The notes beneath the pieces were generated by a model. It searched no databases. It saw nothing but the letters and a program-made list of their open reading frames with translations, and was not told where the DNA came from. DNA of 39,415 bases from positions 1-39,415 of IMG/VR virus record IMGVR_UViG_3300021090_000063; one strand, 5' to 3'. Shown here piece after piece: positions 1-39,415 of the stretch. How positions within the stretch are numbered: position 1 is the stretch's first letter; every line of letters starts with the position of its first letter. The translations under genes were made by a program, and so were the position numbers. Source of the stretch: a virus.

Positions 1-357
1 GCTGACGTACGAGTCAATCGGCGGATCTCGGCCGCGGAACAGCAGTGTAACCACGCCGCGGTTCGCCGGTACTTCCGGCACTTGCATGATGGTCGCCACG
101 TACGAGCTACCCAACTGGTCCGCGCCGCCCATGCGGACTTCGATGCCGCCTGAAACGCCCCCCTCACGCTTCTCGCCGCCGAAAAGTTCCTCGTTATCAA
201 TGTCGAGCGTTGTGTTGCTGCTGGCCGAGACGCCGAGGCTCCGATCTGCGATCAGGATGTCTTCGATAGAGTCGATAGGGCCGAGGCACAAGGTAACCTC
301 TACCGCCATGTAGTACTTGTATCCGGAGACCGCGCTGCTGCTGCTACTCCCGCCCAC
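1..357 (-). CDS. tail-tip / host-specificity protein, N-terminal part (cut by window edge)
   Basis: The minus frame is open from a GTG at 357 to the window edge, giving 119 residues of a longer protein. It begins MGGSSSSSAVSGYKYYMAVE and then reads LCLGPIDSIEDILIADRSL. The serine/glycine start, the GYKYY motif and the LC.GP.D turn are typical of the large central tail-tip proteins of siphoviruses (gpJ / GTA tail-tip-like), which bind the host receptor. The GTG was chosen because GAGAG lies just upstream and the first upstream in-frame codon that blocks extension is a stop at 367-369. The start overlaps the stop of the 66-aa gene (344-544), as expected in a tightly packed tail operon. The exact family cannot be settled without the rest of the protein. 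Confidence 0.72.
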   Translation of the reverse strand, partial: MGGSSSSSAVSGYKYYMAVEVTLCLGPIDSIEDILIADRSLGVSASSNTTLDIDNEELFGGEKREGGVSGGIEVRMGGADQLGSSYVATIMQVPEVPANRGVVTLLFRGRDPPIDSYVS

Positions 358-544
358 GTTGCTCTCTCAATCGTGCGCGCTCGATGACGCGCTGAACCAT
401 CGGATCTGTGATCCCGGCGAGGTTCTGTTCGTCGATGCCGTTACGAACGAACTCTCGCCAGTCGATGCCGTGCTGTTCGCAAAACGAGCGAAGCCCTCGC
501 GAGCAGTAGCCGAGACTGCGGGCGTCGGCGAAGGTGACAATCAC
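344..544 (-). CDS. small conserved tail-operon protein, 66 aa
   Basis: A 66-aa ORF whose ATG overlaps the stop of the preceding gene by 4 nt (ATGA), indicating translational coupling. The protein (MIVTFADARSLGYCSRGLRS...) has the pattern of a small protein often found just before the tail-tip gene in siphoviruses, with a 'lgyC..G.r.fc..hgiDw..F...Gi' motif. Its C-terminal half is charged and helical. I know of no experimentally defined function; a chaperone or adaptor role in tail-tip assembly is only an inference from position. Confidence 0.8.
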   Translation of the reverse strand: MIVTFADARSLGYCSRGLRSFCEQHGIDWREFVRNGIDEQNLAGITDPMVQRVIERARLREQRGRE

Positions 545-768
545 TTTTTGCCCCCGCCCTTTATCTCAACAGATTGCAGCGCACCGAACCAAGTGACGTT
601 CGGCCCGGACACCAGGACCCGACCGAATATGATCGGGATAGGTTTGCCTTCTTCCGCTGTCGGTATGTCCGCTTGATCCGTCGTTGCAGGGGATGGACTT
701 TGCGGCTTCGGTCTCAGCGCGTAGCTTACGACCAACATGACCAAAGCGAATACGAGTTGTGGCCACAC
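541..768 (-). CDS. tail assembly protein with N-terminal membrane segment, 75 aa
   Basis: A start at GTG 768 is chosen over the upstream in-frame ATG at 837 because GAGGAA sits six bases before it and the ATG would overlap the preceding gene. The product begins MWPQLVFALVMLVVSYALRP, one hydrophobic segment followed by a proline-rich stretch, then PTAEEGKPIPIIFGRVLVSGPNVTWFG. This EG.PIPIIFG....SGPNV.W.G motif is a recognisable signature of small proteins preceding siphovirus tail-tip genes. The gene lies 10 nt after the DUF2163-like gene and overlaps the next start by 4 nt. It probably belongs to the tail-tip assembly set; the biochemical role is unknown. Confidence 0.78.
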   Translation of the reverse strand: MWPQLVFALVMLVVSYALRPKPQSPSPATTDQADIPTAEEGKPIPIIFGRVLVSGPNVTWFGALQSVEIKGGGKK

Positions 769-778
769 GATGATTTCC

Positions 779-1621
779 TCAGTACAGAATCGCGCCGTTG
801 AATGGGTTGATTGAAGGAATATACAGTTGTCCGCCATAGTTCGCTAAGTTATTGAACTTAGTTGTGCACGCGCTGGACGTGTGGTTGCACCCCGGATAAA
901 TCTTGAGGTCGGTGACCCCTGCGATGCCCGCCGGCACGTATGAGAGGGAGAGCACGCCGGCTGCCGAAGATCGGATAGCCCGAAGCTCCGGGGCACCGTT
1001 TATCGCGTTAGTGTATGTGATGAATCCACCGGCGAAATAGTTGGCTGCATGACTGACCAAAGACGCGACGGTCACGCTAGCGCCGCTGACATAAAATCCG
1101 CCGAGCGCGATAGCGAACTCGTGTGCGGATTTGAGTGCACGACAATCCACTCCGTACAGAACGTGTGGGCATGCCTTCTGGTAGTGCCTACGCAGGGCCA
1201 GCGCGTCCATCGATGCGAGGATCGACTCACACCCGAACGTGATCTTGTTGCCTCCTGGTTCCGGGGATAGCACCCGGCCGTTCCAGACGGAGCGAAATTC
1301 TGCGTCGGAGTCTTCCCAGTGCCTAGCGAATACGGTCAAGGTGACGACGACCGACGGAGTCCCTGACCTATATATCAACGCGAACGGCGCGGCGCTCGGC
1401 ATCGTGACTTTGATGCCCGTCGAATCAAACGTCTGGTCCTCAGTCTTACCGGTGCGCGAAATAGGTATGGGCAAGTACCTCGTGGCTTCGTCTACAGTGT
1501 CCGGCCCGGCATGCCAGTACTCCGAAGAGGTGTATCGATAGACCGCAGGACCGACCGTGAACTTGTACAGTTCGACGGGCGTGCCGAGTTGATCAGTGTT
1601 TTCGACGGCATCGAAACTCAT
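779..1621 (-). CDS. phage BR0599-type tail protein (DUF2163)
   Basis: The 280-aa product matches the DUF2163 / phage_BR0599 pattern. The N-terminal half begins with a 'tp.elY.F......yrYTs' motif, and the C-terminus has cysteines in CNHTSSAC followed by F.NL.NYGG. A further pair (CPHVLYGVDC) lies mid-protein. In related tail operons and gene transfer agents this protein forms part of the baseplate hub between the distal tail protein and the tail tip; the paired cysteines are thought to bind metal. The ATG overlaps the stop of the 602-aa gene by 4 nt. Order and orientation fit tape measure, distal tail, hub, tip. Confidence 0.85.
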   Translation of the reverse strand: MSFDAVENTDQLGTPVELYKFTVGPAVYRYTSSEYWHAGPDTVDEATRYLPIPISRTGKTEDQTFDSTGIKVTMPSAAPFALIYRSGTPSVVVTLTVFARHWEDSDAEFRSVWNGRVLSPEPGGNKITFGCESILASMDALALRRHYQKACPHVLYGVDCRALKSAHEFAIALGGFYVSGASVTVASLVSHAANYFAGGFITYTNAINGAPELRAIRSSAAGVLSLSYVPAGIAGVTDLKIYPGCNHTSSACTTKFNNLANYGGQLYIPSINPFNGAILY

Positions 1622-3426
1622 GGAGATTCATCCACAGACAAAGTCATGTTGGCCTGGACCGTCGCGCCTGTACTTATTTTTCGGATCACGATTTGCCAAA
1701 CACCCGCAGCCGCAACGTATCCGGCGGTCGACCCCGTTATCCTGAAAACAAAGCCGTATCCGTAGTCTAACGGCAGCCATGTAGCCAGGTCGCCCGACGG
1801 GTGCTCTCCGGCGTATACGAGTATGTCATCACCGGAGATATAGTTAACGCGCGCTTCGTAGTCGGCTAAGTTCGGTACGGCCCCGGCGTACCACTCGTCA
1901 AAAAGCTCATGGAGGGCTTCCGGAGGGCCTGCGTCCACGGATATTCGTGCTTTATACGACCCGGGCGACAGCGCGTCATCCGTGAAGAAATTGAGCTTCT
2001 TGGCAGCGAAGTCCCCGTACATCTCCCCCATCGCGAAATAGAGTTGTATATCCGTCACTCCCGGGGCACCGGTGTCAATGCTGCCGTGTACAGCGTGCGC
2101 CGTAAGGTTAACGCCGCCCGTCGGCACTGTTAGCGGCGCGTCGGCGACCGTCATCACCGGGATCTCTGCCACCGCTACGCCGTCGGTGTACCACGTCAAC
2201 GACACTTCATCCGAGGCGAACCGGTACGCGGCCACGAAATGAATCACGCGAATGTCGCTGGGCAAGAGGCTGAACCCTAGCGGCGCTGGGTCGTAGAGTT
2301 CGTCCATAATGTTCAATACGATCGACAGGGTGTCTGTCGAGGCCAAGCCTACGCGCCTGAAAACGTCCCCATGAGCATAGGTGCGGATCATCACCCAGTA
2401 GCGCGAGACGTCTGTCGGGTAGGGAGGGACGGCGGCGGCGAACCACAGCAACAAACCGGCACCGGTGTTCTTGCACACTATCGTCGTATCGGTCGCTGCG
2501 ATCGCGTTCGTCACAATCAAGTCGGACGTCCAACTCGGCATGTAGAACGACTGGCGACGCCCCCAGCGCCGGCCCAGGAACTCTTTGAACAAGTGTATCT
2601 GCCTGCGCGACTTGAGCAGCCAGCGCATCGGGCGTGTGACCGTGCCGAACTCTTCAACAACGAACTGCTCGATGCCGCCGGTGTCTTCATCCGCCGCTTC
2701 TCCGACGAATTCGACGTTGGTGTCGATACCGTCTGACCAATTCGGTGGCGTCAACAATATCTCCCCGCCGCCCAGCGTTGTCGTAGGACGCGCCGCCTCA
2801 TATATCGGAATGTAGTTCGAGTAAAACCCCCACGGGATGTACGAGCCGCGTTCCCCTGGGTAGTTCTCGAAGGCGATGCGCCCCTGGCTCACTTGATCAG
2901 AGAGGCGCTTTAGCGCAGCGTTGCCGAGAATACGGGCTTTACCGTACGGATAGAACGTCGTACCGGCGGGCCATGCTTTCGTTGTCGGCGCGGTCAACGT
3001 CAGCTGGCTATCTGCCACCACCAAAACCGACGCCAACTCGTACGTGTCGCGATCCCTGTATAGAACCACTCCCAGCGAGTCGTTGCCGTCGATGTCCGCT
3101 GCGGCTTTGAACGGACAGTATGTGACGTCGCCGGGGATCACCGTGGCACCTATCGCGACGTCGGCCGTGGTCACGCACCGGTACTGCCAGTCGGGCACCC
3201 AGAACGCCTGCGCTTTTGCTTTCAACAACAGGTTGTCCACCAGTTGCGCGTTCTCTTCCTTCGCCAAAAAGTCGTACTCAATGCCGCGCCGGTTACCGTC
3301 TCGAAGGCCCCTGCGTTGCTCCCACCCAGAACGCGAACGAAACACCGTTGTGTACCACTTGAACGTCTCGACGAGCGGCGTCTTCCAGTTCGGTTTGATC
3401 GGCCAGAAAAAGGTGTCAACAGCCAT
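1618..3426 (-). CDS. distal-tail-like protein, 602 aa
   Basis: The protein starts MAVDTFFWPIKPNWKTPLVE and is beta-rich with many aromatic residues. It shows two similar arrangements in which a variable region is followed by an R/W-rich segment (SGWEQRRGLRDGNRRGIEYDF near residue 35, and VTRPMRWLLKSRRQIHLFKE near residue 265). This suggests an internal duplication of the kind found in distal tail proteins. It follows the tape-measure stop by 3 nt and precedes the DUF2163-like gene, the position occupied by DUF2460-type distal tail proteins. I see no direct match to DUF2460, so the assignment rests on position and overall composition. The middle of the protein may hold an inserted carbohydrate-binding or receptor-related domain. 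Confidence 0.62.
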   Translation of the reverse strand: MAVDTFFWPIKPNWKTPLVETFKWYTTVFRSRSGWEQRRGLRDGNRRGIEYDFLAKEENAQLVDNLLLKAKAQAFWVPDWQYRCVTTADVAIGATVIPGDVTYCPFKAAADIDGNDSLGVVLYRDRDTYELASVLVVADSQLTLTAPTTKAWPAGTTFYPYGKARILGNAALKRLSDQVSQGRIAFENYPGERGSYIPWGFYSNYIPIYEAARPTTTLGGGEILLTPPNWSDGIDTNVEFVGEAADEDTGGIEQFVVEEFGTVTRPMRWLLKSRRQIHLFKEFLGRRWGRRQSFYMPSWTSDLIVTNAIAATDTTIVCKNTGAGLLLWFAAAVPPYPTDVSRYWVMIRTYAHGDVFRRVGLASTDTLSIVLNIMDELYDPAPLGFSLLPSDIRVIHFVAAYRFASDEVSLTWYTDGVAVAEIPVMTVADAPLTVPTGGVNLTAHAVHGSIDTGAPGVTDIQLYFAMGEMYGDFAAKKLNFFTDDALSPGSYKARISVDAGPPEALHELFDEWYAGAVPNLADYEARVNYISGDDILVYAGEHPSGDLATWLPLDYGYGFVFRITGSTAGYVAAAGVWQIVIRKISTGATVQANMTLSVDESP

Positions 3427-3429
3427 GAA

Positions 3430-6400
3430 TCACCGAAGCAAATTTTTGATCGAGGACGCGTTGGCGCGGAGCACATTGAGAATCGCGCGCTCGCCAGCCG
3501 CCGTTCCGGCGCCTTGTTCAAGCACTGATCCGCTGTCGATACTGTTCACGATCTTCACGTTCATCGGCTGCTGTCCTCCACCCTGCCCGCCGCCGTTCAT
3601 TACGTGGCGCGGGTCGTTGCGCTTCAACACTTCTTCGCCGCGCTCCAAGACAGCAGGCACTTCGCGAGGGCCGAGGCCTGCGACCCCTGCGACGCCGCCT
3701 GTGTGGTAGCGCGGCGCGCTGGCGAACCAGGCGGGGTTGACGGTGCGCATCGCGCCGCCTGCACCGACCACGCCGCCGGTGTGGAACGAGTAGCCGAACG
3801 CGCGGCCCACAGCCTTGATCGCGTTAAGAATCTGCTCCGCGATGATCTCTTTCGCTTTGTTGGCCAGCAGGTCCGCGAAGTAATTGCGCATGGTGTCACG
3901 TACGTTAATCCACGCATCCCCGAGGTTATGAATCTTTTCAAGCATCTCGCCGCTGGGCACCAGCGCATTCGCGAGCGCGTTCGACGCGTCCGTCGCCAAC
4001 GTCAAATAACGGGCCTTCTTCTCATTGATCTGACTCTCTTTGTCCGAGATTGCTTGAAGACCTTGAGCCACACCAGCCAGCGACAGCTTCTGTGCTTCAG
4101 TGAGTGTCGTGGACGATCGGATCGCTTCGAGCAGCGCAGTAGAGTCGGTTACTACGAACCCGTACTGCTCGCGCAACCGATCCACCTCGGCGTTGTACTC
4201 GCGCTGCGTGATCTGATGTGACCGCAACAGCTCTTTTTGTAGCTTCAGCGCGTCGCTGTGCGCCTTGTCCGCGAGCTTCACCGTCTCGGCTTGCTGCTTG
4301 ATACGCAGGAACTCGGTCTGGTCCGGCTTCTCCTGCAGGCCGATGTCGCGCAGGTTCTGCATCTGCAGTACCAGCGCCGTCAGCTCCTCCTGTGTCTTGC
4401 GCGGCAGGCGCGCAATCTGGTTCAGTAGGTCCTCGATCATCGACGTCAATTCAGGACGGTACTTCTCCTGGATGTTCTGGATCTCGGCGTTAACGCTTTC
4501 GTCGGTGAGTAGCTTCGCCCGGCCGCGCTCCTTCACAGACGAGATCTCCGCTTCGCGCCGGCTGTTCGTGCCCGAGATGGTGTCGGACAACGTGTCCACC
4601 GAGTTGCGCGCAAACTCAGCGCGCGCCTGAGACTCGCGCAGCTTCACGACTTGATCGACCTGGGCCTTCATGCGCGCGGCGGTCTTCTTGTCATGCTCCT
4701 TGCCGAACTTCTCGATGTCGGCGTACAGGTCCTTGAACTGCAGCTTGATCGCCGCCGCAAACTCATCCGCGTTGGAGGCTTCCTTCTTCAGTGACTCGGC
4801 GTTGAGCGAGTCAATGCGCGACTGCAGGTTCTGTTTGTTCGACAGCGTCTCGGCCGCCGCAGCCGCTTCAGCTGCACGCCGCTTACGGCGCTCTTCTGCC
4901 GCCGCCTCGTCGAAGGCCGTGGTATCTCCGGCGCTAGACGCGGCTGGCGCCGCCGCACCGGACGCCTTGGCTCCGGTGAACTGATTTTTAAGCAGACCAT
5001 TGATCGTATCGATGTCCGCCTGAATCGCGCGCTTCGCCGCCGCGATCTCGTCTTGACTGCCGCCGCCCAGCCACCGCGGCATGTACTTCAGCCACGTAGC
5101 CCGGATCTTGTTAACAGCTAGAGATACGTAACCCACGATAACTTGTGACCACTTCTGCACCGCAGGGAACGATGCGTACAGCCACTTGCCGATGTCCCAT
5201 CCAGACATCGCCGCCTGCGCCAACGCCAGGCCGCCCACAAGCGTACGAGAGAACGTACCTAAGCCCTTCAAGCCGGTCTCCACGGAGGCGTTAAACTGCT
5301 TGAACTTAGAGACCATCGCCAGCACAGCCTGCGACTCGCCGAGCAGGATGAGTTGCGTGCGCAGGTTCGCGACCATCTGGATCGCCTTCACGCCCAACGT
5401 AATGGCGAAGATCGTCGCGAAGATCTTGAGGTTATCGATGAAGAACTTCAGCGCGTCGACGGCCAGGCCGAACGCAACGGCGATCGACTCACCGAACTTT
5501 TGGCCTTCCGGCGACTTCAGCTTCTCGGTCAGATCTGCGATGAACGCCGTGAACTTCTGGATGAACCCACTATCGGCGATCGTCAGCTTCAGCTTCGTGA
5601 TCACGTTGTCCAGTCGGCTCAACTGTGATTGCGTGGACTGCGTAGACGTAGCCACCGCGGGAGCGAACTTCTCACGCGCCACTTTGGCGAAGTCAATCAG
5701 CGCGTCCGCGCCGGCCTTGCCGGTACCTATCCACTTGAACAGTTCGGCCTGCGACTTGCCTGTGGCCTGTGCCAGAATGGCCATCGCACCGGGGAAATTC
5801 TCGGACAACTGCCCAGAAAGCTCTTCCATAGTGAGCTTATTCTTCGAGAACACCTGCTCCAGCGCCTTGAAGATCAACTGGGTGTCCTGAGTGCTTTTGT
5901 TCATCACTGTCGAGGCTTCAGTGATTGCCTCGAATATGAACCGCGTGTCCCGCTGGCTGACGTTAGCGCCCTTCGTTGCAAGGGCGAAGCTGGCGTAGCT
6001 ACTGGCCAGTTCGAACACCTTCTTACCGAGCCGGTCTGCTTGTGCCTCGACGTACTGCATCTCCTTAGCCGCATCTACACCGAACCCGACCTTCAGCGTG
6101 TTCTCGACGGCTGTACGCTTGTTCACTACGTCCAGCACACCCTTGACCGCGTTGATTGCGCCGAACAAGCCGACGTAGCCGGCTGTCAGCGACAACACCT
6201 GACCGCGAATGCGCTGGAACGTGGACAGGGCGCGGCGTTCGCCGGTCTGATCGGCGCCGGTGATGATGGAGAACAAGCTCCGCGCTTTTGGTGCGGCCTG
6301 ACCGTACGCGTCGCCAAGGCTACGAACCGCAGCCGCAGAGCGCGTAGCGACGGTAATGCCCTGTTGGGCGGCGGCAGTCCACGCGCGTTCGCGCTCGGTC

Positions 6401-7410
6401 AGGAACGCCTGTGCCGCGGCCAAGCGCTCGACGTGCTTCTGCTTGACGGCCTGGATGCCAGCGATGCGCTGTTCTTCGGTCGCTACTGCGCGTTGCGAGA
6501 TGACCTGCGCCGCGCGGGCGTTCGCTTCGCGTGCCCGAGTGGCCGCCGCGATGTCCGCTGAAGCGCGCTGCGCATTAGCTGCCTCGCGCTCTGCGACGAC
6601 CGTCGCGGTCAGTGCGTTGCGCTTGGCCTCTGCTGCGCGCACCTCTGCCCAGAACGCGTCTGCGCTCTTCTGGCGTGCTGCGGTGGCCCGAGTGAGGTCC
6701 GCTTCTTCTGACTTCTTCTTGGCGACCGCCGCGTCGAGTAGGGCGATGCCTTCGCGTGTACGTCGGTTCGAGTCCTCTTGCGTTTTGGCGTAGATGGCCG
6801 CAGCGCGGGCTTGACCCTCCGACAGCTCGCGCGCTTTGACGCCGGCACGTTCGACGTTCCCTTCGTGGCTCTCGATCGCCTTGTTGACGCGCACGTACGC
6901 CTGTTCGGTCTTCGCGACGACTCCCGCGATCTCCGCTTCAGCCGCAGCGATGTTTCGCAGGTCAAGACCTGCGCGCTCGGCCTTTTGCGAGACAGTGGCC
7001 AACTGACCGTTGAGTCGGTTCAGTACGTTCTGCTGCTGCGCTACGGCACGGTCAGCACCAGTAGCATCGCGCCGGGTATCGACGTTGGAGGTCTTGGAGA
7101 GCGCGAGCTTCGCGGCGTCTGCGCGTTCCTTGAGCGTGACGAACTTCTTGCTCGCTTCGTCGAGCTTCGCATTCAACAGCTGGTATGACTCGATGATCGA
7201 CTGGTCTGCCGCCAACCCTGCGCCGGCCTTCGACAGTTGCTCGGCGACCTTCACCAGCTGACCGACGCTGCCTTCACCGCGTTCCGACGCAGGCACCAGC
7301 GACTCGATCTTCTTGACCAGGCCGTCAACACCAGCGCTGATCTCCCGCACGGGTTTCGAGGCGAGATCCTTCGCCGCGAAGATCATCTGGATTGTTTTGC
7401 TGTCAGCCAT
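3430..7410 (-). CDS. tail tape measure protein, 1326 aa
   Basis: This is the longest gene of the tail module. Residues about 40-390 form an Ala/Lys/Glu/Arg-rich coiled coil. Residues about 400-600 carry the conserved tape-measure N-terminal domain (YASFALATKGANVSQRDTRF, then the KNKLTMEELSGQLSENFPGA motif). Hydrophobic segments follow at about 630-740, a second coiled coil at 830-1090, and a glycine-rich tail with YHTGGVAGVAGLGPREVPAV and a final VLRANASSIKNLLR. This protein sets tail length and is ejected with DNA. The ATG follows GAGG and overlaps the end of the GT frame by 8 nt. Tail length is not computed here, but the size is normal for a siphovirus with a tail near 150-200 nm. Confidence 0.95.
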   Translation of the reverse strand: MADSKTIQMIFAAKDLASKPVREISAGVDGLVKKIESLVPASERGEGSVGQLVKVAEQLSKAGAGLAADQSIIESYQLLNAKLDEASKKFVTLKERADAAKLALSKTSNVDTRRDATGADRAVAQQQNVLNRLNGQLATVSQKAERAGLDLRNIAAAEAEIAGVVAKTEQAYVRVNKAIESHEGNVERAGVKARELSEGQARAAAIYAKTQEDSNRRTREGIALLDAAVAKKKSEEADLTRATAARQKSADAFWAEVRAAEAKRNALTATVVAEREAANAQRASADIAAATRAREANARAAQVISQRAVATEEQRIAGIQAVKQKHVERLAAAQAFLTERERAWTAAAQQGITVATRSAAAVRSLGDAYGQAAPKARSLFSIITGADQTGERRALSTFQRIRGQVLSLTAGYVGLFGAINAVKGVLDVVNKRTAVENTLKVGFGVDAAKEMQYVEAQADRLGKKVFELASSYASFALATKGANVSQRDTRFIFEAITEASTVMNKSTQDTQLIFKALEQVFSKNKLTMEELSGQLSENFPGAMAILAQATGKSQAELFKWIGTGKAGADALIDFAKVAREKFAPAVATSTQSTQSQLSRLDNVITKLKLTIADSGFIQKFTAFIADLTEKLKSPEGQKFGESIAVAFGLAVDALKFFIDNLKIFATIFAITLGVKAIQMVANLRTQLILLGESQAVLAMVSKFKQFNASVETGLKGLGTFSRTLVGGLALAQAAMSGWDIGKWLYASFPAVQKWSQVIVGYVSLAVNKIRATWLKYMPRWLGGGSQDEIAAAKRAIQADIDTINGLLKNQFTGAKASGAAAPAASSAGDTTAFDEAAAEERRKRRAAEAAAAAETLSNKQNLQSRIDSLNAESLKKEASNADEFAAAIKLQFKDLYADIEKFGKEHDKKTAARMKAQVDQVVKLRESQARAEFARNSVDTLSDTISGTNSRREAEISSVKERGRAKLLTDESVNAEIQNIQEKYRPELTSMIEDLLNQIARLPRKTQEELTALVLQMQNLRDIGLQEKPDQTEFLRIKQQAETVKLADKAHSDALKLQKELLRSHQITQREYNAEVDRLREQYGFVVTDSTALLEAIRSSTTLTEAQKLSLAGVAQGLQAISDKESQINEKKARYLTLATDASNALANALVPSGEMLEKIHNLGDAWINVRDTMRNYFADLLANKAKEIIAEQILNAIKAVGRAFGYSFHTGGVVGAGGAMRTVNPAWFASAPRYHTGGVAGVAGLGPREVPAVLERGEEVLKRNDPRHVMNGGGQGGGQQPMNVKIVNSIDSGSVLEQGAGTAAGERAILNVLRANASSIKNLLR

Positions 7411-8076
7411 CGACGAGCCTCTTGATCATTTTGCTGAACGACTCGCCGGCTTCTTTACTGAATAGTGAGCTGACCGCCATCTGCGTAAGTAACGCAGCCG
7501 TCACGATGTCACTATTCACTCGCTTCTTCGCGAGCAACACCTCGTCCCACAGCACGTACAACGGATAACGGGTGGCTCCGGTGTGTCCTTCTGACGTCAG
7601 AAAGGACACGTCCTGCCTCAGTCCTTCGTACCATCCGAGCCGATCTGATGCATCGCTGAGTCCGTCACTGTCTTGATCGCGGATAGCGCTCGCTTCAGAC
7701 CGGCGCCGAAGTTTTTTAGTGCGTGTTCTCCCGTGAACGTCATCTCGCCGATGTCCAACAACGCTTCGAGTTGCAGGGGCGCCGGGAAAGCTAAGACAGA
7801 CGTCCACTCATCAGGTTCGTCAGCCGCAGCCGCTATCACCTTCGCGGCGAGCTTGGGTAGCTGAACGAGCAGCGCACCCAAGACGCGACTCGACGCGACG
7901 CCGGCTTCCTGGATGTCTTCTTGACCTTCCATCACCAGGGCGACGGCCTGCTCCAGCTCGGCTCGATCACCGGATGAAACAAGTGAAGCGATGTCACTAA
8001 ACGTGATGCCGCGAACGGAGAACGCCTGCTCTCCGACGCGGTGCTCTTTCCTCGGAACCTTAATATCTGCCAGCAT
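7403..8076 (-). CDS. tail assembly chaperone GT fusion made by -1 frameshift
   Basis: Lambda-like phages make a minor chaperone (GT) by slipping -1 near the end of G. Here the G frame contains CTA AAA AAC, so the canonical heptamer A_AAA_AAC lies exactly in register at 7717-7711. After slipping, translation continues as KKLRRRSEASAIRDQ and ends at 7403 with SKEAGESFSKMIKRLVDG. The downstream frame is the -1 frame relative to G, as required, and it overlaps the start of the tape-measure gene. The T part would bind the tape measure and the G part the tail tube. The product is about 224 aa. The only weakness is that I did not find a convincing strong downstream pseudoknot by eye, although a GC-rich segment (CGGCGCCGG) follows directly. 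Confidence 0.85.
7618..8076 (-). CDS. tail assembly chaperone G
   Basis: The zero-frame product is 152 aa (MLADIKVPRKEHRVGEQAFS...), mainly helical and acidic. It lies between the tail tube gene and the tape measure, the fixed position of gpG. ATG 8076 is preferred over the in-frame GTG at 8088 because GAGGG precedes it by five bases. The protein ends TVTDSAMHQIGSDGTKD, 31 codons after the slippery site, so most ribosomes would make this short form and a minority the GT fusion. It acts in the cytoplasm as a chaperone that keeps tape measure and tube subunits apart until assembly. Confidence 0.85.
   Translation of the reverse strand: MLADIKVPRKEHRVGEQAFSVRGITFSDIASLVSSGDRAELEQAVALVMEGQEDIQEAGVASSRVLGALLVQLPKLAAKVIAAAADEPDEWTSVLAFPAPLQLEALLDIGEMTFTGEHALKNFGAGLKRALSAIKTVTDSAMHQIGSDGTKD
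7711..7717 (-). other. -1 frameshift slippery site A_AAA_AAC
   Basis: The heptamer is read in the gpG frame as ..A AAA AAC and directs slippage into the GT frame. Confidence 0.88.
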
Positions 8077-8100
8077 GACCGCCCTCACATCACGTCAGAA

Positions 8101-8895
8101 TTAAGTCAGATCGCCCGGACGACCGTCGATGTAGATGTGCGACAGGCCGGTGATCTGGTTGATCTCGACGTCGAAGCCCATCTCTTGGTAGGTGTTGCCC
8201 TTCAAGCTCCAGTCGCCGTTCGGGGTGATGGTCGCGGACGGAATGTAGACATCGCGGTTACGACCACGGACGTTCACCGCAACGAACCGCATTGAACCGG
8301 CGACAGTCGCCAGCGTAGAGCTGACCACCTGAATCCGCGACGTCGCAGTTTTGGTGTAGTCCGCGGTGACGATCGCTGCGATCATCGGGCTACCCGCGGG
8401 CACGTAGAACCGGCCGAGGGTTAGATCGATGGTGTAGTCCGTACCGGCTACGTACGTGGTAGCGCCGGTCTTCAGCGATACCGCAGTGATGTCACGGACA
8501 CCGGTCGGGTTAGTACTGCCCTCACCGATCTGATAGTAGCGGTCACCCACCAAGGCGACGCCGCCGTTGACGACAGAGGCCGTGATCGCGCCGCTGGTCT
8601 GTGTCTGGGTGGAGTCGAGCCCGATGAGGAACATAGCCGCGTTCTCTTTCGAGATGTCGCTGCCCTTGAACGCCGCCTTACGCGTCAACGAGATCAACGC
8701 AGAGTCGTCTTTCACAGCGACGCCGTTGTCCGTGTCGAAGTGTTCGACTGACGACGACGCGACGTTCAGGTTCAGCTCGCTGGTGATGCCCAAGTATCGC
8801 TCACCGGTTCGGCCGGCCGCCCATTCAGCGTACGAAGCCGGAACGCCAGAGAACTTGTCGAAGTGGACTTTGCCGGAACCGAGGGTGGGATTCAT
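8101..8895 (-). CDS. major tail tube protein
   Basis: The 264-aa product is beta-rich (MNPTLGSGKVHFDKFSGVPA...), with NLNVASSSVEHFDTDNGV and a C-terminus ending FDVEINQITGLSHIYIDGRP. This matches the pattern of siphovirus tail tube proteins, which hexamerise around the tape measure. ATG 8895 was chosen because GGAG lies seven bases upstream; the longer frame from 8919 lacks such a site. It stands directly before the G/GT chaperones. A TATACT hexamer and a copy of the dispersed 15-bp operator-like motif lie 35-55 bp upstream, so this abundant protein may have its own promoter. Confidence 0.88.
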   Translation of the reverse strand: MNPTLGSGKVHFDKFSGVPASYAEWAAGRTGERYLGITSELNLNVASSSVEHFDTDNGVAVKDDSALISLTRKAAFKGSDISKENAAMFLIGLDSTQTQTSGAITASVVNGGVALVGDRYYQIGEGSTNPTGVRDITAVSLKTGATTYVAGTDYTIDLTLGRFYVPAGSPMIAAIVTADYTKTATSRIQVVSSTLATVAGSMRFVAVNVRGRNRDVYIPSATITPNGDWSLKGNTYQEMGFDVEINQITGLSHIYIDGRPGDLT

Positions 8896-8931
8896 GTCAA
8901 TACTCCTATCAGAAGACAACTATTGAGACAC

Positions 8932-8949
8932 AGTATAACCAAAGGTTGA
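8932..8949 (-). promoter_or_regulatory. 15-bp operator-like motif, site 1, over a -10-like element before the tail tube gene
   Basis: On the minus strand TCAACCTTTGGTTAT (8949-8935) has three differences from the exact copies and overlaps TATACT (8937-8932). No good -35 box precedes it. It lies just past a stop codon and 40 bp before the tube-gene start. Confidence 0.45.
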
Positions 8950-8950
8950 T

Positions 8951-9475
8951 TCAAGGGGTAAAGAACGGATCGTCCAACGGCTCAACCAGCTCGATGACGA
9001 TGCGAAGGAACATGGCTGCTCGCTCAGTCAGCTCAGTCGCCGGCCGGACGGTGCCGGGCTCAATCCCGATTTTCCGAACAAACTCCAGCGCCTGACCTTC
9101 AAACTCCGTGTTGCCTTCGCTAGGCGAGATCCGCTTATTTAACAGGGCCAGGGCTTGTTTGACGCTGGCAAGCAACTGGTGCGCAGGGTCCGTCGGGTTG
9201 TCTTTGTCGTCGGGTACCTGGCCTTTGATGAGCACAACCCAGCTGTCCACTTGTTCGTTATGACCATCACCGGGCGTCACAGGCTCGCGATCCGCGTTTA
9301 ACCCCTCCAAGAACGATATGTTGGGGCAGGGATCTTCGGCACTGAATAGAAGCCGGCCGCGGTAGATCGCGCCTGTCAGCGTGTACGGGTAGCCGTTCAC
9401 TACCGTGACCTCTGTCCCCAGGTAGGTGCAGAGCTGCTTCAGCACGGCAAGGCGGATGCTGTCAGCCACGGGCAT
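8951..9475 (-). CDS. tail terminator-like protein
   Basis: The 174-aa product (MPVADSIRLAVLKQLCTYLG...) contains a start typical of tail terminator proteins: an N-terminal helix followed by strands with GRLLFSAEDPCPNISFLEG, then PAHQLLASVKQAL and a C-terminal strand LRIVIELVEPLDDPF. In lambda order, the terminator (gpU-like) follows the gpZ-like gene and precedes the tube gene, as seen here. The protein would cap the tail tube and join it to the head. It overlaps the preceding gene by 14 nt. The call rests on gene order and general sequence character more than a diagnostic motif. Confidence 0.7.
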   Translation of the reverse strand: MPVADSIRLAVLKQLCTYLGTEVTVVNGYPYTLTGAIYRGRLLFSAEDPCPNISFLEGLNADREPVTPGDGHNEQVDSWVVLIKGQVPDDKDNPTDPAHQLLASVKQALALLNKRISPSEGNTEFEGQALEFVRKIGIEPGTVRPATELTERAAMFLRIVIELVEPLDDPFFTP

Positions 9476-10103
9476 ACCGCTCGAAGTTGCGCAAGAACTC
9501 CCGCGTCATGTAGTCCAGTGCACGCGGGGCGACTTGGTCCCGAACCGACTTAAACACTTGGTCGACTGAAGGGCCGTACAGCAGGTAGAGATCCGGGTCG
9601 GTATCGCTGTAGGGTTTGCCGGCGAACTTGTACTTGTTGGCCAGAGGCACGCCCTTGGGCATACGGACCACCAAGCCGATGTTGTACCCGTCTTCGATGC
9701 GCGCCTTACCCTTGCGCAGCTTCACCAGAAACCCGGACTTCAGCATCTTGGCGCCGCCGCGAGCACCGCGCACCTTGACGCGTACGCCGGCCTTGCCGAA
9801 TACATCACGTGATGCTGCATACCGGGCCAGAGACACCGGGCGCTGGCGTGCTTCGATTACAGCCACCGGCTTGGCGGTTGTCGCTTTCTGAGTTGCGATC
9901 AGGCGGTTTCCGTTGACGAAGGAGCCGATGTAGTTCTGATCGAAATTGATCTGTTCGCGCATGAAGCGACTGCTGTCTGCGTAGCCGAACGCGGCTGTCT
10001 TGTTGACTGTGTCGCGCGCCGCACGGGCCGACACCTCGGGGAAGTCTCGAAAATACTTTTGAAGAGATTGAATCCCTTCCAGGCTGGCTGATACCGGGAT
10101 CAC
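9462..10103 (-). CDS. minor tail / tail completion protein, gpZ-like
   Basis: The 213-aa product starts MIPVSASLEGIQSLQKYFRD and contains SARAARDTVNKTAAFGYADSS, a helix-rich lead followed by a basic region (VRVKVRGARGGAKMLKSGF). These features resemble lambda gpZ (Minor_tail_Z), which helps join tail to head and deliver DNA. It sits between the head-tail connector and terminator genes. The start overlaps the stop of the 114-aa gene by 4 nt. Confidence 0.75.
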   Translation of the reverse strand: MIPVSASLEGIQSLQKYFRDFPEVSARAARDTVNKTAAFGYADSSRFMREQINFDQNYIGSFVNGNRLIATQKATTAKPVAVIEARQRPVSLARYAASRDVFGKAGVRVKVRGARGGAKMLKSGFLVKLRKGKARIEDGYNIGLVVRMPKGVPLANKYKFAGKPYSDTDPDLYLLYGPSVDQVFKSVRDQVAPRALDYMTREFLRNFERYARG

Positions 10104-10444
10104 AAACTCACCGGGCTGACACGGAACTCGGTGGTGTAAAGATCACGCACTGGCTCGCGCAGGTCCAGATGAAACACGCGACCATCGTCCAGCACGACCC
10201 GATCCTTCTGGCGAACATCGTATGTATCGACTTCGCTCTTCAAGAAAATCAGACGATCCACTTCAGCTACTTCCTGCGAGTATCCCTCACGATCGAGGTC
10301 ACCGATTGTCGCTAGCTTGTTGTGGAGGCGCACCGACACCGGCGAAGCGATGTTGGTGCGCACGTTGGTGTGTTGGGCAGACAAAGAGAACGTCTCGTGT
10401 ACGTTCTCCCGCGCGGTACGCTTGATGTCTGCCCACGCACCCAT
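10100..10444 (-). CDS. head-tail connector protein, gpFII-like position
   Basis: The 114-aa product (MGAWADIKRTARENVHETFS...) has a basic helical N-terminus and a beta-rich C-terminal part with RVVLDDGRVFHLDLREPVRD, resembling the small barrel head-tail joining proteins. It is two bases downstream of the 93-aa gene and overlaps the gpZ-like gene by 4 nt. In lambda the corresponding slot is FII. Function is inferred from order and fold-like composition. Confidence 0.65.
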   Translation of the reverse strand: MGAWADIKRTARENVHETFSLSAQHTNVRTNIASPVSVRLHNKLATIGDLDREGYSQEVAEVDRLIFLKSEVDTYDVRQKDRVVLDDGRVFHLDLREPVRDLYTTEFRVSPVSL

Positions 10445-10446
10445 GG

Positions 10447-10728
10447 TTACAGGCCGGTGCCGTCTTTGCTTGGCGCACCAGTTGCTGGTGCGTCACCGGT
10501 GCCGGGCGTTGGCGTAACCGACGGACCGGGCGCGCTCGGTGCTTCCGGCGCAGCATCACCCTTGAGTCGAGCGGCGCCCAGGCCCACCAGCTCAGCCGCC
10601 GTCTTGGCGTCCGTAGTGAATTCAGCGCCAGGCTTGACCGATGAGACCTTCGCTTCGCCGACCGTAAACTGATCCTTGCCGCCTTCAAGCGCGTGAACAG
10701 CGACGTATACCTTCTTTGCTTCTGCCAT
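10447..10728 (-). CDS. small protein in lambda FI position, 93 aa
   Basis: The product has an N-terminal half of about 50 residues that looks like a small domain (KVYVAVHALEGGKDQFTVGE, then AAELVGLGAARLKGD). A flexible proline/alanine/threonine-rich tail follows. The gene follows the terminator behind the capsid gene and has GAGGG before its ATG. A connector or DNA-packaging accessory role is possible from position (gpFI slot), but no motif proves it. Confidence 0.6.
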   Translation of the reverse strand: MAEAKKVYVAVHALEGGKDQFTVGEAKVSSVKPGAEFTTDAKTAAELVGLGAARLKGDAAPEAPSAPGPSVTPTPGTGDAPATGAPSKDGTGL

Positions 10729-10751
10729 GTCGATACCCTCTTGAGGTTGTG

Positions 10752-10781
10752 AAAAACAACCCGCTTGTTACGGCGGGTTGT
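10752..10781 (-). terminator. rho-independent terminator behind the major capsid gene
   Basis: On the minus strand a perfect 9-bp stem, ACAACCCGC with GCGGGTTGT, encloses an 8-nt loop and is followed by TTTTT. It lies 32 nt past the capsid stop and 24 nt before the next start. Because connector and tail genes follow in the same direction, it probably acts as a partial terminator that makes capsid mRNA more abundant than tail mRNA, or is overridden by antitermination. Confidence 0.85.
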
Positions 10782-10797
10782 CGTACTGCTACAGTCG

Positions 10798-10812
10798 TCT
10801 ACCGAAAGTGGA
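10798..10812. promoter_or_regulatory. 15-bp operator-like motif, site 2
   Basis: TCTACCGAAAGTGGA, three differences, abutting the capsid stop codon and 17 bp before the terminator stem. Confidence 0.4.
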
Positions 10813-11850
10813 TTACACCACTTTGGCTTTCAGGGACGCGGTGCGCTTGGGCACCATCAGCGGAGCGGACTGGGTCATCACGTACTCTACCGACGGGTCT
10901 TGGTTGCGCCAGTTCTTCGGGAAGTAGCGCAAAGGCTGATACCCGGCTTCAGCGTCCATGATAGCGCCGAAGCACTGCACGCCGTCGATGCCCGCAGCAG
11001 CGGTCAACACGACGCTGTCCTGGGCCATCATTTGCGTCACGGTGCCGTCGTCGGCGTCATAGACGTCGCTGTACACCCAGACTTCGAGGCCGTTGATGAT
11101 GCCGATCAGCTTGGCGTTGTTGTCCAAGAGCGGACCGCGGTTGAGGTTGGCCGCGATGCCTGCATAGCGGGTGTCCAACTGATCCTTGACCAGAGGGTGC
11201 GCCATGAACCCGGTCAACGCGGTGCCGCCCATCGTTACGCGGTCCACTACGTAGCCGTAGGTGCTGTGGATCAACTGAGCCCACGTCTGCAGGTTGGCGA
11301 CAGGGTTCGAGACGCCCGTTGTGATGTCCGTCCACAACGCCGTACCGGTAAGGGTAACGGTCTGCCCGGCGGGGCGGTTAAAGCTGACGTCTACCGACGG
11401 GTAGTCCTGGCCTGCCACGGTGTACGAGCCGAGGATAACCGCTTGAGCGCACATCCACTCAATACGACGATCGATCTTCTCGCGATGCTCCCGCATGTAC
11501 TGGGACATCTGAGCGTCACGGCGCGCCTGCGGGGTAATACTACCCAGCAAGGCTTCACCGGCGCGGCGCTTGATCAGCTTGGTCGGGTCAACAATGTCCT
11601 TCGGCTTGACGTACGCAGGCTCGAAGCGCTTGGTGCTGTAACCGCGGTCCTTCTGCACTCGACCCTGAACCAGGGGCGACACGAACGGCGCCAGGGCGCG
11701 CGGGCCGGCGCTGACCTCGTCGAAGTCGATGTACTGATTGGTCGACGTCAGTTCACCAGGGAAGAACTGACTCCAGTATTTGCTGACGTCCGGCTTAACG
11801 GTGTTGATGACACCGAGAAGGTCGTGGGTTTCGTATGTGTCCAAAGACAT
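10813..11850 (-). CDS. major capsid protein, lambda gpE family
   Basis: The 345-aa product (MSLDTYETHDLLGVINTVKP...) matches the Phage_cap_E family, which has an HK97-type fold. Its N-terminus has the FPGELTSTNQYIDFDEVSAG segment and the mid-region has KRRAGEALLGSITPQARRDA. It ends YVMTQSAPLMVPKRTASLKA, typical of this family. GGAG precedes the ATG by nine bases. The gene follows the decoration protein, as in lambda D-E order. No N-terminal scaffold domain is present, consistent with scaffold being made from the protease gene. Confidence 0.93.
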   Translation of the reverse strand: MSLDTYETHDLLGVINTVKPDVSKYWSQFFPGELTSTNQYIDFDEVSAGPRALAPFVSPLVQGRVQKDRGYSTKRFEPAYVKPKDIVDPTKLIKRRAGEALLGSITPQARRDAQMSQYMREHREKIDRRIEWMCAQAVILGSYTVAGQDYPSVDVSFNRPAGQTVTLTGTALWTDITTGVSNPVANLQTWAQLIHSTYGYVVDRVTMGGTALTGFMAHPLVKDQLDTRYAGIAANLNRGPLLDNNAKLIGIINGLEVWVYSDVYDADDGTVTQMMAQDSVVLTAAAGIDGVQCFGAIMDAEAGYQPLRYFPKNWRNQDPSVEYVMTQSAPLMVPKRTASLKAKVV

Positions 11851-11901
11851 GGCGGTTTACTCCAGATTAAATTGTGTGAAGGTAGCGGCAGGTTGATCTG
11901 G

Positions 11902-12297
11902 TTAGATAACCGTCGTGGAGCCAGGCAGCGCGCGCACAGCGATGGCCGTGCCGTTGAACGCCGCGTACTTCTGTACCGTGGTAGCGGAAGCCCAGCCCAG
12001 CGCGTCGATGTTGAAGACGCCGCTACGGTAGAACTGCGCGTCTTTGTCGGCCGACGTCGCGTCTACTGCGTGGATTAGAATGCCGATCGCTTGCTGTGAG
12101 CCGTCAACTGCGCCGGGTACCCACTGCATCAACTTACCTGATGCAGTGATGCGACCTACGACAGCGTACTTGGCCAGGTTCTGACCGGTGACCAGCTTGC
12201 CGATGTCGGTGGTGACCTCGGCTTCACCGGCCAACAGCTGAGTCGGCGTATAGACATCGGGAGATGCCGCGTTGCTTGATGCGAGAAAATCGCTCAT
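11902..12297 (-). CDS. head decoration protein, gpD-like
   Basis: The 131-aa protein resembles lambda gpD (HDPD family), which trimerises on the expanded capsid to stabilise it. Features include PDVYTPTQLLAGEAEVTTDI near the N-terminus, GQNLAKYAVVGRITASGKL, and GVFNIDALGWASATTVQKY near the C-terminus. GAGGA precedes the ATG by seven bases. The intergenic region upstream holds a possible promoter overlapping one copy of the dispersed palindromic motif. Confidence 0.88.
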   Translation of the reverse strand: MSDFLASSNAASPDVYTPTQLLAGEAEVTTDIGKLVTGQNLAKYAVVGRITASGKLMQWVPGAVDGSQQAIGILIHAVDATSADKDAQFYRSGVFNIDALGWASATTVQKYAAFNGTAIAVRALPGSTTVI

Positions 12298-12340
12298 GGG
12301 AGTGTCCTCGAAAAATTGGAAAAGTCTGAAACTTTGAAAC

Positions 12341-12369
12341 AGTAGATGTATTTACGTGACAGAAGTCAA
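12341..12369 (-). promoter_or_regulatory. possible promoter for decoration/capsid genes
   Basis: On the minus strand TTGACT (12369-12364) and TCTACT (12346-12341) are 17 bp apart, a sigma-70-like arrangement. The -35 element is part of the palindrome TCAACTAATAGTTGA. Position just before the two most abundant head proteins supports a function, but the -10 match is only 4 of 6. Confidence 0.45.
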
Positions 12370-12380
12370 CTATTAGTTGA
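12366..12380. promoter_or_regulatory. 15-bp operator-like palindrome, site 3
   Basis: TCAACTATTAGTTGA has perfect 5-bp arms and differs at two positions from the best copies. It overlaps the stop codon of the protease gene and the -35 box of the candidate promoter for the decoration gene. Confidence 0.65.
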
Positions 12381-12750
12381 CTTTCTGGCCCGTTGCTGCC
12401 GCGTGGTTCTTAAGCATACGGACGCTCACCGAGTCTTCGACCACAGGTGCCGCAGGCTTAACCTCGGGGTTATTGGTCGCCATAGCCGCCTCAAACGGAG
12501 CCTCGCGCCTTTCAGCAGCAGGGGCTTCGACCGGGGCCGCTACCTTCTCAGTCGGCGCTGCTGCGAGGATCTTCTTCGCTTCGTCCGCCGACAGTTCGGT
12601 CTGCATGGCCAGGTGGGTCGCCAGAGCTTCGCGGCCCTTAGCTTCCTCGCTACCAGTGATGGCGGCGATACGGGCGCGCTCTGCCGAACGGGCAGTCGCA
12701 GCGGCGTCGGCGGCGGAGGCTGCCGGTTGTTCAACAGAAGGCGTGGACAT
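12373..12750 (-). CDS. scaffold protein from internal in-frame start (Nu3-like)
   Basis: Inside the protease gene, AGGAG (12763-12759) is followed eight bases later by ATG 12750. Translation gives a 125-aa protein, MSTPSVEQPAASAADAAATA and onward, rich in Ala, Glu and Lys and ending NHAAATGQKVN. Lambda makes its scaffold Nu3 in the same way from the end of C. The strong ribosome site placed exactly at the protease-scaffold boundary is the main evidence. A free scaffold would assemble the capsid shell and be destroyed by the protease. Confidence 0.82.
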   Translation of the reverse strand: MSTPSVEQPAASAADAAATARSAERARIAAITGSEEAKGREALATHLAMQTELSADEAKKILAAAPTEKVAAPVEAPAAERREAPFEAAMATNNPEVKPAAPVVEDSVSVRMLKNHAAATGQKVN

Positions 12751-13638
12751 GATACTTACTCCTGAAAAGGGTTTGGACAAACCGGCTACTTTCTCTACAT
12801 ACGCAGTCATCGCAGCGCCGGGGGCTACGACAGCGTCAATCAAACCGAGGGCCTTGGCGTCGGCGCCGTTGTACACGCGAGCTTCTGTGTCGCGGATCGC
12901 CTGCTCACTGACGCCGGTGAACTTCGACACCAGCGTGACGAACTCGTCCATGCAGGCCGAGACCGTGTCCTGCCAGTCCTTCTTGGCGGCGGCAGACAGA
13001 GGCTCGTACGGGTTCCCGTCAACTTTGTGATCTCCCTCTTTGACGAAGGTCACCTTAACCCCTTCTTTCTCCAGGGCCTTCGAGTAATCGATGTGCTGAC
13101 GGTACACGCCGATCGAGCCGACCTGCGCGCTGGGTATCGCGACCCGTTTACCTGCGGCGGCTGCGAGGGCGTAACTGCCCGACATTGAGTTGGTAATCAT
13201 GGCGACTGAGGGCTTCACCTTGTTACCGGCGCGAATATCCGCGGCCAACTCGAAGCACATCTGGCTGCTGCCGCCGGGGGAGTGGTGGTCATAGGCGATG
13301 GCCTTCACGTCTGGGTCACTCAACGCAGCGTTCATCTGCTCGCGAATGAAGTCGTACCCGGTCATGTAGCTGCACGACCAGCCGCACCGGGCGACCAGCA
13401 GGCCGGTGACAGGGATGATCGCAACGCCATTACTGAATACGAACGGCTTGCGCTCGTCGAAGTCGCTGTAGCCGTAGATAGACTCCACGGTCAACTGATA
13501 GTCCGCCAGCCACTCAGCGCGGTTGCCCGGCTTCGCCTCGAGTCCGGCGATCAGCTGGCCGACCAGTGCGTCGGGCTGCATGTTCACCAACGCAACCCGG
13601 TCACTGAACTCCATCAAATGTGCGAAATGTTTACTCAT
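12373..13638 (-). CDS. S49-family (ClpP-like) capsid maturation protease with C-terminal scaffold
   Basis: The product (MSKHFAHLMEFSDRVALVNM...) has an S49/SppA fold: AIAYDHHSPGGSSQM (oxyanion loop), the nucleophile serine in SMSGSYALAAAAGKR near residue 155, VGSIGVYRQHID, and the general-base lysine in DHKVDGNPYEPL near residue 200. The C-terminal 125 residues are Ala/Glu/Lys-rich and helical, and they double as a scaffold. The family (lambda gpC) cleaves scaffold and other head proteins in the procapsid. ATG 13638 overlaps the portal stop by 8 nt; an in-frame ATG at 13662 inside the portal gene is an alternative. Confidence 0.9.
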   Translation of the reverse strand: MSKHFAHLMEFSDRVALVNMQPDALVGQLIAGLEAKPGNRAEWLADYQLTVESIYGYSDFDERKPFVFSNGVAIIPVTGLLVARCGWSCSYMTGYDFIREQMNAALSDPDVKAIAYDHHSPGGSSQMCFELAADIRAGNKVKPSVAMITNSMSGSYALAAAAGKRVAIPSAQVGSIGVYRQHIDYSKALEKEGVKVTFVKEGDHKVDGNPYEPLSAAAKKDWQDTVSACMDEFVTLVSKFTGVSEQAIRDTEARVYNGADAKALGLIDAVVAPGAAMTAYVEKVAGLSKPFSGVSIMSTPSVEQPAASAADAAATARSAERARIAAITGSEEAKGREALATHLAMQTELSADEAKKILAAAPTEKVAAPVEAPAAERREAPFEAAMATNNPEVKPAAPVVEDSVSVRMLKNHAAATGQKVN

Positions 13639-15298
13639 CGGTGTCACTCTCTGCCTTGCCATTCGATGGGGTCTTCTTGCCGGCGTCCTTCATCACGCCC
13701 AGCGCGTCGTTGGCGCCAGGCGTGATAGCGCTGGTTGTAAGCTCAATACCCAGGCTTTCCGCGAGCTTCTTCTCGCGACCTTTTTGCTTGAGCACTTCGC
13801 GCCAGTCCTTACCGGTTCGGATGCACTCGTCTTCGAGCGTACTGATGCTGTTGCCCATGCGCATCGCAGCGGCCTGGGTCTCTTTAAGTTCGTCCACCTG
13901 GCCGCGGCTGGCCCCGATCCACGAGCAAGCGGTGTACGCTTCCTTCATCAGCGGGTCGTACAGGCTGGGTGCGTTGGCTGGCAGCGGCATATCCGTGTCA
14001 GGACGATTCATGTCCTCTTCGAGCCACAGAGCGAAGGCATGCGTTGCCAGACTGTCCGCGGTGATCTTCTTCTGCGACTGCATGTACTTCCACGTCTCGT
14101 TCATCGATGCGCGCGCCGACGTATAGTTCGTCTGGCTGTAGTCCTTACTGAACTGCTCATACGACAACCCGAGCGCCGCGGCGACGTGCCGGAGCAGCGA
14201 CGACTCGAAGTCCTCGCCGACGCCGCCCGTCGTGCCGGCAGGGCGTAGCTGCAACTTTGAGCCGGGGAACAGGTGCGGGATCTTCACGCCGTCAATGTGC
14301 AGGTTGGTCGATGCGTCTCCGTACTGAGCGAGTGCCTGCAGGTACTGCGCTGCAGCAGCCACGGAGCTATTGTTGTCCGCGCCGATGGTGCCCAGCGCGA
14401 CTTCCCGCGGCAGCTCCGACTCGATCGTCGCCGCATAGGTGGCGTTGACTACCGCGTTCTGCAGCACAATGTCCTGGAAGCGCGAGGTCATCTTCATCTG
14501 CTTCAAGACGGACACCATGTCCGCCACGCCGCGAGTCTGGTCGGGGCGCATGCGCTCGTAGAGGTGGATGAACTGGATACGGCCCCACGGCTTGCGGATC
14601 GGAATTCGCGACCACGTGAATGCCTGAAGCGCCCACGGGTCATTCGCATAGCCGTTGCGGATATGCACGGCCAAGGGCGCTCCATACCGATCCGTCTCCA
14701 CGCCTCCGCGTAGCCGCTCTACGTCACTCATACCGTGCGGGTTGCAGATCCGGTCAGGATCGACCATCTGCAGCGCGGTCTTGTACGGCCGCGCTGTCTC
14801 ACGTATCCACTCAACTGACGCCGCTACCTCGCCGTGCATAAATCGCACACCGACGCCCAGACGGACCAGACCCGTCAAGGTGTCGTGTCGAGAGGCATCG
14901 ATCCAGCGGTCATTCGACTCGGCGTATAGCGTGAACCGCTGTTCGCAGTATTCCTGAAACTCGTCGGCCCATTTTTCATCCAGGCCCAGGATCTTGTATG
15001 CCGGACGAGAGTTGAGCATGTACTGAGCGCCGACGATGCTGTCTTTGTGCGTCGCCGAGGCCCCGGTCATGTAGCCGTCGTTGCGGGTATTGTCACGTGC
15101 GCGAGCATCGATCAACTGTTTATCGCGCAACAGGTCGCCGTCGGCTGAGCGCATGGTGGGCCGGTGCATCGCCAACTCGCGACTCGTTCGGCTCGCGCCC
15201 TCGTACGCACCCATCACCTTCTGCGGATCGTTGGGTGTGATCGTAACCGTAAGGTCACCGGACGGCAGGAGCTGTGCGTCTGCGGTTGATGTGGACAT
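13631..15298 (-). CDS. portal protein, lambda gpB-like
   Basis: The 555-aa product belongs to the Phage_portal_2 type. It has an N-terminal region with DNTRNDGYMTGASATHKDSIVGAQ, a wing/stem region with MHGEVAASVEWIRETAR and PDRICNPHG, and GYANDPWALQAFTWSRIP, followed by HLYERMRPDQTRGVADMVSV. The dodecameric portal is the DNA entry channel. The start overlaps the stop of the gpW-domain gene by one base (TGATG). The C-terminal tail (GKKTPSNGKAESDTDE) is flexible. Length is near the family norm. Confidence 0.93.
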   Translation of the reverse strand: MSTSTADAQLLPSGDLTVTITPNDPQKVMGAYEGASRTSRELAMHRPTMRSADGDLLRDKQLIDARARDNTRNDGYMTGASATHKDSIVGAQYMLNSRPAYKILGLDEKWADEFQEYCEQRFTLYAESNDRWIDASRHDTLTGLVRLGVGVRFMHGEVAASVEWIRETARPYKTALQMVDPDRICNPHGMSDVERLRGGVETDRYGAPLAVHIRNGYANDPWALQAFTWSRIPIRKPWGRIQFIHLYERMRPDQTRGVADMVSVLKQMKMTSRFQDIVLQNAVVNATYAATIESELPREVALGTIGADNNSSVAAAAQYLQALAQYGDASTNLHIDGVKIPHLFPGSKLQLRPAGTTGGVGEDFESSLLRHVAAALGLSYEQFSKDYSQTNYTSARASMNETWKYMQSQKKITADSLATHAFALWLEEDMNRPDTDMPLPANAPSLYDPLMKEAYTACSWIGASRGQVDELKETQAAAMRMGNSISTLEDECIRTGKDWREVLKQKGREKKLAESLGIELTTSAITPGANDALGVMKDAGKKTPSNGKAESDTDE

Positions 15299-15879
15299 CA
15301 GAAGTACGCTCCGCCTGGCGAGACGCGACCGTAGCTAATTCCGTTCAACTGGGTCTCCAGCGATTGAATGTACTGCGCCAAGGACACGCGGTTGGCTGCC
15401 GTGTACTCGACGCGCTCGCCGTTGTAATCAACGACCACGCGAGCCGACGTGCCCATCTGCAGTCGGTGGTACGCCGCCTTGGCGTCGTTCAGTAGCGTCT
15501 GCGTGGTGGGGGCTGCGTAGGCCGGCGACGCCGTGGACGTGTGTGGTAGGACTGCACCACAGCCGGGGTCCGTTACCACCACGTCGTAGACCAACGTGCG
15601 GTCGTCCGAGCCCGAAGCGCTGATCGTGAGGGTCGCTTTGTACGGCTGACCAGTGACGACACCAAGAGCATCGGACAGCTGGCGGCGATAGACGCCGTTA
15701 CTGCCGGCGACATAGCTGAGTGCCGCCGGCCAGGTCTCACCTGTTACTTGAGCGCCCGCGGCGTCGGTGACGACGACCTCTACAGTCGCATCATTGATAG
15801 GCAAGCCGGTCAGCGCATTGAGAACAACCGTCTCAATGATCGGTGCGTTGCCTTGCTCAAAAATCAGAATGCAGCTCAT
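15298..15879 (-). CDS. gpW-like head-tail joining protein fused to an N-terminal beta domain
   Basis: The last ~70 residues match lambda gpW in pattern: LLNDAKAAYHRLQMGTSARV, then VVDYNGERVEYTAANRVSLA, QYIQSLETQLN and a short basic/glycine end (GRVSPGGAYF). gpW plugs the portal and forms the platform for gpFII. The first ~115 residues are not part of gpW. They look like an immunoglobulin/transthyretin-like beta sandwich (PIIETVVLNALTGLPINDAT, VEVVVTDAAGAQVTGETW, then GVYRRQLSD). The gene lies directly before the portal gene, the normal W position. The fusion is unusual; see findings. Confidence 0.8.
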   Translation of the reverse strand: MSCILIFEQGNAPIIETVVLNALTGLPINDATVEVVVTDAAGAQVTGETWPAALSYVAGSNGVYRRQLSDALGVVTGQPYKATLTISASGSDDRTLVYDVVVTDPGCGAVLPHTSTASPAYAAPTTQTLLNDAKAAYHRLQMGTSARVVVDYNGERVEYTAANRVSLAQYIQSLETQLNGISYGRVSPGGAYF

Positions 15880-15930
15880 AAGTTGACGTGTAGCCCGTTA
15901 GTTGATTCTTAGGATACAGGATTCAAGACG

Positions 15931-17961
15931 TTATGGAACCCGCGACCGAACAGTTACCGACAGCGCCTGTTTGACCACCGTGATGGCCTGGATGGCTGTT
16001 TCGACAAACCCCGGCACACCGAGTTGGCTGCCGGCGGATACGCGATCCGCCTGTTCAAATATCGCCGCATTCGCGACGACTTCGGCCGCAAGCGCCGACA
16101 ACAGCCGGTCAACTTCCTCCAGCACCGTTACCGACACCGTCACCGGCGTTTCGGCCGCCGATAGCGCGCGGTCGTCCGTTTCTACGATCTGGGCGGAGGC
16201 CTGCGTCGTTACGGCGCCGGACGACGACGCGGTGTAATCCGGACCTTCGACCACAACGGCTGACGCTGCGACGAGCAGCTCCAGCATCGCGGACAAGGCC
16301 TCTGCTTGCTCGATCAGCGCGGCGATCGCCGTTGCTGGGACGGTACCCGCCGAGGGTGCGCTTTCAGCTTGTTCTACTACAATAGCCGCTGCTGCAGTCA
16401 CCTCTGTCGCGACCAACAACGCGCGATCTGGCTCTTCTGCGTAACTGACATTCAGGTCTGCAGAAGCGACGGACCCGGAAACCGACTCGACGGGGTCAGT
16501 CTGCTCATTGATCGATTCCGTAGCAGCTACAGTTGCCAACAACAACGCCGAAACGGCGTCATTCACTTCAACGAACAGTAAGGTCAAGACTACCGACGCT
16601 GCTGTCGCTGCCGCGATTGACTCGCTTTGCTCGTTGATCACAACAGCGGCGGCAGCCGGGTTCTGGTTAGCGCTGGTTAACGCGTCACTCTGCTCACTGA
16701 TGATCACCGAAACGTCGGTGTTGGCGGTCGACGCCACAGCACTTACCGTATTATCCGCCTGTTCTGTGACCTGCTGGTCCGCCGCAACAGCTTCGACGGC
16801 GACGACGGACAGCCCGTCTTCGATATCCCGAATCGCCGCTGCCGCGACTTCAGGTGTGGTAACACCCGAAGTAACCAGTTCAATTTGATCCAACAAGGCT
16901 GCGTCTACGTTGCTCGCCGGTGTCACCGACTGAGCGACAACGAGGTCGGCGACCTCGTTGATCGATATATCCGCAGCAACGGCTTCTACCGCCGTAATCG
17001 ATACCACATCCGGAACTTCGCTCAGACCGACCGACGCGGTCACCGGTGCGCCGGCTAGTGACGACACTTGATCGGCCGTCTCCACGACGCCGACGCTTAC
17101 GGCCACCGGAGTTGTTACTGCCGCCGCAATTGTGTCCGGGACCTCGCTCAACGCGGCGTCGACTCCGGCGCCGACTAGCGCTACTTCAGGAATCGGGCGG
17201 CGACGCCCCCAAAATTGCAGAGCCACGTTCGGCGTTCGACCAGGCCCATTGATACCGCGACGCGGTGGGACGTAGCCGGTTGATCCGCCGCCGCCCGCAT
17301 CTGTAAACGCAATCGCTACGATGCTCCACGATGCGGATGTGGCTAGTGTGCCGTCACCAACGATTGGCCCACCTGGGGCATCAATGCGTGAAAATGAATG
17401 CCCACCGATCGCGCTCGAATCCCATTCGTCAGTTGTGTCGTAACCTGCCCCGGGCGTGTTGGTGGTTCCTGCATAGTCTGCTACGGCGCAGATAGCGAGA
17501 TTTCCCGCATCGAAAGCCGCAGTTGTTGGCGTTGTTGACGGGCCTCCACCACCAACGGGGGCCGGCCAGTCTACTACTGTCGGCGTTGACCCGTCGAAGT
17601 TGAACCGACGCGCTTTGATACCGAAGTATGCGACGGTCTTAAGCGTTGTGTACGTCGCGTCCGTGTAGAATCGCGCCCTAATCACATTCGTCGCGTGCGC
17701 TGCCGACGACAGTACGTAAAAAATCTGTACGTCTTCGTCGTTCGCTGCGTCATGGGCCTTCCCCTTTGTTTCCCACGCCGTACCGTTAGCTGTGTCGTCA
17801 ACTTTGCAGAATGCGTTACTTCCGCCCTCCCATTTTACTTCTGCCGATAGCAATTGCTCTGCGGCTTGGTTGTACGCGGCCAACGACACCGAACTGTCGG
17901 GTACCCCTAATCCATCGAGGTAGTCCACCGGTGTTATCGCAGTGCCGCGTGTAAAGCTCAT
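15931..17961 (-). CDS. 676-aa virion-associated protein with ~18 tandem 21-residue repeats
   Basis: Residues 1-230 form a globular beta-rich domain (Trp/Phe/Gly-rich, including WETKGKAHDAANDEDVQIF). A glycine-rich linker and the basic patch PPRRGINGPGRTP follow. From about residue 265 to 655 come roughly 18 repeats of 20-23 residues, with hydrophobic alternation and an E-x-x-D core (SEVPDTIAA, VETADQVSS, SEVPDVVSI, NEVADLVVA, EQADRVSAG). Similar ExxD repeats are common in metagenomic phage proteins and suggest a beta-solenoid or fibre. The start overlaps the previous stop by one base (TAATG). Its position among head genes suggests a head fibre or accessory adhesin; function unproven. Confidence 0.75.
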   Translation of the reverse strand: MSFTRGTAITPVDYLDGLGVPDSSVSLAAYNQAAEQLLSAEVKWEGGSNAFCKVDDTANGTAWETKGKAHDAANDEDVQIFYVLSSAAHATNVIRARFYTDATYTTLKTVAYFGIKARRFNFDGSTPTVVDWPAPVGGGGPSTTPTTAAFDAGNLAICAVADYAGTTNTPGAGYDTTDEWDSSAIGGHSFSRIDAPGGPIVGDGTLATSASWSIVAIAFTDAGGGGSTGYVPPRRGINGPGRTPNVALQFWGRRRPIPEVALVGAGVDAALSEVPDTIAAAVTTPVAVSVGVVETADQVSSLAGAPVTASVGLSEVPDVVSITAVEAVAADISINEVADLVVAQSVTPASNVDAALLDQIELVTSGVTTPEVAAAAIRDIEDGLSVVAVEAVAADQQVTEQADNTVSAVASTANTDVSVIISEQSDALTSANQNPAAAAVVINEQSESIAAATAASVVLTLLFVEVNDAVSALLLATVAATESINEQTDPVESVSGSVASADLNVSYAEEPDRALLVATEVTAAAAIVVEQAESAPSAGTVPATAIAALIEQAEALSAMLELLVAASAVVVEGPDYTASSSGAVTTQASAQIVETDDRALSAAETPVTVSVTVLEEVDRLLSALAAEVVANAAIFEQADRVSAGSQLGVPGFVETAIQAITVVKQALSVTVRSRVP

Positions 17962-18659
17962 TAGATCGGCCCTGCGATTATTGATCGAAAGCCCAGCCCG
18001 GCCAACGAGGCACCGGTTCGCGGGAATGACTCAAGCCCGGGTCTACCCCCTGGCGATACTAACGAGATGCGTTCGGCAGAACTGTCCGTGTACTGACAGA
18101 TCAGCGTCTGAGATCCCGCAACTGGCGTCTGATAAAAACTAATTGTGTTGCCAACTACCTCGGCGCGCAGTATCTGCCCGCTTTCGTACGGCACAAAGCC
18201 AAGATCTGTTGTGCTGAGCTGCTCGACGCTATAGCTTGCGCCGTTCCATCTCGCAATTGCTGGACCGGATGTAGGGTTTGAATAACACTCGTATGCGTAA
18301 CAACTGCCCGATGCGAGTGTGCATCTGAGCATAAATCCGAGTTCGTGATTGATGCCGCCACCACTCGGATCATAGGTGAGCTGTATCTCTCCTTCGATAT
18401 ACTGATCTTCCGTGAACGTAACGCCCGTTACCCCCGTGAGCACCGCCACCGCATCGTTATTTACAACGTCGCTGACGGTCGCTGCGGCATATGCAATCCC
18501 GCTTCCAGTGCGGAAATCTAAATACTGACCCGAACTGGCCGCATCTCCGCTGGCCCACATCCCACCCTCGCTGATTGGACTTTCAGTGAGGTCAAAATTG
18601 GTTGAATATGAATTTCCTACAGCCGCGACTTGTTGCAGACCACGTCGCTGCCTTGCCAT
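17961..18659 (-). CDS. lectin-like (jelly-roll) virion-associated protein
   Basis: The product begins MARQRRGLQQVAAVGNSYST and continues NFDLTESPISEGGMWASGD. It has an overall pattern of a concanavalin/LamG-type beta jelly roll: FDLTESPISEGGMW, QYIEGEIQLTY, GFMLRCTLASGSCYAYECY, and GQILRAEVVGNTISFY. Such domains bind glycans or decorate virions. ATG 18659 is used; a GTG at 18677 directly after the upstream stop is an alternative with a GGAAAA-like site. The very long ORF extension to 18857 overlaps the preceding gene and is not used. It forms a tight operon with the repeat protein and the beta-rich protein. Confidence 0.72.
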   Translation of the reverse strand: MARQRRGLQQVAAVGNSYSTNFDLTESPISEGGMWASGDAASSGQYLDFRTGSGIAYAAATVSDVVNNDAVAVLTGVTGVTFTEDQYIEGEIQLTYDPSGGGINHELGFMLRCTLASGSCYAYECYSNPTSGPAIARWNGASYSVEQLSTTDLGFVPYESGQILRAEVVGNTISFYQTPVAGSQTLICQYTDSSAERISLVSPGGRPGLESFPRTGASLAGLGFRSIIAGPI

Positions 18660-18678
18660 GTACGAGCGTAAGCGCACA

Positions 18679-19224
18679 TCAATTTTCCAGCGCCCAGCCG
18701 AACATGTCGCAGCGGATGCTGTTCGATGCGCTGGCCACGGACCACGTTGCAAACAGATCCACCGTGTTATTCGACAAAGAGTTGTCGAACGAGGTGCCGA
18801 CAGCGGGGGACGACGTAGGCAACAGCATGATCGGTGTGGTAGCAGACAACGCTGCACTAAGCAGCCTACCGATCCCGATGACGTTGCTATTCACGCCGGT
18901 CGCAATCGTGCGCACGATCAGATCGAGTTCCAGCCACCAGGATAAGTTAGACGCAGAGGTCGCGAGCGTGCCCGACGCGCCACCGTTGAACACCACCACA
19001 GAACCGAAACGCAAATCTAACGTTAGCGTCCCGGGCGTTGCGGCGGCGCTGCTCATGCGTCCGCCAGCGAACACTTTTAGCTTGATGCCAGAGTTCAGAT
19101 CTGTATTCGGCGCAAGGTTAACCTTGGCCTGTGTCGGAAGCAGCGACGTGGCGGTCGTCGTGTTGGTTAACGCCGGGCCGTCTACCTGCTGGATGATGAG
19201 GGGTGCACCCCAGATGTTACGCAT
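18679..19224 (-). CDS. beta-rich virion-associated protein, 181 aa
   Basis: The product (MRNIWGAPLIIQQVDGPALT...) is rich in Thr/Ser/Ala with alternating hydrophobic residues, as in viral beta-sandwich proteins. It has LRFGSVVVFNGGASGTLATS and WWLELDLIVRTIATG. It overlaps the 60-aa gene by 8 nt and has GAGAG upstream. I recognise the style (phage structural), not a named family. Co-transcription with the lectin-like gene suggests both are on the virion. Confidence 0.7.
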   Translation of the reverse strand: MRNIWGAPLIIQQVDGPALTNTTTATSLLPTQAKVNLAPNTDLNSGIKLKVFAGGRMSSAAATPGTLTLDLRFGSVVVFNGGASGTLATSASNLSWWLELDLIVRTIATGVNSNVIGIGRLLSAALSATTPIMLLPTSSPAVGTSFDNSLSNNTVDLFATWSVASASNSIRCDMFGWALEN

Positions 19225-19399
19225 GGTTCTCTCGCTTCAAAGTGTTTTGGTGTCCGAGCTTCCTGCCGCTGTCGATCAAACGTCGGATGGCCGCGGCGTG
19301 TTCAAGTGTTACCATCGCTTTTTCCGTTTCGAGCAACGGGGCATCGACGTTATGCCGCCAACGCTTGGCGAACCCGGTCTTAGTCAGCCGGGGTTTCAT
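19217..19399 (-). CDS. small basic protein, 60 aa
   Basis: MKPRLTKTGFAKRWRHNVDA and onward, strongly basic with a helical C-terminal half (TEKAMVTLEHAAAIRRLIDS). It begins in a 4-nt overlap with the exported polyserine protein and ends in an 8-nt overlap with the next gene, so its boundaries are those of a real operon member. No family recognised. Confidence 0.65.
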   Translation of the reverse strand: MKPRLTKTGFAKRWRHNVDAPLLETEKAMVTLEHAAAIRRLIDSGRKLGHQNTLKRENHA

Positions 19400-20244
19400 A
19401 GCGCCTTGCTCGCTGCGTTTGTCTTGCTACCCTCGCCGCTCGATGCGCTGATCGACGAAAGAGCGAAGAACCAAGTTTGGCCCGTTGCGAGCCCTGGCAC
19501 GGTGTATGTGGCGACCAGCCCGATAGGTGTCGCACTGGTTAGCGCGCTGGGGCTGGTGCCGTAGTACAGTTTGTACCCGGTGAGATCAGTCAACGCCGAA
19601 CCGTCGGTGTTCAGGGTTGGCGCTGTCCACGTAAGCTGCACGCTGTCCGTCGCGGCGCTTGAACTGGACGACGAACTACTGCTACTCGATGCGCTCGATG
19701 TAGAGCTACTTGAGCTGCTTGAACTGCTTGAACCACTTTGAATCTGGCACGTTTTTGTTGCGCCAGGAGCCGGGTCAGTAAAATTTATCGTGTCGCATTG
19801 GGTGCCATCGATAAAGTTGCGCACGTCCCATCGAACATCAACGCCGAACCTAATGGTTTTCAAACCAACAGCGGGACAGCGCTGCCCATAGTTCGCGCAG
19901 TGCGTCCAACCGGATGGGGTCGAGCTGGATGCGCTGCTACTTGAGCTGGAAGTGCTCGATGAGCTGCTGGAGCTGGACGAACTCGCCGGCACAAACTTGA
20001 CGACGGATTTCAACGAGTCCCGGCATTCGTAAGTGATCGAGCCGCTGACTTTCGTTGCGCCGGTTAAAACTTTGTCCGCCTCCTTTGCCGTTGTACACGC
20101 CGACACCGATGCGTAAGTGCCGATCGGCGAACCGCTCTTGTACAGCGTGATTGTGCGCGTGTCGGTTTGAGTACCCACTGCGGCGAACACTACCGACGAA
20201 GCACCTAGCGCTAACAGCAAGGTACCGACGAAATACTTTTTCAT
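19396..20244 (-). CDS. exported polyserine-linker protein with FN3 domain
   Basis: The 282-aa product has a clear Sec signal peptide (MKKYFVGTLLLALGASSVVF, likely cut near residue 22). After a short Cys-containing domain come a polyserine linker (about 88-109), a small disulphide module (about 112-168, pattern W..CA..G..C......IRFG...W......C....F.DP..G..K.C), a second polyserine linker (about 170-197) and a fibronectin type III domain (about 201-282). Polyserine linkers and such modules occur in secreted carbohydrate-active enzymes of Cellvibrio-like bacteria. No catalytic domain is present. A signal peptide in a head-gene operon is unusual for a virion protein, so it may act at the host surface. 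Confidence 0.78.
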   Translation of the reverse strand: MKKYFVGTLLLALGASSVVFAAVGTQTDTRTITLYKSGSPIGTYASVSACTTAKEADKVLTGATKVSGSITYECRDSLKSVVKFVPASSSSSSSSSSTSSSSSSASSSTPSGWTHCANYGQRCPAVGLKTIRFGVDVRWDVRNFIDGTQCDTINFTDPAPGATKTCQIQSGSSSSSSSSSSTSSASSSSSSSSSSSAATDSVQLTWTAPTLNTDGSALTDLTGYKLYYGTSPSALTSATPIGLVATYTVPGLATGQTWFFALSSISASSGEGSKTNAASKAL

Positions 20245-20283
20245 TTCAATTCACCTGGCGCAAACGCCGATGCGGGACCGAAA

Positions 20284-20463
20284 CTACTCGTCGAACGCGG
20301 CTACTTTCTTCGAGATCCGTTCATCGATCGCGGCTTTCTCCGCCTGCACCTTCTCGATAACTTTATCGAGCGCAGCCTTGACGACGACCGAATCTGCGTC
20401 GTCGTGTCGCGAGATAGAGAGGATCGCTTGGTCTGCGATCACGAGCTTTTGCGAGATATTCAT
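20284..20463 (-). CDS. small helical protein, 59 aa
   Basis: Starts at ATG 20463 and shares one base with the stop of the 199-aa gene (TAATG), then reads MNISQKLVIADQAILSISRH and ends ISKKVAAFDE. It is strongly charged with predicted helices (LDKVIEKVQAEKAAIDERIS). The overlap and coding character support a real gene. No family recognised; a small coiled-coil structural or regulatory protein is possible. Confidence 0.68.
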   Translation of the reverse strand: MNISQKLVIADQAILSISRHDDADSVVVKAALDKVIEKVQAEKAAIDERISKKVAAFDE

Positions 20464-21062
20464 TAGGCGTTACCTGCGGTGCGGGTGTATGAGTTCACGG
20501 TCCAAGCCTGCGAGATGGCCGCTACGACGTTGTCCATCGTCATGTCGCCGCCAAAGGTGATCGACGCGGCGGACGCGACGCCTGCGGTGCTGGTGTGGCT
20601 CAACGTCACCGTGGTGCCGGTAACCGCTACAACCGTAGCGCCCACAGGAACGCCGGTGCCTGACACGTTCATGCCAACGACGACGCCAGTAGTGGCCGCG
20701 AAGTTCAGGACGTTGCCGTTGGCCGCCGTAAGCGCGTTGGTCGCGATCACATACTGCTGAGTAACCAAACCCTGCTCGTGGCATGTGGTGTTGGTGGAAT
20801 CCATGATCCGGTAGTAACCAACGGTACCGGCTGCGTCGTACGTACCTGTCCAAGTGCCAGCTTTCGCCTTCGCGCCGGATGAAGCAGCAGCCAGCCAGTC
20901 GGACGGCAGCGCCTGCGAGTCCAGCAAAGTGCCCGTGGCCGCTGCTGCGCAGTTGGCGGGCATAGACCCAGTGCGGAACTGCAAGAGAGGGGCGGTGCTG
21001 ATGACAGTCTCAATGGCATCGAGACGCCCGTTGTTGACGGCTACGCTGTTCTGGACGGTCAT
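20463..21062 (-). CDS. phage protein of unknown function, 199 aa
   Basis: MTVQNSVAVNNGRLDAIETV and onward. The first ~100 residues carry LQFRTGSMPANCAAAATGTL and WTGTYDAAGTVGYYRIMDST, a pattern seen in small virion proteins near terminase and portal genes. Residues ~110-165 look like a short beta-repeat insertion (NVSGTGVPVGATVVAVTGTT) found in many phage structural proteins. GGAG precedes the ATG by seven bases. It directly follows the large terminase gene. Probably part of the virion; no catalytic motif. Confidence 0.68.
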   Translation of the reverse strand: MTVQNSVAVNNGRLDAIETVISTAPLLQFRTGSMPANCAAAATGTLLDSQALPSDWLAAASSGAKAKAGTWTGTYDAAGTVGYYRIMDSTNTTCHEQGLVTQQYVIATNALTAANGNVLNFAATTGVVVGMNVSGTGVPVGATVVAVTGTTVTLSHTSTAGVASAASITFGGDMTMDNVVAAISQAWTVNSYTRTAGNA

Positions 21063-21078
21063 GGGTGAATCTCCGAAG

Positions 21079-23160
21079 TCAAGCCAGTTGGGATGCGAGT
21101 TTCGCTAGATCGTATCCACTTTTAGTTGACGGCTCAAATTTAAGTTGATTCGAGGACGCAGCAATAACCAGATCGTTCTTGTCCCAGACGTCGGCCCAGC
21201 GCGGAGGTCTCGACCAATCGAATTGCTCTAGTCTTAGGTTCGTACAAATTCCTACGCAGTACGTAAATAAGTCCCATGATTCGTTTCTGTAGCCTTTAAG
21301 GTTCTCCCAGCCTTTCGATGTTCTGCGCTCCACAGTCAGCTCGGTATACACCTCGTCGGGCAACCAGTCGGCGAAGTGGATCAGCCCGCCGTGCGCTTCT
21401 TTTCGATCAAGCATCGCGTTGACGCGGTCCTTCAACACGTTCACATTGAGCAGCAACACAGGTACTTCGCCGCGGTTCACTGCCGTCTGTCCTTTCCCCA
21501 TGGCGCTGTCGACGTAGCTGATCCGCGTACGCGGAGATCCGACGACGTGATCGCCTTTGATGAGCACGAACCGTTTGTGGTGTCCTCTCTCTTCGTCGCG
21601 GAGCTTCTGCCAAAAGGCATACGCGTTACTGGTCACGCCGGCTCTACCACCCGAGTCACACCCCACGAGCTTCATCTGCATCCGGCGTCCGGAGCCGTCA
21701 GCAAGGGGGTACGTCTTCTCAATCACTTGCTCGACCAGGAGATCCCAATCCTCCAGATTCGTCGCCGGCTTAACCCAAAGCGTGTCGCCATCCTCGTCTT
21801 TGCGCACCGACTTACGGATCGAGAAGCGATCAATCAGCCACAGGTCCATGCCAATACCGACGCCAAAGACTTGCACGACCCACTGGTTCTTTTGAACGTC
21901 GCACGTAGCGACCAAAAAGCGCACGCCTTCGGGAACCTCGTGCTCACCCATTGGCTCAGCGCGTGCCTTGATGTCTTCTGGTAGGCGCTCAACCTCGGTC
22001 CCACGCATGCGATACGGGTGGCCTTGATCGGTGTTGACTGTGGTTTTCAGCGCCTCTTGCGAACCGGTGCGTTCGTATTCTTCTTCGGCCTGCAGGTGCT
22101 TCAGCACAAGATCCTTCCACGTAGCAAACGCGGCAGCCGTACCTTTGAGCCAGAAGGACGCGATGTTGCTGCGCATCGGGTTGCCGAACATAAATCCGTC
22201 ACGATCGAGTCGCATGCCGTCTGGAACCCACACACCGGCTAAGTTCAGGTCGTACTTACGGGCGTGCTGTATTTGGTGCTCGCACTTCGGACACACCATG
22301 TACGCCATCTCAGCCGCTTCAACGAAGTCACGGGTGTCTGGCCATGCGAGTAGATTGAAATCGCCTTCAAAGAAGTCGTGACACCTCGGGCACGGCCAAT
22401 AAAGCCGACGACGATCACCTCGATTATAGAGCGATGCGATGCCCTTGCACGGCGGGGCTTCGTGCAGTGTGCGCGCCATGTACTTGGGGTCGTCTACCAC
22501 ATGCCCTGGCGACGACTCGGCGAGGTTCATGCCGAATGAACCGAACGTCGTGTTTCGTTTCCCGGCCAGGTCGAACACTGAACCTTCGCCGTCGATGTCT
22601 TCGGGCATGCGGTCCAGGTCGGTCTCTGCTGTTCTGGGTACCGGGCGCCCCGAGAGTTCGTTGATCGCCGGCCACGCCATCGTCAGCAGCATGCCGTTGG
22701 AGTAGGCCTTGTTGAACACACTGTCGCTATCACGCCGCCTTATCAATTTCTCCTTCAGCGCAGGACTGTGCCTGTGCATCGGGTTGATGCGCCGGCGTGT
22801 GAAGTCGGCTGCTGCGGCTTGCGACTTCTCGACGATGAGCATGTCGGCCGGGTCGCACATGACGCTGTAGCAGATCCAGTTCAACAGCAGCGCGTCACTT
22901 TTCCCACTCTGAGCCGGACCCATGAAAACGACCGCCGAGAAGTCCCGGCTTGTCAGGCAGTCCATGGGGTCGATCATGTACGGAGTCGTTTCATTCAGCC
23001 ACGGACCCTCGTATCCGCCGCCGGAGTTCTTCAGGATGCGATACTTTGCGGCGGCTTGACTGACCGACAGACGCTCTGGCGGTAGCAGCCCCGCCGCGCT
23101 GTCCACGACGATGTCAAAGACCGTCTGGAACTTCAGCTTCGATCTGTCTACTTGGAGCAT
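21079..23160 (-). CDS. terminase large subunit, GpA family
   Basis: The protein has an N-terminal ATPase domain with Walker A GPAQSGKSD (about residues 80-88), followed by DMLIVEKSQAAAADFTRRRI and TDLDRMPEDIDGEGS. A zinc-like four-cysteine region follows (CPRCHDF...VCPKCEHQI), then a nuclease domain with LVGCDSGGRAGVTSNAYAFW. This is the lambda gpA family, which packages DNA and cuts cos. ATG 23160 (MLQVDRSKLKF) is preferred over the upstream ATG 23208; it still overlaps the small subunit gene by 47 nt. Two copies of the dispersed 15-bp motif lie in its last 25 codons. Confidence 0.93.
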   Translation of the reverse strand: MLQVDRSKLKFQTVFDIVVDSAAGLLPPERLSVSQAAAKYRILKNSGGGYEGPWLNETTPYMIDPMDCLTSRDFSAVVFMGPAQSGKSDALLLNWICYSVMCDPADMLIVEKSQAAAADFTRRRINPMHRHSPALKEKLIRRRDSDSVFNKAYSNGMLLTMAWPAINELSGRPVPRTAETDLDRMPEDIDGEGSVFDLAGKRNTTFGSFGMNLAESSPGHVVDDPKYMARTLHEAPPCKGIASLYNRGDRRRLYWPCPRCHDFFEGDFNLLAWPDTRDFVEAAEMAYMVCPKCEHQIQHARKYDLNLAGVWVPDGMRLDRDGFMFGNPMRSNIASFWLKGTAAAFATWKDLVLKHLQAEEEYERTGSQEALKTTVNTDQGHPYRMRGTEVERLPEDIKARAEPMGEHEVPEGVRFLVATCDVQKNQWVVQVFGVGIGMDLWLIDRFSIRKSVRKDEDGDTLWVKPATNLEDWDLLVEQVIEKTYPLADGSGRRMQMKLVGCDSGGRAGVTSNAYAFWQKLRDEERGHHKRFVLIKGDHVVGSPRTRISYVDSAMGKGQTAVNRGEVPVLLLNVNVLKDRVNAMLDRKEAHGGLIHFADWLPDEVYTELTVERRTSKGWENLKGYRNESWDLFTYCVGICTNLRLEQFDWSRPPRWADVWDKNDLVIAASSNQLKFEPSTKSGYDLAKLASQLA
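21115..21129. promoter_or_regulatory. 15-bp operator-like motif, site 4
   Basis: TCCACTTTTAGTTGA, two differences from the best copies, inside the last codons of the terminase gene. Confidence 0.55.
21134..21148. promoter_or_regulatory. 15-bp operator-like motif, site 5
   Basis: TCAAATTTAAGTTGA, three differences, 19 bp from site 4 centre to centre. The tandem spacing of nearly two helical turns would suit cooperative binding by two dimers. Confidence 0.45.
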
Positions 23161-23665
23161 GTTTTGCGTCTTCGACAAGTGCGCGATGCAGGTCCAGCAA
23201 CGCCGCATCCGACATTTTGGTGATGATCCGTCGCTGGTCTTCCGTCAGCGAGGTTTGGCGTTCAATGTTGTCCGCCCAGAGGCGAATAGAGGACTTCAGC
23301 GACTTGAATGCCTCGCCCAGCGCGAGCTGCACTTCTTCGGTGGACCAGAGGGTCCCTTGCGTCAATTCGTACTGCTGGCGCTGCCTCTGCGCGGCCCAGA
23401 ACTCTTTCTGCAGGTAGGGCGGTAGGTCGTTGGGTCGGAGCTTCTTGATCCACGCCTCGATGTCCACGACCGGGTCGACGAGGTACTTGGCCGCCTCGCC
23501 GATCGGGAACACCGGGTAACCTGCGCGCATGCCGCTGGGTTCGACTTCGCGAATCAGTTCAGCTACTCGGCGTTTGTCCTTACAAAATAGCAAGGCCAAC
23601 TCTGAGATGCTGGCGCCGTCATAGATCGTCGATTTTTCTTCTTCGCTACGCTCATGGCCGGCCAT
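23114..23665 (-). CDS. terminase small subunit, DUF1441/Nu1-like
   Basis: The 183-aa product carries an N-terminal winged-HTH-like part (ASISELALLFCKDKRRVAEL, IREVEPSGMRAGYPVFPIGE) and AAKYLVDP, followed by PYLQKEFWAAQRQRQQYELT and a helical C-terminus. This is the DUF1441 pattern, which is the small terminase of lambda-like packaging modules; it binds cos and recruits gpA. GAGAGG precedes ATG 23665. It overlaps the upstream 72-aa gene by 14 nt and the large subunit by 47 nt. Confidence 0.85.
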   Translation of the reverse strand: MAGHERSEEEKSTIYDGASISELALLFCKDKRRVAELIREVEPSGMRAGYPVFPIGEAAKYLVDPVVDIEAWIKKLRPNDLPPYLQKEFWAAQRQRQQYELTQGTLWSTEEVQLALGEAFKSLKSSIRLWADNIERQTSLTEDQRRIITKMSDAALLDLHRALVEDAKHAPSRQIEAEVPDGL

Positions 23666-23870
23666 TGGTCAGCCTCTCACGGACGATCTCGTGCAGGGTC
23701 TCGAAGGGCAAGCGTCGCAGCGTCTCGATGTGCAGCGACAGGTAATCCGGGAGCGCTTTGTCCTGGTGTCGGTAGCCCGCGTACGAGCTGTACGACATAC
23801 CCAAGATTCGACAGACCTCGGTTGGCGTTCGTATCAGGTGTAACTCAAAATCAACGAGCATCTGGTTCAT
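23652..23870 (-). CDS. small helix-turn-helix-like protein, 72 aa
   Basis: MNQMLVDFELHLIRTPTEVC and onward, with RILGMSYSSYAGYRHQDKAL resembling a helix-turn-helix recognition region. It is the first gene of the late operon, next to the attP region, with GAGG five bases before the ATG. It could be a late regulator or a packaging accessory protein. I know small proteins like it in other phages but no proven function. Confidence 0.7.
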   Translation of the reverse strand: MNQMLVDFELHLIRTPTEVCRILGMSYSSYAGYRHQDKALPDYLSLHIETLRRLPFETLHEIVRERLTNGRP

Positions 23871-23969
23871 ACGAACCTCGTAGTGAATTCCTGGGTAGTG
23901 TAGCTATCTGTTACCCTGCGTCGCCACCGAAAAGAAGTGGCTTTAGGTGGGCGAAAATGGCTGATTATG

Positions 23970-23989
23970 TGTTACCAATTTTGTTACCA
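23970..23989. repeat. paired direct repeat TGTTACCA, left arm
   Basis: TGTTACCA at 23970-23977 and 23982-23989, separated by 4 bp, so 12 bp apart start to start. A lone TGTTACC lies at 23909-23915 and inverted GTAACA at 24027-24032. Likely integrase arm-type sites. Confidence 0.65.
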
Positions 23990-24160
23990 GAAAAATTGAT
24001 GAAAAATAAACCAATAGAATCAACGAGTAACAAGTTCGTTTTTCCGATTAGAGTTTACTGGGAGGACACGGATTCAGTGAAATCAAGCACATAAAGTCGT
24101 ATTTCCTCGAACAAATAGCGAGCAAAAGTAACAGAAAATCACTATTATCAACTTTAAGTC

Positions 24161-24180
24161 TGTTACCAAACGTGTTACCA
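24161..24180. repeat. paired direct repeat TGTTACCA, right arm
   Basis: TGTTACCA at 24161-24168 and 24173-24180 with exactly the same 12-bp register as the left pair, ending 7 bp before the integrase ATG. Inverted GTAACA lies at 24128-24133. Likely arm-type sites; binding here could also autoregulate int. Confidence 0.65.
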
Positions 24181-24187
24181 GGAATTC

Positions 24188-25201
24188 ATGGGCACCATCG
24201 TTCCACGCGGCAAGAAGCACCGAGCCGTTGTCCGCTACAGGGGCGTGACCAAGACCAAGACCTTCACGCAAGTAGGCGCAGCGAAGCGATGGGTACGCGA
24301 GGTCGAGCACACTCTTGACGGCCAAGTGTCCCAAGGAAGGCACGACCTGCTGCCGACGCTGCTCAAAAAGTATCGAGAAGAAATCGTAGAGAAGCGCCCC
24401 TATACAACCAAAACGCCTTCGCATCTGAAGTACCTGGAGCGGATAACAGCGAACACCACGGTAGGGGATTGCACACCGGAGTGGTGGGTGTCCTTCGTGA
24501 CGGGCCTTACGTGCGCGCCGGCTTCCCGCGGACGTTACCTGTCCCTGGTGACCAGTACCCTACGAACGGCAGAGGGTCTGTGGGGCGTGAACGTGGACTG
24601 GCCGAGCTTCAAGCGCGGCAAGGCGATGATGCGCGCGCTCCACCTGCTTCCGTCAAAGAGACACCGTGGGCGTCGAGCAACCGAGACTGAAATTGCACTC
24701 GTAAAAGACAACGCGGCCTCTGGTTTGCCGCTCGCAGACCTCATCGACTTCGCGGTCGACTCTGCGCTGCGTGACGCTGAGATCTGTCGGATCAAATGGG
24801 TCGACTACACGAAAGATATCGGTATGGTGTGGGTGCGCGATCGAAAACACCCAAAACAAAAGATGGGTAATGACTGGCACGTCCCGTTGCTCGGACGCTG
24901 CGTAGAAATCATCGAACGGCAGCCGCGAATATCAGAGTTCATCTTCCCGTACAAGCCGGAGAGCGTGTCGTCTGCTTTTCGTCGCTCAAGAAAACGCGCC
25001 GGTATAGTTAATCTCACGTGGCACGACTTACGGCATGAAGGTATCTCGCGGCTGTTTGAGCGCGGCTTCTCCATTCAAGAAGTTGCCCTGGTGTCCGGAC
25101 ACACCGATTGGTCAAGCCTCAAGATATACACCCAACTGCGCCCGGAGTCGTTGCACGCTGGGCCTGTGTTATCACAACAAACGAAGGAGATCGTCAAATG
25201 A
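24188..25201 (+). CDS. int: tyrosine-family site-specific integrase
   Basis: The 337-aa product has all tyrosine recombinase catalytic residues: R195 (DSALRDAEIC), a lysine near 224 in the beta-hairpin (RKHPKQKMG), H279 and R282 (WHDLRH), H305 (SGHTDW) and the nucleophile Y314 (LKIYTQ). Residues 1-50 form a short arm-binding-like domain with basic residues (GTIVPRGKKHRAVVRYRG, then TKTFTQVGAAKRW), followed by a SAM-like core-binding domain (about 55-150). AGGA precedes the ATG by four bases. It integrates and excises the phage chromosome at the adjacent attP. The gene overlaps the lipoprotein start (ATGA), so both are made from one mRNA. Confidence 0.96.
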   Translation: MGTIVPRGKKHRAVVRYRGVTKTKTFTQVGAAKRWVREVEHTLDGQVSQGRHDLLPTLLKKYREEIVEKRPYTTKTPSHLKYLERITANTTVGDCTPEWWVSFVTGLTCAPASRGRYLSLVTSTLRTAEGLWGVNVDWPSFKRGKAMMRALHLLPSKRHRGRRATETEIALVKDNAASGLPLADLIDFAVDSALRDAEICRIKWVDYTKDIGMVWVRDRKHPKQKMGNDWHVPLLGRCVEIIERQPRISEFIFPYKPESVSSAFRRSRKRAGIVNLTWHDLRHEGISRLFERGFSIQEVALVSGHTDWSSLKIYTQLRPESLHAGPVLSQQTKEIVK

Positions 25202-25545
25202 AGAAGACAACGTCCGTACTGTGTGTCATCGCTGCCTTAAGCGGGTGCGCGACCCCAGCAACCCCCGAGATGTTCGGGCCAGCGCCTACAAGCGACGCCG
25301 CGCGCTTACTGATCGACCACTATCTTAGGTCCACCCTGATCGATCCTGACAGCCTAGCTCAATTCAATCTTCTGGAGCCCCCGCGCATGTGCACCATCGG
25401 CGTGTTTGCTAACGCCAAGCACTACTGGTGTGTCCCGTTTGAGTACAACGCAAAGAACCGCTTCGGCGGCTACGTTGGCCGCCAGCTAAACACAGCCATG
25501 ATCCAGCACGGCCAGATCGTCGACATGGGTACTGGCTACTACTGA
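25198..25545 (+). CDS. small secreted lipoprotein coupled to integrase
   Basis: The 115-aa product begins MKKTTSVLCVIAALSGCATP, a signal peptide with lipobox LSGC, so the mature protein would start at Cys17 with an attached lipid. The rest contains YLRSTLIDPDSLAQFNLLEP, then PPRMCTIG and WCVPFEYNAKNRFGGYVGRQ. This resembles a family of proteobacterial hypothetical lipoproteins with an 'NAKN.fGGY.G' motif. GGAG lies eight bases before ATG, which overlaps the int stop by 4 nt. Expression with int fits a lysogenic-conversion gene acting in the host envelope. The function is unknown; exclusion of related phages is one possibility. Confidence 0.85.
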   Translation: MKKTTSVLCVIAALSGCATPATPEMFGPAPTSDAARLLIDHYLRSTLIDPDSLAQFNLLEPPRMCTIGVFANAKHYWCVPFEYNAKNRFGGYVGRQLNTAMIQHGQIVDMGTGYY

Positions 25546-25549
25546 TCAA

Positions 25550-25792
25550 TTAAGACACACGTCCACTTTTGGTTGATCGTGCGAGCACAGCTAAGCCTGC
25601 CTTACGGCGTGCTTCGAAATACGCGGCTTTAACTTCGAGATCCACGACCCACTTACCGGCGAGCTTGTAGATAGGACACGGAAATCGCTTTTCACGCGCC
25701 ATGTTCTCTGCGGTTTTTGGTTTGTATCCGAAGTCAGGTGCCGCGTCCTTCAACGACTGCCACTGGCGTGTCGCTTTGGTTTGCTTTGTCAT
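25550..25792 (-). CDS. putative excisionase / small DNA-binding protein
   Basis: The 80-aa product (MTKQTKATRQWQSLKDAAPD...) has a winged-helix layout like AlpA/Xis proteins: WQSLKDAAPDFGYKPKTAEN followed by the wing FPCPIYKLAGKWVVDLEVKA. It is translated just after the repressor with one shared base (TGATG; ATG 25792) and converges on int and the lipoprotein. Position and size fit a recombination directionality factor. It could equally be a second small regulator. A copy of the dispersed 15-bp motif lies in its last codons. Confidence 0.62.
   Translation of the reverse strand: MTKQTKATRQWQSLKDAAPDFGYKPKTAENMAREKRFPCPIYKLAGKWVVDLEVKAAYFEARRKAGLAVLARSTKSGRVS
25562..25576. promoter_or_regulatory. 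15-bp operator-like motif, site 6
   Basis: TCCACTTTTGGTTGA (reverse complement TCAACCAAAAGTGGA), one difference from the exact copies. It lies between convergent lipoprotein and excisionase genes, inside the end of the latter. Confidence 0.65.
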
Positions 25793-26466
25793 CACACTAA
25801 TTCTCCGATGCTGCTGACTCGATCCCACTCATCTTTCCCTGACGTGTATACACCGCCAGCGTGCTGCTTAACGATCACGGAGAACTGATCTCCTTGATTC
25901 TTTTTGTGCTTCTCGATCAGCGCCGGCTTCATATCGAGGATGTGCGTACGCGTTCCGTTCGCTGAAACGAAGCCTAAGTTTCTAACCTCTTTGAACTCAC
26001 GAGGTACTGTAAATTCAAACTCACCGGGGTTGACCTCACGACCCAAAGAATTACGCACCGCGATCTGCTCTCCGTCGAGAATCATGTAGTAATCAACAAA
26101 CGACTTTCGCGGGTCTGTATCCGTCGGTCTAGCGCACGACGCTCCGTTCAAAATAGCCATGCCCATAGACAGGTAAACAACGCCTTCGGTGCGTTTCGTA
26201 GCGAGAGTGGCTTCTCTCCGGGAAAGTGCGGGCTCTTGACCGAACGCCAGCCATGCGGTATCGACGCCCAACAGTTTTGCGAGCTTCGTCATCGCTGCCG
26301 CTCGTGGACGAGACCTGCCTGTGAACCACTTACTCGCGGCTTCAGCAGACGCCCCCATCTTCAGTGCGACATACGCCTGCCGGCCTTGACTGATCGGGGG
26401 GACGCTTGGCGCCCCGTCGCACGCCTTGGCTAGGCGTTGCGCGAAATCGCGATCTCTGGTGTTCAT
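25792..26466 (-). CDS. putative phage repressor with N-terminal helix-turn-helix
   Basis: The 224-aa product (MNTRDRDFAQRLAKACDGAP...) has an N-terminal Cro/CI-like DNA-binding domain: ISQGRQAYVALKMGASAEAA, SKWFTGRSRPRAAAMTKLAK and LLGVDTAWLAFGQ. The C-terminal ~110 residues are beta-rich (YYMILDGEQIAVRNSLGREV, FEFTVPREFKEVRNLGFVSA). I see no Ser-Lys pair of the LexA/S24 type, so RecA-stimulated self-cleavage is not evident. It lies in the lysogeny block beside excisionase and integrase. It is the best candidate for the main repressor, which could bind the 15-bp motif, including the copy 66 bp upstream of its own start. Confidence 0.75.
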   Translation of the reverse strand: MNTRDRDFAQRLAKACDGAPSVPPISQGRQAYVALKMGASAEAASKWFTGRSRPRAAAMTKLAKLLGVDTAWLAFGQEPALSRREATLATKRTEGVVYLSMGMAILNGASCARPTDTDPRKSFVDYYMILDGEQIAVRNSLGREVNPGEFEFTVPREFKEVRNLGFVSANGTRTHILDMKPALIEKHKKNQGDQFSVIVKQHAGGVYTSGKDEWDRVSSIGELV

Positions 26467-26506
26467 CTTATTACCCGCCTTCTATTACGGAAACCCCTCA
26501 CAACCT

Positions 26507-26546
26507 AATTTCCCACAAAAGTACACTGTCGTCAACTGTTGGTTAA
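26507..26546 (-). promoter_or_regulatory. operator-like motif, site 7, and weak promoter before the repressor gene
   Basis: TCAACTGTTGGTTAA (26532-26546) carries two differences from the best copies and overlaps the helicase stop codon. On the minus strand it forms the -35 element TTGACG (26535-26530), with a weak GAAATT at 26512-26507 after 17 bp. This suggests autoregulation of the repressor promoter. Confidence 0.5.
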
Positions 26547-28055
26547 CAAAAGTGCTTTTAAGTACGCCAAGGCGGCGTCCTGCATGTCGCCGTCACTCCT
26601 CAGAACCGCCATCACGTGCTCATCCACTGTTCCGACAGTAATCAAGTGATCGATGAAGGTCGCACCTTGACCGACGGCGCGGGCGCCCGCTAACCGCGCA
26701 TTGAACTGCTGGTATAGCTCGGTATGGAAGATCGGCCCGAACCACAGAATTCGCCGGCCGCCGAACTGGATGTTGAGACCGTGCCCCCCTGACTGAGGGT
26801 GCAAGATCATCAATGGCACCTGACCGCGATTCCACTTATCCTGCAGCGCTGTGTCCCGCTTCTTCAGTATCTGTGCGTGAGGGAACCGTTTCTTGATGGC
26901 CGCAACATCCGGTTGATACCACGCCGCGAGCAACACGTTGTCGTTTCGCGCATCTAGGTACTCGGCCAGCGCATCCAGCTTGACCGCGTGCACCTCATGG
27001 ACGACCTTGTTTTCATCAAACACTCGACCGCTCGCCAACTGCAGCGACTTCTGCGTCAGCGAGGCTGCCGTGTCGGCTGTGATCTCTTTGCCGTCCATCA
27101 ATCGAACCAGATACTCACGTTCGAGCTTCTTGTACAACGCGCGGTCTCTGTCGGACATATACACCGGGATGGTGTGGTAGATCGTATCCGGCAGGTCCAT
27201 GTAGTCCCGGGAACGTTGGACAAGCGCGAGGTCGCTGATCTTCTCCATGATCGATTCCATGGCGCCGGGCTTCGGTTCGTACTTGTACCCCATGTAGTCG
27301 GCGTTGAAGTAGGTCTGGCGGTAGTCAGTGATGTTGCGGCCCAAGCGCTCGCCGCCATCGAGCAAGTAGATCTGCCCCCACATATTCATCAAACCCTTCG
27401 GCATCGGCGTCCCGGATAACAGAATCAGCCGATCGACGAAAGGGATGATCATGCGCATCGCGCGCCACACGAGCGCCTTGCGTCCGTTCTTGAGACCGAT
27501 GCTCGACTCGTCGTAGACTACCGTGTCGTACGGCCAGTACTTGCCCCAGAAGTGAATCAACCAGTGCACGTTCTGCCAGTTGATCGCGTGAATGTCCGCC
27601 GTGCTTTGCGCACTGCGGAGGCCGTACTTGAGCGATTGACTCGCGATGTCTAGCTCTCGCTTCAACTCCTTGGCTTTGGCGTTATCGTCCCATGCGTCCG
27701 CCAGCTCTACGCGCAGCTTGGCCTGCTTCTTGATCCAGTATCTAACACGAGCAATGTGTGCGTGGTTCTCGGCTTCACCGTCTTTGGCGTCGCGCAAGAA
27801 CTCATATCGGAGCCACGAGACGTGCTCCCAGTCGGCGATCTCGTCGGGCCATGTTTTCCGCATCACGCCGAGGGGTCCGATCGCGAGCACCCGATGAGCC
27901 TGGAAGGAGTCAAGCAGTGTTGCGACGGCAGTGAGTGTAGAACAACTTTTCCCGAGACCCATTTCGGCAAAAATAGCGCACTTTTTTACGGACAGCTCGT
28001 GTGCTATCTGCTCGTGTTGACAGACGCGAATGTCTTCAGCGGTCCAAGAAGGCAC
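26532..28055 (-). CDS. SNF2-type superfamily 2 helicase
   Basis: The 507-aa product starts at GTG 28055 (GAGG six bases upstream). Motif I is EMGLGKS (31-37), motif II is YDESS (DES 182-184), motif III LLSGTPMPK (near 215), motif V SGGHGLNIQ and a motif VI region QQFNARLAGARAVGQG near the end. These are typical of the SNF2/RapA-like phage helicases that usually stand next to a VRR-NUC gene, as here. The protein uses ATP to remodel or unwind DNA in replication or recombination. It overlaps the nuclease gene by 20 nt, so the pair is co-translated and probably acts together. Confidence 0.9.
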   Translation of the reverse strand: MPSWTAEDIRVCQHEQIAHELSVKKCAIFAEMGLGKSCSTLTAVATLLDSFQAHRVLAIGPLGVMRKTWPDEIADWEHVSWLRYEFLRDAKDGEAENHAHIARVRYWIKKQAKLRVELADAWDDNAKAKELKRELDIASQSLKYGLRSAQSTADIHAINWQNVHWLIHFWGKYWPYDTVVYDESSIGLKNGRKALVWRAMRMIIPFVDRLILLSGTPMPKGLMNMWGQIYLLDGGERLGRNITDYRQTYFNADYMGYKYEPKPGAMESIMEKISDLALVQRSRDYMDLPDTIYHTIPVYMSDRDRALYKKLEREYLVRLMDGKEITADTAASLTQKSLQLASGRVFDENKVVHEVHAVKLDALAEYLDARNDNVLLAAWYQPDVAAIKKRFPHAQILKKRDTALQDKWNRGQVPLMILHPQSGGHGLNIQFGGRRILWFGPIFHTELYQQFNARLAGARAVGQGATFIDHLITVGTVDEHVMAVLRSDGDMQDAALAYLKALLLTNS

Positions 28056-28323
28056 AGCCGTCCTCTACATTATCGGTCCACGCGGTCTCGAACCCGTCCT
28101 CCGCCCACTCATTGAGTCGCTTGTACTGCAGCTCCGTCGGCGTTTCACCGTGCCGCTTGATTTCGAGGATCTTGAATCGCAGGGCTTTGGTGTACATGCG
28201 ATCCGCCTCGCCGCGACGGCCAGGACTGACGAACTTACGAACGCGCCAACCTGTCTTCTCTGCGTGCTCGTTGATCTTTTTCTCAACCCAGTTCTCGCGT
28301 CTACGGAACATTGCGTGCGGCAT
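28036..28323 (-). CDS. VRR-NUC family nuclease
   Basis: The 95-aa product has the PD-(D/E)XK pattern of VRR-NUC proteins: a helical lead (MFRRRENWVEKKINEHAEKT), GWRVRKFVSPGRRGEADRMY with the catalytic Asp, FKILEIKRHGE with the E-x-K pair, and TELQYKRLNEW with the conserved Gln. In eukaryotes the domain is in FAN1; in phages it is a small stand-alone nuclease paired with a helicase. GAGG lies eight bases before the ATG. Confidence 0.9.
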   Translation of the reverse strand: MPHAMFRRRENWVEKKINEHAEKTGWRVRKFVSPGRRGEADRMYTKALRFKILEIKRHGETPTELQYKRLNEWAEDGFETAWTDNVEDGCAFLDR

Positions 28324-28326
28324 TTG

Positions 28327-28530
28327 TTAGACCTCTGTGTCCGTGGTGAACGTATCCGCTTCAGTCGGTCGCGCGCAGACGTGAGGTTTGCCGTCCTCGA
28401 TACCGCAGAGTCGCCACTTACCGGCGACCATCAACCACATGACGCGATCAGTTTTGCACCAGTCGCACACGGGTCGCTTGCGCGGTTGATGCCCGTCATC
28501 GGCGGGCGTCGGGTGTTCTGTGTCGTTCAT
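28327..28530 (-). CDS. small zinc-finger-like protein, 67 aa
   Basis: MNDTEHPTPADDGHQPRKRP is followed by VCDWCKTDRVMWLMVAGKWR and a later C...HVC, giving a CxxC...C...HxC metal-binding pattern. ATG 28530 has AAGGA eight bases upstream and starts 4 nt after the polymerase fragment. No named family. It could bind DNA or aid the polymerase; this is inference from position. Confidence 0.7.
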   Translation of the reverse strand: MNDTEHPTPADDGHQPRKRPVCDWCKTDRVMWLMVAGKWRLCGIEDGKPHVCARPTEADTFTTDTEV

Positions 28531-28534
28531 CACG

Positions 28535-28786
28535 TCAGTCCTTCTTGTAGTGTGTCGTTTCAAAGCCGTGGGCTCCCAGCGGCAGCCCTTCGGCCCACGG
28601 AGGTAGCGTCGTCATGCAACGAATCAAGCGCTCCAGCGCCTCCTTCGACTTGTCCGCGGGACCGTGCGCAACCAATTCGTCGTGCACGTGCATAACGATC
28701 TCGAACTCTTCTTCGCACCCGTCGATGCGCCCGAACTCACACGCGGCGGCTTGGCTCTTGATGTCATTGAACTTGAGCGTGTTCAT
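28535..28786 (-). CDS. family A DNA polymerase, separate motif C fragment
   Basis: The 83-aa product contains IVMHVHDELVAHG, which is motif C (the HDE box) of family A polymerases, and the following typical end (LIRCMTTLPPWAEGLPLGAH, GFETTHYKKD). It begins MNTLKFNDIKSQAAACEFGR in an ATGA overlap with the larger polymerase ORF. Motif C carries a catalytic aspartate of the palm domain, so the larger part cannot be active alone. In usual phage homologues this segment continues directly from the preceding helix. Either the two polypeptides assemble, or a mutation has broken the gene. Confidence 0.88.
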   Translation of the reverse strand: MNTLKFNDIKSQAAACEFGRIDGCEEEFEIVMHVHDELVAHGPADKSKEALERLIRCMTTLPPWAEGLPLGAHGFETTHYKKD

Positions 28787-31632
28787 GCGGCCCGCCTGGT
28801 CTCGTTCTCGAACAGCATCGCGCCGTGTCGAAGCAGATCGTTCGCGACTGCCTGCACCACGTTTTCCGTGATTTTTCCGCCGTGTGTAGGTGTGCGCCCC
28901 CAGAACTTACGCTCTCCGTCGTCCTCCATGCCTTCATAGGTGACGGTCATCTTCGTGGCTCCCCACGGCGTTACCACCTCTTCGATCTTCGGCCGCAAGT
29001 AGTGGAGAGCGCGACCAGACGGCAACACGATGCGCATGAACGGAGACTTCATCTCGAAGGTAAGGCGGCCTACCGTCTGCTTTCCGCCCTCGTAGATAAC
29101 CGTCTTGGCTGCGGCTTCGAGGTCGTACCAGAACTGAACCACTTCTGGGTACGCCTCACGGAACACGGTCACGGCGGACTGCGCCTGTTCGTCCGTCATC
29201 TCTACGTGCATGCTCCGCGCGTAGCCGCGCAGTCCCGTCAACTTCATGTCGCCCGTCTTTCGATCAACCACTTCAGCGCCAGGGCCGAGTCTGAAGCCGC
29301 AGTTGTGCGCAATAAGCGGCCCGGCTGTCGTACGAATGACGAACCGAGACCGCGGGCCGCAGTCGACGATGTCATACGTTGTACGAACCGCGGCAGCCTG
29401 CTTGGTCAGCGAGAATTTGTTCGGCTGATAGCCCTTCTCGGATTTTGCGAGCGACTGTACTCGGCGTGCGGTACTGCGTTGCATGATGTAGCCAAAAATC
29501 CTCCGCGCAGTATGTTTCACCGCAATACTCAACCGTGCGGTTGACCCGTTTATTACGGTTGTTCTGTGCGCTCGTAACGAATCCGATGTTGCCTGGCTCG
29601 TAGTGCCCGTTGTTTTCTGTCCGATCAACTTGCTTGCTTGAGTCCTCCACGCCCGGTAGCGTGATGCAATGTTGGATAAACTCTTCTGCAGTTTTAAACC
29701 GGCACTCGATTCCTCGGCCTCCGTATCCTTCCTGCTCTCGACTCCCACCAACGCATCGGGCACGAATCGCGTAGAAGCGGTTGGATAGGCGCTCAACCAT
29801 GCCACGAGGCAGCTCGTGACGACCGGCCACGGACTTAACTGCTCGAATGGCCGCATTAGCGCACGCCGGGCAAGATGATGTTTTCCCCGATTCTGCGGTG
29901 CCTCGGGCTTGAAACTTCTCGTGCCCGCAGACACACCGAACAACGTACCCCCACGTTGCTTTCCCCCCGTATACCTGCCGTTCATGGCGAATGACAACCC
30001 ACTCACCGAACTGAGCGCCTCTTGGAGCAAGCGGACGTCTGACGCCACGCACTTCGACGTCATCCACCTCTCTCCTACGAGAATCAAGTGCTCTGGTGTT
30101 ACGTCTACTCCGCACAACGCTATCGTTTCTTTTTGGCCTTGGCATATCACACCACCATGTTTAACGAACTCAACCCCATCGAAAATTAGATCCGCCCTCG
30201 ACACGTGAACGATGTCCACCCAACCGCGCGACGTAAGGACTTCAGTGCCCGCAGCGAAGCAACCAAGGGTCGCTGGCTTAGCTAAGTTACGTTCATACGA
30301 CGTGATGTCTTCGTATGCCTTGCGCAACCACACCACCGCGAACGCTTTGTATATGTCCTTGCCATCCGCAAAGACTTTCAACATCGCCGGGCAGTCGGCG
30401 AGCCACGCCAACACCGCCGATTCGATCGACGACAAGTCCACTACCACGAGCTTGTTTCCCGGCTGCGCGCGAATTGCTCCGCGCAAGCTACTGCTCAACG
30501 CGGTCAGCGGGTCTGGGTACGCTGCCTCAAGCCAGAAACGATCATCGTCTTTAATGGATTGGATGATGTCGTATTGGCGCTCATCCGACTCAAACTGTTT
30601 CTTCGGTCGAGGGAGATTCTGTGGCTGTGCGCCGCGGCCGCCCCACCGACCCGTACGCGCCGCACCGCAGAATTGAAATTGATGTCGTATACGTCCATCA
30701 CAAGCCATGAGCTTCAGCGCGTGCAGCTTCTTCAGCGAAGTGCGCTTCATCTGCGCGCGCAGCTTCAGCGCTTTACGCGCCTGCGCAGTCAAATCATTCA
30801 GCGGGTCAGCCAACGCCCGCTCTACCGTCTCTTTACGCAAATCACCAAACTCGTACCCTCGTTGGCGCACCCACGGACCGAACTGTGTGTCGCTATTGGG
30901 GTTCTCGCTCGGGTCCGTCATGCCGGTGACAACACGAAGCTGCGCCAGCAGCTCTTTAACCTTGTCATCGACGTATGCGACGCCGCTCTCAATGAAATTC
31001 GTATCGAGCGGAATGCCCCGTACATTGATCGCCTGATCGAGCCTCCACATATCCCACTCATCGGGAAGCACGGGGTACTTGGATAAGCGGTTCACATACA
31101 AGAAACGTTCGGCTTCGACGTCCTGCCGGTTGTACTCGCAGAACTCAGCCCACAGCTCGGGCTCACTGAGGCTGTTGTCCCACGCCCATGGCTTGTTCTT
31201 TGTTGGCTTGCGCGGCTTACAGAATTTTCCAATGAGGTACTTGCCGCGTTTTTGCTTCTGATACTTCTCCGGCATCCTCACGACTTCGCCGAGTTTTTCG
31301 AGTCCACCGGGCAGGCCTAGCATGAACGCCAGCGCCATAGTGCACGTGCAGCGTTCGAGGTCGATGTACACGCCGAGTACGTGGTAAATGATCGCTCGTT
31401 CAAATGCAGTGTTATGCGCCTCGACATCAACACTGTCGTCCTGCAGCAGGTCTACCAGCGGCTGCAGGAGCTTGCGATCCGTGTCGCAGGTCCATTGCTG
31501 CACGGGTCCGTCGTCCAGCGCCCACGACGCCATCAGGATTCGACAGGACGGGTGACGTGCATACGCATCGAGGCCGACCTTCTTCAGATCGAGGTCGCAT
31601 GCGGTCTCGAAGTCCAGCCTCAGTAGTGTCAC
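28783..31632 (-). CDS. family A DNA polymerase, main part, containing an intein
   Basis: The 949-aa frame begins at GTG 31632 (GTGA overlap with the Lar-like stop), giving the normal start MTLLRLDFETACDLDLKKVG. Residues 1-190 are a 3'-5' exonuclease: D7/E9 (LDFET), VEAHNTAFER, and EYNRQDVEAE. Thumb and palm follow, with motif A VVVDLSSIESAVLAWL near residue 395. Motif B (ERNLAKPATLG...CGFRLG) is interrupted by a 320-aa intein (458-777). After splicing, about 629 aa remain. The protein ends ENETRRAA before motif C, which is in the next ORF. It would replicate phage DNA together with the VapE primase-helicase. Confidence 0.9.
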   Translation of the reverse strand: MTLLRLDFETACDLDLKKVGLDAYARHPSCRILMASWALDDGPVQQWTCDTDRKLLQPLVDLLQDDSVDVEAHNTAFERAIIYHVLGVYIDLERCTCTMALAFMLGLPGGLEKLGEVVRMPEKYQKQKRGKYLIGKFCKPRKPTKNKPWAWDNSLSEPELWAEFCEYNRQDVEAERFLYVNRLSKYPVLPDEWDMWRLDQAINVRGIPLDTNFIESGVAYVDDKVKELLAQLRVVTGMTDPSENPNSDTQFGPWVRQRGYEFGDLRKETVERALADPLNDLTAQARKALKLRAQMKRTSLKKLHALKLMACDGRIRHQFQFCGAARTGRWGGRGAQPQNLPRPKKQFESDERQYDIIQSIKDDDRFWLEAAYPDPLTALSSSLRGAIRAQPGNKLVVVDLSSIESAVLAWLADCPAMLKVFADGKDIYKAFAVVWLRKAYEDITSYERNLAKPATLGCFAAGTEVLTSRGWVDIVHVSRADLIFDGVEFVKHGGVICQGQKETIALCGVDVTPEHLILVGERWMTSKCVASDVRLLQEALSSVSGLSFAMNGRYTGGKQRGGTLFGVSAGTRSFKPEAPQNRGKHHLARRALMRPFEQLSPWPVVTSCLVAWLSAYPTASTRFVPDALVGVESRKDTEAEESSAGLKLQKSLSNIASRYRAWRTQASKLIGQKTTGTTSQATSDSLRAHRTTVINGSTARLSIAVKHTARRIFGYIMQRSTARRVQSLAKSEKGYQPNKFSLTKQAAAVRTTYDIVDCGPRSRFVIRTTAGPLIAHNCGFRLGPGAEVVDRKTGDMKLTGLRGYARSMHVEMTDEQAQSAVTVFREAYPEVVQFWYDLEAAAKTVIYEGGKQTVGRLTFEMKSPFMRIVLPSGRALHYLRPKIEEVVTPWGATKMTVTYEGMEDDGERKFWGRTPTHGGKITENVVQAVANDLLRHGAMLFENETRRAA
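29302..30261 (-). other. intein in polymerase motif B (320 aa)
   Basis: The intein starts at Cys (30261-30259) with block A CFAAGTEVLTSRGWVDI and has block B GVDVTPEHLILV (the T-x-x-H pattern), block F YDIVDCGPRSRFVIRTTAGP and block G LIAHN followed by Cys+1 (29301-29299). All residues needed for standard class 1 splicing are present. The site lies in the O-helix (R-x3-K motif), where inteins commonly sit. In the polymerase frame the ~200 residues between blocks B and F look non-conserved, because that DNA encodes an HNH endonuclease in another frame. Confidence 0.93.
29372..30067 (-). CDS. HNH-type homing endonuclease nested out of frame inside the intein
   Basis: This is the -1 frame relative to the polymerase ORF. 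It begins at GTG 30067, behind AGGAG (30076-30072), and gives about 231 aa. A zinc ribbon lies at YVVRCVCGHEKFQARG...SCPACANA. The nuclease core has RLSNRFYAIRARCVGG, YGGRGIECRFKTAEEFIQHC, QVDRTENNGHYEPGNIGFVT and SAQNNRNKRVNRTVEYCGET, the widespread phage family with GGRGI and DR..N.G.Y.P.N motifs. A longer frame reaches ATG 30145 but overlaps conserved intein block B. The start is uncertain; the coding frame is not. The enzyme would cut intein-free polymerase genes. Confidence 0.85.
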   Translation of the reverse strand: MDDVEVRGVRRPLAPRGAQFGEWVVIRHERQVYGGKATWGYVVRCVCGHEKFQARGTAESGKTSSCPACANAAIRAVKSVAGRHELPRGMVERLSNRFYAIRARCVGGSREQEGYGGRGIECRFKTAEEFIQHCITLPGVEDSSKQVDRTENNGHYEPGNIGFVTSAQNNRNKRVNRTVEYCGETYCAEDFWLHHATQYRTPSTVARKIREGLSAEQILADQAGCRGSYNV

Positions 31633-31820
31633 GGTCGGCCCACCATACCGTTCCACTTCTGCGCGGCTTCTTCCGGCGTAGCACCGAGCGGACCGGACGC
31701 GCGGCACTCGGAGCGCATGCACTCGCCGTAGTGCGTAACTGCGTTCCATGCAAATAATCTCGGCTTCTTGTGCTTGCACCACGGACAGGGCAACAACTTA
31801 ACCGAAAGTGGATTGTTCAC
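31629..31820 (-). CDS. Lar-like zinc-ribbon protein
   Basis: The 63-aa product from GTG 31820 reads MNNPLSVKLLPCPWCKHKKP with a second cysteine pair CMRSECRASGP and ends TPEEAAQKWNGMVGRP. LLPCP.C......C....C.A.GP....EEA...WN is the pattern of Lar-family restriction alleviation proteins. It starts in a GTGA overlap with the methyltransferase stop, and its neighbour also concerns DNA modification, so an anti-restriction role is plausible. Copies of this motif also occur in phages without proven anti-restriction activity. Confidence 0.8.
   Translation of the reverse strand: MNNPLSVKLLPCPWCKHKKPRLFAWNAVTHYGECMRSECRASGPLGATPEEAAQKWNGMVGRP
31798..31812. promoter_or_regulatory. 15-bp operator-like motif, site 8
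   Basis: TTAACCGAAAGTGGA, three differences from the exact copies and closest to the copy beside the capsid gene. It lies within the first codons of the Lar-like gene. Confidence 0.4.
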
Positions 31821-32517
31821 GCGCAACTACCCCACTGTGAGGCCATGGCGTCAGCGATTCCTGGGTACGTTCTGCTTCGCTCTTTCCATCGATCGTCTGA
31901 AGGGCCGAGGTTGCTTTGCCCTGACGGGGTTTGGTTCGCCCACACATGCTTCACGGGGTTCGTGCCGAAGCAGTTCGGGCAGCCGTACTTTCCGAGGGAG
32001 AATTCGAAGCGATACCCGCAACCACAACCATACATTGGTTCCACGAACGCCGTCGGTATCAGCGGACTCAGCCCCTCCATCCACAATCCGGTTTTCTTAC
32101 TCGCGTCATCACCGAACCAGTGCGGTTGTACATACTGTGGTTTCGGCATGAAAGGCAGCTTGGTGTTTATGCAACCCTGGGGGTTCTCCAAACAGCGCTT
32201 CTTTATTTTCTTCGCGTGCCACAACCTTTCAATGAAATCCAGCGCCTCCTTCTGGTGCTCGACGCGCGCGCGGCCGTCCGCCTCGATACGACCGCGCGTT
32301 ATCCAGTGCAGTCCGGCCGAGTTCAGGAACGTGCATGGCGGGTGCGCAATCATCAGGTCCCACCCTTCATCGATGATGTCAAACACATCTCCTTGGTAGT
32401 GATCTGGCGATCCGTCTTCGGCGGGCAGCAGATCGCAGGAGAGAGAGAGAAGTGTCCTCTTGCGGCGAACGCGCGTCGCACTCGGCCGCTGTACTCACAG
32501 GCTACTAATACGCGCAC
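31817..32517 (-). pseudogene. DNA cytosine methyltransferase-like gene, frameshifted at a GA repeat
   Basis: The N-terminal frame starts at GTG 32517 (GAGGG six bases upstream): MRVLVACEYSGRVRRAFAAR, then GH. The sequence then enters a (CT)6 tract (32450-32439), after which the family continues in another frame: SCDLLPAEDGSPDHYQGDVF, DIIDEGWDLMIAHPPCTFLN (PPC catalytic loop), KKRCLENPQGC, and the conserved end WKERSRTYPGIADAMASQWG. With one CT unit fewer, the whole gene would read through as one 232-aa protein. In the present state only a truncated form and an internal-start fragment (189 aa from ATG 32386) can be made. This may be phase variation, mutation or a sequencing error. Confidence 0.82.
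32439..32450. repeat. (GA)6 dinucleotide repeat in the methyltransferase gene
   Basis: Six GA units on the plus strand, read as CT on the coding strand, located exactly where the reading frame breaks. Loss of one unit restores the frame. Confidence 0.9.
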
Positions 32518-32533
32518 GGAAGTCCCTCGAAGA

Positions 32534-32613
32534 GCCCTCACCAGCGAAGGGGGAGAACGCTGGTGAGGGCAATGCCGGGTCTTTGCAGGGGGCGAGGGCG
32601 GCCAGACCCGGCA
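32534..32613. other. two tandem perfect hairpins upstream of the methyltransferase gene
   Basis: Hairpin 1 has 13-bp arms (32534-32546 and 32558-32570) and an 11-nt loop. Hairpin 2 has 10-bp arms (32573-32582 and 32604-32613) and a 21-nt loop. They are separated by only 2 bp and lie 17 bp before the methyltransferase GTG. No clear T-run follows on either strand, so a simple terminator is unlikely. The loops are purine-rich on the plus strand and pyrimidine-rich on the coding strand. This may be a structured 5' leader or small RNA. Confidence 0.75.
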
Positions 32614-32615
32614 CA

Positions 32616-32657
32616 GCCATACTGCCACTAAAACGACACGAATCAACCAAAAGTTGA
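32616..32657 (-). promoter_or_regulatory. exact operator-like palindrome, site 9, with possible promoter
   Basis: TCAACCAAAAGTTGA (32643-32657) is one of two exact copies. It lies 14 bp past the stop of the ssDNA-binding protein gene. On the minus strand the motif ends in TTGATT (32646-32641), with TATGGC (32621-32616) 19 bp later, a weak promoter for the methyltransferase-to-helicase genes. Confidence 0.6.
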
Positions 32658-32670
32658 TACGTCGGGCGCG

Positions 32671-33279
32671 TTAAAGCCCGGTGCCGTCGCCTTCTTCGTC
32701 CTCGTCATCGGCATCGAAGTCGCCGAACTCGGCTGCTGTCGATCGAGCGCGCCCAGCCAAGGGCTCGCCGTGCTTGGCGAACTTCACGCTCTCCAATCCG
32801 CAGCAAACCTGATTCTTTCCGCCGCCATCAGTCGGGTAGATCGTCAGCTTGACGTGATAGAAAGCGCCTGAGTAGAACTCGTGGTCGCCCTTGCTGGCTT
32901 CGCTACCGTCACCACCGAACACGAACGGCGGCCTGTCTTCGGGAGAGTTGGCCCGCACGGCATACATGCCTTCGTACCCTGAGTAGACCTCACCGGTCTC
33001 CTGGTTCGTGCAGTCCTCGCCCTTGTTGAAGAACTGGCACACGATCGTGTCAGGCTTCAATTTTGGGAACCCGTTCTTCTTAACTTCCGCGATCGCGGCC
33101 TTGATCTCCGCGATGTGCTTCGCGTGCTTGGGCTTAGCGGGGTCCAACAGCGCAGTCATACCAAAACGCTTCTTCCCGTCGGGTTCACTACGCACCGCTT
33201 TCGCTTCAAAAATATCCAGAAAGCTGCCACGCACCCAGCCTAACTTCACTTCCGCTCTTACGCCTGCTACCGGTTTCAT
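32671..33279 (-). CDS. ssDNA-binding protein, DUF2815 family
   Basis: The 202-aa product (MKPVAGVRAEVKLGWVRGSF...) has the DUF2815 pattern: a beta-barrel core with ALLDPAKPKHAKHIAEIKAA, then KLKPDTIVCQFFNKGEDC and YEGMYAVRANSPEDRPPFVF. The acidic C-terminal tail (FGDFDADDEDEEGDGTGL) resembles T7 gp2.5 and other SSBs, where it recruits polymerase. It lies between DUF2800 and polymerase genes in a common phage replication cluster. Confidence 0.87.
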   Translation of the reverse strand: MKPVAGVRAEVKLGWVRGSFLDIFEAKAVRSEPDGKKRFGMTALLDPAKPKHAKHIAEIKAAIAEVKKNGFPKLKPDTIVCQFFNKGEDCTNQETGEVYSGYEGMYAVRANSPEDRPPFVFGGDGSEASKGDHEFYSGAFYHVKLTIYPTDGGGKNQVCCGLESVKFAKHGEPLAGRARSTAAEFGDFDADDEDEEGDGTGL

Positions 33280-33301
33280 ATCACTTACTCACTGTTCAAA
33301 G

Positions 33302-34591
33302 TTACAACTCAGTCAACTCATCACTCTCGTTCTCGAACTCACTGAACTCGTCTTGGCCTTCAAACTCATCGAACTCAGCTAATCGGACATTCGCAAAAAT
33401 CGGACGTTTATCGGTCACCGGCGCCAGAGACGGATGGCCCGTCGGTTTGTACACCAGCTTCAGCTTGGCGCTCTCGTTGACCTTCTTGAACGCGGACTTC
33501 TGGCCGCGCGTCAACATCTTCTCCGCCTGGGCCGGCGATATCAGCGTGCGCTTAACAACCTGGCTCTCGCGCAGCCCTTGCTTCTGCAGCCACACTTCCG
33601 CGCGCTGCTGGTCGAGCCACGCGCGACGCGACTGCGACTCCACGATCTTCCAACCGGGTACTGCAACAGGGTCCTGTACCAGCAAGCGCATCGCGGCAGT
33701 ACGTGTGCGCCTGGCCCACAGCTTCACCAGCTCCACAGACTCAAGCGCCTTGGCGACTTGCTCTGGTGTCAGGATCTCCACCGTGCCCGGCGCATCCATG
33801 GCGTCGAAGTCGCTGTTTAACGCAGCGATAGACGCTTTCAACTGCGTTCCGCAACGCCCAGCAACAGCGCAGAAGAAGCACTGCTTCTCACCTGCGCGCG
33901 TGGGTGGGTTGGGTGCGAGTGCGACGGTGCACTGTGCGTGCATCTCCTTCGCAAATTCCATCAGCCGCTCCACCGTGGTCTCCCACACGTCGAAGTGCCC
34001 GAACCGGGGCTGACAGATGCGAATGATGACCTTGTCGATCTCGTAGCCCCACGACAGCTCGTCGTACATGCCGATTGCGTAGCCCATCGCCTGTTCATTC
34101 TCTTCGGCGTAAACCTTCACGCCCTTGCCGTACTTGAAGTCGGTCACCACCAGCGTGCGGTGATACACCGCACCGTGGTCACTGGTGCCGAACTGATTCT
34201 TAAGCGGCATGCGGCCGTTCAAGTCGACCCGCGTCTCCGTGAAGTGCGTACCGGGCAACTCATTGCACCAGTCAACGTACTCCTGAACCGCCTGGATCAT
34301 CTCTTCATCGGGGACGAACATCGTGCCGATCTCGTCGCCGAGTACCGCATCGGCATAGTCGGCGGCGCGCGCTTCCGTGTTGGTGCGCTGCGCTACCAGC
34401 ACCGTCTCTGCGAAGAAGTGTGCGTTCGTGCCTTCGGCAGAGAACTCGGTGTCGAGGTTCTGCGCGTTGAGCATCGTCGACGCCAGCAGCATGCCGGCGC
34501 AGCGCATCAAACCCGGCAACGTGCTGGGTCCGAGCAGTGCATGCCCGGACTTCGCACGCTCTTCAGCGAGTTTTTGCCAGTCGATCGTCAC
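33302..34591 (-). CDS. DUF2800 (RecB/Cas4-like) nuclease-family protein
   Basis: The product starts at GTG 34591 in a GTGA overlap with the 88-aa gene (MTIDWQKLAEERAKSGHALL...). DUF2800 features include LLGPSTLPGLMRCAGMLLAS, SAEGTNAHFFAETVL, TDFKYGKGVKVYAEENEQAM with the PD-(D/E)XK-like D-x-K, and a late cysteine cluster (EKQCFFCAVAGRCG) suggesting an iron-sulphur or zinc site as in Cas4/AddB. The C-terminal end is acidic (EFEGQDEFSEFENESDELTE). It is the usual partner of the DUF2815 SSB in phage recombination/replication modules; probably a 5'-3' or end-processing nuclease. Confidence 0.85.
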   Translation of the reverse strand: MTIDWQKLAEERAKSGHALLGPSTLPGLMRCAGMLLASTMLNAQNLDTEFSAEGTNAHFFAETVLVAQRTNTEARAADYADAVLGDEIGTMFVPDEEMIQAVQEYVDWCNELPGTHFTETRVDLNGRMPLKNQFGTSDHGAVYHRTLVVTDFKYGKGVKVYAEENEQAMGYAIGMYDELSWGYEIDKVIIRICQPRFGHFDVWETTVERLMEFAKEMHAQCTVALAPNPPTRAGEKQCFFCAVAGRCGTQLKASIAALNSDFDAMDAPGTVEILTPEQVAKALESVELVKLWARRTRTAAMRLLVQDPVAVPGWKIVESQSRRAWLDQQRAEVWLQKQGLRESQVVKRTLISPAQAEKMLTRGQKSAFKKVNESAKLKLVYKPTGHPSLAPVTDKRPIFANVRLAEFDEFEGQDEFSEFENESDELTEL

Positions 34592-34854
34592 GGAAAGACG
34601 TGGTCTGGGATCGGCACGTACGGCGTTTCCGGCGCGACTTGCGTCGGCGGATTGCGCCAAGAGTCCATCGCGTCCGCTAACTCGAAGGCTTCCTTGATCT
34701 TCTTGGGTTCGTGGTACCCCTCGGCCATCGTCGCCCAATGCCGGATGGTCTGCGCTGCGAGCGGATCTTTCGCTCGTAACACAAACACCGGCTCATCCCC
34801 TGCCGCTTTATTCAAGCAGCTTCGGGGTTCACTCAGCTCGTATCGTTTCAACAT
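34588..34854 (-). CDS. small phage protein, 88 aa
   Basis: ATG 34854 is used because GAGGG lies seven bases upstream; the longer frame to 34971 runs through the tRNA-like gene and is an artefact. The product (MLKRYELSEPRSCLNKAAGD...) contains VFVLRAKDPLAAQTIRHWAT and MAEGYHEPKKIKEAFELADA, a pattern found in small phage proteins encoded near DUF2800. No function is known. Confidence 0.78.
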   Translation of the reverse strand: MLKRYELSEPRSCLNKAAGDEPVFVLRAKDPLAAQTIRHWATMAEGYHEPKKIKEAFELADAMDSWRNPPTQVAPETPYVPIPDHVFP

Positions 34855-34880
34855 CGTCGCACCCTCAAATAAAAACCCTG

Positions 34881-35008
34881 ACTGCGCGGCAGGACTCGAA
34901 CCTGCAACCTGCGCCTTGGTGTAGCTGAGCCCCGACCGCTCTACGGGGATTCTTTCGGACAGTTGTTCCACACCGCAGCGCCGCTCTAGCCTATTGAGCT
35001 ACGCGCAA
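34881..35008 (-). tRNA. tRNA-like gene with a 54-nt excess in the anticodon loop
   Basis: Read on the minus strand: acceptor UUGCGCG (35008-35002) pairs with CGCGCAG (34888-34882); UA at 8-9; D arm GCUC/GAGC with a 9-nt loop containing GG; anticodon stem GCGCU with GGCGC (last pair U-G); 5-nt variable region AGGUU; T arm GCAGG-UUCGAGU-CCUGC; discriminator U; no encoded CCA. The loop between anticodon stem halves is 61 nt, not 7, so removing 54 nt leaves a standard 74-nt tRNA. The loop has internal pairing GGUGU/ACACC and CCCCG/CGGGG. The anticodon cannot be determined. It could be an intron-bearing tRNA, a tRNA mimic or a degenerate gene. Confidence 0.6.
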
Positions 35009-35022
35009 TCAAGATTTGTTGG

Positions 35023-35409
35023 TTACTTCTTCCCGGCCAGCGCCTTTTCGCACAGTGCCACCGCTTCAGCGAACTTCGCCTCGGGGATCGTGTCGATCGA
35101 CTTAGCGCCGAGCTGGCCCAGGATCTTCGCAGCACGATCACGCGCAACGGTATCCCGCACCTCGAACAGCTTCGCGCGCACGTCTTCGAGCGTCAGTGCC
35201 TCATCTTCGCCGCCGAGTCCATCACCAAGGTCCACTTGCTCGGGCTCCGGTGCTGGTGCAGGCTTGCTCGCTGCCTTCGCCTTCGTTGTGGCTGGCTTGT
35301 CCGCAGGTACTGGCTGCACGGGCGCTGCTGGCTTACTGGCGCCGTTGATCGCAGCCGTCAGCCCTTCAATAGCCGTAGCAAGACGGCCCACTTGTTCTTC
35401 CATCGACAT
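35023..35409 (-). CDS. phage protein of unknown function, 128 aa
   Basis: First gene of the leftward early operon. A short N-terminal helix (MEEQVGRLATAIEGLTAAIN) is followed by a Pro/Ala/Lys linker (about 25-60) and a C-terminal helical domain (LTLEDVRAKLFEVRDTVARD, KILGQLGAKSIDTIPEAKFA), similar to small phage proteins sometimes linked to SSB/DUF2815 clusters. GAGGG precedes the ATG by seven bases. No function assigned. Confidence 0.78.
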   Translation of the reverse strand: MSMEEQVGRLATAIEGLTAAINGASKPAAPVQPVPADKPATTKAKAASKPAPAPEPEQVDLGDGLGGEDEALTLEDVRAKLFEVRDTVARDRAAKILGQLGAKSIDTIPEAKFAEAVALCEKALAGKK

Positions 35410-35464
35410 AGTTCTGCCCTCAAAAGATTTTCAAAAGTTGTTGCTAAACCTCAACACGAACGGC

Positions 35465-35493
35465 AACATAATGCCCAACTAGACACCTGTCAA
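35465..35493 (-). promoter_or_regulatory. early leftward promoter
   Basis: TTGACA (35493-35488), a perfect -35 box, is followed after exactly 17 bp by TATGTT (35470-35465). The -35 box is contained in the exact 15-bp operator copy, so repressor binding would block RNA polymerase. It drives the operon from 35409 leftward. Confidence 0.7.
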
Positions 35494-35504
35494 CCAAAAG
35501 TTGA
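35490..35504. promoter_or_regulatory. exact operator-like palindrome, site 10 (control region)
   Basis: TCAACCAAAAGTTGA, the second exact copy. It lies between divergently transcribed early genes, 8 bp before the Cro-like ATG and over the -35 box of the leftward promoter. This is the natural place for a phage master operator. Confidence 0.8.
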
Positions 35505-35511
35505 GAAGAAA

Positions 35512-35784
35512 ATGAAACACGCACCGGCTCGAATTCGGGCACCTCTCACTCGCCGGCAAGAACTTCGCACGCTACTGATGACACTGGCGGAGCGCACGAC
35601 GAAAGCAAAGACTTTGTCGGCTCTCGCGAAAGCGGTGCATCGCAGTCAGGAGGCCGTCAGCATCTGGATCAGACAAGGTGAAGTGCCCGCGGCGGCTGCC
35701 GGTGAATTGCTGCGGTTGAAAAAAGCGAACCCCGAAGGTGCCCTGCGCATCTACCTAAAAGACCTGACCCCGTCGCTGTTCTGA
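35512..35784 (+). CDS. Cro/YdaS-like small regulator, 90 aa
   Basis: ATG 35512 starts 8 bp after the exact operator copy. The product (MKHAPARIRAPLTRRQELRT...) has a helix-turn-helix: TKAKTLSALAKAVHRSQEAV, then SIWIRQGEVPAAAAGELLRL, as in YdaS/Cro-type regulators. It is divergent from the leftward early operon and is followed closely by the primase-helicase gene. It is probably the lytic-state regulator competing with the repressor for the 15-bp motif. Confidence 0.78.
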   Translation: MKHAPARIRAPLTRRQELRTLLMTLAERTTKAKTLSALAKAVHRSQEAVSIWIRQGEVPAAAAGELLRLKKANPEGALRIYLKDLTPSLF

Positions 35785-35794
35785 GGCCGTCCCG

Positions 35795-38389
35795 ATGACT
35801 ACGAAAGTAGCGAATCTGGACGCGCGTCGGCGCGGTGTGGGGAGGCTGCTGCGCTTCTGCACCGGCGAGACCGCGCAGTCCAACAAAGTCAAGAACATCG
35901 AGCTGCGCTGGGCCGAGCTGGGTGAGCAACTGCGTACTCCCCACGTCGGCGCCGAAACGCTCGAAGAGTATTTGAAGCTGCCCACACCGGAGCAGTTGTC
36001 GCGCAAGGACGTCGGCTATGTGATGCCCGGTCACATGGACAAGGGCATCCGCGGCAAAGCGAACATCCATCTGCGCTCGTGCCTGGTGATGGACATCGAT
36101 CATGCGCCGCAGGGCGCGATCGAGCGGATCTGCGATCCGATACTCGGGCTTGGCCGATACACGTTCTACCTGCACTCAACGCGCAAGCATAAAGACGACG
36201 CGCCGCGTCTGCGCCTGTACATGCCGGTCACGCGCGACGTGGCGGCGCTGGAACACTCCGCGATCATCCGCCGCATCGCAGCCGACCTGCAGCCCCTGGG
36301 CGATGAGTCGTCATCGATCGACTGGTTCGACGACACCGGGTTCGAGTTCACCCGCGTCGCGTTCTGGCCGTCGATCAGCAAGGGTGCCGACTACGTCTTC
36401 GTCGCGAACGAGGGCGAGTGGCTGGAGCCCGACGCCATCCTGGCGCTGTATGCCGACCCTATGGACGTCAGCAGCTGGCCGGTCAGCGAGAAGCTACGCG
36501 ACACCCTGCGCCTGTCGGCCAAGCGCTCCGGCGATCCCCTCACGAAGCCCGGCATCATCGGCGCGTTCAATCGGGTCTACTCGATCCATCACGCGATGGA
36601 GGAATACATCCCGGGGGTGTATGTCCACGGCGCGCACGATGACCGCATGACCTACGCCGCGGGCTCCAGCGCGAACGGCGCGCTGATCTACGACAACGGC
36701 TTGTTCCTGTTCAGCCGGCACGAGTCGGACCCGTGCTACTACCAGAACTGCAACGCGTTCGACATGGTCCGCATCCACCTGTTCGGGGATCTCGACTCGA
36801 AGGTGTCGGCGGACACACCGATCAACCAGAAGCCCAGCTTCAAGGCCATGCAGGCGAGGGCGGCGGAGGACCCGCAGGTCCGCACTGAGCTGCTGATGGC
36901 CCGAACCGCCGATCGCGCGCACGACTTCGACGAGTTCGACGAAGAACAGGCCCTCGAAGAGCCCATCGAATCAAGTACGCCGACGGCGAACGAGTTCGCG
37001 ACCTTCGACGCCGACGAAACCGCAGCAGAACCACCCCCGACTACCGACAAGGCGAAGCTCAAAGAAGACCGTAAGGCCGAGGACCTCGCACAAGTCAAGG
37101 TCGCCGCAGCCAAGGCCCTGCACTCCGACAAAGGCGCGCTGGTGCCCTGCCTGGCGACACTGGAGGCCCTTCTGGAGCATGACCCTCGTCTGAAGGACTG
37201 CGTTGCCACGAACCTGTTCACCGGCGATCTGCTGCAGATGCGAAAGCTGCCTCACATGCGCGTACGCGTGCCGCCCGAGGGGGTGTTGTGGTCGGATCTG
37301 GCTGAACTCAAGATCAAGAGCTACCTGGAGCAGCGCTACCACCTGTTCGTGAGCGCGACCGCCGTGCACGAGGCGGCGTGCAGCGTAGGCGACAAGCGCG
37401 CGTTCAACCCAGTCAAGAACCGGTTAGAGGCGCTGCCGGCGTGGGACGGCGCGTCGCGCATCGAATCGTTTTTCATCCGCCACCTCGGCTGTCCGGACAC
37501 GCCGTACTACCGGGACGTGTCGCGCAAGTTCTTCGTGGCCGCCGTGTCTCGCGTGTACCGACCGGGGTGCAAGTTCGACTCAATGCTGGTGCTGGAGGGT
37601 CCGGAGGGGATCGGCAAGTCGACGCTGGGCAAGGTCCTCGCGTTCGGCCACTTCACCGACGAGATGTCCTTCGGGTTCGACTCGAAAGAGGTTGTCGAGC
37701 GTTCGCGCGGCAGCTGGATCGTCGAGATCCCGGAGATGGTGACCCGCAGCAACGCCGATTCGCAACACGTCCTGCAGTTCATCACGCGCCAGGTCGAGCG
37801 TGTGCGCCTCTCATACGCCCGCAACGCAGGCGACTTCCCGCGTCAGTTCGTGATGATCGGCACCACCAACGAGACCAGCGACTACCTGCGCACCACGGCG
37901 GGCAATCGCCGCTTCTGGTGCATCCGCTGCAGCACAGCCGTCCTGGACATGCAGGCGATCATCACGGAGCGCGAACAGCTCTGGGCAGAGGCCCTGGTGT
38001 ACATGGGCTTAAACGAGCCCCTGTTCCTCGAAGGCGCCGCGTTGAAGGAAGCACAGGCCGTGCAGGCCGAGCGCGTCATCAAGGACGATGTCAGTGGGGT
38101 AATCGAGGCGTGGCTCAACCAAAAAATTCGCACGTCTCACTGGGAGCACGACCCATCGGAGCGGGGCGACTTCGATGACGAGGACACGTGGGTTGAGCGC
38201 GACCGAGTCTGCGCGGTGGAGATCTGGGTGGAGTGCCTGAAAGGGCAGATCGACCGCTTCACGAGACGCGAGGCGATGCGCATCAACGCGGTGATGAACG
38301 GATTAGCTGATTGGGAGCAGAAGCCGCTCGTGCGGTTCGGGAAGCGGTATGGCACGACTCGGGGGTTCTTTCGGCGCCTGCTGATATGA
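35795..38389 (+). CDS. primase-helicase, virulence-associated E (VapE)-type
   Basis: The 864-aa product has an N-terminal primase-like part (about 1-330) with the acidic motif LVMDIDHAP (near 97-104) and LHSTRKHKDDAPRLRLYMPV. A charged flexible linker spans about 370-440 (EEQALEEPIESSTPTANEFA). The C-terminal VapE ATPase domain has NPVKNRLEALPAWDGASRIE, Walker A GPEGIGKST (about 601-609), Walker B SWIVEIPEM and a sensor region MIGTTNETSDYLRTTAGNRR with the arginine finger. It would initiate DNA replication, perhaps at the repeat region near the right end. It is followed by the HNH gene. Confidence 0.92.
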   Translation: MTTKVANLDARRRGVGRLLRFCTGETAQSNKVKNIELRWAELGEQLRTPHVGAETLEEYLKLPTPEQLSRKDVGYVMPGHMDKGIRGKANIHLRSCLVMDIDHAPQGAIERICDPILGLGRYTFYLHSTRKHKDDAPRLRLYMPVTRDVAALEHSAIIRRIAADLQPLGDESSSIDWFDDTGFEFTRVAFWPSISKGADYVFVANEGEWLEPDAILALYADPMDVSSWPVSEKLRDTLRLSAKRSGDPLTKPGIIGAFNRVYSIHHAMEEYIPGVYVHGAHDDRMTYAAGSSANGALIYDNGLFLFSRHESDPCYYQNCNAFDMVRIHLFGDLDSKVSADTPINQKPSFKAMQARAAEDPQVRTELLMARTADRAHDFDEFDEEQALEEPIESSTPTANEFATFDADETAAEPPPTTDKAKLKEDRKAEDLAQVKVAAAKALHSDKGALVPCLATLEALLEHDPRLKDCVATNLFTGDLLQMRKLPHMRVRVPPEGVLWSDLAELKIKSYLEQRYHLFVSATAVHEAACSVGDKRAFNPVKNRLEALPAWDGASRIESFFIRHLGCPDTPYYRDVSRKFFVAAVSRVYRPGCKFDSMLVLEGPEGIGKSTLGKVLAFGHFTDEMSFGFDSKEVVERSRGSWIVEIPEMVTRSNADSQHVLQFITRQVERVRLSYARNAGDFPRQFVMIGTTNETSDYLRTTAGNRRFWCIRCSTAVLDMQAIITEREQLWAEALVYMGLNEPLFLEGAALKEAQAVQAERVIKDDVSGVIEAWLNQKIRTSHWEHDPSERGDFDDEDTWVERDRVCAVEIWVECLKGQIDRFTRREAMRINAVMNGLADWEQKPLVRFGKRYGTTRGFFRRLLI

Positions 38390-38401
38390 CGCGAGGCGGT
38401 T

Positions 38402-39046
38402 GTGCCTAAATCATCACCTGAGAAGCTGGCGTACGCCGCAGCCTACCAAAAACGGCGGCAAGCCCTGCTCCGGGAGGTGCGAGAGAGCTTCGAGCTGGAG
38501 TATCACCTCTGGAAGTTTTACAACCCGGACGGAACCAAGAAGAAAGTCGTCGAGGGGTCACCGTGTCGGAAAAACCCCCAGCACAGAAATCTGCGGCGAG
38601 TAGACGACGGACACTGTGTCGACTGCGAAAAAGACAGGCAGAAAACGCCGCGCTACCTAGACCTGCACCGGGTGCACTGCCGACGACACATAGCTAAGGA
38701 TCCAGAGAAGCATCGGGCGCGGCGCCGCGAATGGAAGAAAAACAACCGGCACGTTATCAATGCCCGGAAATACGCCCGACGGCACGCAACCCGGTTGACC
38801 GATGCTTCTGCCACAGACGCCGAGATCGACTACTTACTGCTGCTTCAGCTCGGCTGCTGCGCCTACTGCGGAGAGCCTGCGGCCCACCTGGACCACAAAG
38901 TTCCGCTGATACTGAAGGGCCAACACACGATCAAAAACCTTCAGTGGCTGTGTGCGTTTCACAACATCAGCAAGGGAGCACGAACCGATACCGACTACCG
39001 ATTCTGGTACGGAATCCCTTTACGCACTCCCTGGGACGCCTGTTAA
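38402..39046 (+). CDS. HNH endonuclease, 214 aa
   Basis: Starts at GTG 38402 with GAGG five bases upstream. The C-terminal half has a zinc-bound HNH core: LQLGCCAYCGEPAAHLDHKV, PLILKGQHTIKNLQWLCAFH and NISKGA. The N-terminal half is strongly basic with additional cysteine pairs (HCVDCEKDR, HCRRH), probably for DNA binding. HNH enzymes of this type serve as homing enzymes or, beside terminase genes, in packaging. This one follows the replication gene, so a homing or replication-linked role is more likely. Confidence 0.88.
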   Translation: MPKSSPEKLAYAAAYQKRRQALLREVRESFELEYHLWKFYNPDGTKKKVVEGSPCRKNPQHRNLRRVDDGHCVDCEKDRQKTPRYLDLHRVHCRRHIAKDPEKHRARRREWKKNNRHVINARKYARRHATRLTDASATDAEIDYLLLLQLGCCAYCGEPAAHLDHKVPLILKGQHTIKNLQWLCAFHNISKGARTDTDYRFWYGIPLRTPWDAC

Positions 39047-39359
39047 CAAAGTTTGCTTTCCGCGCTTGCGCCAGAGAGTTTGTTAACGCCCGTAACTCCT
39101 TGATTCTTCGCTTCTTTACTACTTTAAGTAACTAAGTTAACAAAGTTAACAATTAAATAGATAGAAGATTAGAGATAGGTAGTGGACTACTACTAGGGGG
39201 ACTAGGTAGAGGAAGTATAGAAAGAGGGTAGACGGTCAATACGCCTATAGAGTTTGGGAAATCAGTGCAACTTTGTTAACTTGTGTTTTCTCCACAAGAA
39301 TCAGTGGCTTAGCGGTTAACATTGTCAAAAAAGTTTGTTAACACGTCGAGTTTGTTAAC
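39042..39359. repeat. cluster of eight GTTAAC repeats, possible replication origin or control region
   Basis: GTTAAC occurs at 39042, 39082, 39136, 39145, 39275, 39315, 39337 and 39354. Three copies extend to AGTTTGTTAAC (39077, 39332, 39349), and others appear in the opposite orientation as GTTAACAAAG. The region is AT-rich and has a purine-rich plus strand between about 39155 and 39235. There is no supported gene in 39047-39415. Its place after the primase-helicase and HNH genes suits an origin with iterons or a regulator-binding array. Confidence 0.75.
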
Positions 39360-39415
39360 AGCAGTGCCCGCGCTACGAGGTTTTAGAAGAGTCCCAAGCC
39401 TCGGCTCCGCGCCCC

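Follow-up and report, generated by a model that had tools for sequence, protein, structure and literature searches.

The question raised by this phage locus is whether ten dispersed 15-bp near-palindromes, with the consensus TCAAC-N5-GTTGA, are operators of a single repressor, and how a repressor bound mostly where no promoter is recognisable might act. The window (the whole stretch of DNA analysed, 39,415 nt) is a partial genome of a temperate siphophage of the Casjensviridae type. It has the lambda-like head genes and the Ig-domain major tail protein (MTP) of the temperate, CI-bearing group of this family, and its best major capsid protein (MCP) matches are Casjensviridae. The gene order exo-SSB-pol-helicase-CI-Xis, with a divergent Cro-primase unit, matches that of AH2 and AchV4. 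Among the phages searched there was no near nucleotide match to the window, and a search for close relatives with short peptide patterns from Cro, CI, primase and polymerase found none. The phage is considered temperate because it encodes a tyrosine integrase. The genes relevant to its regulation are as follows.

24188 to 25201, plus strand: tyrosine integrase.
25550 to 25792, minus strand: excisionase-like gene, with its start set at the CI stop and site 25562 in its 3' end.
25792 to 26466, minus strand: CI-type repressor of 224 aa, with a lambda-like HTH (residues about 1-77) followed by a C-terminal domain (87-224) that is predicted to have a PD-(D/E)XK fold; the proposed reader of the sites.
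35512 to 35784, plus strand: Cro-like HTH protein of 90 aa with a weak YdaS match; a possible second reader of the sites.

The first-pass annotation reported two exact copies of the palindrome and eight relatives, and all ten coordinates and difference counts were reproduced.

35490 to 35504, plus strand, TCAACCAAAAGTTGA: putative operator site between the divergent early units.
32643 to 32657, plus strand, TCAACCAAAAGTTGA: directly past the 3' end of the SSB/annealing gene; the SSB 3' junction is common to four of six phages.
31798 to 31812, plus strand, TTAACCGAAAGTGGA: gap between the methyltransferase and DNA polymerase genes.
26532 to 26546, minus strand, TTAACCAACAGTTGA: overlaps the stop codon of the helicase gene and lies 66 bp upstream of where CI starts, as the earlier placement upstream of the repressor gene had it; the junction is used in five of six phages.
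25562 to 25576, minus strand, TCAACCAAAAGTGGA: final codons of the excisionase-like gene; Xis 3' junction in four of five phages.
21134 to 21148, minus strand, TCAACTTAAATTTGA: final codons of TerL, with a neighbouring site 19 bp away; TerL 3' junction in five of six phages.
21115 to 21129, minus strand, TCAACTAAAAGTGGA: final codons of TerL, paired with 21134.
12366 to 12380, no strand assigned, TCAACTATTAGTTGA: over the head protease stop codon, before the decoration gene; junction also in RHph_X2_30.
10798 to 10812, plus strand, TCTACCGAAAGTGGA: directly 3' of the major capsid gene; MCP 3' junction also in PS6 and RHph_X2_30.
8935 to 8949, plus strand, ATAACCAAAGGTTGA: gap between the tail terminator and major tail protein genes; junction used in five of six phages.

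The excess originally claimed at two or fewer differences is real: six matches are present, whereas 100 dinucleotide shuffles averaged 0.06 and never reached six. At three or fewer differences there are 12 matches against 0.52 in shuffles (largest shuffle 3), a count in which the palindrome at 12366 appears twice, in its two readings. One match at this level, at 5550, sits inside the tape-measure gene and is probably due to chance. In a matrix built from the ten sites the lowest-scoring site reaches 19.9 and the next independent place at most 13.6; when each site is left out in turn, it still ranks in the top 11 of about 79,000 places. The exact 15-mer gave single scattered matches only in viral contigs.

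Each of the ten sites is either in a gap or no more than 65 nt from a gene 3' end, positions that make up 15% of the window (p = 7e-9). They are dyad-symmetric and, among leftward genes, are read in both directions. The original placement at stop codons, in short gaps or over -35 boxes holds for gene 3' ends and gaps, except that sites 21115, 21134 and 25562 are not in gaps but within the final codons of genes; a -35 box is involved only at 35490. There, the leftward promoter TTGACA-17-TATGTT (35493 to 35465, minus strand) takes the TTGA of its -35 box from the left arm of the site. The CA adjoins the site from outside, so that the hexamer is not wholly contained in it, as had been described.

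With most sites at gene 3' ends and arms able to pair, the sites could work at the RNA level, forming small hairpins by which transcripts are processed or terminated. This is very improbable: pair 3-13 is broken or weakened in four of the ten window sites (GTGGA against TCAAC, TTAAC or TCTAC), a terminator scan picked up none of them, and across phages the sites track CI and are absent from CI-less relatives with the same genes.

De novo repeat finding places the motif first or among the leaders in phages of Achromobacter, Klebsiella, Pseudomonas, Marinobacter and Sinorhizobium. In AchV4 the top dyad is TCAAC-N5-GTTGA (nine, against 0.024 expected, by de novo dyad count); YMC16 has TCAA-N7-TTGA (13) and TCAAC-N5-GTTGA (six, against 0.033 expected) as leading dyads; SS2019XI and PS6 share the top dyad CAAC-N5-GTTG; and RHph_X2_30 has five TCAAC-N5 dyads against 0.032 expected. 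GATC/TCGA dyads, seen in AH2 and others, were put down to composition or codon effects and disregarded. When a matrix is made from AchV4 and YMC16 only, seven of the ten window sites take its top ranks. Positions are conserved as well, with sites at shared gene junctions in 49 pairs where 8.4 are expected (0 of 2000 permutations), and site 35490 has counterparts upstream of Cro in AchV4 and YMC16.

Six phages with a matching (EA-helix) CI have 7-21 sites above threshold, while eight CI-less Casjensviridae have 0-2. In 34 contigs found by their CI alone, with the helix S-x-E-A, TCAAC-N5-GTTGA occurs 45 times, against a mean of 1.0 at 15 other spacings. AH2, whose CI helix is SQEGVRKWF, has ACAAC-N5-GTTGT instead (nine with at most one difference, against 0.8). 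The motif drifts along with the CI recognition helix; this link tracks CI phylogeny, and the changes are not independent. In RcPutin and DSS3-P1, which encode CI relatives, the TCAAC-N5-GTTGA motif is scarce or missing, a shortage that may reflect their different CI helices. The CI of HK022 is 47% identical over the HTH (66 aa), and TGAACCATAAGTTCA occurs twice in the cI-cro gap of that phage. It is very probable, from these comparisons, that the window CI (25792-26466) binds the sites.

Dispersed short repeats fill host-protein, replication or packaging roles in other phages, which lends some credit to a function of this kind. It is the least probable explanation here, as the same motif occurs in beta-, gamma- and alphaproteobacterial phages and is absent in CI-less family members whose head and replication genes are the same. 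A LexA-type or FNR-type box of the host was likewise dropped, because the hosts differ and CI-less relatives lack the motif. Lambda Cro and CI use common operators, and one site lies directly upstream of cro, so the Cro-like protein (35512-35784) or another lytic regulator might be the reader in place of CI. However, Chi, Enc34 and Redjac have annotated regulators in the Cro place before primase, yet have neither CI nor sites, and SS2019XI and PS6 have the same motif despite very different Cro-like proteins. Reading by such a regulator in place of CI is therefore improbable.

The ten near-palindromes are best explained overall as a dispersed network of CI operators, a reading that we regard as likely. 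A CI dimer would occupy each site through its lambda-like HTH, with one TCAAC half-site per subunit, and in the prophage all ten sites would be filled. At 35490, CI would cover the early leftward promoter and thereby prevent the lytic cascade. Site 26532 lies a short way upstream of the CI gene, and there CI would probably act in autoregulation. Bound CI is likely to silence the prophage. Counting against this account, no stable lysogens of AchV4 were obtained in laboratory work (PMC7996906).

In the window, only site 35490 coincides with a sigma-70-like promoter, and most sites therefore probably block elongation. At the gene-end sites of the replication, head and tail regions, which have no recognisable promoter, CI would act as a roadblock against read-through from upstream, as the L5 repressor does; we consider a roadblock at the non-promoter sites an evenly balanced proposition. 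Alternatively, each CI operator may lie on or beside a promoter, giving many repressible promoters as in P1 and no roadblock. A promoter does overlap site 35490, the half-site GTTGA resembles a -35 box, and among 66 sites from five phages, 9 are followed in the gene direction by a -10-like hexamer at the distance expected from a -35, against 4% of controls (p = 0.0015). This excess suggests that promoter operators are present among the sites, and others could be explained by promoters that went unrecognised. As a general account it is nevertheless unlikely, since 86% of the 66 sites lack such a -10 and no site in the late region of the window has promoter-like sequence. In most phages compared, the site between the tail terminator and MTP genes is centred 12-30 nt before the annotated start, so that transcription from a promoter whose -35 lay at the site would begin within the gene; for the window, this distance becomes 47 nt with the likelier MTP ATG at 8895. 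This gap is longer in CI-bearing than in CI-less phages (p = 0.001), and the just 3-36 nt found in CI-less relatives also count against a promoter.

The C-terminal half of CI is predicted to be a PD-(D/E)XK fold without the lysine: it aligns with such folds, but no lysine is found two residues after Q134. A poor single-sequence model (pLDDT 44) was replaced by one using 33 sequences. No S24 peptidase (LexA-like) domain was matched in Pfam or PDB sequence searches with the window CI. AH2 gp70 has been likened to 186 CI (PMC3483164); the lambda-186 hybrid 7jvt aligns well with the window CI only over residues 1-77, and a 186-type C-terminal domain has no support among the structure matches listed.

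The earlier comparison with the stoperators of cluster A mycobacteriophages (L5, Bxb1) is strongly supported by the comparative evidence as regards a repressor-read, genome-wide network. Those sites are likewise many, 13-15 bp long and mostly off promoters, including a copy at the early promoter and another upstream of the repressor gene, and their motif drifts with the repressor (PMC6550527); in the window, sites of repressor type are similarly numerous and scattered over gaps and gene ends. A stop to elongation at non-promoter sites would fit the positions of the window sites. L5 sites are asymmetric, monomer-bound and oriented with transcription, with a demonstrated elongation block, whereas the window sites are symmetric and unoriented, and the repressor is CI-like with a Cro-like partner. 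In phiC31, a Streptomyces phage, a different repressor reads many dispersed conserved inverted repeats (CIB).

The suggestion that nothing comparable occurs in a proteobacterial phage was too strong. Lytic genes of P1 are repressed from 22 C1 operators dispersed over its genome (PMC8546580), although these are 17 bp and asymmetric (ATTGCTCTAATAAATTT), and the window sites are 15 bp and symmetric, with a predicted lambda-like HTH reader. The T1-like phages T1, Stevie and TLS have 16-20 intergenic repeats that their authors likened to stoperators (PMC4319613, PMC11447400); they too are Gram-negative siphophages, but the repeats are asymmetric and oriented and the phages are described as lytic. 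A symmetric operator and a CI with a putative lambda-like HTH recall the lambdoid phages, but the sites are not confined to OL/OR beside cI and cro. HK022, with a related HTH, has operators of the same build (TGAAC-N5-GTTCA), but only three such sites (at most one difference), all beside cI, against ten across 27 kb in the window.

Symmetric operators are usually few and local (lambda), and dispersed ones asymmetric (P1, L5, phi105; PMC1934351). In the window's family the sites appear to be both symmetric and dispersed, and the hosts range from Sinorhizobium to Klebsiella; no published description of such a network was found. Tentatively, and with rather more doubt than confidence, we propose that temperate Casjensviridae independently reached whole-genome silencing, with a dimeric CI halting RNA polymerase at symmetric roadblock sites placed at conserved gene ends. 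The C-terminal half of this CI would be a disarmed PD-(D/E)XK nuclease fold that serves in dimerization or DNA holding. The candidate repressor-roadblock pairs are compact and should work in ordinary laboratory proteobacteria. The CI recognition helix would predict which related phages share immunity, and the system offers ready tests of the evolution of superinfection immunity where 10-20 sites have to change together with a single repressor.

The sequence TCAACCAAAAGTTGA is matched in the window six times at two or fewer differences and 12 times at three or fewer (0.06 and 0.52 in shuffles). In a matrix built from the ten sites, 15-bp near-palindromes of the TCAAC-N5-GTTGA type named by start coordinate (8935 to 35490), these score 19.9–26.5 and all other places in the window 13.6 at most; the separation holds with each site left out of the matrix. 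The arms mostly read T-[CT]-A-A-C and G-T-[TG]-G-A around a 5-base spacer, and A4, C5, A8, T12, G14 and A15 are constant in all ten. Every site lies in a gap or no more than 65 nt from the 3' end of a gene. Sites 21115 and 21134 form a pair at 19 bp; AchV4 and SS2019XI have pairs spaced 18 and 20 bp.

The window is the entire IMG/VR virus record (39,415 bases), and no near DNA relative was found among 50,697 phage records. PHROG and Pfam scans reveal a lambda-like head module (terminase, portal, protease, decoration, E-type capsid), an Ig-domain major tail protein (MTP), an integrase, an excisionase-like protein, helicase, DNA polymerase, SSB and exonuclease, together with these regulators:

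25792-26466, minus strand: CI-like repressor
35512-35784, plus strand: Cro-like gene, divergent, with primase-helicase

Gene order and best hits place the phage among the temperate Casjensviridae, which include AH2 and AchV4. Genomes of these phages are 57–60 kb, so about one-third of the window phage is probably absent, and further sites should lie in that part. Other features of the window are:

15931-20244: four late-region ORFs (676, 298, 181 and 282 aa) between the head-tail joining gene and TerL, none with a PHROG match
31817-32386 and 32353-32646: two ORFs sharing a divided phrog_757 DNA methyltransferase match
4299-4375, plus strand: ARAGORN tRNA-Arg (CCT) call inside the minus-strand tape-measure gene, probably false

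In AH2 and AchV4 little or nothing separates the head-tail joining gene from TerL, and the four ORFs appear to be an insertion in the head operon. A frameshift, an error in sequencing or gene decay may explain the split methyltransferase match. One further stretch resembles an iteron array or a region of the origin type.

A census of all inverted repeats, with no motif given beforehand, recovers the same dyad elsewhere. TCAAC-N5-GTTGA ranks first in AchV4 (9 versus 0.024 expected) and second in Sinorhizobium phage RHph_X2_30 (5 versus 0.032); the top dyad of YMC16, TCAA-N7-TTGA, contains it, and that of SS2019XI and PS6 is CAAC-N5-GTTG. A matrix trained on 15 AchV4 and YMC16 sites only places seven window sites on top (17.2–25.1; next place 13.5). 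It finds 18 sites in AchV4 and 21 in YMC16, counts that depend on the training, and independently 13 in SS2019XI, 16 in PS6 (shuffles 0.3–1.1 for these four) and 16 in RHph_X2_30 (0.35).

Positions are shared as well. A site lies at the 3' junction of TerL, of the tail terminator and of the helicase directly upstream of CI in five of six phages each, of SSB in four of six, of Xis in four of five and of the capsid gene in three of six, and upstream of Cro in three of six. Among the six phages, 49 site pairs fall at common junctions (mean 8.4, maximum 31 in 2000 permutations restricted to gaps and gene 3' ends). Since identity to the window CI is as low as 27%, these positions are old and retained.

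Six phages with an EA-type CI (recognition helix S-x-E-A) carry 7–21 sites each. In 50 kb of each of eight CI-less Casjensviridae, Chi, Enc34, Redjac, AhaSv and pPM_01 have none, KPN N54 one, and Nazgul and AXY1 two each. The Cro-like protein could read the sites instead of CI, yet in Chi, Enc34 and Redjac, which have no sites, a regulator occupies the Cro place ahead of the primase, and this speaks for a reader other than Cro. A search by CI similarity alone gave 64 viral contigs; the 34 with helix S-x-E-A counted as non-duplicate hold 124 CAAC-N5-GTTG and 45 TCAAC-N5-GTTGA (means 12.1 and 1.0 over 15 alternative spacings). Contigs with an S-Q-E-G CI (AH2 type) have few or no TCAAC-N5-GTTGA-type motifs; AH2 has ACAAC-N5-GTTGT instead (9 versus 0.8), eight of the nine lying in gaps, among them the gap 3' of TerL and the one preceding Cro. 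DSS3-P1, whose helix is SRNAMSKWF, carries a single perfect TCACC-N5-GGTGA, precisely in the tail terminator–MTP gap; its overall excess is weak and the arm was chosen out of many. This link of helix to motif supports CI as the reader but is not decisive, because it tracks phylogeny.

Other repeats were also seen. CI-less BcepNazgul (L135, 1-50000) has a different dispersed palindrome, GAAGT-N-ACTTC, present 15 times versus 0.024 expected:

6323, 10394, 13624 and 15167 of L135: examples of the copies

In the AH2 stretches L126 and L127, the 8-mer AGGTCCGA, which belongs to a longer word of the AGGTCCGAAT type, lies in or near gaps 13 of 14 times and may be a late promoter or the site of a second regulator.

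An AlphaFold2 model of CI (33 CI sequences, pLDDT 91.5) matches the lambda, P22 and 434 repressor domains at residues 1–77. Residues 87–224 match PD-(D/E)XK folds (I-Ssp6803I, Z 11.9, 120 residues, 2.7 A; NhoI, 9.7; Hjc, 9.4), with weak Foldseek E-values (5e-3). D125 is retained in 25 and Q134 in 28 of 33 sequences, and lysine is in none of the counts listed for position 136, the catalytic-lysine place provided that Q134 takes the usual acidic position; this register comes from sequence, not from superposition. The C-terminal domain is predicted to adopt a PD-(D/E)XK fold and seems to lack the catalytic lysine; we infer a disarmed nuclease fold that may serve dimerization or DNA holding.

Some sites had initially been placed over -35 boxes. 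This applies to 35490, which overlaps the region's best promoter-like sequence (TTGACA-17-TATGTT, 10/12 bases), and not elsewhere: the window scan met none at any other site. In five phages a -10-like hexamer stands at -35 spacing in the gene direction at 14% of sites versus 4% of controls. Some sites are probably promoter operators; most are not recognizably such. The tail terminator–MTP gap is 31–83 nt in CI-bearing versus 3–36 nt in CI-less phages (p = 0.001), as if enlarged to hold the site, and the likely MTP start in the window, ATG at 8895, makes the window's own gap longer still. From the few promoters at sites and this wider gap, we think that CI blocks promoters at a few sites, which is ordinary, and infer that it would block elongation at the remaining ones.

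Cluster A stoperators are likewise dispersed and similarly placed, yet they are asymmetric, oriented and monomer-bound (PMC6550527); the 22 dispersed operators of P1 are also asymmetric (PMC8546580), and symmetric lambdoid operators have been contrasted with the multiple asymmetric operators of P1, L5 and phi105 (PMC1934351). The AchV4 and AH2 genome papers have no mention of such repeats under the terms searched. Searches of the open-access literature found no description of such a network, although one may exist elsewhere. In lambdoid phage HK022, whose CI has 47% identity over the HTH, TGAACCATAAGTTCA occurs twice at the cI-cro gap, with just one more site nearby. The T-N-AAC-N5-GTT-N-A build thus seems to belong to the HTH family of CI, and dispersal is the special feature of phages of the window type.

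Follow-up and report, generated by a model that had tools for sequence, protein, structure and literature searches.

The interval directly upstream of the integrase gene int in the window, i.e. the whole 39,415-base virus record analysed here, is very probably (roughly 85%) the attP of a tyrosine integrase specific for the host gene ybgC, with paired arm-like sites. This reading builds on the established anatomy of the site, its recurrence in other phages, the family of the integrase and the match between the core of one phage (L004) and a native ybgC. An earlier note on this DNA had proposed that the phage recombines within the 5' part of ybgC. Support for this comes from the same codons, reading in the same direction, upstream of the integrase genes of independent phages, and also from the conserved distances of the repeat pairs, the fully identical core of L004 and the relationship to a family of integrases that replace the 5' end of dusA.

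Layout of the probable attachment site

Judging from its terminase and portal, the phage appears to resemble Casjensviridae-type phages. The terminase is approximately 50% identical to those of Pseudomonas phage vB_Pae-SS2019XI and Burkholderia phage BcepNazgul, and the portal 53-55% identical to those of Achromobacter, Stenotrophomonas and other phages. No exact terminal repeats, direct or inverted, were found in the window at the lengths tested. The DNA before int is A+T-rich, with a G+C content of 34% in 23960-24188 versus 59% for the whole window. The features of the region are listed in Table 1.

Table 1 Features of the putative attP region and the adjoining integrase gene in the window
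Feature	Position	Strand	Remark
Single imperfect repeat TGTTACCC	23909..23916	+	One mismatch
Possible ribosome-binding site AGGTGG	23945..23950	+	For ATG 23957
Longer reading of the 31-codon ORF, 45 aa	23957..24094	+	Start at ATG 23957; ybgC 5' end proposed to come from the phage
P-side arm pair, TGTTACCA twice, 12-bp period	23970..23989	+	80 nt before core start
31-codon ORF MKNKPIESTSNKFVFPIRVYWEDTDSVKSST and stop	23999..24094	+	
Partial repeat, TGTTAC	24027..24032	-	
Core, ybgC codons RVYWEDTD (AGAGTTTACTGGGAGGACACGGAT)	24050..24073	+	Probable crossover region
TCAAGCACATAA, right of core	24083..24094	+	Conserved in L003 and L009 as TCAARCACWTAR
Partial repeat, TGTTAC	24128..24133	-	
P'-side arm pair, TGTTACCA twice, 12-bp period	24161..24180	+	111 nt after core start, just 5' of int
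int, tyrosine recombinase, 337 aa	24188..25201	+	Of the dusA-associated integrase family

The two pairs of TGTTACCA in the same 12-bp register, as described earlier, were recovered exactly and all on the plus strand, with starts at 23970, 23982, 24161 and 24173. The window holds six copies of this 8-mer where 0.54 are expected, a number reached in none of 100 shuffles, and four of the six lie within the 211 bases before int. Among 20,000 dinucleotide shuffles there was no case of one 8-mer forming a pair with a period of 10-14 to either side of the core. Repeated arm-like sites thus flank the core on both sides, as in an attP with arm sites. The single copies claimed in addition fared less well: the one at 23909 has a mismatch, and those at 24027 and 24128 share only GTAACA. 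Two TGTTAACA-like repeats are also seen close together at 39336-39361, near the right end of the record. By eye, a small gene lies on the minus strand at about 23666-23870, between the terminase genes and attP and antisense to the attP ORF, and is a candidate att-adjacent regulator; a similar small frame is seemingly present upstream of the core in phage L003.

Recurrence in other phages

In 2.9 million viral contigs, the strict pattern RVY[YW]EDTD was found in three places (L002, L003 and L004), each time reading in the same direction as a tyrosine integrase gene, with the core ending 134-159 nt before its start. The looser pattern VY[YW]EDTD gave 76 stretches (5 + 71), i.e. these three and 73 others which served as controls. 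No tyrosine integrase was detected at any of the 73 in the fetched DNA, using two HMMs built from ten integrases, and most of these control loci are embedded in long ORFs that are unrelated. Of two viral scans, the second, done with a three-row profile, yielded almost the same set of loci as the first. Phage L009, whose integrase is 56% identical to that of the window, has the same layout around a drifted core, and the string TCAARCACWTAR after the core is common to the window, L003 and L009. Across the phages, the distance from core end to int start is 108-159 nt.

In addition to the encoded residues, the DNA of the cores was compared over 24 nt with 86 native ybgC sites. The core of L004 is identical in 24 of 24 positions to the native ybgC at L112 (Azospirillum sp. 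TSO22-1), and the cores of L002 and L003 match their nearest native ybgC in 23 of 24. Of the nucleotide identity with ybgC called for in the earlier note, the core of the window, whose host was not identified, reaches at best 20/24 among the 86 native sites, and no match beyond this was found there for its own attB. Native ybgC genes that read EDTD-S with GGATTC (L371, L375-L377) nearly match what the window and L002 have as core plus TC.

Two integrase lineages

The window integrase carries the tyrosine recombinase catalytic domain PF00589 (E 2.8e-20). Its relatives found by tblastn include Burkholderia phage AH2 and Pseudomonas phage H66, with 30-42% identity among the matches listed, and it belongs to the dusA-associated family. 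Both phages are named in the accessible text of the paper defining the dusA-associated integrases (Farrugia et al., 2015; PMC4482086). According to the same text, the elements replace the 5' end of dusA and keep a putative promoter, excision data are given for dusA islands, and targets other than dusA are listed, ybgC not being among them in the portion available (PMC4482086).

A dusA-type frame with the APM motif was found upstream of int, on the opposite strand, in 27 of the 59 viral relatives with enough upstream DNA. In one bacterial order (398 genomes), dusA adjoins 20 of the 21 strong homologues; the remaining one lies near a contig start, with little upstream DNA and neither a dusA nor a ybgC motif. 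In a second order (399 genomes), 6 of the 12 homologues are at dusA and the other six at neither dusA nor ybgC; by eye, several of these six adjoin tRNA genes. APMMDWTD in the phage attP pieces is here taken to be dusA. The available part of PMC4482086 backs this assumption. Related prophages at a different gene, which the earlier note regarded as evidence against ybgC, do literally exist in these dusA relatives, but they do not count against it because they carry a dusA core.

Codons of ybgC precede int in the window, L009 and L003, and the DNA upstream of int in L009 showed no dusA motif. In a tree of 103 integrases (45 dusA, 30 other, 25 without flank and 3 ybgC), the three ybgC integrases fall into one supported group of six (95/97), alongside three without an assigned target. 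The ybgC label requires two changes on this tree and does not form one clade, rows without an assigned target (L005, L012 and L014 among those in the tree) being intermixed, so a single origin of the ybgC specificity is not established. The integrase of L005, i.e. Pseudomonas phage vB_Pae-SS2019XI, groups with the ybgC integrases, and similar repeat pairs (TGTTACAC...GTTACA) are seen around its att core, upstream of position 524.

The integrases of L002 and L004, which are 52% identical to each other, are, by their relatives, of a radC type, different from the window lineage. That of L002 has an Arm-DNA-bind_3 domain. The nearest named relatives of the two, at about 40% identity, are found in Erwinia phages PEp14 and Pavtok and Klebsiella phage SopranoGao (L406-L408), where the DNA upstream of int encodes radC-like HNHP pieces. 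HNHP in such attP pieces is presumably radC, which is backed by a Pfam RadC match in one genome. A radC-type integrase profile gave a single match in 398 genomes, inside a truncated radC (L405:3034-3681, minus strand). Since two integrase lineages are found with ybgC codons, this gene was apparently reached from two parent specificities.

A proposed phage-supplied 5' end of ybgC

The 31-codon frame reads as first described, with a YbgC N-terminus followed by SVKSST and a stop. In an NCBIfam scan, KFVFPIRVYWEDTD of this frame matched YbgC models only, at their N-termini: PRK10800 with E 0.015 (profile positions 4-19) and TIGR02799 with E 0.047 (positions 1-14). The peptides of L002, L003 and L004, which were scanned along with it (that of L009 was outside the scan), likewise matched YbgC models only and in the N-terminal register. 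With E-values of 0.004-0.094 these matches are individually weak; the likeness is more than chance because the codons recur upstream of other integrases. The TIGR02799 match covers positions 1-14 of 126 and scores 14 bits versus a cut-off of 141, i.e. a full-length hotdog domain is absent. The ybgC piece of the window is a gene fragment and not a gene, and a real ybgC gene in the phage was rejected on this coverage. ATG 23957 may be a better start than ATG 23999, as AGGTGG precedes the former and no such signal the latter; the 45-aa reading from ATG 23957 includes the left repeat pair.

In all five phages (the window, L002, L003, L004 and L009) an in-frame start lies 6-31 codons before the core in an open frame, and in three of them it is an ATG. 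The earlier note had claimed a replacement 5' end that restores the gene; the in-frame start before the core is indeed there, whereas restoration after integration is something we infer. With five in-frame starts out of five, but no sigma-70-like promoter found in 23600-24300, it is by the precedent of the dusA family that restoration of ybgC by the phage-supplied 5' end is considered fairly likely. Alternatively, attP might recombine at ybgC and leave the gene unrestored, the core being shared for recombination identity and the in-frame start being chance; lysogens would then lose ybgC, and the downstream tol-pal would be expressed from another promoter. The promoter result agrees with such a loss, as do the weak start signals (L003, L004 and L009 have a weak ribosome-binding site or none) and the chance of 0.28-0.65 per phage for an open frame with a start in shuffled DNA. 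However, the joint shuffle chance of five in-frame starts out of five is about 0.02 for any start and about 0.05 for at least three ATG, all five phages have a hydrophobic residue immediately before RVY, and the dusA relatives replace the 5' end of their target in sequenced chromosomes, as described in the accessible text of PMC4482086. An unrestored ybgC is thus regarded as rather unlikely, and restoration is preferred.

The positions of the repeat pairs bear on a different explanation. Relative to the core start, the P pair starts at -80 in the window, -79 in L009 and L003, about -81 in L002 and -81 in L004, and the P' pair at +111 in the window, L009 and L003 and about +146 in L002 and L004. 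If the repeats were operators of int and the ybgC piece a relic of an older site, with the phage now integrating elsewhere, a P' pair just 5' of the int start and a drifted core as in L009 would be natural, but not an int-distal pair whose distance from the core hardly varies among the five phages, all of which have it. Moreover, even L009, which carries LRVYWDDPHSVISNT, retains the codons of the left half, the right half having drifted, and the operator explanation is considered very unlikely. Under the attP reading, such drift would be expected if, of the core codons, just those to the left of the crossover became part of the restored gene. A reading of the frame as a small peptide gene of the phage, unconnected with integration and YbgC-like by chance, was rejected as highly improbable, since the weak individual E-values and a conserved C-terminal tail right of the core which ybgC does not explain (SVKSST, SVISNT, LMFSST) stand against two integrase lineages sharing these codons and their distance from the repeat pairs, the core of L004 being native ybgC to the nucleotide and the control loci being devoid of a detected integrase.

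Integrated elements at ybgC

A search for prophages of the window type integrated in ybgC, as suggested earlier, gave none: no lysogen of the window integrase group at ybgC was found among 33 close homologues in two bacterial orders, and none of the 3 homologues in a class sample of 369 genomes had a ybgC motif in the fetched loci. Two small orders (41 and 2 genomes) yielded nothing new. In a pattern scan of genome contigs, 80 of the 111 matching stretches were read, comprising 75 native ybgC genes, a divergent paralogue (L090), two unrelated frames (L091 and L109) and two interrupted ybgC genes (L111 and L144). Based on these two clear interruptions among the 80 of 111 matches and 0 of the 33 homologues, ybgC is a rare insertion site. 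In E. coli, 5375 of 5426 genomes had a single place covering at least 80% of ybgC, with no interruption in any of the 5375; the 51 genomes without a match were left out.

In Bradyrhizobium valentinum, ybgC stops soon after RVYYEDTDF, with its 3' part at a distance of about 61 kb. The DNA near the junction encodes a large serine recombinase; a complete ybgC-like gene stands beside the distant 3' part, and because of this complete gene at its far end the element seems to replace the whole of ybgC. The ybgC-like gene (4HBT domains) and the recombinase of the element were observed at L289:893-1369 and L288:307-2028, both on the minus strand. In the accessible parts of PMC9174649 and PMC9239051, attBY, the site of the Bradyrhizobium symbiosis ICE, is located in ybgC, and the interruption in B. 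valentinum agrees with the site as reported there (PMC9174649).

In a Rhodobacteraceae MAG (L111, 2113-2240), LLSG and a stop come after MTHRHPVRVYYEDTD, and then a CTACCA repeat pair at +99/+110. Here, ybgC is cut after RVYYEDTD and the host stub is present; two genomes of the same genus have an intact ybgC. No integrase was detected on this 6.2-kb contig and no second ybgC piece was found in its genome.

Proposed mechanism and comparison with known systems

We infer from these comparisons the points of strand exchange, the integration of the window phage and the transcription and translation of a hybrid gene, as follows. The integrase of a temperate Casjensviridae-like phage would recombine inside the first ybgC codons of its host, with the TGTTACCA pairs held by its N-terminal region as arm sites and the cut made within GTTTACTGGGAGGACACGGAT by its catalytic part. 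After integration, the int side would have the host promoter, start and first ybgC codons, in a frame ending at the phage SVKSST stop, and at the other end the phage start and about 17-31 codons would continue in frame into the remainder of ybgC.

As the thioesterase gene ybgC is directly upstream of tolQ in E. coli, insertion there should have an effect on an envelope operon, which is not so for dusA or a tRNA gene as target. It is tentatively suggested, as a possibility, that the RVY[YW]EDTD codons are a convergent hotspot for tyrosine integrases of the dusA and radC lineages and for a serine-recombinase ICE. With ybgC cut just before tol-pal, each element would then have to bring a front end (a short piece or the whole gene) and a promoter, and the host envelope operon would be partly prophage-controlled. 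The mechanism as such is already known, and ybgC is a new target for this known replacement of a 5' end; the target, the reading direction and the convergence are new as far as the literature searched shows. No phage at ybgC was found in that literature, most subscription journals being outside its coverage, and a phage-side case is added to a site otherwise reported, in the accessible text of the papers found, only from the Bradyrhizobium ICE. This would be a second gene-front-replacing specificity within one integrase family and, if true, a comparison of dusA and ybgC integrases would map the specificity determinants, with a core and arm-like sites at fixed distances.

In lambda attP, the core lies between two sets of arm-type sites, as it does in the window, and to this extent the lambda likeness noticed earlier holds. 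However, the window pairs repeat directly in a single orientation and their distances differ (-80 and +111), and a lambda-like symmetrical array was rejected on these grounds. In phages with radC-type integrases, the codons of a conserved gene precede int as in the window, but PEp14, Pavtok and SopranoGao carry a radC-like HNHP piece, and the window integrase is of another lineage. The Bradyrhizobium ICE also has ybgC as its insertion site, according to the accessible text on attBY (PMC9174649, PMC9239051); in the B. valentinum genome, the insertion was seen directly behind the RVYYEDTDF codons. It is not homologous, using a large serine recombinase and bringing a whole ybgC-like gene instead of a short 5' piece. 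The dusA-associated integrases are homologous to that of the window, and their elements likewise give a conserved protein gene a new 5' end, as far as described in the available part of PMC4482086. The window differs from them in its target, which is ybgC and not dusA, and in that the ybgC piece reads with int, whereas the dusA piece of the relatives reads against it.

Follow-up and report, generated by a model that had tools for sequence, protein, structure and literature searches.

A DNA polymerase intein with an HNH-type gene nested in a shifted frame, and the recurrence of this layout in phages and bacteria

Canonical mobile inteins are bifunctional: two HINT halves flank an in-frame homing endonuclease, and the nuclease is part of the precursor. 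In the 'fractured genes' that Dassa reportedly described in 2009, a split intein is accompanied, at its break, by an endonuclease gene that stands alone. The record of phage APSE-1 (NC_000935) annotates a CDS, P46 'HNH endonuclease', inside the DNA polymerase P45. In Salmonella phage Ent2, the annotation gives a LAGLIDADG endonuclease to a neighbouring helicase intein and splicing domains only to the polymerase intein. The ShiLan domain is an insertion in a phage DNA methylase with an out-of-frame HNH; its authors found neither intein nor intron splicing signals and reported no detectable RBS near the HNH (Arsenault, Gosselin and Gogarten 2025, PMC11855218). PMC12613952 mentions a further out-of-frame HNH, also in a phage methylase, and a term search of PMC549080 and PMC1564403 returned nothing on such a layout. 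Among open-access titles and abstracts, we found no treatment of an out-of-frame nuclease in an intein with splicing domains, although a prior description is possible.

The locus described here lies in an IMG/VR virus record (IMGVR_UViG_3300021090_000063), of which the whole stretch analysed, 39,415 nucleotides, is called the window. It is a family A DNA polymerase gene interrupted by an intein, within which an HNH-type gene occupies the -1 frame (Table 1). An earlier note on this DNA had placed that gene between blocks B and F and had described all four blocks as intact in the polymerase frame. The ORFs confirm the former, and Cys1, TxxH, Asp, His-Asn and Cys+1 are all there; so is the AGGAG that it had seen near a GTG start, at 30076-30072. 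The polymerase frame is open throughout, as it had said, although the overlap from GTG to stop is 696 nt rather than about 600. The HINT halves are common to this locus and the canonical inteins, but the nuclease, in the precursor frame there, is in that frame at none of the 180 loci surveyed here. 'Fractured genes' are alike in keeping a nuclease gene apart from the splicing polypeptide within the intein locus, but the host gene is said to be broken in two there, whereas one open frame runs across the nuclease here. APSE-1 P45/P46 also has an HNH gene nested in a shifted frame (+1 by our profiles) within a polymerase intein, but with its own insertion site (between YGGKS and CENICQA) and a weaker match to the HNH profile. 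ShiLan shares an in-frame, stop-free insertion with an out-of-frame HNH in a phage gene, and a disjunct distribution; it is without splicing domains according to its authors, whereas the insertion described here is an intein that has every splicing residue, and start signals are enriched.

Table 1. Features of the interrupted polymerase gene in the window, with those of the nested gene and its predicted protein
Feature	Position	Strand	Remarks
DNA polymerase family A ORF, intein host	28783..31782	-	999 aa; Pfam DNA_pol_A 7e-14; PHROG 17 1.5e-93
N-extein	31782-30262	-	
C-extein	29301-28783	-	
Intein	29302..30261	-	960 nt / 320 aa, polymerase frame; polymerase residues 508-827
Block A (CFAAGTEVLTSRG), with Cys1	30223..30261	-	C1 invariant in 69 aligned rows
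Block B, with T55xxH58	30070..30111	-	T55 and H58 invariant in 69 rows
Block F (YDIVDCGPRSRFVIR, D297)	29332..29376	-	D297 invariant in 69 rows
Block G (AGPLIAHN)	29302..29325	-	N320 nearly invariant in 69 rows
Intein linker, polymerase frame, residues 91-290	29392..29991	-	predicted disordered; double-coding stretch
HNH-type nuclease gene (by profile), -1 frame (offset 2)	29372..30067	-	GTG start; 231 aa, 25.7 kDa
AGGAG, possible ribosome-binding site of the GTG start	30072..30076	-	4-nt gap; class-wide enrichment
Two cysteine pairs (CxC, CxxC; C45, C47, C66, C69)	29861..29935	-	HNH-frame protein
Core motif D148-R149 ... N160 ... N172	29552..29626	-	HNH-frame protein

The two-frame layout, for which the earlier note had proposed a check in related inteins, recurs in many of them. 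Profile searches for the intein together with the HNH gave 180 loci (16 from phage records, 140 from IMG/VR, 23 from genome contigs, and the window), with 154 distinct HNH stretches; grouped at 90% DNA identity, the loci form 118 clusters. At none of the 180 does the HNH share the intein frame: 135 have it at -1 (offset 2) and 45 at +1 (offset 1). HNH homologues in frame with intein blocks, which would have spoken against the interpretation, were looked for and occur at none of the 180, a count that is made with profiles from this class and so does not cover in-frame HNH inteins of other classes; the interpretation is supported. The layout is found in phages and bacteria, in PolA at several sites and in some bacterial and viral helicases, the assignment to helicases depending on how we interpret the residues on either side. 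Further examples, including those of APSE-1 and of Caulobacter and Shewanella phages, sit in a third region of PolA, near GGK and ENxxQA. Searches of phage records by tblastn with the HNH frame gave matches inside the polymerase genes of Streptococcus, Gardnerella, Vibrio, Salmonella, Escherichia and EBPR phages, and in each phage polymerase case that was fetched the HNH was out of frame and the polymerase frame open.

The layout appears from whichever component the search begins. HNH-first, an HNH alignment was run against IMG/VR and species genomes; together with the window and the phage loci already retrieved, this yielded an HNH match at 177 loci. Of these, 108 had an intein signal and an HNH that was always out of frame, and the other 69 were left out of later analysis. 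In 104 of the 108 the intein could be traced to both of its ends, which shared one open ORF every time; the remaining four lacked one end. Intein-first, 86 loci were collected by the intein N-domain (6 phage, 80 IMG/VR), in a viral scan that was seeded with the HNH-first inteins and partly returned the same contigs: 78 had an HNH, always out of frame, six were mini-inteins of 354-516 nt without one, and two ran into contig ends. The phage records examined were 13 of the 302 with an HNH match and 6 of the 31 with an intein match. Querying with one HNH sequence gave a single locus, which had no intein signal. Alignment A3 comprises the window and 69 of the 70 other cluster representatives, A4 the window and 68 of the 70; the smaller subsets A5 (47 rows) and A6 (57 rows) were used for models.

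By its residues, its predicted HINT fold and the empty alleles of Salmonella relatives, the insert is an intein, and it would be expected to splice. It begins with Cys1 and ends in His-Asn (LIAHN), with Cys+1 next, and its conserved segments are those that we take to be the blocks named A, B, F and G. An AlphaFold model has a pLDDT of about 97 at residues 1-90 and 290-320, and of about 40-62 over the linker of 200 residues. Its top matches include the solved inteins gp41-1, DnaX, DnaB, RecA and DnaE, mostly with a probability of 0.8-1.0 and E of about 0.01-0.3, and NEQ068 intein entries were matched by sequence (E about 1e-4). Salmonella phages with 90-94% identical polymerases have either the insert or a gene from which exactly it is missing. 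Intein-free Salmonella alleles number 15 among the 40 matches listed (of 396 records) and align in two pieces, about 2202 nt against 3099 with the intein, a difference of 897 nt that equals the intein length. Queries of viral contigs with the polymerase-frame linker, or with the whole polymerase, gave no match. The window's own polymerase gene may be split or damaged, as its ORF ends before the C-terminal HxHDE motif, which is found in the next overlapping ORF; across the class an HD[EAS] motif lies near the end of the same ORF in 103 of the 118 clusters and is absent from 13, while the other two run off the locus.

For the window copy alone, an overlap by chance is unlikely but not absurd: when the HNH codons are shuffled synonymously, 2.5 polymerase-frame stops are expected, and there are none in only 1.0% of shuffles. 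The stop count over all 118 clusters settles the matter, and the two-frame overlap is real. In 21,929 codons of overlap the intein frame has no stops against 452 expected from the same kind of shuffling, so it is actively kept open; the third frame has 1363 against 1360 expected. Substitutions were compared in the HNH core for pairs at 70-97% identity, with one locus (L135) and those with N in the intein excluded. Differences at HNH codon positions 1, 2 and 3 are 0.130, 0.086 and 0.307 for offset 2 (70 pairs) and 0.081, 0.046 and 0.191 for offset 1 (9 pairs), a pattern that resembles ordinary coding sequence. Amino-acid identity is 0.854 in the HNH frame against 0.669 in the intein frame for offset 2, and 0.907 against 0.762 for offset 1. 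Together these indicate that the HNH frame bears a protein constraint and that the linker mostly avoids stops. The models concur, with a disordered linker set against confident intein ends and a confident HNH frame.

What the HNH frame encodes is a separate question. The earlier note had called it a clear HNH enzyme, and this holds in part: PHROG profiles of the HNH endonuclease families 374 and 3377 match it (E 1.8e-22 and 5.5e-18), but Pfam and NCBIfam do not name it. Its four cysteines are invariant in 57 rows, and in 69 of 70 with one gap in the larger alignment; they probably form a zinc site. In the core motif D148, R149, Y156, G159 and N160 are present in all 70 aligned members and N172 in 69, while position 162 is Gly in the window copy and Arg in 69 of 70. 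The H-N-H signature includes a conserved catalytic histidine. None stands among the invariant or 90% columns of the 70 aligned proteins, so we label the protein HNH-type by profile and do not claim it as a canonical HNH nuclease. Its AlphaFold model (mean pLDDT 89.4) has strands at 146-149 and 161-164 followed by a helix at 166-174, and no solved HNH chain matched it. Foldseek and VIA returned no HNH structure, only Tudor/CarD-like matches at about residues 10-64, and a search of PDB sequences with the HNH profile gave a single chance-like hit and no solved relative.

The D-R-N-N core in place of an invariant histidine, and the want of a solved relative by sequence or fold, leave room for a reading in which the layout is right but the HNH-type protein is something other than a homing nuclease, such as a DNA-binding or regulatory protein. 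This is the strongest of the alternatives, yet still an improbable one. It has the PHROG matches against it, as well as the exact presence or absence of the insert in close phages and the jumps between host sites, which fit homing. A tree built quickly from 70 HNH proteins, with some long branches, shows about 11 changes of host site, among helicases and two positions in PolA that lie four residues from each other, and a single change of offset, with an SH-aLRT of 99 on both sides.

In 112 of the 118 clusters the HNH ORF ends within the intein, which makes it a nested gene; in the window its stop is the TGA at 29374-29372, inside block F. An alternative start there is ATG 30145 (30145..29372), but the GTG at 30067 is the better candidate. 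After two of the 118 clusters were dropped, a start with a Shine-Dalgarno match of at least 5 was counted in 18 of 30 offset-1 clusters against 6.3 expected and in 29 of 86 offset-2 clusters against 7.2. These counts are 3 to 4 times the expectation and exceed all 200 intein-codon shuffles for both offsets. In the first set, 10 of 12 offset-1 PolA clusters have an ATG at intein nucleotide 145 after a match ranging from GAGGT to AAGGAGG. Counting against such starts, no more than those 29 of the 86 offset-2 clusters reach this match length, and 9 of 54 in the first set have no match at all. The signals support internal initiation of the HNH frame, and back it better for offset 1 than for offset 2.

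Alternatively, ribosomes translating the polymerase could undergo programmed frameshifting into the HNH frame, and would then make a fusion rather than a protein initiated at the HNH start. In 20 of the 118 clusters the HNH frame extends upstream, without a stop, beyond the intein start, as a fusion would allow, but the other 98 have an HNH-frame stop upstream of the HNH and inside the intein, which narrows the site at which a shift could occur. The shift would also have to run in opposite directions, -1 and +1, and the enriched start signals speak for initiation in place. We regard frameshifting as unlikely, slightly more so than a protein with another function.

It is very doubtful that the HNH frame is a decaying relic and that the intein alone matters. 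Decay does occur: Streptococcus phage Javan422 (L182) retains a 56-aa remnant, another locus (L003) has an early stop, and the six mini-inteins are without an HNH. A match of at least 150 aa is nevertheless kept in 177 of 180 loci, and substitutions fall mainly at HNH third positions. Even less credible is the idea of an ORF-bearing, self-splicing RNA intron: HNH genes are frequent in phage introns, but the intein residues are all conserved, no stop breaks the polymerase frame across the insert, a HINT fold is predicted and Rfam introns were found neither in the window nor in 12 relatives. Sequencing or assembly error, with two compensating indels shifting a normal in-frame HNH, might be suspected of a single IMG/VR record, but can be practically dismissed given 118 clusters with two offsets and none in frame, isolates from different laboratories (Salmonella, Escherichia, Streptococcus, Gardnerella and Vibrio phages, and Pseudomonas, Caulobacter, Shewanella and APSE phages) and a stop avoidance in the intein frame that error would not produce.

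The reading that we prefer, and hold to be very probable, is a mobile intein of two overlapping genes: one spliced in frame, the other a nested, shifted-frame HNH-type gene that was probably captured whole. It starts from what was computed, namely the layout, its conservation, stop avoidance, selection on the HNH frame, enriched starts and, in one group of relatives, exact empty alleles; from there we infer splicing, separate translation, cleavage, homing and origin. The polymerase frame would supply a HINT domain able to splice, with a long linker on which the only demand is that no stop codon arise. That linker would contain a complete HNH-type gene, at -1 (or +1 in the sister clade), which has a start of its own and terminates before the intein does. 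Ribosomes would read the polymerase precursor from end to end and the intein would then excise itself, while the nuclease would be made separately from an internal ribosome-binding site. It would cut intein-free alleles, whose repair would copy the intein and the nuclease gene together. As to origin, a mini-intein likely captured an entire free-standing HNH gene. Such a gene brings its own stop, at which the polymerase would end if the capture were in frame, so that only captures in shifted frames would survive; this would explain the absence of in-frame loci.

On a broader scale, there is probably a large class of inteins, in PolA and helicases, with a separately translated, overprinted nuclease that arose by whole-gene capture, in two old clades with opposite frames, and in which splicing and homing are independent both in their evolution and in their expression. 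Inteins are taught as single bifunctional proteins, and a nuclease in another frame would be a second way to build a mobile one. This suggests that, where the annotation of a phage intein lists nothing beyond splicing domains, a nuclease gene may in some cases be present after all. The class also offers natural overlapping genes at two opposite offsets, with one frame under protein function and the other mainly under stop avoidance. For direct tests of separate translation and homing, there are Salmonella Jerseyvirus isolates that carry the intein and others that lack it. That numerous phages and bacteria share the layout points to a possible widespread mobile element that splices and spreads by means of two proteins encoded in the same DNA.

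The nested arrangement, in which an HNH gene lies out of frame inside an intein, has a precedent in APSE-1 (L180 2931-3353; NC_000935), where the HNH coding sequence P46 is recorded as nested within the DNA polymerase P45; the profile match to HNH lies far upstream of the annotated P46 start. Two inteins of Salmonella phage Ent2 (L012) are also annotated (table).

Inteins and a neighbouring reading frame, with annotation or position
Feature	Source	Coordinates	Remark
Polymerase intein	Salmonella phage Ent2 (L012)	2765-3661	Annotated as splicing domains only, despite a nested HNH ORF
Intein of the neighbouring helicase	Salmonella phage Ent2 (L012)	5215-6258	Annotation names LAGLIDADG
ORF with motif C (HVHDE)	Window	28535-28786	Different frame; next after the polymerase ORF, joined by an ATGA overlap

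The window polymerase ORF, ending at 28783, stops before the C-terminal motif C. In the closest relatives (L018 and L019), the corresponding CHDE motif lies within one ORF. The separation in the window may be a natural split, a frameshift or an assembly error.

Inteins in helicase-like genes, on bacterial as well as viral contigs, also contain out-of-frame HNH genes; these lie in the -1 frame relative to the intein at one locus (L260) and in the +1 frame at four (L125, L140, L143 and L148). Many of the -1 HNH proteins (L004, L007, L008, L010) carry a leucine-rich, coiled-coil-like C-terminal tail, possibly for dimerisation, in place of which the window protein and the +1 group have a longer C-terminal end.

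In Streptococcus phage Javan422 (L182, from 2501), the intein is reduced to 513 nt by profile and the HNH remnant, again out of frame, to 56 aa; this short intein resembles an intermediate on the way to a mini-intein. Mini-inteins of the same family, 354-516 nt long and without an HNH gene, are found at L181, L183, L231-L233 and L256, and in these the splicing domain persists after loss of the nuclease or before its gain.
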